NCBI GenBank assembly: GCA_961205875.1
Contig: OY540810.1
Location: 18,104,001 to 18,168,000, forward strand
From: Sialis fuliginosa
Taxonomy: Eukaryota; Arthropoda; Insecta; Megaloptera; Sialidae
Length of the DNA stretch: 64,000 nucleotides
Direction: 5' to 3'
The notes beneath the pieces are model-generated. The model saw only the letters and a program-made list of their open reading frames with translations. It was not told the origin of the DNA and did not search any database. A program made the position numbers and the translations under genes. Shown one piece after another: positions 1-64,000 of this stretch; the first letter of the stretch is position 1, and each line of letters begins with the position of its first letter.

Positions 1-228
1 CATAAACATAAACATAAACATAAACATAAACATAAACATAAACATAAACATAAACATAAACATAAACATAAACATAAACATAAACCAAAACATAAGCATA
101 AACCAAAACATAAACATAAACCAAAACATAAACTTAAACCTAAACATAAACATAAACCAAAACATAAACATAAACCTAAACATTAACTAAAACATAAACA
201 TTATCTTAATCATAAACATAAACATAAT
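1..228 (-). repeat. Hexamer satellite, C-polarity arm (CATAAA on plus strand), cut by window start
   Basis: About 14 pure CATAAA units open the window. They are followed by CCAAAA, CTTAAA and CCTAAA variants and then by the standard left border of every core: CATTAA CTAAAA, CATTATCTTAATC and CATAATCC. The CCTAAA just before CATTAACTAAAAC is shared only with cores 3 and 6. There is essentially no G on the plus strand. No gene is seen. Confidence 0.96.
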
Positions 229-674
229 CCTTAACATCTAATTACTAATCGGAAATTGAGAGTCTTAAATTCTAGATTTGATTTAATTTGTTGTAATTTG
301 AGTGAAATGATGCTTTTAGAATCAATTCGAATTAAATTATTTTAAAATCTTTCGAAATAGACTAGACAAAATAATTTAATTTGCTTGTAAAATCGAATTG
401 AGTCGAAAAGCATCATTTCAATAAAATTACATCAAATTAAGTCAAATCTAGACTTTTTGACTTAAAATTTCCGATTAGCGCCGAAACTTTTCGAATTGAT
501 TTAAAAATCTTGGTTCCGATAGACTGTTTGATACGAATCGAGACAATTATTATCAAATAAATACAAAATACAACGAATTAATACTAATCATGTCGATTTG
601 TATCTAATCTGTCTTGAGGTAGATTTAATATAAATTGTTTTTTTTGCATAATCGAATTGAGTCGAAATGTGTTG
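229..674 (+). repeat. Core element copy 1 (subfamily A1)
   Basis: This is a 446-bp non-hexameric sequence from CCTTAACATC to GAAATGTGTTG, one of 12 near-identical copies. Positions 246-477 form an imperfect inverted repeat: TAATCGGAAATT at the left pairs with AATTTCCGATTA at the right, with TCTAGATTTGA and GAAATGATGCTTTT matched inside. A second, weaker inverted repeat spans about 480-668, its best-paired part being GATACGAATCGA (530) with TCGATTTGTATC (593). AATCGAATTGAGTCGAAA occurs twice, near 391 and 650. Satellite polarity changes from CATAAA to TTTATG across the element. The right border contains a 5-base unit (TTTATGTTATG), shared with copies 3 and 6. It resembles a foldback or MITE-like sequence, but no target-site duplication or transposase is visible, so a transposon origin is unproven. 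Confidence 0.95.
246..477. repeat. Imperfect 232-bp inverted repeat inside the core (shown for copy 1)
   Basis: The arms are about 110 bp and meet near 361. Matched blocks, outside to inside, are TAATCGGAAATT, TCTAGATTTGA, TTAATTTG, TGTAATTT, GAAATGATGCTTTT, TCAATTCGA and AAATTAAATTATTTT, separated by short mismatched stretches and an insertion in one arm. The same structure lies about 17-248 bp from the left end of every core copy. It could extrude as a cruciform or fold as RNA; neither is shown by sequence alone. Confidence 0.9.
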
Positions 675-2251
675 TTTATGTTATGTTTATGTTTAATCTT
701 GCGATATTGTTTATGTTTATGATTAAGTTTATATTTAAGTTTATGTTTAAGCTTATGTTTTTGTTTATGTTTATGTTTATAATTAAGTTTATATTTAAGT
801 TTAAGTTTAAGCTTTTTTTTATGTTTTGATTTATGTTTATGTTTATGTTTATGTTTTGGTTTATTTTGATGTTTTGGTTTATGTTTATGTTTATGTTTTG
901 GTTTATGTTTATGTTTTGGTTTATTTTTATGTTTTGGTTTAAATTTATGTTTATGTTTTGGTTTATGATTATGTTTTTGTTTATGTTTATGTTTATAATT
1001 AAGTTTTTATTTAAGTTTAAAGTTAAGCTTTTTTTATGTTTTGATTTATGTTTATGTTTATGTTTATGTTTTGGTTAATGTTTATGTTTATGTTTTGGTT
1101 TATTTTTATGTTTTGGTTTATGTTTATGTTTATGTTTTGGTTTATGTTTATGTTTTGGTTTATTTTTATATTTTGGTTTAAATTTATGTTTATGTTATGG
1201 TTTATGTTTATGTTTTTGTTTATGTTTATGTTTATAATTAAGTTTATATTTAAGTTCAAGTTTAAGCTTTTTTTTATGTTTTGATTTATGTTTATGTTTA
1301 TGTTTTGGTTAATGTTTATGTTTATGTTTTGGTTTATTTTTATGTTTTGGTTTATGTTTATGTTTATGTTTTGGTTTATGTTTATGCTTATGATTATATT
1401 TATGTTTATGTTTATGATTAAGATTATGTTTATGTTTATGTTTATGTTTATGTTTATGTTTATGTTTATGTTTATGTTTATGTTTATGTTTATGTTTATG
1501 TTTATGTTTATGTTTATGTTTATGTTTATGTTTATGTTTATGTTTATGTTTATGTTTATGTTTATGTTTATGTTTATGTTTATGTTTATGTTTATGTTTA
1601 TGTTTATGTTTATGTTTATGTTTATGTTTATGTTTATGTTTATGTTTATGTTTATGTTTATGTTTATGTTTTCGTTTATGTTTATGGTTATGTTTATGTT
1701 TTGGTTTATGTTTATGTTTTGGTTTATTTTTATGTTTTGGTTTATGTTTATGTTTATGTTTTGGTTTATTTTTATGTTTTGGTTTATGTTTATGTTTTGG
1801 TTTATTTTTATGTTTTGGTTTATGTTTATGTTTATGTTTATGTTCAAGTTTATGTTTATATTTATGTTTATGTTTATGTTTATGTTTATGTTTATGTTTA
1901 TATTTATGTTTATGTCTATGTCTATGTTTATGTTAATATTAATGTTAATGTTTATGTTTATGTTTATGTTTATGTTTATGTTTATGTTTATGTTTATGTT
2001 TATATTTATGTTTTAGTTTATGTTTATGTTTTGGTTTATGTTTATGTTTTGGTTTATGTTTATGTTTATGTTTATATTTATGTTTATGTTTATGATTAAG
2101 ATTATGTTTATGATTAAGATTATGTTTATGTTTTTTGTTTCAGTTTATATTTATGTTTTGGTTTATGTTTATATTTATGTTTATGTTTATTTTTATGTTT
2201 ATGTTTATGTTTATGTTTATGTTTTTGTTTATGTTTATGTTTATGTTTATG
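675..2251 (+). repeat. Hexamer satellite, G-polarity arm (TTTATG on plus strand)
   Basis: The core border AATCTTGCGATATTG lies at 695-709. Cassettes of about 210-250 bp follow; they end in TTTAAGCTT plus a T run near 811, 1029 and 1267. A run of about 40 pure units lies at about 1425-1667. TTTTGG/TTTTTA-rich sequence, a TCTATG doublet and TTAATA/TTAATG units lie near 1915-1945, and ATTAAG ATTATG units near 2094-2130. The arm is mirrored at 8241-9913. Open frames here are two-residue repeats and are not genes. Confidence 0.95.
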
Positions 2252-2290
2252 TCATAAACATAAACCTAAACAAAAATATAAACAAAAACA
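2240..2290 (-). other. Polarity switch G to C, type I (no AGCTAAA)
   Basis: The plus strand changes from TTTATG to CATAAA at TTTATGTCATAAAC (2251/2252). On the C side it continues as CCTAAA CAAAAATATAAAC, which may be a diverged relative of the AGCTAAA element found at the other switches. The only other copy, in opposite orientation, is at 8241. Confidence 0.85.
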
Positions 2291-5200
2291 TAAACATAAA
2301 CATAAACATAAACATAAACATAAACATAAACATAAACATAAACATAAACATAAACATAAACATGAACATGAACATGAACATGAACATGAACATGAACATG
2401 AACATGAACATGAACATAAACATAAACATAAACATAAACATAAACATAAACATAAACATAAACATAAACATAAACATAAACATAAACATAAACATAAACA
2501 TAAACATAAACATAAACATAAACATAAACCAAAACATAAACATAAACATAAACCAAAACATAAACATAAACATAAACCAAAACATAAATATAAACTAAAA
2601 CATAAAACATAAACATAATCTTAATCATAAACATAATCTTAATCATAAACATAAACATAAATATAAAAGTAAAAATAAACATAAACCAAAACATAAACAT
2701 AATCCAAAACATAAACATAATCTTAATCATAAACATAAACATAAACCAAAACATAAACATAATCTAAAATATAAACATAAACATAAACATAAACATAAAC
2801 ATAAACATAAACATAAACATAAACATAAACATAAATATAAACATAAACATAAACATAAACATAAAAACAAAACATAAACATAAACATAAACCAAAACATA
2901 AACATAAACATAAACCAAAACATAAACATAAACTAAAACATAAACATAATCTTAATCATAAACATAAACATAAATATAAACATAAACAAAAACATAAACA
3001 AAAACATAAACCAAAACATAAACCAAAACATAAACATAGACATAAACATAAACATAAACATAAACATAAACATAAACATAAACATAAACATAAACATAAA
3101 CATAAACATAAACATAAACATAAACATAAACATAAACATAAACATAAACATAAACATAAACATAAACATAAACATAAACATAAACATAAACTAAAACATA
3201 AAGATAAACCAAAACATAAAAATTAACATAAACCAAAACATAAACATAAACCAAAACATAAACAAAAACTAAAACATAATCTTAAACATAAACATAATCT
3301 TAATCATAAACATAAACATAAATATAAACATAAACATAAACATAAACATAAACCAAAACATAAACTTAAACCAAAACATAAACATAAACATAAACCAAAA
3401 CATTAACATAAACTAAAACATAAACTTAAACATAAGCATAATCTTAATCATTAACATAAACATAAATATAAACATTAACATAAACATAAACCAAAACATA
3501 AACATTAACCAAAACATAAACATAAACATAAATCAAAACATAAACATTAACCAAAACATAAACCAAAACATAAACATTAACCAAAACATAAACATAAACA
3601 TAAACATAAACATAAACATAAACATAAACATAAACATAAACATAAACATAAACATAAACATAAACATAAACATAAACATAAACATAAACATAAACATAAA
3701 CATAAACATAAACATAAACATAAACATAAACATAAACATAAACATAAACATAAACATTAACATAAACATAAACAAAAAGATAAACATTAACCAAAACATA
3801 AACATAAACATAAACCAAAACATAAACATAAACTAAAACATAAACTTAAACATAAACATAATCTTAATCATAAACATAAACATAAATATAATCATAAACA
3901 TAAACATAAACCAAAACATAAACATAAACCAAATCATAAACATAAACCAAAACATAAACATAAACCAAAACATAAACATAAACCAAAACATAAACATAAA
4001 CATAAACATAAACCAAAACATAAACATAAACCAAAACATAAACATAAACATAAACATAAACATAAACATAAACATAAACATAAACATAAACATAAACATA
4101 ACATAAACATAAACATAAACATAAACATAAACATAAACATAAACATAAACATAAACATAAACATAAACATAAACATAAACATAAACATAAACATAAACAT
4201 AAACATAAACATAAACATAAACATAAACATAAACATAAACATAAACATTAACATTAACATAAACATAAACATAAACAAAAACATAAACATAAACATAAAC
4301 CAAAACATAAACATAAACATAAACCAAAACATAAACATAAACCAAAACATAAACATAAACCAAAACATAAACATAAACTAAAACATAAACATAAACATAA
4401 ACATAAACTTAAACATAAACATAAACATAAACATAAACATAAACATAAACATAAACATTAACATAAACATAAACATAGACATAAACATAAACATAAACCA
4501 AAACATAAACATAAACATAAACTTAAACATAAACATAAACATAAACAAAAACATAAACATAAACATAAACATAAACATAAACATAAACATAAACATAAAC
4601 ATAAACATAAACATAAACATAAACATAAACATAAACCAAAACATAAACATAAACATAAACTTAAACATAAACATAAACATAAACATTAACATAAACATAA
4701 ACAAAAACATAAACATAAACATAAACCAAAACATAAACATTAACCAAAACATAAACATAAACCAAAACATAAACATAAACTAAAACATAAACTTAAACAT
4801 AAACATAATCTTAATCATAAACATTAACATAAATATAATCATAAACACAAACATAAACCAAAACATAAACAAAAACCAAAACATAAAGATAAACCAAAAC
4901 ATAAAAATTAACCAAAACATAAAAATTAACATAAACCAAAACATAAACATAAACTTAAACATAAACATAATCTTAATCATAAACATAAACATAAATATAA
5001 ACATAAACATAAACATAAACCAAAACATAAACATAAACTAAAACATAAACATAAACATAAACCAAAACATAAACATAAACTAAAACATAAACTTAAACAT
5101 AAACATAAACTTAAACATAAACATAAACATAAACATAAACATAAACATAAACATAAACATAAACATAAACATAAACATAAACATAAACATAAACATAAAC

Positions 5201-5391
5201 ATAAACATAAACATAAACATAAACATAAACATAAACATAAACATAAACCAAAACATAAGCATAAACCAAAACATAAACATAAACCAAAACATAAACTTAA
5301 ACCTAAACATAAACATAAACCAAAACATAAACATAAACCAAAACATTAACTAAAACATAAACATTATCTTAATCATAAACATAAACATAAT
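2252..5391 (-). repeat. Hexamer satellite, C-polarity arm
   Basis: The arm contains nine consecutive CATGAA units (2361-2414), long pure CATAAA runs (about 2415-2525, 3045-3187, 3600-3750 and 4101-4245), clusters of CCAAAA and CATTAA variants, repeated AATCTTAATC blocks, and a single 5-base unit (CATAACATAAAC near 4097). Its first part, to about 3100, belongs to the large inverted repeat with 7380-10359. The rest, from about 3190, is a direct copy of 36480-38676. Confidence 0.95.
2361..2414 (-). repeat. Block of nine CATGAA variant hexamers
   Basis: Nine consecutive CATGAA units stand in a pure CATAAA background. The only other such block is nine TTCATG units at 8066-8119 on the opposite strand, so this is a precise marker of the inverted duplication. 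Confidence 0.97.
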
Positions 5392-5837
5392 CCTTAACAT
5401 CTAATTACTAATCGGAAATTGAGAGTCTTAAATTCTAGATTTGATTTAATTTGTTGTAATTTGAGTGAAATGATGCTTTTAGAATCAATTCGAATTAAAT
5501 TATTTTAAAATCTTTCGAAATAGACTAGACAAAATAATTTAATTTGCTTGTAAAATCGAATTGAGTCGAAAAGCATCATTTCAATAAAATTACATCAAAT
5601 TAAGTCAAATCTAGACTTTTTGACTTAAAATTTCCGATTAGCGCCGAAACTTTTCGAATTGATTTAAAAATCTTGGTTCCGATAGACTGTTTGATACGAA
5701 TCGAGACAATTATTATCAAATAAATACAAAATACAACGAATTAATACTAATCATGTCGATTTGTATCTAATCTGTCTTGAGGTAGATTTAATATAAATTG
5801 TTTTTTTTGCATAATCGAATTGAGTCGAAATGTGTTG
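5392..5837 (+). repeat. Core element copy 2 (subfamily A2)
   Basis: The copy is 446 bp and carries the A-type bases TTATTTTAAAATC and GACAATTATT. Its right border is TTGTTTATGTTTATG with no 5-base unit, as in copies 7 and 8. It lies near the centre of the large inverted repeat formed around copies 1 and 3, and is the direct counterpart of copy 8 about 33.3 kb away. Confidence 0.95.
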
Positions 5838-6728
5838 TTTATGTTTATGTTTATGTTTAATCTTGCGATATTGTTTATGTTTATGATTAAGTTTATATTT
5901 AAGTTTATGTTTAAGCTTATGTTTTTGTTTATGTTTATGTTTATAATTAAGTTTATATTTAAGTTTAAGTTTAAGCTTTTTTTTATGTTTTGATTTATGT
6001 TTATGTTTATGTTTATGTTTATGTTTTGGTTTATTTTGATGTTTTGGTTTATGTTTATGTTTATGTTTTGGTTTATGTTTATGTTTTGGTTTATTTTTAT
6101 GTTTTGGTTTAAATTTATGTTTATGTTTTGGTTTATGTTTATGTTTTGGTTTATGTTTATGTTTATGTTTATGTTCAAGTTTATGTTTATATTTATGTTT
6201 ATGTTTATGTTTATGTTTATGTTTTGGTTTATATTTATGTTTTGGTTTATGTTTATGTTTTTGTTTATGTATATGTTTATAAATAAGTTTATATTTAAGT
6301 TCAAGTTTAAGCTTTTTTTTATGTTTTGATTTATGTTTATGTTTATGTTTTGGTTAATGTTTATGTTTATGTTTTGGTTTATTTTTATGTTTTAGTTTAT
6401 GTTTATGTTTATGTTTTGGTTTATGTTTATGTTTTGGTTTATTTTTATGTTTTGGTTTATGTTTATATTTATGTTTTGGTTTATGTTTATGTTTTGGTTT
6501 ATTTTTATGTTTTGGTTTATGTTTATGTTTATGTTTTGGTTTATTTTTATGTTTTGGTTTATGTTTATGTTTTGGTTTATTTTTATGTTTTGGTTTATGT
6601 TTATGTTTATGTTTTGGTTTATGTTTATGTTTATGTTTATGTTTATGTTTATGTTTATGTTTATGTTTATGTTAATGTTTAAGTTTATGTTTATATTTAT
6701 GTTTATGTTTATGTTTATGTTTATGTTT

Positions 6729-6743
6729 AATCTTGCGATATTG
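6729..6743 (+). repeat. Orphan core-border motif AATCTTGCGATATTG
   Basis: This 15-bp motif normally lies 20-25 bp outside a core's right end. Here it is embedded in satellite with no core beside it, followed by TTTTTGATTAAG instead of TTTATGATTAAG. Four more orphan copies lie at 40038, 42432, 44124 and 46524. They mark border-derived sequence that was amplified with the satellite. Confidence 0.92.
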
Positions 6744-8065
6744 TTTATGTTTTTGATTAAGTTTATATTTAAGTTTATGTTGAAGCTTATGTTTTTGTTT
6801 ATGTTTATGTTTATAATTAAGTTTATATTTAAGTTTATGTTTAAGCTTTTTTTTATGTTTTGATTTATGTTTATGTTTATGTTTATGTTTTGGTTTATTT
6901 TGATGTTTTGGTTTATGTTTATGTTTATGTTTTGGTTTATGTTTATGTTTTGGTTTATTTTTATGTTTTGGTTTAAATTTATGTTTATGTTTTGGTTTAT
7001 GATTATGTTTTTGTTTATGTTTATGTTTATAATTAAGTTTTTATTTAAGTTTAAAGTTAAGCTTTTTTTTATGTTTTGATTTATGTTTATATTTATGTTT
7101 TGGTTTATTTTTATGTTTTGGTTTATGTTTAAGTTTATGTTTTGGTTTATGTTTATGTTTTGGTTTATTTTTATGTTTTGGTTTAAATTTATGTTTATGT
7201 TATGGTTTATGTTTATGTTTTTGTTTATGTTTATGTTTATAATTAAGTTTATATTTAAGTTCAAGTTTAAGCTTTTTTTTATGTTTTGATTTATGTTTAT
7301 GTTTATGTTTTGGTTAATGTTTATGTTTATGTTTTGGTTTATTTTTATGTTTTGGTTTATGTTTATGTTTATGTTTTGGTTTATGTTTATGTTTATGTTT
7401 ATGTTTATGTTTATGTTTATGTTTATGTTTATGTTTATGTCTATGTTTATGTTTTGGTTTATGTTTTGGTTTATGTTTTTGTTTATGTTTTTGTTTATGT
7501 TTATATTTATGTTTATGTTTATGATTAAGATTATGTTTATGTTTTAGTTTATGTTTATGTTTTGGTTTAGGTTTATGTTTATGTTTTGGTTTATGTTTAT
7601 GTTTATGTTTTGTTTTTATGTTTATGTTTATGTTTATGTTTATATTCATGTTTATGTTTATGTTTATGTTTATGTTTATGTTTATGTTTATGTTTATGTT
7701 TATGTTTATATTTTAGATTATGTTTATGTTTTGGTTTATGTTTATGTTTATGATTAAGATTATGTTTATGTTTTGGATTATGTTTATGTTTTGGTTTATG
7801 TTTATTTTTACTTTTATATTTATGTTTATGTTTATGATTAAGATTATGTTTATGATTAAGAATATGTTTATGTTTTATGTTTTAGTTTATATTTATGTTT
7901 TGGTTTATGTTTATGTTTATGTTTTGGTTTATGTTTATGTTTATGTTTTGGTTTATGTTTATGTTTATGTTTATGTTTATGTTTATGTTTATGTTTATGT
8001 TTATGTTTATGTTTATGTTTATGTTTATGTTTATGTTTATGTTTATGTTTATGTTTATGTTTATG

Positions 8066-8119
8066 TTCATGTTCATGTTCATGTTCATGTTCATGTTCAT
8101 GTTCATGTTCATGTTCATG
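8066..8119 (+). repeat. Block of nine TTCATG variant hexamers
   Basis: This is the exact reverse-complement counterpart of the CATGAA block at 2361-2414, with the same unit number. Confidence 0.97.
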
Positions 8120-8204
8120 TTTATGTTTATGTTTATGTTTATGTTTATGTTTATGTTTATGTTTATGTTTATGTTTATGTTTATGTTTATGTTTATGTTT
8201 ATGT

Positions 8205-8250
8205 TTTTGTTTATATTTTTGTTTAGGTTTATGTTTATGACATAAACATA
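8205..8250 (+). other. Polarity switch G to C, type I, inverted copy
   Basis: TTTATGACATAAAC at about 8240 is the reverse complement of the switch at 2252. Here the TATTTTTGTTTAGG sequence lies on the G side. AGCTAAA is absent. Confidence 0.85.
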
Positions 8251-9913
8251 AACATAAACATAAACAAAAACATAAACATAAACATAAACATAAACATAAA
8301 AATAAACATAAACATAAATATAAACATAAACCAAAACATAAATATAAACTGAAACAAAAAACATAAACATAATCTTAATCATAAACATAATCTTAATCAT
8401 AAACATAAACATAAATATAAACATAAACATAAACATAAACCAAAACATAAACATAAACCAAAACATAAACATAAACTAAAACATAAATATAAACATAAAC
8501 ATAAACATAAACATAAACATAAACATAAACATAAACATAAACATTAACATTAATATTAACATAAACATAGACATAGACATAAACATAAATATAAACATAA
8601 ACATAAACATAAACATAAACATAAACATAAACATAAATATAAACATAAACATAAACAGAGACATAAATATAAACATAAACATAAACATAAACATAAACAT
8701 AAACATAAACATAAATATAAACATAAACTTGAACATAAACATAAACATAAACATAAACCAAAACATAAAAATAAACCAAAACATAAACATAAACCAAAAC
8801 ATAAAAATAAACCAAAACATAAACATAAACATAAACCAAAACATAAAAATAAACCAAAACATAAACATAAACCAAAACATAAACATAACCATAAACATAA
8901 ACGAAAACATAAACATAAACATAAACATAAACATAAACATAAACATAAACATAAACATAAACATAAACATAAACATAAACATAAACATAAACATAAACAT
9001 AAACATAAACATAAACATAAACATAAACATAAACATAAACATAAACATAAACATAAACATAAACATAAACATAAACATAAACATAAACATAAACATAAAC
9101 ATAAACATAAACATAAACATAAACATAAACATAAACATAAACATAAACATAAACATAAACATAAACATAAACATAAACATAATCTTAATCATAAACATAA
9201 ACATAAATATAATCATAAGCATAAACATAAACCAAAACATAAACATAAACATAAACCAAAACATAAAAATAAACCAAAACATAAACATAAACATTAACCA
9301 AAACATAAACATAAACATAAATCAAAACATAAAAAAAAGCTTAAACTTGAACTTAAATATAAACTTAATTATAAACATAAACATAAACAAAAACATAAAC
9401 ATAAACCATAACATAAACATAAATTTAAACCAAAATATAAAAATAAACCAAAACATAAACATAAACCAAAACATAAACATAAACATAAACCAAAACATAA
9501 AAATAAACCAAAACATAAACATAAACATTAACCAAAACATAAACATAAACATAAACATAAATCAAAACATAAAAAAAGCTTAACTTTAAACTTAAATAAA
9601 AACTTAATTATAAACATAAACATAAACAAAAACATAATCATAAACCAAAACATAAACATAAATTTAAACCAAAGCATAAAAATAAACCAAAACATAAACA
9701 TAAACATAAACCAAAACATCAAAATAAACCAAAACATAAACATAAACATAAACATAAATCAAAACATAAAAAAAAGCTTAAACTTAAACTTAAATATAAA
9801 CTTAATTATAAACATAAACATAAACAAAAACATAAGCTTAAACATAAACTTAAATATAAACTTAATCATAAACATAAACAATATCGCAAGATTAAACATA
9901 AACATAACATAAA
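8241..9913 (-). repeat. Hexamer satellite, C-polarity arm
   Basis: This is the mirror image of 675-2251. It has the CATTAA/CATAGA doublets near 8540-8580, an extra CAGAGA unit at about 8655, a pure run of about 45 units (8905-9180), and inverted T-run cassettes near 9330, 9570 and 9770. It ends with the inverted AATCTTGCGATATTG border before core copy 3. It is slightly longer than its partner because of hexamer-number differences. Confidence 0.95.
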
Positions 9914-10359
9914 CAACACATTTCGACTCAATTCGATTATGCAAAAAAAACAATTTATATTAAATCTACCTCAAGACAGATTAGATACAAATCGACATGA
10001 TTAGTATTAATTCGTTGTATTTTGTATTTATTTGATAATAATTGTCTCGATTCGTATCAAACAGTATATCGGAACCAAGATTTTTAAATCAATTCGAAAA
10101 GTTTCGGCGCTAATCGGAAATTTTAAGTCAAAAAGTCTAGATTTGACTTAATTTGATGTAATTTTATTGAAATGATGCTTTTCGACTCAATTCGATTTTA
10201 CAAGCAAATTAAATTATTTTGTCTAGTCTATTTCGAAAGATTTTAAAATAATTTAATTCGAATTGATTCTAAAAGCATCATTTCACTCAAATTACAACAA
10301 ATTAAATCAAATCTAGAATTTAAGACTCTCAATTTCCGATTAGTAATTAGATGTTAAGG
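9914..10359 (-). repeat. Core element copy 3 (subfamily A1, minus strand)
   Basis: This is one of only two inverted cores. It is 446 bp with the A1 border (5-base unit) and the CCTAAA left border, as in copies 1 and 6. A private change lies at 10066: ACAGTATATC where the other copies read ACAGTCTATC. It still sits at a CATAAA-to-TTTATG transition, because reversing a core with both flanks preserves the polarity pattern. Confidence 0.95.
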
Positions 10360-11713
10360 ATTATGTTTATGTTTATGATTAAGATAATGTTTATGTTTTA
10401 GTTAATGTTTAGGTTTATGTTTATGTTTTGGTTTATGTTTATGTTTAGGTTTAAGTTTATGTTTTGGTTTATGTTTATGTTTTGGTTTATGCTTATGTTT
10501 TGGTTTATGTTTATGTTTATGTTTATGTTTATGTTTATGTTTATGTTTATGTTTATGTTTATGTTTATGTTTATGTTTATGTTTATGTTTATGTTTATGT
10601 TTATGTTTATGTTTATGTTTATGTTTATGTTTTGGTTTATGTTTATGTTTTGGTTTATGTTTATGTTTTGGTTTATGTTTATGTTTTAGTTTATGTTTAT
10701 GTTTATGTTTATGTTTATGTTTATGTTTATGTTTATGTTTATGTTTATGTTTAAGTTTATGTTTATGTTTATGTTTTGGTTTATGTTTATGTTTCGATTT
10801 ATGTTAATGTTTATGTTTTTGTTTATGTTTTGGTTTATGTTTTGGTTTATGTTTTGGTTTATGTTTTGGTTTATGTTTTGGTTTATGTTTTTGTTTATGT
10901 TTATATTTATGTTTATGATTAAGATTATGTTTATGTTTAAGTTTATGTTTTAGTTTATGTTTATGTTTTGGTTTATGTTTATGTTTATGTTTTGGTTTAT
11001 GTTTATGTTTTGGTTTATGTTTATGTTTATGTTTAAATTTATGTTTATGTTTATGATTAAGATTATGTTTATGTTTAAGTTTATGTTTATGTTTTGGTTT
11101 ATGTTTATGTTTTGGTTTATGTTAATTTTTATGTTTTGGTTAATTTTTATGTTTTGGTTTATCTTTATGTTTTGGTTTATGTTTATGTTTTGGTTTATGT
11201 TTGTGTTTATGATTATATTTATGTTTATGTTTATGATTAAGATTATGTTTATGTTTAAGTTTATGTTTTAGTTATGTTTATGTTTTGGTTTATGTTTATG
11301 TTTTGGTTTATGTTTATGTTTTGGTTTATGTTTATGTTTATGTTTTGGTTTATGTTTATGTTTATGTTTATGTTTTTGTTTATGTTTATGTTAATGTTTA
11401 TGTTTATGTTTATGTTTATGTTTATGTTTAAGTTTATGTTTATGTTTATGTTTTGGTTTATGTTTATGTTTATGTTTATGTTTATGTTTATGTTTATGTT
11501 TATGTTTATGTTTATGTTTATGTTTATGTTTATGTTTATGTTTATGTTTATGTTTATGTTTATGTTTATGTTTATGTTTATGTTTATGTTTATGTTTATG
11601 TTTATGTTTATGTTTATGTTTATGTTTATGTTTATGTTTGTTTATGGTTATGTGTATGTTTAAGTTAATGTTTATGTATATGTTTATGTTTATTATTATG
11701 TTTATGTTTATGT
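10360..11713 (+). repeat. Hexamer satellite, G-polarity arm
   Basis: This is the left-flank type sequence of a core in inverted orientation: TTTAGG/TTTAAG/TTTTGG variants, then cassettes ending GATTAAGATTATG TTTATG TTTAAG near 10920, 11060 and 11235, then about 29 pure units (11465-11638). It is mirrored by 20940-22180. Confidence 0.95.
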
Positions 11714-11748
11714 CATAAACATAAACTTTAGCTAAAATATAAACAAAC
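11638..11748 (-). other. AGCTAAA polarity-switch element (minus orientation)
   Basis: From left to right it has GTTTGTTTATGG, TTATGTGTATG, TTTAAGTTAATG, TTTATGTATATG, an ATTATTATG insertion, the hinge TTTATGTCATAAAC (about 11713), then CTTTAGCTAAAAT and ATAAACAAAC. It is the reverse complement of the elements at 36190 and 49492, which share the extra trinucleotide repeat. Confidence 0.9.
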
Positions 11749-14368
11749 ATAAACATAAACATAAACATAAACATTAACATTAACATAGACATAGACATAG
11801 ACATAAACATAAATATAAACATAAACATAAACATAAACATAAACATAAACATAAACATAAACATAAACATAAACATAGACATAAATATAAACATAAACAT
11901 AAACATAAACATAAACATAAACATAAACATAAACATAAACATAAACATAAACATAAACATAAACATAAACATAAACATTAACATTAACATAAACATAGAC
12001 ATAGACATAAACATAAATATAAACATAAACATAAACATAAACATAAACATAAACATAAACATAAACATAAACATAAACATAAACATAAACATAAACATAG
12101 ACATAGACATAAATATAAACATAAACATAAACATAAACATAAACATAAACATAAACATAAACATAAACATAAACATAAACATAAACATAAACATAAACAT
12201 AAACATAAACATAAACATAAACATAAACATAAACATAAACATAAACATAAACATAAACGGAAACATAAACATTACCATAAACATAAACATAAACATAAAC
12301 ATAAACATTAACATTAACATAAACATAGACATAGACATAAACATAAATATAAACATAAACATAAACATAAACATAAACATAAACATAAACATAAACATAA
12401 ACATAAACATAAACATAAACATAAACAGAGACATAAATATAAACATAAACATAAACATAAACATAAACATAAACATAAACATAAACATAAATATAAACAT
12501 AAACTTGAACATAAACATAAACATAAACATAAACATAAACCAAAACATAAAAATAAACCAAAACATAAACATAAACCAAAACATAAAAATAAACCAAAAC
12601 ATAAACATAAACATAAACCAGAACATAAAAATAAACCAAAACATAAACATAAAACAAAACATAAATATAAACATAAACCAAAACATAAAAATAAACCAAA
12701 ACATAAACATAAACCAAAACATAAACATAAACATAAACATAAACATAAACATAAACATAAACATAAACATAAACATAAACATAAACATAAACATAAACAT
12801 AAACATAAACATAAACATAAACATAAACATAAACATAAACATAAACATAAACATAAACATAAACATAAACATAAACATAAACATAAACATAAACATAAAC
12901 ATAAACATAAACATAAACATAAACCAAAACATAAACATAAACATAAACATAAACATAAACATAAACATAAACATAAACATAAACATATACATAAACATTA
13001 ACTTAAACATACACATAACCATAAACAAACATAAACATAAACATAAACATAAACATAAACATAAACATAAACATAAACATAAACATAAACATAAACATAA
13101 ACATAAACATAAACATAAATATAAACATAAACATAAACATAAACATAAACATAAACATAAACATAAAAACAAAACATAAACATAAACATAAACCAAAACA
13201 TAAACATAAACATAAACCAAAACATAAACATAAACTAAAACGTAAACATAAACATAATCTTAATCATAAACATAAACATAAATATAAACATAAACAAAAA
13301 CATAAACAAAAACATAAACCAAAACATAAACCAAAACATAAACATTAACCAAAACATAAACATAAACATAAACATAAACATAAACATAAACATAAACATA
13401 AACCAAAACATAAACATAAACATAAACTTAAACATAAACATAAACATAAACATAAACATTAACATAAACATAAACAAAAACATAAACATAAACATAAACC
13501 AAAACATAAACATAAACATAAACCAAAACATAAACATAAACCAAAACATAAACATAAACCAAAACATAAACATAAACTAAAACATAAACTTAAACATAAA
13601 CATAATCTTAATCATAAACATAAACATAAATATAAACATAAACATAAACATAAACATAAACCAAAACATAAACATAAACTAAAACATAAACATAAACCAA
13701 AACATAAGCATAAACTAAAACATAAACTTAAACATAAACATAATCTTAATCATAAACATAAACATAAATATAAACATAAACAAAAACATAAACTAAAACA
13801 TAAATCAAAACATAAACCAAAACATAAACAAAAACATAAACATTAACCAAAACATAAACATTAACATAAATCAAAACATAAACATAAACCAAAACATAAA
13901 CATAAACATAAACTTAAACATAAACATAAACATAAACATAAACATAAACATAAACATAAACATAAACTAAAACATCAACATAAACCAAAACATAAACATA
14001 AACCAAAACATAAACATAAACCAAAACATAAACATAAACATAAACATAAACATAAACATAAACATAAACATAAACATAAACATAAACCAAAACATAAGCA
14101 TAAACCAAAACATAAACATAAACCAAAACATAAACTTAAACCTAAACATAAACATAAACCAAAACATAAACATAAACCAAAACATAAACATAAACCAAAA
14201 CATAAACATAAACCAAAACATAAACATAAACATAAACATAAACATAAACATAAACATAAACCAAAACATAAACTTAAACCTAAACATAAACATAAACCAA
14301 AACATAAACATAAACCAAAACATTAACTAAAACATAAACATTATCTTAATCATAAACATAAACATAAT
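11714..14368 (-). repeat. Hexamer satellite, C-polarity arm with CATTAA/CATAGA marker blocks
   Basis: The block CATTAACATTAAC followed by CATAGA units recurs near 11773, 11973 and 12307 between pure CATAAA runs; CATAGACATAGAC alone recurs at about 12097, and there is a unique CGGAAA at about 12257. CCAAAA/AATAAA-rich sequence follows (12541-12720), then about 33 pure units (12721-12920) and an isolated half of the AGCTAAA element (12970-13030). Ordinary cassettes lead to core copy 4. The section 11750-12930 is an inverted copy of about 40690-41870. Confidence 0.94.
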
Positions 14369-14812
14369 CCTTAACATCTAATTACTAATCGGAAATTGAG
14401 AGTCTTAAATTCTAGATTTGATTTAATTTGTTGTAATTTGAGTGAAATGATGCTTTTAGAATCAATTCGAATTAAATTATTTTTAATTCTTTCGAAATAG
14501 ACTAGACAAAATAATTTAATTTGCTTGTAAAATCGAATTGAGTCGAAAAGCATCATTTCAATAAAATTACATCAAATTAAGTCAAATCTAGACTTTTTGA
14601 CTTAAAATTTCCGATTAGCGCCGAAACTTTTCGAATTGATTTAAAAATCTTGGTTCCGATAGACTGTTTGATACGAATCGAGACATTTATTATCAAATAA
14701 ATACAAAATACAACGAATTAACTAATCATGTCGATTTGTATCTAATCTGTCTTGAGGTAGATTTAATATAAATTGTTTTTTTTGCATAATCGAATTGAGT
14801 CGAAATGTGTTG
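14369..14812 (+). repeat. Core element copy 4 (subfamily B)
   Basis: The copy is 444 bp. A 2-bp deletion (GAATTAACTAATC near 14720) and a private TTTTTAATTCTTTCG distinguish it. Subfamily B features are TTATTTTTAAA-type sequence at the palindrome centre, GACATTTATT, and a right border of TTTATGATTATG. The base change opens a 61-codon minus-strand frame across the palindrome that is closed in subfamily A. That frame is not regarded as a gene. Confidence 0.95.
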
Positions 14813-16230
14813 TTTATGATTATGTTTATGTTTAATCTTGCGATATTGTTTATGTTTATGATTAAGTTTATATTTAAGTTTATGTTTAAGCTTATGTTTT
14901 TGTTTATGTTTATGTTTATAATTAAGTTTATATTTAAGTTTAAGTTTAAGCTTTTTTTTATGTTTTGATTTATGTTTATGTTTATGTTTATGTTTTAGTT
15001 TATGTTTATGTTTTGGTTTATGTTTATGTTTATGTTTATATTTATGTTTATGTTTATGATTAAGATTATGTTTATGTTTAAGTTTATGTTTTAGTTTATG
15101 TTTATGTTTTGGTTTATGTTTATGTTTTGGTTTATGTTTATGTTTTGGTTTATGTTTATGTTTATGTTTTGGTTTATGTTTATGTTTATGTTTTTGTTTA
15201 TGTTTATGTTAATGTTTATGTTTATGTTTATGTTTAAGTTTATGTTTATGTTTATGTTTTGGTTTATGTTTATGTTTATGTTTATGTTTATGTTTATGTT
15301 TATGTTATGTTTATGTTTATGTCTATGTTTATGTTTATGTTTATGTTTATGTTTATGTTTATGTTTATGTTTATGTTTATGTTTTGGTTTATGTTTATGT
15401 TTTGGTTTATGTTTATGTTTATGTTTATGTTTATGTCTATGTTTATGTTTATGGTTATGTTTATGTTTTGGTTTATGTTTATGTTTTGATTTATGTTTAT
15501 GTTTATGTATTGGTTAATGTTTATGTTTTGGTTTATGTTTTGGTTTATGTTTTTGTTTATGTTTTTGTTTATGTTTATATTTATGTTTATGTTTATGATT
15601 AGGATTATGTTTATGTTTAAGTTTACGTTTTAGTTTATGTTTATGTTTTGGTTTATGTTTATGTTTATGTTTTGGTTAATGTTTATGTTTATGTTTTGTT
15701 TTTATGTTTATGTTTATGTTTATGTTTATGTTTATGTTTATGTTTATATTTATGTTTATGTTTATGTTTATGTTTATGTTTATGTTTATGTTTATGTTTA
15801 TGTTTATGTTTATGTTTGTTTATGGTTATGTGTATGTTTAAGTTAATGTTTATGTATATGTTTATGTTTAAGTTTATGTTTATGTTTATGTTTTGGTTTA
15901 TGTTTATGTTTATGTTTATGTTTATGTTTATGTTTATGTTTATGTTTATGTTTATGTTTATGTTTATGTTTATGTTTATGTTTATGTTTATGTTTATGTT
16001 TATGTTTATGTTTATGTTTATGTTTATGTTTATGTTTATGTTTATGTTTATGTTTATGTTTATGTTTATGTTTATGTTTATGTTTATGTTTATGTTTATG
16101 TTTATGTTTATGTTTATGTTTATGTTTATGTTTATGTTTATGTTTATGTTTATGTTTATGTTTATGTTTATGTTTTGGTTTATGTTTATGTTTTTGTTTG
16201 TTTATATTTTAGCTAAAGTTTATGTTTATG
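14813..16230 (+). repeat. Hexamer satellite, G-polarity arm
   Basis: Core border and one T-run cassette, then ATTAAG cassettes. A 5-base unit lies at about 15302, TATTGG at 15508, an isolated half of the AGCTAAA element near 15797-15860, and about 46 pure units at 15896-16170. Confidence 0.95.
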
Positions 16231-16296
16231 ACATAAACATAAACATAAACATATACATAAACATTAACTTAAACATACACATAACCATAAACAAAC
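16196..16296 (+). other. AGCTAAA polarity-switch element (plus orientation)
   Basis: GTTTGTTTATATTTTAGC lies on the G side, the hinge TTTATGACATAAAC at about 16230, then CATATA, CATTAACTTAAAC, CATACACATAACC and ACAAAC on the C side. The ten bases TTTAGCTAAA are themselves a perfect palindrome. The element is the only non-pure sequence at the hinge. Confidence 0.92.
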
Positions 16297-17841
16297 ATAA
16301 ACATAAACATAAACATAAACATAAACATAAACATAAACATAAACATAAACATAAACATAAACATAAACATAAACATAAACATAAACATAAACATAAACAT
16401 AAACATAAACATAAACATAAACATAAACAAAAACATAAACATAAACATAAACATAAACATAAACATAAACATAAACATAAACATAAACATAAACATAAAC
16501 ATAAACATAAACATAAACATAAACATAAACATAAACATAAACATAAACATAAACATAAACCAAAACATAAACATAAACATAAACTTAAACATAAACATAT
16601 ACATAAACATTAACTTAAACATACACATAACCATAAACAAACATAAACATAAACATAAACATAAATATAAACATAAACATAAACATAAACATAAACATAA
16701 ACATAAACATAAAAACAAAACATAAACATAAACATAAACCAAAACATAAACATAAACATAAACCAAAACATAAACATAAACTAAAACGTAAACATAAACA
16801 TAATCTTAATCATAAACATAAACATAAATATAAACATAAACAAAAACATAAACAAAAACATAAACCAAAACATAAACCAAAACATAAACATTAACCAAAA
16901 CATAAACATAAACATAAACATAAACATAAACATAAACATAAACATAAACATAAACATAAACATAAACATAGACATAAACATAAACATAACATAAACATAA
17001 ACATAAACATAAACATAAACATAAACATAAACCAAAACATAAACATAAACATAAACTTAAACATAAACATAAACATAAACATTAACATAAACATAAACAA
17101 AAACATAAACATAAACATAAACCAAAACATAAACATAAACATAAACCAAAACATAAACATAAACCAAAACATAAACATAAACTAAAACATAAACTTAAAC
17201 ATAAACATAATCTTAATCATAAACATAAACATAAATATAAACATAAACATAAACATAAACATAAACCAAAACATAAACATAAACTAAAACATAAACATAA
17301 ACCAAAACATAAGCATAAACTAAAACATAAACTTAAACATAAACATAATCTTAATCATAAACATAAACATAAATATAAACATAAACAAAAACATAAACTA
17401 AAACATAAATCAAAACAAAAACCAAAACATAAACAAAAACATAAACATTAACCAAAACATAAACATTAACATAAATCAAAACATAAACATAAACCAAAAC
17501 ATAAACATAAACATAAACTTAAACATAAACATAAACATAAACATAAACATAAACATAAACATAAACATAAACTAAAACATCAACATAAACCAAAACATAA
17601 ACATAAACCAAAACATAAACATAAACCAAAACATAAACATAAACATAAACATAAACATAAACATAAACATAAACATAAACATAAACATAAACATAAACCA
17701 AAACATAAGCATAAACCAAAACATAAACATAAACCAAAACATAAACTTAAACCTAAACATAAACATAAACCAAAACATAAACATAAACCAAAACATTAAC
17801 TAAAACATAAACATTATCTTAATCATAAACATAAACATAAT
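16231..17841 (-). repeat. Hexamer satellite, C-polarity arm
   Basis: After the switch there are about 40 mostly pure units interrupted by one CAAAAA unit at about 16428. A second isolated half-element lies at about 16595-16645 and the mirrored 5-base unit at 16985. Cassettes with AATCTTAATC follow, then the CCAAAA-rich left border of core 5. Confidence 0.95.
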
Positions 17842-18287
17842 CCTTAACATCTAATTACTAATCGGAAATTGAGAGTCTTAAATTCTAGATTTGATTTAAT
17901 TTGTTGTAATTTGAGTGAAATGATGCTTTTAGAATCAATTCGAATTAAATTATTTTTAAATCTTTCGAAATAGACTAGACAAAATAATTTAATTTGCTTG
18001 TAAAATCGAATTGAGTCGAAAAGCATCATTTCAATAAAATTACATCAAATTAAGTCAAATCTAGACTTTTTGACTTAAAATTTCCGATTAGCGCCGAAAC
18101 TTTTCGAATTGATTTAAAAATCTTGGTTCCGATAGACTGTTTGATACGAATCGAGACATTTATTATCAAATAAATACAAAATACAACGAATTAATACTAA
18201 TCATGTCGATTTGTATCTAATCTGTCTTGAGGTAGATTTAATATAAATTGTTTTTTTTGCATAATCGAATTGAGTCGAAATGTGTTG
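17842..18287 (+). repeat. Core element copy 5 (subfamily B)
   Basis: A full 446-bp copy with the B-type centre (TTTTTAAATC), GACATTTATT and the TTTATGATTATG border. It lacks the 2-bp deletion of copy 4. Same strand as copy 4, about 3.47 kb downstream. Confidence 0.95.
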
Positions 18288-19735
18288 TTTATGATTATGT
18301 TTATGTTTAATCTTGCGATATTGTTTATGTTTATGATTAAGTTTATATTTAAGTTTATGTTTAAGCTTATGTTTTTGTTTATGTTTATGTTTATAATTAA
18401 GTTTATATTTAAGTTTAAGTTTAAGCTTTTTTTTATGTTTTGATTTATGTTTATGTTTATGTTTATGTTTTAGTTTATGTTTATGTTTTGGTTTATGTTT
18501 ATGTTCATGTTTATATTTATGTTTATGTTTATGATTAAGATTATGTTTATGTTTAAGTTTATGTTTTAGTTTATGTTTATGTTTTGGTTTATGTTTATGT
18601 TTTGGTTTATGTTTATGTTTTGGTTTATGTTTATGTTTATGTTTTGGTTTATGTTTATGTTTATGTTTTTGTTTATGTTTATGTTAATGTTTATGTTTAT
18701 GTTTATGTTTAAGTTTATGTTTATGTTTATGTTTTGGTTTATGTTTATGTTTATGTTTATGTTTATGTTTATGTTTATGTTATGTTTATGTTTATGTCTA
18801 TGTTTATGTTTATGTTTATGTTTATGTTTATGTTTATGTTTATGTTTATGTTTATGTTTATGTTTATGTTTTGGTTTATGTTTATGTTTTGGTTTATGTT
18901 TATGTTTATGTTTATGTTTATGTCTATGTTTATGTTTATGGTTATGTTTATGTTTTGGTTTATGTTTATGTTTTGATTTATGTTTATGTTTATGTATTGG
19001 TTAATGTTTATGTTTTGGTTTATGTTTTGGTTTATGTTTTTGTTTATGTTTTTGTTTATGTTTATATTTATGTTTATGTTTATGATTAAGATTATGTTTA
19101 TGTTTAAGTTTACGTTTTAGTTTATGTTTATGTTTTGGTTTATGTTTATGTTTATGTTTTGGTTTATGTTTATGTTTATGTTTTGTTTTTATGTTTATGT
19201 TTATGTTTATGTTTATGTTTATGTTTATATTTATGTTTATGTTTATGTTTATGTTTATGTTTATGTTTATGTTTATGTTTATGTTTATGTTTATGTTTAT
19301 GTTTATGTTTATGTTTATGTTTATGTTTGTTTATGGTTATGTGTATGTTTAAGTTAATGTTTATGTATATGTTTATGTTTAAGTTTATGTTTATGTTTAT
19401 GTTTTGGTTTATGTTTATGTTTATGTTTATGTTTATGTTTATGTTTATGTTTATGTTTATGTTTATGTTTATGTTTATGTTTATGTTTATGTTTATGTTT
19501 ATGTTTATGTTTATGTTTATGTTTATGTTTATGTTTATGTTTATGTTTATGTTTATGTTTATGTTTATGTTTATGTTTATGTTTATGTTTATGTTTATGT
19601 TTATGTTTATGTTTATGTTTATGTTTATGTTTATGTTTATGTTTATGTTTATGTTTATGTTTATGTTTATGTTTATGTTTTGGTTTATGTTTATGTTTTT
19701 GTTTGTTTATATTTTAGCTAAAGTTTATGTTTATG
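18288..19735 (+). repeat. Hexamer satellite, G-polarity arm
   Basis: This is a direct copy of 14813-16230 with small unit-number changes. It has a TTCATG unit near 18504 where the partner has TTTATG, the 5-base unit near 18780, and a pure run of about 45 units at 19407-19678. Confidence 0.95.
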
Positions 19736-19801
19736 ACATAAACATAAACATAAACATATACATAAACATTAACTTAAACATACACATAACCATAAACAAA
19801 C
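19701..19801 (+). other. AGCTAAA polarity-switch element (plus orientation)
   Basis: It is the same as the element at 16196 base for base as far as can be read. The hinge is at about 19735/19736. Confidence 0.92.
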
Positions 19802-22180
19802 ATAAACATAAACATAAACATAAACATAAACATAAACATAAACATAGACATAAACATAAACATAAACATAAACATAAACATAAACATAAACATAAACATA
19901 AACATAAACATAAACATAAACATAAACATAAACATAAACATAAACATAAACATAAACATAAACATAAACATAAACATAAACATAAACATAAACATAAACA
20001 TAAACATAAACATAAACATAAACATAAACATAAACATAAACATAAACCAAAACATAAACATAAACATAAACTTAAACATAAACATATACATAAACATTAA
20101 CTTAAACATACACATAACCATAAACAAACATAAACATAAACATAAACATAAACATAAACATAAACATAAACATAAACATAAACATAAACATAAACATAAA
20201 CATAAACATAAACATAAAAACAAAACATAAACATAAACATAAACCAAAACATAAACATAAACATAAACCAAAACATAAACATAAACTAAAACGTAAACTT
20301 AAACATAAACATAATCTTAATCATAAACATAAACATAAATATAAACATAAACAAAAACATAAACAAAAACATAAACCAAAACATAAACCAAAACATAAAC
20401 ATTAACCAATACATAAACATAAACATAAATCAAAACATAAACATAAACCAAAACATAAACATAACCATAAACATAAACATAGACATAAACATAAACATAA
20501 ACATAAACATAAACATAAACCAAAACATAAACATAAACATAAACATAAACATAAACATAAACATAAACATAAACATAAACATAAACATAAACTAAAACAT
20601 CAACATAAACCAAAACATAAACATAAACCAAAACATAAACATAAACCAAAACATAAACATAAACATAAACATAAACATAAACATAAACATAAACATAAAC
20701 CAAAACATAAGCATAAACCAAAACATAAACATAAACCAAAACATAAACTTAAACCTAAACATAAACATAAACCAAAACATAAACATAAACCAAAACATTA
20801 ACTAAAACATAAACATACACATAAACATAAACCAAAACATAAACATAAACCAAAACATAAACATAAATTTAAACCAAAACATAAAAATAAACCAAAACAT
20901 AAACATAAACCAAAACATAAACATAAACATAAACATAAACATAAACATAAACATAAACATAAACATAAACATAAACATAAACATAAACATAAACATAAAC
21001 ATAAACATAAACATAAACATAAACATAAACATAAACATAAACATAAACATAAACATAAACATAAACATAAACCAAAACATAAACATAAACATAAACTTAA
21101 ACATAAACATAAACATAAACATAAACATTAACATAAACATAAACAAAAACATAAACATAAACATAAACATAAACATAAACATTAACATAAACATAAACAA
21201 AAACATAAACATAAACATAAACATAAACCAAAACATAAACATAAACATAAACCAAAACATAAACATAAACCAAAACATAAACATAAACATAAACCAAAAC
21301 ATAAACATAAACCAAAACATAAACATAAACCAAAACATAAACATAACTAAAACATAAACTTAAACATAAACATAATCTTAATCATAAACATAAACATAAA
21401 TATAATCATAAACACAAACATAAACCAAAACATAAACATAAACCAAAACATAAAGATAAACCAAAACATAAAAATTAACCAAAACATAAAAATTAACATA
21501 AACCAAAACATAAACATAAACCAAAACATAAACATAAACTTAAACATAAACATAATCTTAATCATAAACATAAACATAAATTTAAACATAAACATAAACA
21601 TAAACCAAAACATAAACATAAACCAAAACATAAACATAAACATAAACATAAACATAAACTAAAACATAAACTTAAACATAAACATAATCTTAATCATAAA
21701 CATAAATATAAACATAAACAAAAACATAAACCAAAACATAAACCAAAACATAAACCAAAACATAAACCAAAACATAAACAAAAACATAAACATTAACATA
21801 AATCGAAACATAAACATAAACCAAAACATAAACATAAACATAAACTTAAACATAAACATAAACATAAACATAAACATAAACATAAACATAAACATAAACA
21901 TAAACTAAAACATAAACATAAACCAAAACATAAACATAAACCAAAACATAAACATAAACCAAAACATAAACATAAACATAAACATAAACATAAACATAAA
22001 CATAAACATAAACATAAACATACACATAAACATAAACCAAAACATAAGCATAAACCAAAACATAAACATAAACCAAAACATAAACTTAAACCTAAACATA
22101 AACATAAACCAAAACATAAACATAAACCTAAACATTAACTAAAACATAAACATTATCTTAATCATAAACATAAACATAAT
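19736..22180 (-). repeat. Hexamer satellite, C-polarity arm (composite)
   Basis: The first part (to about 20600) repeats the C arm of unit B1 but is then recombined: the left border of a core appears at about 20590-20810 (CTTAAACCTAAAC, CATTAACTAAAAC) and runs into more satellite at CATACACATAAAC (20814) instead of a core. After that come CCAAAA/AATAAA sequence, a long pure run (about 20912-21070), and cassettes that mirror 10360-11460. One CACACA-type unit lies near 22021. Confidence 0.93.
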
Positions 22181-22626
22181 CCTTAACATCTAATTACTAA
22201 TCGGAAATTGAGAGTCTTAAATTCTAGATTTGATTTAATTTGTTGTAATTTGAGTGAAATGATGCTTTTAGAATCAATTCGAATTAAATTATTTTAAAAT
22301 CTTTCGAAATAGACTAGACAAAATAATTTAATTTGCTTGTAAAATCGAATTGAGTCGAAAAGCATCATTTCAATAAAATTACATCAAATTAAGTCAAATC
22401 TAGACTTTTTGACTTAAAATTTCCGATTAGCGCCGAAACTTTTCGAATTGATTTAAAAATCCTGGTTCCGATAGACTGTTTGATACGAATCGAGACAATT
22501 ATTATCAAATAAATACAAAATACAACGAATTAATACTAATCATGGCGATTTGTATCTAATCTGTCTTGAGGTAGATTTAATATAAATTGTTTTTTTTGCA
22601 TAATCGAATTGAGTCGAAATGTGTTG
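22181..22626 (+). repeat. Core element copy 6 (subfamily A1)
   Basis: A 446-bp copy with the A1 right border (5-base unit) and CCTAAA left border. It is the inverted partner of copy 3. Private changes are C at 22462 (ATCCTGG for ATCTTGG) and G at 22544 (CATGGCGA for CATGTCGA). Confidence 0.95.
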
Positions 22627-24270
22627 TTTATGTTATGTTTATGTTTAATCTTGCGATATTGTTTATGTTTATGATTAAGTTTATATTTAAGTTTATGTTT
22701 AAGCTTATGTTTTTGTTTATGTTTATGTTTATAATTAAGTTTATATTTAAGTTTAAGTTTAAGCTTTTTTTTATGTTTTGATTTATGTTTATGTTTATGT
22801 TTATGTTTATGTTTATGTTTATGTTTATGTTTATGTTTATGTTTATGTTTATGTTTATGTTTATGTTTATGTTTATGTTTATGTTTATGTTTGTTTATGG
22901 TTATGTGTATGTTTATGTTTATGTTTATGTTTATGTTTATGTTTATGTTTATGTTTATGTTTATGTTTATGTTTATGTTTATGTTTATGTTTATGTTTAT
23001 GTTTATGTTTATGTTTATGTTTATGTTTATGTTTATGTTTATGTTTATGTTATGTTTATGTTTATGTTTATGTTTATGTTTATGTTTATGTTTATGTTTA
23101 TGTTTATGTTTATGTTTTGGTTTATGTTTATGTTTTGGTTTATGTTTATGTTTATGTTTATGTTTATGTTTTGGTTTATGTTTATGTTTTGGTTTATGTT
23201 TATGATTTGGTTTATGTTTATGTTTTGGTTTATGTTTATGTTTATGATTATATTTATGTTTATGTTTATGTTTATGATTAAGATTATGTTTATGTTTAAG
23301 TTTATGTTTTAGTTTATGTTTATGTTTTGGTTTATGTTTATGTTTATGTTTTGGTTAATGTTTATCTTTTTGTTTATGTTTATGTTAATGTTTATGTTTA
23401 TGTTTATGTTTATGTTTATGTTTATGTTTATGTTTATGTTTATGTTTATGTTTATGTTTATGTTTATGTTTATGTTTATGTTTATGTTTATGTTTATGTT
23501 TATGTTTATGTTTATGTTTATGTTTATGTTTATGTTTATGTTTATGTTTATGTTTATGTTTTGGTTAATGTTTATGTTTTGGTTTATGTTTTGGTTAATG
23601 TTTATGTTTTGATTTATGTTTATGTTTATGTTTTGGTTAATGTTTATGTTTTGGTTTATGTTTATGTTAATGTTTATATTTATGTTTATGTTAATGATTA
23701 AGATTATGTTTATGTTTAAATTTATGTTTTAGTTTATGTTAATGTTTTGGTATATGTTTATGTTTATGTTTTGGTTTAAGTTTATGTTTTGGTTTATGTT
23801 TATGTTTAAGTTTATATTTATGTTTATGTTTATGATTAAGATTATGTTTATGTTTAAGATTATGTTTTAGTTTTTGTTTATGTTTTGGTTTATGTTTATG
23901 TTTTGGTTTATGTTAATTTTTATGTTTTGGTTTATCTTTATGTTTTAGTTTATGTTTATGTTTATGTTTATGTTTATGTTTATGTTTATGTTTATGTTTA
24001 TGTTTATGTTTATGTTTATGTTTATGTTTATGTTTATGTTTATGTTTATATTTATGTTTATGTTTATGTTTATGTTTATGTTTATGTTTATGTTTATGTT
24101 TATGTTTATGTTTATGTTTATGTTTATGTTTATGTTTATGTTTATGTTTATGTTTATGTTTATGTTTATGTTTATGTTTATGTTTATGTTTATGTTTATG
24201 TTTATGTTTGTTTATGGTTATGTGTATGTTTAAGTTAATGTTTATGTATATGTTTATGTTTATGTTTATG
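22627..24270 (+). repeat. Hexamer satellite, G-polarity arm
   Basis: After one T-run cassette (to about 22781) the arm goes straight into pure TTTATG, where it departs from copies 1 and 3. A half-element with GTTTATGGTTATGTGTATG lies at about 22890 and a 5-base unit at about 23050. TTTTGGTTAATG-rich cassettes follow (23550-23700), then a pure run to the switch interrupted by one TTTATA at about 24049. Confidence 0.95.
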
Positions 24271-24306
24271 TCATAAACATAAACTTTAGCTAAAATATAA
24301 ACAAAC
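24208..24306 (-). other. AGCTAAA polarity-switch element (minus orientation)
   Basis: This is the reverse complement of the 16196-type element, without the ATTATTATG insertion seen at 11638. The hinge is at about 24270/24271. It is the inverted partner of the element at 54511. Confidence 0.92.
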
Positions 24307-25799
24307 AAAAACATAAACATAAACCAAAACATAAACATAAACATAAACTAAAACATAAACTTAAACTTAAACATAAACATAAACATAAACATAAACATAA
24401 ACATAAACATAAACATAAACATAAACATAAACATAAACATAAACATAAACATAAACATAAACATAAACATAAACATAAACATAAACATAAACATAAACAT
24501 AAACATAAACATAAACATAAACATAAACATTAACATTAACATAAACATAGACATAGACATAAACATAAATATAAACATAAACATAAACATAAACATAAAC
24601 ATAAACATAAACATAAACATAAACATAAACATAAACATAAACATAAACATAAACCAAAACATAAAAATAAACCAAAACATAAACATAAACCAAAACATAA
24701 ACATAAACATAAACCAAACCATAAACACAAACATAAACATAAACATAAACATAAACATAAACAAAAACATTAACATAAACATAAACAAAAACATAAAAAT
24801 AAACCAAAACATAAACATAAACCATAACATAAACATAAACATAAACATAAACCAAAACATAAACATAAACCAAAACATAAACATAAACATAAACATAAAC
24901 ATAAACATAAACATAAACATAAACATAAACATAAATATAAACATAAACTTAAACATTAACATAAACATAAACATAAATATAAACATAAACATAAACATAA
25001 ACCAAAACATAAACATAAACATAAACCAAAACATAAACATAAACCAAAACATAAAAATAAACCAAAACATAAACATAAACCAAAACATAAAAATAAACCA
25101 AAACATAAACATAAACATAAACCAAAACATAAAAATAAAACAAAACATAAACATAAACCAAAACATAAATATAAACATAAACCAAAACATAAAAATAAAC
25201 CAAAACATAAACATAAACCAAAACATAAACATAAACATAAACCAAAACATAAAAATAAACCAAAACATAAACATAAACATTAACCAAAACATAAACATAA
25301 ACATAAATCAAAACATAAAAAAAAGCTTAAACTTGAACTTAAATATAAACTTAATTATAAACATAAACATAAACAAAAACATAAACATAATCCAAAACAT
25401 AAACATAAACCATAACATAAACAAAAACATAAACATAAACCAAAACATAAATATAAACCAAAACATAAACATAAACATAAACATAAACATAAACCAAAAC
25501 ATAAACATAAACCAAAACATAAACATAAATTTAAACCAAAACATAAAAATAAACCAAAACATAAACATAAACCAAAACATAAACATAAACATAAACCAAA
25601 ACATCAAAATAAACCAAAACATAAACATAAACATAAACATAAATCAAAACATAAAAAAAAGCTTAAACTTAAACTTAAATATAAACTTAATTATAAACAT
25701 AAACATAAACAAAAACATAAGCTTAAACATAAACTTAAATATAAACTTAATCATAAACATAAACAATATCGCAAGATTAAACATAAACATAAACATAAA
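24271..25799 (-). repeat. Hexamer satellite, C-polarity arm
   Basis: Two CTTAAA units follow the switch, then about 27 pure units, CATTAACATTAAC with CATAGACATAGAC (24528-24560), an ACCATAAACACAAAC interruption near 24719, and CCAAAA/AATAAA cassettes. Inverted T-run cassettes near 25320 and 25655 and the inverted border lead to core copy 7. The arm is mirrored by 53180-54545. Confidence 0.95.
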
Positions 25800-26246
25800 C
25801 AACACATTTCGACTCAATTCGATTATGCAAAAAAAACAATTTATATTAAATCTACCTCAAGACAGATTAGATACAAATCGTCATGATTAGTATTAATTCG
25901 TTGTATTTTGTATTTATTTGATAATAATTGTCTCGATTCGTATCAAACAGTCTATCGGAACCAAGATTTTTAAATCAATTCGAAAAGTTTCGGCGCTAAT
26001 CGGAAATTTTAAGTCAAAAAGTCTAGATTTGACTTAATTTGATGTAATTTTATTGAAATGATGCTTTTCGACTCAATTCGATTTTACAAGCAAATTAAAT
26101 TATTTTGTCTAGTCTATTTCGAAAGATTTTAAAATAATTTAATTCGAATTGATTCTAAAAGCATCATTTCACTCAAATTACAACAAATTAAATCAAATCT
26201 AGAATTTAAGACTCTCAATTTCCGATTAGTAATTTAGATGTTAAGG
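25800..26246 (-). repeat. Core element copy 7 (subfamily A2, minus strand)
   Basis: The copy is 447 bp owing to one extra T (AGTAATTTAGATG near 26233). It also carries T at 25881 where copies on this strand read A. It is the second inverted core. Its partner across the largest inverted repeat is copy 9. Confidence 0.95.
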
Positions 26247-29200
26247 ATTATGTTTATGTTTATGATTAAGATAATGTTTATGTTTTAGTTAATGTTTTGG
26301 TTTATGTTTATATTTTGGTTTATGTTTATGTTTAGGTTTAAGTTTATGTTTTGGTTTATGTTTATGTTTTGGTTTATGCTTATGTTTTGGTTTATGTTTA
26401 TGTTTATGTTTATGTTTATGTTTATGTTTATGTTTATGTTTATGTTTATGTTTATGTTTATGTTTATGTTTATGTTTTGGTTTATGTTTATGTTTTGGTT
26501 TATGTTTATGTTTTGGTTTATGTTTATGTTTTAGTTTATGTTTATGTTTATGTTTATGTTTATGTTTAAGTTTATGTTTATGTTTATGTCTTGGTTTATG
26601 TTTATGTTTTGATTTATTTTAATGTTAATGTTTTAGTTAATGTTTATGTTTTTGGTTATGTTTTGGTTTATGTTTTGGTTTATGTTTTAGTTTATGTTTT
26701 TGTTTATGTTTATATTTATGTTTATGTTTATGATTAAGATTATGTTTATGTTTAAGTTTATGTTTTAGTTTATGTTGATGTTTTGGTTTATGTTTATGTT
26801 TATGTTTTAGTTTATGTTTATGTTTTGGTTTATGTTTATGTTTATGTTTATATTTATGTTTATGTTTATGATTAAGATTATGTTTATGTTTAAGTTTATG
26901 TTTTGGTTTATGTTTATGTTTTGGTTTATGTTTATGTTTTGGTTTATGTTTATGTTTATGTTTTGGTTTATGTTTATGTTTATGTTTTTGTTTATGTTTA
27001 TGTTAATGTTTATGTTTATGTTTATGTTTATGTTTAAGTTTATGTTTATGTTTATGTTTTGGTTTATGTTTATGTTTATGTTTATGTTTATGTTTATGTT
27101 TATGTTTATGTTTATGTTTATGTTTATGTTTATGTTTATGTTTATGTTTATGTTTATGTTTATGTTTATGTTTATGTTTATGTTTATGTTTATGTTTTGG
27201 TTTATGTTTATGCTTATGATTATATTTATGTTTATGTTTATGATTAAGATTATGTTTATGTTTAAGTTTATGTTTTAGTTTTTGTTTATGTTTTGGTTTA
27301 TGTTTATGTTTATGTTTATGTTTATTTTTATGTTTATGTTTATGTTTATGTTTATGTTTATGTTTATGTTTATGTTTATGTTTATGTTTATGTTTATGTT
27401 TATGTTTATGTTTTGGTTTATGTTTATGTTTTGATTTATGTTTATGTTTATGTATTGGTTAATGTTTATGTTTATGTTTATGTTTATGTTTATGTTTATG
27501 TTTATGTTTATGTTTATGTTTATGTTTATGTTTATGTTTATGTTTATGTTTATGTTTATGTTTATGTTTATGTTTATGTTTATGTTTATGTTTATGTTTA
27601 TGTTTATGTTTATGTTTATGTTTATGTTTATGTTTATGTTTATGTTTATGTTATGTTTATGTTTATGTTTATGTTTATGTTTATGTTTATGTTTATGTTT
27701 ATGTTTATGTTTATGTTTATGTTTTGGTTTATGTTTATGTTTTGGTTTATGTTTATGTTTATGTTTATGTTTATGTTTTGGTTTATGTTTATGTTTTGGT
27801 TTATGTTTATGATTTGGTTTATGTTTATGTTTTGGTTTATGTTTATGTTTATGATTATATTTATGTTTATGTTTATGTTTATGATTAAGATTATGTTTAT
27901 GTTTAAGTTTATGTTTTAGTTTATGTTTATGTTTTGGTTTATGTTTATGTTTATGTTTTGGTTAATGTTTATCTTTTTGTTTATGTTTATGTTAATGTTT
28001 ATGTTTATGTTTATGTTTAAGTTTATGTTTATGTTTATGTTTATGTTTATGTTTATGTTTATGTTTATGTTTATGTTTATGTTTATGTTTATGTTTATGT
28101 TTATGTTTATGTTTATGTTTATGTTTATGTTTATGTTTATGTTTATGTTTATGTTTTGGTTAATGTTTATGTTTTGGTTTATGTTTTGGTTAATGTTTAT
28201 GTTTTGATTTATGTTTATGTTTATGTTTTGGTTAATGTTTATGTTTTGGTTTATGTTTATGTTAATGTTTATATTTATGTTTATGTTAATGATTAAGATT
28301 ATGTTTATGTTTAAATTTATGTTTTAGTTTATGTTAATGTTTTGGTATATGTTTATGTTTATGTTTTGGTTTAAGTTTATGTTTTGGTTTATGTTTATGT
28401 TTAAGTTTATATTTATGTTTATGTTTATGATTAAGATTATGTTTATGTTTAAGATTATGTTTTAGTTTTTGTTTATGTTTTGGTTTATGTTTATGTTTTG
28501 GTTTATGTTAATTTTTATGTTTTGGTTTATCTTTATGTTTTAGTTTATGTTTATGTTTATGTTTATGTTTATGTTTATGTTTATGTTTATGTTTATGTTT
28601 ATGTTTATGTTTATGTTTATGTTTATGTTTATGTTTATATTTATGTTTATGTTTATGTTTATGTTTATGTTTATGTTTATGTTTATGTTTATGTTTATGT
28701 TTATGTTTATGTTTATGTTTATGTTTATGTTTATGTTTATGTTTATGTTTATGTTTATGTTTATGTTTATGTTTATGTTTATGTTTATGTTTATGTTTAT
28801 GTTTATGTTTATGTTTATGTTTATGTTTATGTTTATGTTTATGTTTATGTTTATGTCTATGTTTATGTTTATGGTTATGTTTATGTTTTGGTTTATGTTT
28901 ATGTTTTGATTTATGTTTATGTTTATGTATTGGTTAATGTTTATGTTTTGGTTTATGTTTTGGTTTATGTTTTTGTTTATGTTTTTGTTTATGTTTATAT
29001 TTATGTTTATGTTTATGATTAAGATTATGTTTATGTTTTAGTTTATGTTTATGTTTTGGTTTATGTTTATGTTTATGTTTTGGTTTATGTTTATGTTTAT
29101 GTTTTGTTTTTATGTTTATGTTTATGTTTATGTTTATATTTATGTTTATGTTTATGTTTATGTTTATGTTTATGTTTATGTTTATGTTTATGTTTATGTT

Positions 29201-32200
29201 TATGTTTATGTTTATGTTTATGTTTATGTTTATGTTTATGTTTATGTTTATGTTTTAGATTATGTTTATGTTTTGGTTTATGTTTATGTTTATGATTTGG
29301 TTTATGTTTATGTTTTGGTTTATGTTTATGTTTATGATTATATTTATGTTTATGTTTATGTTTATGATTAAGATTATGTTTATGTTTAAGTTTATGTTTT
29401 AGTTTATGTTTATGTTTATGTTTATGTTTATGTTTATGTTTATGTTTATGTTTATGTTTATGTTTATGTTTATGTTTATGTTTATGTTTATGTTTATGTT
29501 TATGTTTATGTTTATGTTTATGTTTATGTTTATGTTTATGTTTATGTTTATGTTTTGGTTAATGTTTATGTTTTGGTTTATGTTTTGGTTAATGTTTATG
29601 TTTTGATTTATGTTTATGTTTATGTTTTGGTTAATGTTTATGTTTTGGTTTATGTTTATGTTAATGTTTATATTTATGTTTATGTTAATGATTAAGATTA
29701 TGTTTATGTTTAAATTTATGTTTTAGTTTATGTTAATGTTTTGGTATATGTTTATGTTTATGTTTTGGTTTAAGTTTATGTTTTGGTTTATGTTTATGTT
29801 TATGTTTATGTTTATATTTATGTTTATGTTTATGATTAAGATTATGTTTATGTTTAAGATTATGTTTTAGTTTTTGTTTATGTTTTGGTTTATGTTTATG
29901 TTTTGGTTTATGTTAATTTTTATGTTTTGGTTTATCTTTATGTTTTAGTTTATGTTTATGTTTATGTTTATGCTTATGTTTATGTTTATGTTTATGTTTA
30001 TGTTTATGTTTATGTTTATGTTTATGTTTATATTTATGTTTATGTTTATGTTTATGTTTATGTTTATGTTTATGTTTATGTTTATGTTTATGTTTATGTT
30101 TATGTTTATGTTTATGTTTATGTTTATGTTTATGTTTATGTTTATGTTTATGTTTATGTTTATGTTTATGTTTATGTTTATGTTTATGTTTTGGTTAATG
30201 TTTATGTTTTGGTTTATGTTTTGGTTAATGTTTATGTTTTGATTTATGTTTATGTTTATGTTTTGGTTAATGTTTATGTTTTGGTTTATGTTTATGTTAA
30301 TGTTTATATTTATGTTTATGTTAATGATTAAGATTATGTTTATGTTTAAGTTTATGTTTTAGTTTATGTTAATGTTTTGGTATATGTTTATGTTTATGTT
30401 TTGGTTTAAGTTTATGTTTTGGTTTATGTTTATGTTTATGTTTATGTTTATATTTATGTTTATGTTTATGATTAAGATTATGTTTATGTTTAAGATTATG
30501 TTTTAGTTTTTGTTTATGTTTTGGTTTATGTTTATGTTTTGGTTTATGTTAATTTTTAAGTTTTGGTTTATCTTTATGTTTTAGTTTATGTTTATGTTTA
30601 TGTTTATGTTTATGTTTATGTTTATGTTTATGTTTATGTTTATGTTTATGTTTATGTTTATGTTTATGTTTATGTTTATGTTTATGTTTATGTTTATGTT
30701 TATGTTTATGTTTATGTTTATGTTTATGTTTATGTTTATGTTTATGTTTATGTTTATGTTTATGTTTATGTTTATGTTTATGTTTATGTTTATGTTTATG
30801 TTTATGTTTATGTTTATGTTTATGTTTATGTTTATGTTTATGTTTATGTTTATGTTTATGTTTATGTTTATGTTTATGTTTATGTTTATGTCTATGTTTA
30901 TGTTTATGGTTATGTTTATGTTTTGGTTTATGTTTATGTTTTGATTTATGTTTATGTTTATGTATTGGTTAATGTTTATGTTTTGGTTTATGTTTTGGTT
31001 TATGTTTTTGTTTATGTTTTTGTTTATGTTTATATTTATGTTTATGTTTATGATTAAGATTATGTTTATGTTTTAGTTTATGTTTATGTTTTGGTTTATG
31101 TTTATGTTTATGTTTATGTTTATGTTTATGTTTATGTTTATGTTTATGTTTATGTTTTGGTTTATGTTTATGCTTATGATTATATTTATGTTTATGTTTA
31201 TGATTAAGATTATGTTTATGTTTAAGTTTATGTTTTAGTTTTTGTTTATGTTTTGGTTTATGTTTATGTTTATGTTTATGTTTATTTTTATGTTTATGTT
31301 TATGTTTATGTTTATGTTTATGTTTATGTTTATGTTTATGTTTATGTTTATGTTTATGTTTATGTTTATGTTTTGGTTTATGTTTATGTTTTGATTTATG
31401 TTTATGTTTATGTATTGGTTAATGTTTATGTTTATGTTTATGTTTATGTTTATGTTTATGTTTATGTTTATGTTTATGTTTATGTTTATGTTTATGTTTA
31501 TGTTTATGTTTATGTTTATGTTTATGTTTATGTTTATGTTTATGTTTATGTTTATGTTTATGTTTATGTTTATGTTTATGTTTATGTTTATGTTTATGTT
31601 TATGTTTATGTTATGTTTATGTTTATGTTTATGTTTATGTTTATGTTTATGTTTATGTTTATGTTTATGTTTATGTTTATGTTTTGGTTTATGTTTATGT
31701 TTTGGTTTATGTTTATGTTTATGTTTATGTTTATGTTTTGGTTTATGTTTATGTTTTGGTTTATGTTTATGATTTGGTTTATGTTTATGTTTTGGTTTAT
31801 GTTTATGTTTATGATTATATTTATGTTTATGTTTATGTTTATGATTAAGATTATGTTTATGTTTAAGTTTATGTTTTAGTTTATGTTTATGTTTTGGTTT
31901 ATGTTTATGTTTATGTTTTGGTTAATGTTTATCTTTTTGTTTATGTTTATGTTAATGTTTATGTTTATGTTTATGTTTAAGTTTATGTTTATGTTTATGT
32001 TTATGTTTATGTTTATGTTTATGTTTATGTTTATGTTTATGTTTATGTTTATGTTTATGTTTATGTTTATGTTTATGTTTATGTTTATGTTTATGTTTAT
32101 GTTTATGTTTATGTTTATGTTTTGGTTAATGTTTATGTTTTGGTTTATGTTTTGGTTAATGTTTATGTTTTGATTTATGTTTATGTTTATGTTTTGGTTA

Positions 32201-35200
32201 ATGTTTATGTTTTGGTTTATGTTTATGTTAATGTTTATATTTATGTTTATGTTAATGATTAAGATTATGTTTATGTTTAAATTTATGTTTTAGTTTATGT
32301 TAATGTTTTGGTATATGTTTATGTTTATGTTTTGGTTTAAGTTTATGTTTTGGTTTATGTTTATGTTTAAGTTTATATTTATGTTTATGTTTATGATTAA
32401 GATTATGTTTATGTTTAAGATTATGTTTTAGTTTTTGTTTATGTTTTGGTTTATGTTTATGTTTTGGTTTATGTTAATTTTTATGTTTTGGTTTATCTTT
32501 ATGTTTTAGTTTATGTTTATGTTTATGTTTATGTTTATGTTTATGTTTATGTTTATGTTTATGTTTATGTTTATGTTTATGTTTATGTTTATGTTTATGT
32601 TTATATTTATGTTTATGTTTATGTTTATGTTTATGTTTATGTTTATGTTTATGTTTATGTTTATGTTTATGTTTATGTTTATGTTTATGTTTATGTTTAT
32701 GTTTATGTTTATGTTTATGTTTATGTTTATGTTTATGTTTATGTTTATGTTTATGTTTATGTTTATGTTTATGTTTATGTTTATGTTTATGTTTATGTTT
32801 ATGTTTATGTTTATGTTTATGTCTATGTTTATGTTTATGGTTATGTTTATGTTTTGGTTTATGTTTATGTTTTGATTTATGTTTATGTTTATGTATTGGT
32901 TAATGTTTATGTTTTGGTTTATGTTTTGGTTTATGTTTTGGTTTATGTTTTTGTTTATGTTTTTGTTTATGTTTATATTTATGTTTATGTTTATGATTAA
33001 GATTATGTTTATGTTTTAGTTTATGTTTATGTTTTGGTTTATGTTTATGTTTATGTTTTGGTTTATGTTTATGTTTATGTTTTGTTTTTATGTTTATGTT
33101 TATGTTTATGTTTATATTTATGTTTATGTTTATGTTTATGTTTATGTTTATGTTTATGTTTATGTTTATGTTTATGTTTATGTTTATGTTTATGTTTATG
33201 TTTATGTTTATGTTTATGTTTATGTTTATGTTTTAGATTATGTTTATGTTTTGGTTTATGTTTATGTTTATGATTTGGTTTATGTTTATGTTTTGGTTTA
33301 TGTTTATGTTTATGATTATATTTATGTTTATGTTTATGTTTATGATTAAGATTATGTTTATGTTTAAGTTTATGTTTTAGTTTATGTTTATGTTTATGTT
33401 TATGTTTATGTTTATGTTTATGTTTATGTTTATGTTTATGTTTATGTTTATGTTTATGTTTATGTTTATGTTTATGTTTATGTTTATGTTTATGTTTATG
33501 TTTATGTTTATGTTTATGTTTTGGTTAATGTTTATGTTTTGGTTTATGTTTTGGTTAATGTTTATGTTTTGATTTATGTTTATGTTTATGTTTTGGTTAA
33601 TGTTTATGTTTTGGTTTATGTTTATGTTAATGTTTATATTTATGTTTATGTTAATGATTAAGATTATGTTTATGTTTAAATTTATGTTTTAGTTTATGTT
33701 AATGTTTTGGTATATGTTTATGTTTATGTTTTGGTTTAAGTTTATGTTTTGGTTTATGTTTATGTTTATGTTTATGTTTATATTTATGTTTATGTTTATG
33801 ATTAAGATTATGTTTATGTTTAAGATTATGTTTTAGTTTTTGTTTATGTTTTGGTTTATGTTTATGTTTTGGTTTATGTTAATTTTTATGTTTTGGTTTA
33901 TCTTTATGTTTTAGTTTATGTTTATGTTTATGTTTATGCTTATGTTTATGTTTATGTTTATGTTTATGTTTATGTTTATGTTTATGTTTATGTTTATATT
34001 TATGTTTATGTTTATGTTTATGTTTATGTTTATGTTTATGTTTATGTTTATGTTTATGTTTATGTTTATGTTTATGTTTATGTTTATGTTTATGTTTATG
34101 TTTATGTTTATGTTTATGTTTATGTTTATGTTTATGTTTATGTTTATGTTTATGTTTTGGTTAATGTTTATGTTTTGGTTTATGTTTTGGTTAATGTTTA
34201 TGTTTTGATTTATGTTTATGTTTATGTTTTGGTTAATGTTTATGTTTTGGTTTATGTTTATGTTAATGTTTATATTTATGTTTATGTTAATGATTAAGAT
34301 TATGTTTATGTTTAAGTTTATGTTTTAGTTTATGTTAATGTTTTGGTATATGTTTATGTTTATGTTTTGGTTTAAGTTTATGTTTTGGTTTATGTTTATG
34401 TTTATGTTTATGTTTATATTTATGTTTATGTTTATGATTAAGATTATGTTTATGTTTAAGATTATGTTTTAGTTTTTGTTTATGTTTTGGTTTATGTTTA
34501 TGTTTTGGTTTATGTTAATTTTTAAGTTTTGGTTTATCTTTATGTTTTAGTTTATGTTTATGTTTATGTTTATGTTTATGTTTATGTTTATGTTTATGTT
34601 TATGTTTATGTTTATGTTTATGTTTATGTTTATGTTTATGTTTATGTTTATGTTTATGTTTATGTTTATGTTTATGTTTATGTTTATGTTTATGTTTATG
34701 TTTATGTTTATGTTTATGTTTATGTTTATGTTTATGTTTATGTTTATGTTTATGTTTATGTTTATGTTTATGTTTATGTTTATGTTTATGTTTATGTTTA
34801 TGTTTATGTTTATGTTTATGTTTATGTTTATGTTTATGTTTATGTTTATGTTTATGTTTATGTTTATGTCTATGTTTATGTTTATGGTTATGTTTATGTT
34901 TTGGTTTATGTTTATGTTTTGATTTATGTTTATGTTTATGTATTGGTTAATGTTTATGTTTTGGTTTATGTTTTGGTTTATGTTTTTGTTTATGTTTTTG
35001 TTTATGTTTATATTTATGTTTATGTTTATGATTAAGATTATGTTTATGTTTTAGTTTATGTTTATGTTTTGGTTTATGTTTATGTTTATGTTTTGGTTTA
35101 TGTTTATGTTTATGTTTTGTTTTTATGTTTATGTTTATGTTTATGTTTATATTTATGTTTATGTTTATGTTTATGTTTATGTTTATGTTTATGTTTATGT

Positions 35201-36225
35201 TTATGTTTATGTTTATGTTTATGTTTATGTTTATGTTTATGTTTTAGATTATGTTTATGTTTTGGTTTATGTTTATGCTTATGATTAAGATTATGTTTAT
35301 GTTTTGGATTATGTTTATGTTTTGGTTTATGTTTATTTTTACGTTTATATTTATGTTTATGTTTATGATTAAGATTATGTTTATGATTAAGATTATGTTT
35401 ATGTTTTATGTTTTAGTTTATATTTATGTTTTGGTTTATGTTTATGTTTATGTTTTGGTTTATGTTTATGTTTATGTTTTGGTTTATGTTTATGTTTATG
35501 TTTATGTTTATGTTTATGTTTATGTTTATGTTTATGTTTATGTTTATGTTTATGTTTATGTTTATGTTTATGTTTATGTTTATGTTTATGTTTTAGATTA
35601 TGTTTATGTTTTGGTTTATGTTTATGTTTATGATTAAGATTATGTTTATGTTTTGGATTATGTTTATGTTTTGGTTTATGTTTATGTTTATGTTTATATT
35701 TATGTTTATGTTTATGTTTATGTTTATGTTTATGTTTATGTTTATGTTTATGTTTATGTTTATGTTTATGTTTATGTTTATGTTTATGTTTATGTTTATG
35801 TTTATGTTTATGTTTATGTTTATGTTTATGTTTATGTTTATGTTTATGTTTATGTTTATGTTTATGTTTATGTTTATGTTTATGTTTATGTTTATGTTTA
35901 TGTTTATGTTTATGTTTATGTTTATGTTTATGTTTATGTTTATGTTTATGTTTATGTTTATATTTATTTTTATGTCTATGTCTATGTTTATGTTAATGTT
36001 AATGTTTATGTTTATGTTTATGTTTATGTTTATGTTTATGTTTATGTTTATGTTTATGTTTATGTTTATTTTTATGTTTATGTTTATGTTTATGTTTATG
36101 TTTATGTTTATGTTTATGTTTAAGTTTAAGTTTAAGTTTATGTTTTAGTTTATGTTTATGTTTATGTTTTGGTTTATGTTTATGTTTTTGTTTGTTTATA
36201 TTTTAGCTAAAGTTTATGTTTATGA
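26247..36225 (+). repeat. Long G-polarity satellite arm with internal tandem duplication
   Basis: This is almost 10 kb of uninterrupted TTTATG polarity. After an inverted left border (to about 26810) it holds cassettes, then two tandem copies of a 3.96-kb block (about 27140-35095), then a terminal part with ATTAAG ATTATG blocks (35280-35400 and 35630-35660) and about 43 pure units (35698-35960). TCTATG and TTAATG doublets and three TTTAAG units lie just before the switch. Single 5-base units lie at 27651 and 31611, one per duplicate. No gene is seen. Confidence 0.94.
27140..35095 (+). repeat. Tandem duplication of a 3.96-kb satellite block
   Basis: The copies are about 27140-31110 and 31110-35095. 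Lines of sequence match base for base at an offset of 3,960 at the start, rising to 3,966-3,978 through gained hexamers. For example TTTATTTTTATG lies at 27322 and 31282, and the 5-base unit at 27651 and 31611. Each copy also has three internal cassettes starting with TTTTGGTTTATG and TTAATTTTTATG near 28500, 29905 and 30548, so there is nested repetition. Confidence 0.92.
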
Positions 36226-36302
36226 CATAAACATAAACATAATAATAAACATAAACATATACATAAACATTAACTTAAACATACACATAACCATAAACAA
36301 AC
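36190..36302 (+). other. AGCTAAA polarity-switch element (plus, AATAATAA subtype)
   Basis: GTTTGTTTATATTTTAGC lies on the left, the hinge at about 36225, then CATAATAATAAAC before CATATA on the C side. It ends ACAAACAAAAAC. The trinucleotide insertion is shared with 11638 and 49492. Confidence 0.92.
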
Positions 36303-38676
36303 AAAAACATAAACATAAACATAAACATAAATATAAACATAAACATAAACATAAACATAAACATAAACATAAACATAAACATAAACATAAACATAAACAT
36401 AAACATAAATATAATCATAAGCATAAACATAAACCAAAACATAAACATAAACCAAAACATAAACATAAACATAAACCAAAACATAAACATAAACTAAAAC
36501 ATAAAGATAAACCAAAACATAAAAATTAACATAAACCAAAACATAAACATAAACCAAAACATAAACAAAAACTAAAACATAATCTTAAACATAAACATAA
36601 TCTTAATCATAAACATAAACATAAATATAAACATAAACATAAACATAAACATAAACCAAAACATAAACTTAAACCAAAACATAAACATAAACATAAACCA
36701 AAACATTAACATAAACTAAAACATAAACTTAAACATAAACATAATCCTTATCATTAACATAAACATAAATATAAACATTAACATAAACATAAACCAAAAC
36801 ATAAACCAAAGCATAAACATTAACCAAAACATAAACATAAACATAAATCAAAACATAAACATTAACCAAAACATAAACCAAAACATAAACATTAACCAAA
36901 ACATAAACATAAACATAAACATAAACATAAACATAAACATAAACATAAACATAAACATAAACATAAACATAAACATAAACATAAACCAAAACATAAACAT
37001 AAACATAAACTTAAACATAAACATTAACATAAACATAAACAAAAAGATAAACATTAACCAAAACATAAACATAAACATAAACCAAAACATAAACATAAAC
37101 TAAAACATAAACTTAAACATAAACATAATCTTAATCATAAACATAAACATAAATATAATCATAAACATAAACATAAACCAAAACATAAACATAAACCAAA
37201 TCATAAACATAAACCAAAACATAAACATAAACCAAAACATAAACATAAACCAAAACATAAACATAAACATAAACATAAACCAAAACATAAACATAAACAT
37301 AAACATAAACATAAACATAAACATAAACATAAACATAAACATAAACATAAACATAAACATAAACATAAACATAACATAAACATAAACATAAACATAAACA
37401 TAAACATAAACATAAACATAAACATAAACATAAACATAAACATAAACATAAACATAAACATAAACATAAACATAAACATAAACATAAACATAAACATAAA
37501 CATAAACATAAACATAAACATAAACATTAACATTAACATAAACATAAACATAAACAAAAACATAAACATAAACATAAACCAAAACATAAACATAAACATA
37601 AACCAAAACATAAACATAAACCAAAACATAAACATAAACCAAAACATAAACACAAACTAAAACATAAACATAAACATAAACATAAACATAAACATAAACA
37701 TTAACATAAACATAAACATAGACATAAACATAAACATAAACCAAAACATAAACATAAACATAAACTTAAACATAAACATAAACATAAACATAAACATAAA
37801 CATAAACATAAACATAAACATAAACATAAACATAAACCAAAACATAAACATAAACATAAACTTAAACATAAACATAAACATAAACATAAACATAGACATA
37901 AATATAAACATAAACATAAACATAAACATAAACAAAAACATAAACATAAACATAAACATAAACATAAACATAAACATAAACATAAACATAAACATAAACA
38001 TAAACCAAAACATAAACATAAACATAAACTTAAACATAAACATAAACATAAACATTAACATAAACATAAACAAAAACATAAACATAAACATAAACCAAAA
38101 CATAAACATTAACCAAAACATAAACATAAACCAAAACATAAACATAAACTAAAACATAAACTTAAACATAAACATAATCTTAATCATAAACATTAACATA
38201 AATATAATCATAAACACAAACATAAACCAAAACATAAACAAAAACCAAAACATAAAGATAAACCAAAACATAAAAATTAACCAAAACATAAAAATTAACA
38301 TAAACCAAAACATAAACATAAACTTAAACATAAACATAATCTTAATCATAAACATAAACATAAATATAAACATAAACATAAACATAAACCAAAACATAAA
38401 CATAAACATAAACTAAAACATAAACATAAACATAAACCAAAACATAAACATAAACTAAAACATAAACTTAAACATAAACATAAACTTAAACATAAACATA
38501 AACATAAACATAAACATAAACATAAACATAAACATAAACATAAACATAAACATAAACATAAACATAAACATAAACATAAACTTAAACCTAAACATAAACA
38601 TAAACCAAAACATAAACATAAACCAAAACATTAACTAAAACATAAACATTATCTTAATCATAAACATAAACATAAT
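36226..38676 (-). repeat. Hexamer satellite, C-polarity arm
   Basis: The arm has short pure runs, CCAAAA/CATTAA cassettes, AATCCTTATC at about 36744 (a variant of AATCTTAATC) and the 5-base unit near 37373. It is a direct copy of 3190-5391 from about 36480 onward, and its first 0.8 kb also matches 49528-50185. Confidence 0.95.
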
Positions 38677-39122
38677 CCTTAACATCTAATTACTAATCGG
38701 AAATTGAGAGTCTTAAATTCTAGATTTGATTTAATTTGTTGTAATTTGAGTGAAATGATGCTTTTAGAATCAATTCGAATTAAATTATTTTAAAATCTTT
38801 CGAAATAGACTAGACAAAATAATTTAATTTGCTTGTAAAATCGAATTGAGTCGAAAAGCATCATTTCAATAAAATTACATCAAATTAAGTCAAATCTAGA
38901 CTTTTTGACTTAAAATTTCCGATTAGCGCCGAAACTTTTCGAATTGATTTAAAAATCTTGGTTCCGATAGACTGTTTGATACGAATCGAGACAATTATTA
39001 TCAAATAAATACAAAATACAACGAATTAATACTAATCATGTCGATTTGTATCTAATCTGTCTTGAGGTAGATTTAATATAAATTGTTTTTTTTGCATAAT
39101 CGAATTGAGTCGAAATGTGTTG
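38677..39122 (+). repeat. Core element copy 8 (subfamily A2)
   Basis: A 446-bp copy with the A-type centre, GACAATTATT, and the plain TTGTTTATGTTTATG border. No private change was noticed relative to copy 2, its direct counterpart. Confidence 0.95.
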
Positions 39123-40037
39123 TTTATGTTTATGTTTATGTTTAATCTTGCGATATTGTTTATGTTTATGATTAAGTTTATATTTAAGTTTATGTTTAAG
39201 CTTATGTTTTTGTTTATGTTTATGTTTATAATTAAGTTTATATTTAAGTTTAAGTTTAAGCTTTTTTTTATGTTTTGATTTATGTTTATGTTTATGTTTA
39301 TGTTTATGTTTTGGTTTATTTTGATGTTTTGGTTTATGTTTATGTTTATGTTTTGGTTTATGTTTATGTTTTGGTTTATTTTTATGTTTTGGTTTAAATT
39401 TATGTTTATGTTTTGGTTTATGTTTATGTTTTGGTTTATGTTTATGTTTATGTTTATGTTCAAGTTTATGTTTATATTTATGTTTATGTTTATGTTTATG
39501 TTTATGTTTTGGTTTATATTTATGTTTTGGTTTATGTTTATGTTTTTGTTTATGTTTATGTTTATAATTAAGTTTATATTTAAGTTCAAGTTTAAGCTTT
39601 TTTTTATGTTTTGATTTATGTTTATGTTTATGTTTTGGTTAATGTTTATGTTTATGTTTTGGTTTATTTTTATGTTTTAGTTTATGTTTATGTTTATGTT
39701 TTGGTTTATGTTTATGTTTTGGTTTATTTTTATGTTTTGGTTTATGTTTATATTTATGTTTTGGTTTATGTTTATGTTTTGGTTTATTTTTATGTTTTGG
39801 TTTATGTTTATGTTTATGTTTTGGTTTATTTTTATGTTTTGGTTTATGTTTATGTTTTGGTTTATTTTTATGTTTTGGTTTATGTTTATGTTTTGGTTTA
39901 TGTTTATGTTTATGTTTTGGTTTATGTTTATGTTTATGTTTATGTTTATGTTTATGTTTATGTTTATGTTTATGTTTATGTTAATGTTTAAGTTTATGTT
40001 TATATTTATGTTTATGTTTATGTTTATGTTTATGTTT

Positions 40038-40052
40038 AATCTTGCGATATTG
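40038..40052 (+). repeat. Orphan core-border motif AATCTTGCGATATTG
   Basis: There is no core within reach. It is followed by TTTATGTTTTTGATTAAG, as at the other orphan copies. Confidence 0.92.
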
Positions 40053-42431
40053 TTTATGTTTTTGATTAAGTTTATATTTAAGTTTATGTTTAAGCTTATG
40101 TTTTTGTTTATGTTTATGTTTATAATTAAGTTTATATTTAAGTTTATGTTTAAACTTTTTTTTATGTTTTGATTTATGTTTATGTTTATGTTTATGTTTT
40201 GGTTTATTTTGATGTTTTGGTTTATGTTTATGTTTATGTTTTGGTTTATGTTTATGTTTTGGTTTATTTTTATGTTTTGGTTTAAATTTATGTTTATGTT
40301 TTGGTTTATGATTATGTTTTTGTTTATGTTTATGTTTATAATTAAGTTTTTATTTAAGTTTAAAGTTAAGCTTTTTTTTATGTTTTGATTTATGTTTATA
40401 TTTATGTTTTGGTTTATTTTTATGTTTTGGTTTATGTTTAAGTTTATGTTTTGGTTTATGTTTATGTTTTGGTTTATTTTTATGTTTTGGTTTAAATTTA
40501 TGTTTATGTTATGGTTTATGTTTATGTTTTTGTTTATGTTTATGTTTATAATTAAGTTTATATTTAAGTTCAAGTTTAAGCTTTTTTTTATGTTTTGATT
40601 TATGTTTATGTTTATGTTTTGGTTAATGTTTATGTTTATGTTTTGGTTTATTTTTATGTTTTGGTTTATGTTTATGTTTATGTTTTGGTTTATGTTTATG
40701 TTTTGGTTTATTTTTATGTTTTGGTTTATGTTTATATTTATGTTTTGGTTTATGTTTATGTTTTGGTTTATTTTTATGTTCTGGTTTATGTTTATGTTTA
40801 TGTTTTGGTTTATTTTTATGTTTTGGTTTATGTTTATGTTTTGGTTTATTTTTATGTTTTGGTTTATGTTTATGTTTATGTTTATGTTTATGTTCAAGTT
40901 TATGTTTATATTTATGTTTATGTTTATGTTTATGTTTATGTTTATGTTTATGTTTATGTTTATATTTATGTCTCTGTTTATGTTTATGTTTATGTTTATG
41001 TTTATGTTTATGTTTATGTTTATGTTTATGTTTATGTTTATGTTTATATTTATGTTTATGTCTATGTCTATGTTTATGTTAATGTTAATGTTTATGTTTA
41101 TGTTTATGTTTATGTTTATGTTTATGTTTATGGTAATGTTTATGTTTCCGTTTATGTTTATGTTTATGTTTATGTTTATGTTTATGTTTATGTTTATGTT
41201 TATGTTTATGTTTATGTTTATGTTTATGTTTATGTTTATGTTTATGTTTATGTTTATGTTTATGTTTATGTTTATGTTTATGTTTATGTTTATGTTTATG
41301 TCTATGTTTATGTTTATGTTTATGTTTATGTTTATGTTTATGTTTATGTTTATGTTTATATTTATGTTTATGTCTATGTCTATGTTTATGTTAATGTTAA
41401 TGTTTATGTTTATGTTTATGTTTATGTTTATGTTTATGTTTATGTTTATGTTTATGTTTATGTTTATGTTTATATTTATGTCTATGTTTATGTTTATGTT
41501 TATGTTTATGTTTATGTTTATGTTTATGTTTATGTTTATGTTTATATTTATGTTTATGTCTATGTCTATGTCTATGTTAATGTTAATGTTTATGTTTATG
41601 TTTATGTTTATGTTTATGTTTATGTTTATGTTTATGTTTATGTTTATGTTTATGTTTATGTTTATGTTTATGTTTATGTTTATGTTTATGTTTATGTTTA
41701 TGTTTATGTTTATGTTTATGTTTATGTTTATGTTTATGTTTATGTTTATGTTTATGTTTATGTTTATGTTTATGTTTATGTTTATGTTTATGTTTATGTT
41801 TATGTTTATGTTTATGTTTATGTTTATGTTTATGTTTATGTTTATGTTTATGTTTATGTTTATGTTTTGGTTTATATTTATGTTTTGGTTTATGTTTATG
41901 TTTTTGTTTATGTTATGGTTTATGTTTATGTTTTGGTTTATGTTTATGTTTTTGTTTATGTTTATGTTTATAATTAAGTTTATATTTAAGTTCAAGTTTA
42001 AGCTTTTTTTTATGTTTTGATTTATGTTTATGTTTATGTTTTGGTTAATGTTTATGTTTATGTTTTGGTTTATTTTTATGTTTTAGTTTATGTTTATGTT
42101 TATGTTTTGGTTTATGTTTATGTTTTGGTTTATTTTTATGTTTTGGTTTATGTTTATATTTATGTTTTGGTTTATGTTTATGTTTTGGTTTATTTTTATG
42201 TTTTGGTTTATGTTTATGTTTATGTTTTGGTTTATTTTTATGTTTTGGTTTATGTTTATGTTTTGGTTTATTTTTATGTTTTGGTTTATGTTTATGTTTT
42301 GGTTTATGTTTATGTTTATGTTTTGGTTTATGTTTATGTTTATGTTTATGTTTATGTTTATGTTTATGTTTATGTTTATGTTAATGTTTAAGTTTATGTT
42401 TATATTTATGTTTATGTTTATGTTTATGTTT

Positions 42432-42446
42432 AATCTTGCGATATTG
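42432..42446 (+). repeat. Orphan core-border motif AATCTTGCGATATTG
   Basis: Second orphan of the first 4.09-kb duplicate; counterpart of 46524. Confidence 0.92.
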
Positions 42447-44123
42447 TTTATGTTTTTGATTAAGTTTATATTTAAGTTTATGTTTAAGCTTATGTTTTTG
42501 TTTATGTTTATGTTTATAATTAAGTTTATATTTAAGTTTAAGTTTAAGCTTTTTTTTATGTTTTGATTTATGTTTATGTTTATGTTTATGTTTTGGTTTA
42601 TTTTGATGTTTTGGTTTATGTTTATGTTTATGTTTTGGTTTATTTTTATGTTTTGGTTTAAATTTATGTTTATGTTTTGGTTTATGATTATGTTTTTGTT
42701 TATGTTTATGTTTATAATTAAGTTTTTATTTAAGTATAAAGTTAAGCTTTTTTTTATGTTTTGATTTATGTTTATATTTATGTTTTGGTTTATTTTTATG
42801 TTTTGGTTTATGTTTAAGTTTATGTTTTGGTTTATGTTTATGTTTTGGTTTATTTTTATGTTTTGGTTTAAATTTATGTTTATGTTATGGTTTATGTTTA
42901 TGTTTTTGTTTATGTTTATGTTTATAATTAAGTTTATATTTAAGTTCAAGTTTAAGCTTTTTTTTATGTTTTGATTTATGTTTATGTTTATGTTTTGGTT
43001 AATGTTTATGTTTATGTTTTGGTTTATTTTTATGTTTTGGTTTATGTTTATGTTTATGTTTTGTTTTATGTTTATGTTTTGGTTTATTTTTATGTTTTGG
43101 TTTATGTTTATATTTATGTTTTGGTTTATGTTTATGTTTTGGTTTATTTTTATGTTCTGGTTTATGTTTATGTTTATGTTTTGGTTTATTTTTATGTTTT
43201 GGTTTATGTTTATGTTTTGGTTTATTTTTATGTTTTGGTTTATGTTTATGTTTATGTTTATGTTCAAGTTTATGTTTATATTTATGTTTATGTTTATGTT
43301 TATGTTTATGTTTATGTTTATGTTTATATTTATGTCTCTGTTTATGTTTATGTTTATGTTTATGTTTATGTTTATGTTTATGTTTATGTTTATGTTTATG
43401 TTTATGTTTATATTTATGTTTATGTCTATGTCTATGTTTATGTTAATGTTAATGTTTATGTTTATGTTTATGTTTATGTTTATGGTAATGTTTATGTTTC
43501 CGTTTATGTTTATGTTTATGTTTATGTTTATGTTTATGTTTATGTTCAAGTTTATGTTTATATTTATGTTTATGTTTATGTTTATGTTTATGTTTTGGTT
43601 TATATTTATGTTTTGGTTTATGTTTATGTTTTTGTTTATGTTTATGTTTATAATTAAGTTTATATTTAAGTTCAAGTTTAAGCTTTTTTTTATGTTTTGA
43701 TTTATGTTTATGTTTATGTTTTGGTTAATGTTTATGTTTATGTTTTGGTTTATTTTTATGTTTTAGTTTATGTTTATGTTTATGTTTTGGTTTATGTTTA
43801 TGTTTTGGTTTATTTTTATGTTTTGGTTTATGTTTATATTTATGTTTTGGTTTATGTTTATGTTTTGGTTTATTTTTATGTTTTGGTTTATGTTTATGTT
43901 TATGTTTTGGTTTATTTTTATGTTTTGGTTTATGTTTATGTTTTGGTTTATTTTTATGTTTTGGTTTATGTTTATGTTTTGGTTTATGTTTATGTTTATG
44001 TTTTGGTTTATGTTTATGTTTATGTTTATGTTTATGTTTATGTTTATGTTTATGTTTATGTTTATGTTAATGTTTAAGTTTATGTTTATATTTATGTTTA
44101 TGTTTATGTTTATGTTTATGTTT

Positions 44124-44138
44124 AATCTTGCGATATTG
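44124..44138 (+). repeat. Orphan core-border motif AATCTTGCGATATTG
   Basis: Counterpart of 40038 in the second 4.09-kb duplicate. Confidence 0.92.
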
Positions 44139-46523
44139 TTTATGTTTTTGATTAAGTTTATATTTAAGTTTATGTTTAAGCTTATGTTTTTGTTTATGTT
44201 TATGTTTATAATTAAGTTTATATTTAAGTTTATGTTTAAACTTTTTTTTATGTTTTGATTTATGTTTATGTTTATGTTTATGTTTTGGTTTATTTTGATG
44301 TTTTGGTTTATGTTTATGTTTATGTTTTGGTTTATGTTTATGTTTTGGTTTATTTTTATGTTTTGGTTTAAATTTATGTTTATGTTTTGGTTTATGATTA
44401 TGTTTTTGTTTATGTTTATGTTTATAATTAAGTTTTTATTTAAGTTTAAAGTTAAGCTTTTTTTTATGTTTTGATTTATGTTTATATTTATGTTTTGGTT
44501 TATTTTTATGTTTTGGTTTATGTTTAAGTTTATGTTTTGGTTTATGTTTATGTTTTGGTTTATTTTTATGTTTTGGTTTAAATTTATGTTTATGTTATGG
44601 TTTATGTTTATGTTTTTGTTTATGTTTATGTTTATAATTAAGTTTATATTTAAGTTCAAGTTTAAGCTTTTTTTTATGTTTTGATTTATGTTTATGTTTA
44701 TGTTTTGGTTAATGTTTATGTTTATGTTTTGGTTTATTTTTATGTTTTGGTTTATGTTTATGTTTATGTTTTGGTTTATGTTTATGTTTTGGTTTATTTT
44801 TATGTTTTGGTTTATGTTTATATTTATGTTTTGGTTTATGTTTATGTTTTGGTTTATTTTTATGTTCTGGTTTATGTTTATGTTTATGTTTTGGTTTATT
44901 TTTATGTTTTGGTTTATGTTTATGTTTTGGTTTATTTTTATGTTTTGGTTTATGTTTATGTTTATGTTTATGTTTATGTTCAAGTTTATGTTTATATTTA
45001 TGTTTATGTTTATGTTTATGTTTATGTTTATGTTTATGTTTATGTTTATATTTATGTCTCTGTTTATGTTTATGTTTATGTTTATGTTTATGTTTATGTT
45101 TATGTTTATGTTTATGTTTATGTTTATGTTTATATTTATGTTTATGTCTATGTCTATGTTTATGTTAATGTTAATGTTTATGTTTATGTTTATGTTTATG
45201 TTTATGTTTATGTTTATGGTAATGTTTATGTTTCCGTTTATGTTTATGTTTATGTTTATGTTTATGTTTATGTTTATGTTTATGTTTATGTTTATGTTTA
45301 TGTTTATGTTTATGTTTATGTTTATGTTTATGTTTATGTTTATGTTTATGTTTATGTTTATGTTTATGTTTATGTTTATGTTTATGTCTATGTTTATGTT
45401 TATGTTTATGTTTATGTTTATGTTTATGTTTATGTTTATGTTTATATTTATGTTTATGTCTATGTCTATGTTTATGTTAATGTTAATGTTTATGTTTATG
45501 TTTATGTTTATGTTTATGTTTATGTTTATGTTTATGTTTATGTTTATGTTTATGTTTATATTTATGTCTATGTTTATGTTTATGTTTATGTTTATGTTTA
45601 TGTTTATGTTTATGTTTATGTTTATGTTTATATTTATGTTTATGTCTATGTCTATGTCTATGTTAATGTTAATGTTTATGTTTATGTTTATGTTTATGTT
45701 TATGTTTATGTTTATGTTTATGTTTATGTTTATGTTTATGTTTATGTTTATGTTTATGTTTATGTTTATGTTTATGTTTATGTTTATGTTTATGTTTATG
45801 TTTATGTTTATGTTTATGTTTATGTTTATGTTTATGTTTATGTTTATGTTTATGTTTATGTTTATGTTTATGTTTATGTTTATGTTTATGTTTATGTTTA
45901 TGTTTATGTTTATGTTTATGTTTATGTTTATGTTTATGTTTATGTTTATGTTTATGTTTTGGTTTATATTTATGTTTTGGTTTATGTTTATGTTTTTGTT
46001 TATGTTATGGTTTATGTTTATGTTTTGGTTTATGTTTATGTTTTTGTTTATGTTTATGTTTATAATTAAGTTTATATTTAAGTTCAAGTTTAAGCTTTTT
46101 TTTATGTTTTGATTTATGTTTATGTTTATGTTTTGGTTAATGTTTATGTTTATGTTTTGGTTTATTTTTATGTTTTAGTTTATGTTTATGTTTATGTTTT
46201 GGTTTATGTTTATGTTTTGGTTTATTTTTATGTTTTGGTTTATGTTTATATTTATGTTTTGGTTTATGTTTATGTTTTGGTTTATTTTTATGTTTTGGTT
46301 TATGTTTATGTTTATGTTTTGGTTTATTTTTATGTTTTGGTTTATGTTTATGTTTTGGTTTATTTTTATGTTTTGGTTTATGTTTATGTTTTGGTTTATG
46401 TTTATGTTTATGTTTTGGTTTATGTTTATGTTTATGTTTATGTTTATGTTTATGTTTATGTTTATGTTTATGTTAATGTTTAAGTTTATGTTTATATTTA
46501 TGTTTATGTTTATGTTTATGTTT

Positions 46524-46538
46524 AATCTTGCGATATTG
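46524..46538 (+). repeat. Orphan core-border motif AATCTTGCGATATTG
   Basis: Counterpart of 42432 in the second 4.09-kb duplicate. Confidence 0.92.
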
Positions 46539-47959
46539 TTTATGTTTTTGATTAAGTTTATATTTAAGTTTATGTTTAAGCTTATGTTTTTGTTTATGTT
46601 TATGTTTATAATTAAGTTTATATTTAAGTTTAAGTTTAAGCTTTTTTTTATGTTTTGATTTATGTTTATGTTTATGTTTATGTTTTGGTTTATTTTGATG
46701 TTTTGGTTTATGTTTATGTTTATGTTTTGGTTTATTTTTATGTTTTGGTTTAAATTTATGTTTATGTTTTGGTTTATGATTATGTTTTTGTTTATGTTTA
46801 TGTTTATAATTAAGTTTTTATTTAAGTATAAAGTTAAGCTTTTTTTTATGTTTTGATTTATGTTTATATTTATGTTTTGGTTTATTTTTATGTTTTGGTT
46901 TATGTTTAAGTTTATGTTTTGGTTTATGTTTATGTTTTGGTTTATTTTTATGTTTTGGTTTAAATTTATGTTTATGTTATGGTTTATGTTTATGTTTTTG
47001 TTTATGTTTATGTTTATAATTAAGTTTATATTTAAGTTCAAGTTTAAGCTTTTTTTTATGTTTTGATTTATGTTTATGTTTATGTTTTGGTTAATGTTTA
47101 TGTTTATGTTTTGGTTTATTTTTATGTTTTGGTTTATGTTTATGTTTATGTTTTGTTTTATGTTTATGTTTTGGTTTATTTTTATGTTTTGGTTTATGTT
47201 TATATTTATGTTTTGGTTTATGTTTATGTTTTGGTTTATTTTTATGTTCTGGTTTATGTTTATGTTTATGTTTTGGTTTATTTTTATGTTTTGGTTTATG
47301 TTTATGTTTTGGTTTATTTTTATGTTTTGGTTTATGTTTATGTTTATGTTTATGTTCAAGTTTATGTTTATATTTATGTTTATGTTTATGTTTATGTTTA
47401 TGTTTATGTTTATGTTTATATTTATGTCTCTGTTTATGTTTATGTTTATGTTTATGTTTATGTTTATGTTTATGTTTATGTTTATGTTTATGTTTATGTT
47501 TATATTTATGTTTATGTCTATGTCTATGTTTATGTTAATGTTAATGTTTATGTTTATGTTTATGTTTATGTTTATGGTAATGTTTATGTTTCCGTTTATG
47601 TTTATGTTTATGTTTATGTTTATGTTTATGTTTATGTTTATGTTTATGTTTATGTTTATGTTTATGTTTATGTTTATGTTTATGTTTATGTTTATGTTTA
47701 TGTTTATGTTTATGTTTATGTTTATGTTTATGTTTATATTTATGTCTATGTTTATGTTTATGTTTATGTTTATGTTTATGTTTATGTTTATGTTTATGTT
47801 TATGTTTATATTTATGTTTATGTCTATGTCTATGTTTATGTTAATGTTAATGTTTATGTTTATGTTTATGTTTATGTTTATGTTTATGTTTATGTTTATG
47901 TTTATGTTTATGTTTATGTTTATGTTTATGTTTATATTTATGTTTATGTTTATGTTTAT

Positions 47960-50185
47960 GTTTATGTTTAAGTTTATGTTTATGTTTATGTTTATGTTTA
48001 TGTTTATGTTTATGTTTATGTTTATGTTTATGTTTATGTTTATGTTTATGTTTATGTTTATGTTTATGTTTATGTTTATGTTTATGTTTATGTTTATGTT
48101 TATGTTTATGTTTATGTTTATGTTTATGTTTATGTCTATGTTTATGTTTATGGTTATGTTTATGTTTTGGTTTATGTTTATGTTTTGATTTATGTTTATG
48201 TTTATGTATTGGTTAATGTTTATGTTTTGGTTTATGTTTTGGTTTATGTTTTTGTTTATGTTTTTGTTTATGTTTATATTTATGTTTATGTTTATGATTA
48301 AGATTATGTTTATGTTTTAGTTTATGTTTATGTTTTGGTTTATGTTTATGTTTATGTTTTGGTTTATGTTTATGTTTATGTTTTGTTTTTATGTTTATGT
48401 TTATGTTTATGTTTATATTTATGTTTATGTTTATGTTTATGTTTATGTTTATGTTTATGTTTATGTTTATGTTTATGTTTATGTTTATGTTTATGTTTAT
48501 GTTTATGTTTTAGATTATGTTTATGTTTTGGTTTATGTTTATGCTTATGATTAAGATTATGTTTATGTTTTGGATTATGTTTATGTTTTGGTTTATGTTT
48601 ATTTTTACGTTTATATTTATGTTTATGTTTATGATTAAGATTATGTTTATGATTAAGATTATGTTTATGTTTTATGTTTTAGTTTATATTTATGTTTTGG
48701 TTTATGTTTATGTTTATGTTTTGGTTTATGTTTATGTTTATGTTTTGGTTTATGTTTATGTTTATGTTTATGTTTATGTTTATGTTTATGTTTATGTTTA
48801 TGTTTATGTTTATGTTTATGTTTATGTTTATGTTTATGTTTATGTTTATGTTTATGTTTTAGATTATGTTTATGTTTTGGTTTATGTTTATGTTTATGAT
48901 TAAGATTATGTTTATGTTTTGGATTATGTTTATGTTTTGGTTTATGTTTATGTTTATGTTTATATTTATGTTTATGTTTATGTTTATGTTTATGTTTATG
49001 TTTATGTTTATGTTTATGTTTATGTTTATGTTTATGTTTATGTTTATGTTTATGTTTATGTTTATGTTTATGTTTATGTTTATGTTTATGTTTATGTTTA
49101 TGTTTATGTTTATGTTTATGTTTATGTTTATGTTTATGTTTATGTTTATGTTTATGTTTATGTTTATGTTTATGTTTATGTTTATGTTTATGTTTATGTT
49201 TATGTTTATGTTTATGTTTATGTTTATGTTTATGTTTATGTTTATGTTTATGTTTATATTTATTTTTATGTCTATGTCTATGTTTATGTTAATGTTAATG
49301 TTTATGTTTATGTTTATGTTTATGTTTATGTTTATGTTTATGTTTATGTTTATGTTTATGTTTATGTTTATTTTTATGTTTATGTTTATGTTTATGTTTA
49401 TGTTTATGTTTATGTTTATGTTTAAGTTTAAGTTTAAGTTTATGTTTTAGTTTATGTTTATGTTTATGTTTTGGTTTATGTTTATGTTTTTGTTTGTTTA
49501 TATTTTAGCTAAAGTTTATGTTTATGACATAAACATAAACATAATAATAAACATAAACATATACATAAACATTAACTTAAACATACACATAACCATAAAC
49601 AAACAAAAACATAAACATAAACATAAACATAAATATAAACATAAACATAAACATAAACATAAACATAAACATAAACATAAACATAAACATAAACATAAAC
49701 ATAAATATAATCATAAGCATAAACATAAACCAAAACATAAACAAAAACTAAAACATAATCTTAAACATAAACATAATCTTAATCATAAACATAAACATAA
49801 ATATAAACATAAACATAAACATAAACATAAACATAAACCAAAACATAAACTTAAACCAAAACATAAACATTAACATAAACCAAAACATTAACATAAACTA
49901 AAACATAAACTTAACCATAAACATAATCCTTATCATTAACATAAACATAAATATAAACATTAACATAAACATAAACCAAAACATAAACCAAAGCATAAAC
50001 ATTAACCAAAACATAAACATAAACATAAATCAAAACATAAACATTAACCAAAACATAAACCAAAACATAAACATTAACCAAAACATAAACATAAACATAA
50101 ACATAAACATAAACATAAACATAAACATAAACATAAACATAAACATAAACCAAAACATAAACATAAACATAAACTTAAACATAAA
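47960..50185. repeat. Dispersed direct duplicate of 34600-37020 (spans a switch)
   Basis: Collinear at an offset of 13,266 bp on the G side, 13,302 at the switch, and 13,182 on the C side, where about 110 bp near 36440-36550 are missing from this copy (junction near 49735). The AATAATAA switch subtype is present in both copies. Confidence 0.9.
49492..49604 (+). other. AGCTAAA polarity-switch element (plus, AATAATAA subtype)
   Basis: Hinge at about 49527. Its sequence matches the 36190 element, including the trinucleotide insertion and the ACAAACAAAAAC end. Confidence 0.92.
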
Positions 50186-52733
50186 CATATACATAAACAT
50201 TAACTTAAACATACACATAACCATAAACAAACATAAACATAAACATAAACATAAACATAAACATAAACATAAACATAAATATAAACATAAACATAAACAT
50301 AAACATAAACATAAACATAAACATAAACATAAAAACAAAACATAAACATAAACATAAACCAAAACATAAACATAAACATAAACCAAAACATAAACATAAA
50401 CTAAAACGTAAACTTAAACATAAACATAATCTTAATCATAAACATAAACATAAATATAAACATAAACAAAAACATAAACAAAAACATAAACCAAAACATA
50501 AACCAAAACATAAACATTAACCAATACATAAACATAAACATAAATCAAAACATAAACATAAACCAAAACATAAACATAAACATAACCATAAACATAAACA
50601 TAGACATAAACATAAACATAAACATAAACATAAACATAAACCAAAACATAAACATAAACCAAAACATAAACATAAACATAAACATAAACATAAACATAAC
50701 ATAAACATAAACATAAACATAAACATAAACATAAACATAAACATAAACATAAACCAAAACATAAACATAAACATAAACTTAAACATAAACATCAACATTA
50801 ACATTAACATAAACATAAACAAAAACATAAACATAAACATAAACCAAAACATAAACATAAACATAAACATAAACATTAACATAAACATAAACAAAAACAT
50901 AAACATAAACATAAACCAAAACATAAACATAAACATAAACCAAAACATAAACATAAACCAAAACATAAACATAAACCAAAACATAAACATAAACCAAAAC
51001 ATAAACATAAACTAAAACATAAACTTAAACATAAACATAATCTTAATCATAAACATAAACATAAATATAAACATAAACATAAACATAAACCAAAACATAA
51101 ACATAAACTAAAACATAAACATAAACATAAACCAAAACATAAGCATAAACTAAAACATAAACTTAAACATAAACATAAACCAAAACATAAACCAAAACAT
51201 AAACAAAAACATAAACATTAACCAAAACATAAACATTAACATAAATCAAAACATAAACATAAACCAAAACATAAACATAAACATAAACTTAAACATAAAC
51301 ATAAACATAAACATAAACATAAACATAAACATAAACATAAACATAAACTAAAACATAAACATAAACCAAAACATAAACATAAACCAAAACATAAACATAA
51401 ACCAAAACATAAACATAAACATAAACATAAACATAAACATAAACATAAACATAAACATAAACATAAACATAAACATAAACATAAACATAAACATAAACAT
51501 AAACATAAACATAAACATAAACATAAACATAAACATAAACATAAACATAAACATAAACATAAACATAAACATAAACCAAAACATAAGCATAAACCAAAAC
51601 ATAAACATAAACATAAACATAAACATAAACATAAACATAAACATAAACATAAACATAAACATAAACATAAACATAAACATAAAAATAAACATAAACATAA
51701 ACATAAACATAAACCAAAACATAAACAAAAACTTAAACATAAACATAATCTTAATCATAAACATAAACATAAATATAATCATAAGCATAAACATAAACCA
51801 AAACATAAACATAAACATAAACATAAACGTAAACATAAACATAAACATAAACATAAACATAAACATAAACATAAACATAAACATAAACATAAACATAAAC
51901 ATAAACATAAACATAAACATAAACCAAAACATAAACATAAACATAAACTTAAACATAAACATAAACATAAACATTAACATAAACATAAACAAAAACATAA
52001 ACATAAACATAAACCAAAACATAAACATAAACATAAACCAAAACATAAACATAAACCAAAACATAAACATAAACCAAAACATAAACTTAAACATAAACAT
52101 AATCTTAATCATAAACATAAACATAAATATAAACATAAACATAAACATAAACCAAAACATAAACATAAACTAAAACATAAACATAAACATAAACCAAAAC
52201 ATTAACATAAACTAAAACATAAACTTAAACATAAACATAATCTTAATCATAAACATAAACATAAATATAAACATAAACAAAAACATAAACTAAAACATAA
52301 ACCAAAACATAAACCAAAACATAACCAAAAACATAAACATTAACTAAAACATAAACATTAAAATTAATCAAAACATAAACATAAACCAAAACATAAACAT
52401 AAACATAAACTTAAACATAAACATAAACATAAACATAAACATAAACTAAAACATAAACATAAACCAAAACATAAACATAAACCAAAACATAAACATAAAC
52501 CAAAACATAAACATAAACATAAACATAAACATAAACATAAACATAAACATAAACATAAACATAAACATAAACATAAACATAAACATAAACCAAAACATAA
52601 GCATAAACCAAAACATAAACATAAACCAAAACATAAACTTAAACCTAAACATATACATAAACCAAAATATAAACATAAACCAAAACATTAACTAAAACAT
52701 AAACATTATCTTAATCATAAACATAAACATAAT
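49528..52733 (-). repeat. Hexamer satellite, C-polarity arm
   Basis: After the duplicated first 0.65 kb come a half-element with CATACACATAACC (about 50190-50230), a 5-base unit at 50698, CATCAA and CATTAA doublets (about 50790), and two long pure runs (about 51415-51570 and 51842-51920; the second is preceded by one CGTAAA at 51829). AATCTTAATC cassettes lead into core 9. From about 51600 onward it mirrors 26247-27400. Confidence 0.95.
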
Positions 52734-53179
52734 CCTTAACATCTAATTACTAATCGGAAATTGAGAGTCTTAAATTCTAGATTTGATTTAATTTGATGTA
52801 ATTTGAGTGAAATGATGCTTTTAGAATCAATTCGAATTAAATTATTTTAAAATCTTTCGAAATAGACTAGACAAAATAATTTAATTTGCTTGTAAAATCG
52901 AATTGAGTCGAAAAGCATCATTTCAATAAAATTACATCAAATTAAGTCAAATCTAGACTTTTTGACTTAAAATTTCCGATTAGCGCCGAAACTTTTCGAA
53001 TTGATTTAAAAATCTTGGTTCCGATAGACTGTTTGATACGAATCGAGACAATTATTATCAAATAAATACAAAATACAACGAATTAATACTAATCATGTCG
53101 ATTTGTATCTAATCTGTCTTGAGGTAGATTTAATATAAATTGTTTTTTTTGCATAATCGAATTGAGTCGAAATGTGTTG
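52734..53179 (+). repeat. Core element copy 9 (subfamily A3)
   Basis: A 446-bp A-type copy with a border found nowhere else (TTGTTTATGTTAATG). At 52796 it reads TTTGATGTAATTT where all others read TTTGTTGTAATTT. The changed base makes the left arm of the palindrome match the right arm at this position. It is the inverted partner of copy 7. Confidence 0.95.
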
Positions 53180-54545
53180 TTTATGTTAATGTTTATGTTT
53201 AATCTTGCGATATTGTTTATGTTTATGATTAAGTTTATATTTAAGTTTATGTTTAAGCTTATGTTTTTGTTTATGTTTATGTTTATAATTAAGTTTATAT
53301 TTAAGTTTAAGTTTAAGCTTTTTTTTATGTTTTGATTTATGTTTATGTTTATGTTTATGTTTATGTTTTGGTTTATTTTGATGTTTTGGTTTATGTTTAT
53401 GTTTATGTTTTGGTTTATGTTTATGTTTTGGTTTATTTTTATGTTTTGGTTTAAATTTATGTTTATGTTTTGGTTTATGTTTATGTTTTGGTTTATGTTT
53501 ATGTTTATGTTTATGTTCAAGTTTATGTTTATATTTATGTTTATGTTTATGTTTATGTTTATGTTTATGTTTATGTTTATGTTTATGTTTATGTTTATGT
53601 TTTGGTTTATTTTTATGTTTTGGTTTATGTTTATGTTTATGTTTTGGTTTATGTTTATGTTTTGGTTTATTTTTATGTTTTGGTTTATGTTTATATTTAT
53701 GTTTTGGTTTATGTTTATGTTTTGGTTTATTTTTATGTTTTGGTTTATGTTTATGTTTATGTTTTGGTTTATTTTTATGTTTTGGTTTATGTTTATGTTT
53801 TGGTTTATTTTTATGTTTTGGTTTATGTTTATGTTTTGGTTTATGTTTATGTTTATGTTTTGGTTTATGTTTATGTTTATGTTTATATTTATGTTTATGT
53901 TTATGTTAATGTTTAAGTTTATGTTTATATTTATGTTTATGTTTATGTTTATGTTTATGTTTATGTTTATGTTTATGTTTATGTTTATGTTTATGTTTAT
54001 GTTTATGTTTTGGTTTATGTTTATGTTTTGGTTGATGTTTATGTTTATGTTTATGTTATGGTTTATGTTTATGTTTTGGTTTATTTTTATGTTTTTGTTT
54101 ATGTTTAGGTTAATGTTTTTGTTTATGTTTATGTTTATGTTTATGTTTGTGTTTATGGTTTGGTTTATGTTTATGTTTATGTTTATGTTTATGTTTATGT
54201 TTATGTTTATGTTTATGTTTATGTTTATGTTTATGTTTATGTTTATGTTTATATTTATGTTTATGTCTATGTCTATGTCTATGTTTATGTTAATGTTTAT
54301 GTTTATGTTTATGTTTATGTTTATGTTTATGTTTATGTTTATGTTTATGTTTATGTTTATGTTTATGTTTATGTTTATGTTTATGTTTATGTTTATGTTT
54401 ATGTTTATGTTTATGTTTATGTTTATGTTTATGTTTATGTTTATGTTTAAGTTTAAGTTTATGTTTTAGTTTATGTTTATGTTTATGTTTTGGTTTATGT
54501 TTATGTTTTTGTTTGTTTATATTTTAGCTAAAGTTTATGTTTATG
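53180..54545 (+). repeat. Hexamer satellite, G-polarity arm
   Basis: Core border and one T-run cassette, then TTTTGG/TTTTTA cassettes (53600-53870), TTGATG at about 54032, TTTAGGTTAATG at about 54104, a TTTGTGTTTATGG interruption at 54146, TCTATG triplet units (54265-54283) and about 25 pure units before the switch. Confidence 0.95.
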
Positions 54546-54611
54546 ACATAAACATAAACATAAACATATACATAAACATTAACTTAAACATACACATAAC
54601 CATAAACAAAC
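54511..54611 (+). other. AGCTAAA polarity-switch element (plus orientation)
   Basis: Same form as 16196 and 19701, with the hinge at about 54545. It is the inverted partner of the element at 24208. Confidence 0.92.
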
Positions 54612-56952
54612 ATAAACATAAACATAAACATAAACATAAACATAAACATAAACATAAACATAAACATAAACATAAACATAAACATAAACATAAACATAAA
54701 CATAAACATAAACATAAACATAAACATAAACATAAACATAAACATAAACATAAACATAAACATAAACATAAACATAAACATAAACATAAACATAAACATA
54801 AACATAAACATAAACATAAACATAAACATAAACATAAACATAAACATAAACCAAAACATAAACATAAACATAAACTTAAACATAAACATATACATAAACA
54901 TTAACTTAAACATACACATAACCATAAACAAACATAAACATAAACATAAACATAAACATAAACATAAACATAAACTTAAACATAAACATAAACATAAACA
55001 TAAACATAAATATAAACATAAACATAAACATAAACATAAACCAAAACATAAACATAAACATAAACCAAAACATAACATAAACCAAAACATAAAAATAAAC
55101 CAAAACATAAACATAAACCAAAACATAAAAATAAACCAAAACATAAACATAAACATAAACCAAAACATAAAAATAAACCAAAACATAAACATAAACCAAA
55201 ACATAAATATAAACATAAACCAAAACATAAAAATAAACCAAAACATAAACATAAACCAAAACATAAACATAAACATAAACCAAAACATAAAAATAAACCA
55301 AAACATAAACATAAACATAAACATAAACATAAACATAAACATAAACATAAACATAAACATAAACATAAACATAAATATAAACATAAACTTGAACATAAAC
55401 ATAAACATAAACATAAACCAAAACATAAACATAAACCAAAACATAAACATAAATTTAAACCAAAACATAAAAATAAACCAAAACATAAACATAAACCAAA
55501 ACATAAACATAAACATAAACCAAAACATCAAAATAAACCAAAACATAAACATAAACATAAACATAAACATAAATCAAAACATAAAAAAAAGCTTAAACTT
55601 AAACTTAAATATAAACTTAATTATAAACATAAACATAAATATAAACATAAACAAAAACATAAACAAAAACATAAACAAAAACATAAACCAAAACATAAAC
55701 ATTAACCAATACATAAACATAAACATAAATCAAAACATAAACATAAACCAAAACATAAACATAACCATAAACATAAACATAGACATAAACATAAACATAA
55801 ACATAAACATAAACATAAACCAAAACATAAACATAAACCAAAACATAAACATAAACATAAACATAAACATAAACATAAACATAAACATAAACATAGACAT
55901 AAACATAAACATAACATAAACATAAACATAAACATAAACATAAACATAAACATAAACATAAACCAAAACATAAACATAAACATAAACTTAAACATAAACA
56001 TAAACATAAACATTAACATAAACATAAACAAAAACATAAACATAAACATAAACCAAAACATAAACATAAACATAAACCAAAACATAAACATAAACCAAAA
56101 CATAAACATAAACCAAAACATAAACATAAACTAAAACATAAACTTAAACATAAACATAATCTTAATCATAAACATAAACATAAATATAAACATAAACATA
56201 AACATAAACCAAAACATAAACATAAACTAAAACATAAACATAAACCAAAACATAAGCATAAACTAAAACATAAACTTAAACATAAACATAATCTTAATCA
56301 TAAACATAATCATAAATATAAACATAAACAAAAACATAAACTAAAACATAAATCAAAACATAAACCAAAACATAAACAAAAACATAAACATTAACCAAAA
56401 CATAAACATTAACATAAATCAAAACATAAACATAAACCAAAACATAAACATAAACATAAACTTAAACATAAACATAAACATAAACATAAACATAAACATA
56501 AACATAAACATAAACATAAACATAAACATAAACATAAACTAAAACATCAACATAAACCAAAACATAAACATAAACCAAAACATAAACATAAACATAAACA
56601 TAAACATAAACATAAACATAAACATAAACATAAACCAAAACATAAACATAAACATAAACTTAAACATAAACATAAACATAAACATAAACATAAACATAAA
56701 CATAAACATAAACATAAACATAAACATAAACATAAACATAAACTAAAACATCAACATAAACCAAAACATAAACATAAACCAAAACATAAACATAAACCAA
56801 AACATAAACATAAACAAAAACATAAACATAAACATAAACATAAACCAAAACATAAACTTAAACCTAAACATAAACATTAACCAAAACATAAACATAAACC
56901 AAAACATTAACTAAAACATAAACATTATCTTAATCATAAACATAAACATAAT
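54546..56952 (-). repeat. Hexamer satellite, C-polarity arm with a core-loss junction
   Basis: About 40 pure units and a second half-element (54885-54935), then an inverted copy of the core-9 right flank (about 54990-55640) including CTTGAACATAAAC, the AATAAA/CCAAAA cassettes and the inverted AAGCTT/T-run cassette at about 55590. Where the core should follow, the sequence jumps at about 55635 into an ordinary C arm. A 5-base unit lies near 55912, and a duplicated CTAAAACATCAAC lies at 56538 and 56744 before core 10. Confidence 0.93.
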
Positions 56953-57398
56953 CCTTAACATCTAATTACTAATCGGAAATTGAGAGTCTTAAATTCTAGA
57001 TTTGATTTAATTTGTTGTAATTTGAGTGAAATGATGCTTTTAGAATCAATTCGAATTAAATTATTTTTAAATCTTTCGAAATAGACTAGACAAAATAATT
57101 TAATTTGCTTGTAAAATCGAATTGAGTCGAAAAGCATCATTTCAATAAAATTACATCAAATTAAGTCAAATCTAGACTTTTTGACTTAAAATTTCCGATT
57201 AACGCCGAAACTTTTCGAATTGATTTAAAAATCTTGGTTCCGATAGACTGTTTGATACGAATCGAGACATTTATTATCAAATAAATACAAAATACAACGA
57301 ATTAATACTAATCATGTCGATTTGTATCTAATCTGTCTTGAGGTAGATTTAATATAAATTGTTTTTTTTGCATAATCGAATTGAGTCGAAATGTGTTG
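56953..57398 (+). repeat. Core element copy 10 (subfamily B)
   Basis: A 446-bp B-type copy. Private A at 57202 changes GATTAGCGCC to GATTAACGCC, in the only GC-rich stretch of the core. Confidence 0.95.
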
Positions 57399-58510
57399 TT
57401 TATGATTATGTTTATGTTTAATCTTGCGATATTGTTTATGTTTATGATTAAGTTTATATTTAAGTTTATGTTTAAGCTTATGTTTTTGTTTATGTTTATG
57501 TTTATAATTAAGTTTATATTTAAGTTTAAGTTTAAGCTTTTTTTTATGTTTTGATTTATGTTTATGTTTATGTTTATGTTTTAGTTTATGTTTATGTTTT
57601 GGTTTATGTTTATGTTTATGTTTATATTTATGTTTATGTTTATGATTAAGATTATGTTTATGTTTAAGTTTATGTTTTAGTTTATGTTTATGTTTTGGTT
57701 TATGTTTATGTTTTGGTTTATGTTTATGTTTTGGTTTATGTTTATGTTTATGTTTTGGTTTATGTTTATGTTTATGTTTTTGTTTATGTTTATGTTAATG
57801 TTTATGTTTATGTTTATGTTTAAGTTTATGTTTATGTTTATGTTTTGGTTTATGTTTATGTTTATGTTTATGTTTATGTTTATGTTTATGTTATGTTTAT
57901 GTTTATGTCTATGTTTATGTTTATGTTTATGTTTATGTTTATGTTTATGTTTATGTTTATGTTTATGTTTATGTTTATGTTTATGTTTATGTTTTGGTTT
58001 ATGTTTATGTTTTGGTTTATGTTTATGTTTTGGTTTATTTTTATGTTTTGGTTTATGTTTATATTTATGTTTTGGTTTATGTTTATGTTTTGGTTTATTT
58101 TTATGTTTTGGTTTATGTTTATGTTTATGTTTTGGTTTATTTTTATGTTTTGGTTTATGTTTATGTTTTGGTTTATTTTTATGTTTTGGTTTATGTTTAT
58201 GTTTTGGTTTATGTTTATGTTTATGTTTTGGTTTATGTTTATGTTTATGTTTATATTTATGTTTATGTTTATGTTAATGTTTAAGTTTATGTTTATATTT
58301 ATGTTTATGTTTATGTTTATGTTTATGTTTATGTTTATGTTTATGTTTATGTTTATGTTTATGTTTATGTTTATGTTTTGTTTATGTTTATGTTTATGTT
58401 TATGTTTATGTTTATGTTTATGTTTATGTTTATGTTTATGTTTATGTTTATGTTTTGGTTTATGTTTATGTTTTTGTTTGTTTATATTTTAGCTAAAGTT
58501 TATGTTTATG
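57399..58510 (+). repeat. Hexamer satellite, G-polarity arm (hybrid)
   Basis: B-type border, T-run cassette, ATTAAG cassette and 5-base unit (57891). It then switches to core-9-type TTTTGG cassettes and ends with a TTTTG-shortened unit at about 58376, a short pure run and the switch. Confidence 0.94.
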
Positions 58511-58576
58511 ACATAAACATAAACATAAACATATACATAAACATTAACTTAAACATACACTTAACCATAAACAAAC
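58476..58576 (+). other. AGCTAAA polarity-switch element (plus orientation)
   Basis: Hinge at about 58510. One private change on the C side: CATACACTTAACC where the others read CATACACATAACC. Confidence 0.92.
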
Positions 58577-60192
58577 ATAAACATAAACATAAACATAAAC
58601 ATAAACATAAACATAAACATAAACATAAACATAAACATAAACATAAACATAAACATAAACATAAACATAAACATAAACATAAACATAAACATAAACATAA
58701 ACATAAACATAAACATAAACATAAACATAAACATAAACATAAACATAAACATAAACATAAACATAAACATAAACATAAACATAAACATAAACATAAACAT
58801 AAACATAAACATAAACATAAACATAAACATAAACATAAACATAAACATAAACATAAACCAAAACATAAACATAAACATAAACTTAAACATAAACATATAC
58901 ATAAACATTAACTTAAACATACACATAACCATAAACAAACATAAACATAAACATAAACATAAACATAAACATAAACATAAACATAAACATAAACATAAAC
59001 ATAAACATAAACATAAACATAAACATAAATATAAACATAAACATAAACATAAACATAAACATAAACATAAACATAAAAACAAAACATAAACATAAACATA
59101 AACCAAAACATAAACATAAACATAAACCAAAACATAAACATAAACTAAAACGTAAACATAAACATAATCTTAATCATAAACATAAACATAAATATAAACA
59201 TAAACAAAAACATAAACAAAAACATAAACCAAAACATAAACCAAAACATAAACATTAACCAAAACATAAACATAAACATAAACATAAACATAAACATAAA
59301 CATAAACATAAACATAGACATAAACATAAACATAACATAAACATAAACATAAACATAAACATAAACATAAACCAAAACATAAACATAAACATAAACTTAA
59401 ACATAAACATAAACATAAACATAAACATTAACATAAACATAAACAAAAACATAAACATAAACATAAACCAAAACATAAACATAAACATAAACCAAAACAT
59501 AAACATAAACCAAAACATAAACATAAACCAAAACATAAACATAAACTAAAACATAAACTTAAACATAAACATAATCTTAATCATAAACATAAACATAAAT
59601 ATAAACATAAACATAAACATAAACATAAACCAAAACATAAACATAAACTAAAACATAAACATAAACCAAAACATAAGCATAAACTAAAACATAAACTTAA
59701 ACATAAACATAATCTTAATCATAAACATAAACATAAATATAAACATAAACAAAAACATAAACTAAAACATAAATCAAAACATAAACCAAAACATAAACAA
59801 AAACATAAACATTAACCAAAACATAAACATTAACATAAATCAAAACATAAACATAAACCAAAACATAAACATAAACATAAACTTAAACATAAACATAAAC
59901 ATAAACATAAACATAAACATAAACATAAACTAAAACATCAACATAAACCAAAACATAAACATAAACCAAAACATAAACATAAACCAAAACATAAACATAA
60001 ACATAAACATAAACATAAACATAAACATAAACATAAACATAAACATAAACCAAAACATAAGCATAAACCAAAACATAAACATAAACCAAAACATAAACTA
60101 AACCTAAACATAAACATAAACCAAAACATAAACATAAACCAAAACATTAACTAAAACATAAACATTATCTTAATCATAAACATAAACATAAT
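58511..60192 (-). repeat. Hexamer satellite, C-polarity arm
   Basis: About 47 pure units (58576-58857), a half-element at about 58890-58940, the 5-base unit at about 59333, AATCTTAATC cassettes, CATCAA at 59936, and a 1-base-shortened ACTAAACCTAAAC at about 60097 just before core 11. Confidence 0.95.
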
Positions 60193-60638
60193 CCTTAACA
60201 TCTAATTACTAATCGGAAATTGAGAGTCTTAAATTCTAGATTTGATTTAATTTGTTGTAATTTGAGTGAAATGATGCTTTTAGAATCAATTCGAATTAAA
60301 TTATTTTTAAATCTTTCGAAATAGACTAGACAAAATAATTTAATTTGCTTGTAAAATCGAATTGAGTCGAAAAGCATCATTTCAATAAAATTACATCAAA
60401 TTAAGTCAAATCTAGACTTTTTGACTTAAAATTTCCGATTAGCGCCGAAACTTTTCGAATTGATTTAAAAATCTTGGTTCCGATAGACTGTTTGATACGA
60501 ATCGAGACATTTATTATCAAATAAATACAAAATACAACGAATTAATACTAATCATGTCGATTTGTATCTAATCTGTCTTGAGGTAGATTTAATATAAATT
60601 GTTTTTTTTGCATAATCGAATTGAGTCGAAATGTGTTG
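60193..60638 (+). repeat. Core element copy 11 (subfamily B)
   Basis: A 446-bp B-type copy with no private change noticed. It retains GATTAGCGCC, so the change in copy 10 is recent or local. Confidence 0.95.
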
Positions 60639-62062
60639 TTTATGATTATGTTTATGTTTAATCTTGCGATATTGTTTATGTTTATGATTAAGTTTATATT
60701 TAAGTTTATGTTTAAGCTTATGTTTTTGTTTATGTTTATGTTTATAATTAAGTTTATATTTAAGTTTAAGTTTAAGCTTTTTTTTATGTTTTGATTTATG
60801 TTTATGTTTATGTTTATGTTTTAGTTTATGTTTATGTTTTGGTTTATGTTTATGTTTATGTTTATATTTATGTTTATGTTTATGATTAAGATTATGTTTA
60901 TGTTTAAGTTTATGTTTTAGTTTATGTTTATGTTTTGGTTTATGTTTATGTTTTGGTTTATGTTTATGTTTTGGTTTATGTTTATGTTTATGTTTTGGTT
61001 TATGTTTATGTTTATGTTTTTGTTTATGTTTATGTTAATGTTTATGTTTATGTTTATGTTTAAGTTTATGTTTATGTTTATGTTTTGGTTTATGTTTATG
61101 TTTATGTTTATGTTTATGTTTATGTTATGTTTATGTTTATGTTTATGTCTATGTTTATGTTTATGTTTATGTTTATGTTTATGTTTATGTTTATGTTTAT
61201 GTTTATGTTTTGGTTTATGTTTATGTTTTGGTTTATGTTTATGTTTATGTTTATGTTTATGTCTATGTTTATGTTTATGGTTATGTTTATGTTTTGGTTT
61301 ATGTTTATGTTTTGATTTATGTTTATGTTTATGTATTGGTTAATGTTTATGTTTTGGTTTATGTTTTGGTTTATGTTTTTGTTTATGTTTTTGTTTATGT
61401 TTATATTTATGTTTATGTTTATGATTAGGATTATGTTTATGTTTAAGTTTACGTTTTAGTTTATGTTTATGTTTTGGTTTATGTTTATGTTTATGTTTTG
61501 GTTTATGTTTATGTTTATGTTTTGTTTTTATGTTTATGTTTATGTTTATGTTTATGTTTATATTTATGTTTATGTTTATGTTTATGTTTATGTTTATGTT
61601 TATGTTTATGTTTATGTTTATGTTTATGTTTATGTTTATGTTTATGTTTATGTTTATGTTTATGTTTATGTTTATGTTTGTTTATGGTTATGTGTATGTT
61701 TAAGTTAATGTTTATGTATATGTTTATGTTTAAGTTTATGTTTATGTTTATGTTTTGGTTTATGTTTATGTTTATGTTTATGTTTATGTTTATGTTTATG
61801 TTTATGTTTATGTTTATGTTTATGTTTATGTTTATGTTTATGTTTATGTTTATGTTTATGTTTATGTTTATGTTTATGTTTATGTTTATGTTTATGTTTA
61901 TGTTTATGTTTATGTTTATGTTTATGTTTATGTTTATGTTTATGTTTATGTTTATGTTTATGTTTATGTTTATGTTTATGTTTATGTTTATGTTTATGTT
62001 TATGTTTTGGTTTATGTTTATGTTTTTGTTTGTTTATATTTTAGCTAAAGTTTATGTTTATG
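60639..62062 (+). repeat. Hexamer satellite, G-polarity arm
   Basis: B-type arm with the 5-base unit at about 61125, TATTGG at 61334, GATTAGGATTATG at about 61424 (also present near 15598), a half-element at 61678-61725 and about 41 pure units (61758-62005). Confidence 0.95.
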
Positions 62063-62128
62063 ACATAAACATAAACATAAACATATACATAAACATTAAC
62101 TTAAACATACACATAACCATAAACAAAC
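62028..62128 (+). other. AGCTAAA polarity-switch element (plus orientation)
   Basis: Standard form with the hinge at about 62062; as in units B1, B2 and B3, it lies near the middle of the unit. Confidence 0.92.
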
Positions 62129-63494
62129 ATAAACATAAACATAAACATAAACATAAACATAAACATAAACATAAACATAAACATAAACATAAACATAAAC
62201 ATAAACATAAACATAAACATAAACATAAACATAAACATAAACATAAACATAAACATAAACATAAACATAAACATAAACATAAACATAAACATAAACATAA
62301 ACATAAACATAAACATAAACATAAACATAAACATAAACATAAACATAAACATAAACATAAACATAAACATAAACATAAACATAAACCAAAACATAAACAT
62401 AAACATAAACTTAAACATAAACATATACATAAACATTAACTTAAACATACACATAACCATAAACAAACATAAACATAAACATAAACATAAATATAAACAT
62501 AAACATAAACATAAACATAAACATAAACATAAACATAAACATAAACATAAACATAAAAACAAAACATAAACATAAACATAAACCAAAACATAAACATAAA
62601 CATAAACCAAAACATAAACATAAACTAAAACGTAAACATAAACATAATCTTAATCATAAACATAAACATAAATATAAACATAAACAAAAACATAAACAAA
62701 AACATAAACCAAAACATAAACCAAAACATAAACATAAACATAAACTTAAACATAAACATAAACATAAACATAAACATTAACATAAACATAAACAAAAACA
62801 TAAACATAAACATAAACCAAAACATAAACATAAACATAAACCAAAACATAAACATAAACCAAAACATAAACATAAACCAAAACATAAACATAAACTAAAA
62901 CATAAACTTAAACATAAACATAATCTTAATCATAAACATAAACATAAATATAAACATAAACATAAACATAAACATAAACCAAAACATAAACATAAACTAA
63001 AACATAAACATAAACCAAAACATAAGCATAAACTAAAACATAAACTTAAACATAAACATAAACTAAAACATAAATCAAAACATAAACCAAAACATAAACA
63101 AAAACATAAACATTAACCAAAACATAAACATTAACATAAATCAAAACATAAACATAAACCAAAACATAAACATAAACATAAACTTAAACATAAACATAAA
63201 CATAAACATAAACATAAACATAAACATAAACTAAAACATCAACATAAACCAAAACATAAACATAAACCAAAACATAAACATAAACCAAAACATAAACATA
63301 AACATAAACATAAACATAAACATAAACATAAACATAAACATAAACATAAACCAAAACATAAGCATAAACCAAAACATAAACATAAACCAAAACATAAACT
63401 TAAACCTAAACATAAACATAAACCAAAACATAAACATAAACCAAAACATTAACTAAAACATAAACATTATCTTAATCATAAACATAAACATAAT
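62063..63494 (-). repeat. Hexamer satellite, C-polarity arm
   Basis: About 43 pure units, a half-element at about 62415-62466, then shortened cassettes. CTAAAACATCAAC (63231) and the usual CCAAAA-rich left border precede core 12. The 5-base unit of sister arms falls in the deleted part. Confidence 0.95.
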
Positions 63495-63940
63495 CCTTAA
63501 CATCTAATTACTAATCGGAAATTGAGAGTCTTAAATTCTAGATTTGATTTAATTTGTTGTAATTTGAGTGAAATGATGCTTTTAGAATCAATTCGAATTA
63601 AATTATTTTTAAATCTTTCGAAATAGACTAGACAAAATAATTTAATTTGCTTGTAAAATCGAATTGAGTCGAAAAGCATCATTTCAATAAAATTACATCA
63701 AATTAAGTCAAATCTAGACTTTTTGACTTAAAATTTCCGATTAGCGCCGAAACTTTTCGAATTGATTTAAAAATCTTGGTTCCGATAGACTGTTTGATAC
63801 GAATCGAGACATTTATTATCAAATAAATACAAAATACAACGAATTAATACTAATCATGTCGATTTGTATCTAATCTGTCTTGAGGTAGATTTAATATAAA
63901 TTGTTTTTTTTGCATAATCGAATTGAGTCGAAATGTGTTG
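63495..63940 (+). repeat. Core element copy 12 (subfamily B)
   Basis: A 446-bp B-type copy, third in the tandem series after copies 10 and 11. The series evidently continues beyond the window. Confidence 0.95.
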
Positions 63941-64000
63941 TTTATGATTATGTTTATGTTTAATCTTGCGATATTGTTTATGTTTATGATTAAGTTTATA
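63941..64000 (+). repeat. Hexamer satellite, G-polarity arm, cut by window end
   Basis: B-type border TTTATGATTATG, AATCTTGCGATATTG and the first ATTAAG unit; then the window stops. Confidence 0.95.

Follow-up and report, generated by a model that had tools for sequence, protein, structure and literature searches.

Strand switches in a Sialis fuliginosa satellite are probably the geometry of tandem mirror-image foldback units

The regular flips of strand composition in this DNA are very probably explained by a satellite of tandem mirror-image foldback units in which inversions join like with like. A 444-bp core occurs 12 times in the window (the whole 64,000-nucleotide stretch analyzed). The copies are 98.9-100% identical; 10 lie on the plus strand and two, at 9916-10359 and 25802-26246, on the minus strand. 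Two-state segmentation with the cores masked placed a C-to-G switch at each of the 12 cores and 11 G-to-C switches, one per interval between cores. The preliminary description had reported 12 cores on C-to-G switches with 11 reverse switches between them, and core alignment and segmentation of the window confirmed this. In 500-bp steps away from the switches, the GC skew had a size mostly of 0.8 to 1.0 and alternated in sign. Its source is the composition of the hexamer repeat itself, one strand of which is almost devoid of G, and not mutational drift. Because a two-state string forces opposite switches to alternate, the real content of the pattern is which sequence occupies each switch. In the window every C-to-G switch was a core and nearly every G-to-C switch was a junction element, which we label J. 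The features are listed below, the switches as the switch point with about 30 bp on each side.

229-672, plus: core 1, 444 bp, read as a truncated foldback element, C-rich arm left and G-rich arm right
5392-5835, plus: core 2
9916-10359, minus: core 3, inverted together with its arms
14369-14810, plus: core 4
17842-18285, plus: core 5
22181-22624, plus: core 6
25802-26246, minus: core 7, inverted together with its arms
38677-39120, plus: core 8
52734-53177, plus: core 9
56953-57396, plus: core 10
60193-60636, plus: core 11
63495-63938, plus: core 12
2222-2283, minus: G-to-C switch 1 (2252/2253), diverged J, inverted relative to both adjoining cores
8210-8270, plus: G-to-C switch 2 (8239/8240), diverged J
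11684-11744, minus: G-to-C switch 3 (11713/11714), J with TTTAGCTAAA at 11727-11736
16200-16260, plus: G-to-C switch 4 (16230/16231), J with TTTAGCTAAA
19705-19765, plus: G-to-C switch 5 (19735/19736), J
24241-24301, minus: G-to-C switch 6 (24271/24272), J, inverted
36194-36254, plus: G-to-C switch 7 (36224/36225), J
49496-49556, plus: G-to-C switch 8 (49526/49527), J
54515-54575, plus: G-to-C switch 9 (54545/54546), J
58480-58540, plus: G-to-C switch 10 (58510/58511), J
62032-62092, plus: G-to-C switch 11 (62062/62063), J
22625-24271, plus (genome 18126181 / 18128271): example of a chimeric arm, right-arm type beside core 6 changing to inverted left-arm type towards inverted J 6, all of TTTATG polarity

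A search for RNA genes in the window gave no Rfam match at gathering score, no tRNA, and no tmRNA. Inspection of the assembly by eye showed telomere-like TTAGG repeats at the starts of three chromosomes (C2, C3, C12), and mitochondrial reading frames on a contig of 15.6 kb, both indicative of an insect.

The motif AGCTAAA had 18 matches in the window, where 0.35 were expected, and these form nine palindromes, TTTAGCTAAA, located at nine of the 11 G-to-C switches. At the remaining two switches (2252 and 8239) the element J is present in diverged form. Across 274 kb of C2 the exact palindrome was present at 30 of 57 G-to-C switches and a J alignment score of at least 74 of 100 was obtained at 55 of 57; the other two, at 18099665 and 18228864, scored 62 or less and have no recognizable J. 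The C2 junction word had 247 matches, and the 100 of these that were listed are all on C2; its 3-mismatch matches include arm sequence that is not J. In the stretch of the C7 array that was examined, the junction sequence differs from the J of C2. The placing of AGCTAAA elements at the reverse switches thus held for nine of 11 in the window but is not general, and the motif is probably not universal.

Beyond the window, a core was found at all 57 C-to-G switches in the 274 kb of C2, and 57 of the 58 cores there had C-rich sequence on the left and G-rich on the right. The sole exception is a truncated core at the left edge of the array (C2:18030757-18031060) with C-rich sequence on both sides. 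Inverted cores keep the same polarity rule, as had been claimed, core orientation being irrelevant to polarity throughout the 274 kb. The preliminary description called the alternation exceptionless and named cores lying inside one-polarity satellite as one observation that would count against its reading; the search for these recovered only the one truncated core among 71 examined on C2. "Without exception" is therefore accurate inside the window, but beyond it the rule is very strong and not absolute (70/71 C2 cores obey). A related core end from outside C2 was joined to hexamer of the correct polarity at 305 places, of which the 100 listed are all on C4. Joins to hexamer of the wrong polarity numbered 0, although the two search patterns were exact and differed somewhat in form, so that diverged or more distant wrong joins would escape. 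C-to-G switches that lack a core lie at C2:18583637 and C7:2089391, beyond the 274 kb; together with the two G-to-C switches without J, they indicate that not every join is like-to-like.

With up to 3 mismatches, a 28-base core word was found at 97 places, 96 on C2 (92 exact, four with one mismatch) and one on C7 (three mismatches). Core relatives with other variants are present on C4, C5, C6, and C7. The arrays lie at 18.03-18.60 Mb on C2, 33.62-34.13 on C4, 3.42-3.89 on C6, and 2.08-2.26 on C7, with one place on C5, among the matches listed. One stretch on each of several chromosomes makes it plausible, with less confidence than we attach to the unit structure, that the arrays are a putative (peri)centromeric satellite.

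The origin of the geometry is indicated by a core relative on C7, an almost symmetrical foldback element whose two sides carry CATAAA and TTTATG, respectively. Its inner arms are complementary at 269 of 282 positions (95.4%), and its outer ends are reverse complements over the 35 bases compared. The CATAAA arm of this copy is short and was read by eye, being unlabeled by the segmentation, and a stretch of 200 N, possibly an assembly gap, breaks the element. The C2 core corresponds to the centre and right arm of the C7 relative (88% identical) without the outer left part. Judged by this alignment, the window core is a one-sided truncation of such a foldback element, amplified in tandem. The centre of the C2 core is still a 78% inverted repeat, and its predicted folding lies 11 sd below that of shuffled sequences. 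Two further C7 cores retain the left outer end and are truncated on the opposite side, and they too have C-rich sequence to the left and G-rich to the right. Long inverted arms around a short middle, the hallmark of foldback elements, were thus found in one C7 relative, and the arms consist of short tandem repeats of variable number: the hexamer arms of opposite polarity extend for 1.1 to 10.4 kb in the window and mostly for about 0.7 to 11 kb in the 274 kb of C2. By its structure the element is a candidate transposon.

These observations bear on the proposal that replication or transcription starts in both directions from the cores and converges at J elements, the polarity being kept by selection on a strand-specific process. 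The near invariance of polarity (70/71 on C2, and 305:0 for the related core end) and the high conservation of the cores in the window are as this proposal would have them, but we consider it very improbable. A replication record should consist of strand-biased mutation in otherwise ordinary sequence, and what we found is a skew that is the hexamer repeat itself. Whatever their orientation or truncation, cores sit on the switch; coreless switches exist, and the examined part of the C7 array does not share the J sequence. High core identity is ordinary in a young homogenized array, and the symmetrical foldback relative accounts for a switch at the core without any local process. Nor does the persistence of the polarity rule elsewhere favor initiation sites, since inherited geometry predicts the same. 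We did not adopt a replication or transcription reading, since the skew is a matter of sequence identity and a foldback founder explains the geometry; inheritance of that geometry, and not a record of either process, is the best reading of the pattern.

The arms record how cores and junctions have been rearranged. In the 200 bp beside the core, left arms followed core orientation in 57 of 58 cases (the reference itself counted) and right arms in 46 of 58, with one tie and 11 against, in the 274 kb. All 12 right arms that did not follow lie in the left block, where right arms do not tell the sides apart. From 18104229 on, both arms followed the core in 36 of 36 units, four inverted cores among them, and in the window they did so in 12 of 12. 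Cores and J elements on C2 flip independently of each other: 18 of 108 core-J pairs in the 274 kb were in opposite orientation, a count that leaves out the weakest J calls (18099665 and 18228864), a J at 18022074 outside the array, and core-core neighbors. With the two weak calls kept, 21 of 114 neighbors change orientation. In all 18 discordant pairs the arm beside the core was of the expected type, and 13 of the 18 arms switched along their length to the inverted opposite arm, as read by eye from bins. The change of type in these mosaic arms falls inside tracts of one polarity. Five discordant arms showed the near-core type only, and several others changed type more than once. The left- and right-arm sets have 994 30-base words in common and are therefore not fully distinct; same-orientation units also share inverted arm words, for example L10 with R8 in the window.

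To simulate such rearrangement, inversions were applied until at least 19 orientation changes had accumulated, in 300 runs. After polarity-blind inversions, coreless C-to-G switches numbered 9.3 on average and never fewer than 2; after like-to-like inversions there were 0, the number observed in the 274 kb. We judge that independent inversions number about 5-6, several discordant pairs looking like copies of one event, and this small number weakens the simulation argument. The result nevertheless speaks against repeated blunt inverted duplication, unrelated to any symmetry of the founder, which would leave many coreless switches. Most adjoining units, moreover, are in the same orientation and have differing left and right arms. 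Right-arm words do occur on both sides of the J at 2252, as an inverted duplication would give, and the two coreless and two J-less switches are also consistent with such events, yet as the origin of the pattern we give blunt duplication very little weight. Inverted duplication without function, offered in the preliminary description as its alternative, came close to the evidence; tandem copying of one mirror-image unit with inversion between inverted arms fits better.

Palindromes pose difficulties for assembly, and a run of N interrupts the one on C7, so that the inverted order might be an assembly artefact of palindromic reads. We regard this as extremely unlikely: arms differ among units and the mosaics among them are specific, hundreds of right-polarity joins involve a variant absent from C2, and the C7 cores obey the polarity rule too.

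In the reading we favor, the repeat unit is a (CATAAA)n arm, a palindromic core, and a (TTTATG)n arm, with head-to-tail units meeting at J, an order in which every core marks a C-to-G switch and every J a G-to-C switch. The ancestor would have been the symmetrical form of the element, amplified in tandem by unequal exchange or rolling circles, and inversions would have arisen when inverted hexamer arms recombined or templates were switched between them. Since such inversions join like with like, the orientation of a core or J may change but the polarity rule cannot. The rule would thus be an invariant of homology-driven rearrangement that requires no function.

Selection may have acted on the symmetry itself, with kilobase hairpins or cruciforms of the opposed arms specifying or folding (peri)centromeric chromatin and arrays that lost the alternation being weeded out. 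The presence of one stretch on each of C2, C4, C6, and C7 plus one C5 place (among the matches listed), the strong core hairpin, and the similar macro-dyad satellites described in Tribolium in the part of PMC13081366 consulted are compatible with this. A foldback founder, however, yields the symmetry without selection, and we think this possibility unlikely. We offer more speculatively, and with a rather low expectation that it is correct, the idea that the foldback element supplies the repeat units of chromosome-specific (peri)centromeric arrays, in which arm recombination would maintain the macro-dyad symmetry by itself, cores and junctions would flip freely, and kilobase hairpin potential would never be lost; the centromere would then use symmetry and not sequence.

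Among known elements, FB and Galileo of Drosophila have long inverted arms of short tandem repeats around a middle part, as here, the likeness being one of arm structure. Judged by titles and abstract openings, with subscription literature mostly outside the search, we found no description of a CATAAA/TTTATG foldback satellite. The consulted part of PMC4079207, which mentions Galileo arm repeats, describes Tetris of Drosophila virilis, like the present element a non-coding foldback element with tandem repeats in inverted arms, an arm repeat number that varies, and a contribution to a satellite. Tetris copies have 8-10 bp target duplications, and the related DAIBAM is found at inversion breakpoints (PMC4079207, same part). 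The arm repeats of Tetris are about 220 bp and have themselves expanded into satellite, whereas here the arm repeats are 6 bp and what has been repeated is the entire mirror-image unit with its core.

The macro-dyad satellites of Tribolium madens, T. freemani, and T. castaneum are, according to the consulted part of PMC13081366, putatively (peri)centromeric, with opposed kilobase subarrays and highly conserved inversion sites. Opposed kilobase subarrays are present here in the window and the 274 kb, and in the latter the inversion sites carry conserved sequence (core at 57/57 C-to-G switches, J at 55/57 G-to-C switches). The Tribolium monomers derive from a 110-bp sequence, predominantly with two subarrays per array, and ectopic recombination is proposed for the TmSat2 inversion (PMC13081366, same part). 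In the Sialis arrays, by comparison, units are about 2-14 kb long, each with hexamer arms and two opposed switches, and the genome still contains a symmetrical core relative. TmSat4 with (AC)n and a satellite of Penaeus vannamei resemble the present case in that complex units are regularly split by variable microsatellite tracts; the part of PMC13081366 consulted makes no mention of microsatellite polarity being opposed on the two sides. A function has been proposed there for insect (peri)centromeric macro-dyad symmetries, partly from the conserved inversion sites. The Sialis satellite, whose derived arrays share a genome with a symmetrical relative, illustrates a route to strict symmetry and conserved inversion sites without selection, namely copying a mirror-image element and rearranging it by homology, and so provides a null model for functional claims to beat.

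The genome is assembled as 392 Mb in 20 contigs, with TTAGG telomere-like repeats at the starts of contigs C2 (OY540810.1), C3, and C12. Mitochondrial reading frames are carried by a separate contig of 15.6 kb, and together these features point most probably to an insect. The first 600 bases of the 25.6-kb contig C19 looked bacterial by eye, with a sensor-kinase-like reading, and this contig may be a symbiont or a contaminant.

In the window (C2:18104001–18168000) a 444-bp core occurs 12 times, with 10 copies in forward and 2 in inverted orientation and degenerate hexamer tracts as spacers. As the preliminary description had claimed, strand polarity alternates with a core at each C-to-G switch: all 12 cores have a C-rich CATAAA arm on the left and a G-rich TTTATG arm on the right, with a single turn back between cores. 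In a two-state sequence opposite switches must alternate, and so, once every C-to-G switch is a core, each interval necessarily has a single reverse switch. What is to be explained is that C-to-G switches are cores in either core orientation and that G-to-C switches are a junction element, J.

Cores lying inside one-polarity satellite were sought beyond the window, and the claim held there too, with 70 of 71 C2 cores with known letters keeping the rule. In 274 kb of the C2 array segmented for polarity, a core was present at 57/57 C-to-G switches, and 57/58 cores had C on the left and G on the right, the sole exception being a truncated copy at the array edge. The rule was also kept by 8 further C2 cores and by 5 at 18.58–18.60 Mb. 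Coreless C-to-G switches were found at C2:18583637 and C7:2089391. J was recognizable at 55 of the 57 G-to-C switches in the 274 kb, in both orientations (exact TTTAGCTAAA at 30/57), leaving two without J. Side features of the arrays, on the forward strand, are as follows.

Window 26247–36224: G-rich arm expanded to ~10 kb
Window 39121–49526: G-rich arm expanded to ~10 kb
C2:18021869–18022178: solitary J with short arms and no core, ~8 kb outside the array
C2:18034258–18036504: ordinary-composition stretch interrupting a C-rich arm
C2:18043590–18044066: ordinary-composition stretch interrupting a C-rich arm
C2:18173271–18176076: ordinary-composition stretch interrupting a C-rich arm
C2:18102185–18104229 (overlapping window positions 1–229 on its right): transition from an all-inverted block of 22 cores to mainly forward cores
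C2:18578001–18602000 (parts): five cores read, all inverted and lacking the first 32 bases (core 33–444); J diverged; long (TTCATG)n runs within G-rich arms

The remaining 20 arms between window cores measured 1.1–3.2 kb, and autocorrelation of the two ~10-kb arms gave no single prominent long period. The three ordinary-composition stretches left polarity unchanged and are perhaps insertions.

In the arms flanking cores 3 and 7, words of 36 bases had inverted matches in the arms on the opposite side of forward cores; some inverted words were also common to arms of same-orientation units. When 200 bp of each oriented arm was compared with references, the left arm was nearer the left-arm reference in 57/58 cores and the right arm nearer the right-arm reference in 46/58, with 1 tie and 11 against. 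All 12 tied or contrary right arms lay in the block left of ~C2:18104229, and from 18104229 onward both arms matched their own-side reference in 36/36 cores, including four inverted ones. Inverted cores therefore carry their own arms along, and they obey the rule because the arms invert with the core. The inverted 22-core block has right arms more diverged from the reference and J mostly of the AGCTAAG form.

Neighboring core–J pairs were of opposite orientation in 18 of 108 cases. The near-core arm was of the expected type in all 18, and 13 arms changed along their length to the inverted opposite arm, several repeatedly; in those 13 the change point therefore lies inside the arm, joining tracts of equal polarity. 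Four of the 5 arms without a type change adjoin the diverged J form. The 13 type-changing arms show the pattern that would be expected from recombination between inverted hexamer arms, which may flip a core or J but could not put a core inside a single polarity. Simulated polarity-blind inversions giving a similar number of orientation changes produced a mean of 9.3 coreless switches (minimum 2; 300 runs), and like-to-like inversions produced 0; the 274 kb contained 0 coreless C-to-G switches, as against two switches lacking J. We judge independent inversions to be few, since numerous flipped units resemble duplicates of a single event, and the simulation argument thus lends support without being decisive.

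A 28-base core word (≤3 mismatches) occurred at 96 places on C2 (18.03–18.57 Mb) and, diverged, once on C7. In order, the C7 copy consists of a CATAAA arm, a first outer end, a first inner arm, the center, a second inner arm, a second outer end, and a TTTATG arm; the short CATAAA arm was identified by eye and is unlabeled in the segmentation. Its outer ends are reverse complements (35 bases compared), and its inner arms are 95.4% complementary, the left one interrupted by an unbridged run of 200 N. This is the sequence organization of a foldback structure with hexamer arms, and it suggests a source for the C2 core, which is 88% identical to the center plus right arm, with the outer left portion missing. 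The C2 core center is still a 78% inverted repeat, and as a single strand the core folds 11 S.D. more stably than shuffles. Two C7 cores neighboring the symmetrical copy are truncated on the opposite side and have a different junction sequence with the same grammar.

Among the matches listed, variant relatives lie on C4 (33.62–34.13 Mb), C6 (3.42–3.89 Mb), C7 (2.08–2.26 Mb), and at one place on C5; one such search found 659 places, 100 of them listed, and further contigs are possible. An outer end in a form absent from C2 directly abutted CATAAA at 305 places (all 100 matches listed are on C4), and an exact pattern search for the same end with TTTATG within 12 bases found 0 places; both patterns were exact but unlike in form, the CATAAA pattern having fixed spacing.

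The favored reading of the strict polarity is that it was inherited with a mirror-image unit, combined with homology-driven rearrangement. The GC skew is the composition of the hexamer repeat and so does not qualify as a mutational trace of replication. A putative (peri)centromeric role of the arrays is plausible, given the large clusters and the parallel with Tribolium (PMC13081366).

The Drosophila virilis transposon Tetris provides the precedent for a foldback element feeding a satellite (PMC4079207), and the Tribolium macro-dyad satellites provide the one for kilobase subarrays in opposed orientation whose inversion sites are conserved (PMC13081366). The C2 case unites both features and differs from both precedents in that the satellite monomer is the whole foldback unit and the arms are a hexamer. 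Both the symmetrical relative and the derived arrays are visible within one genome.
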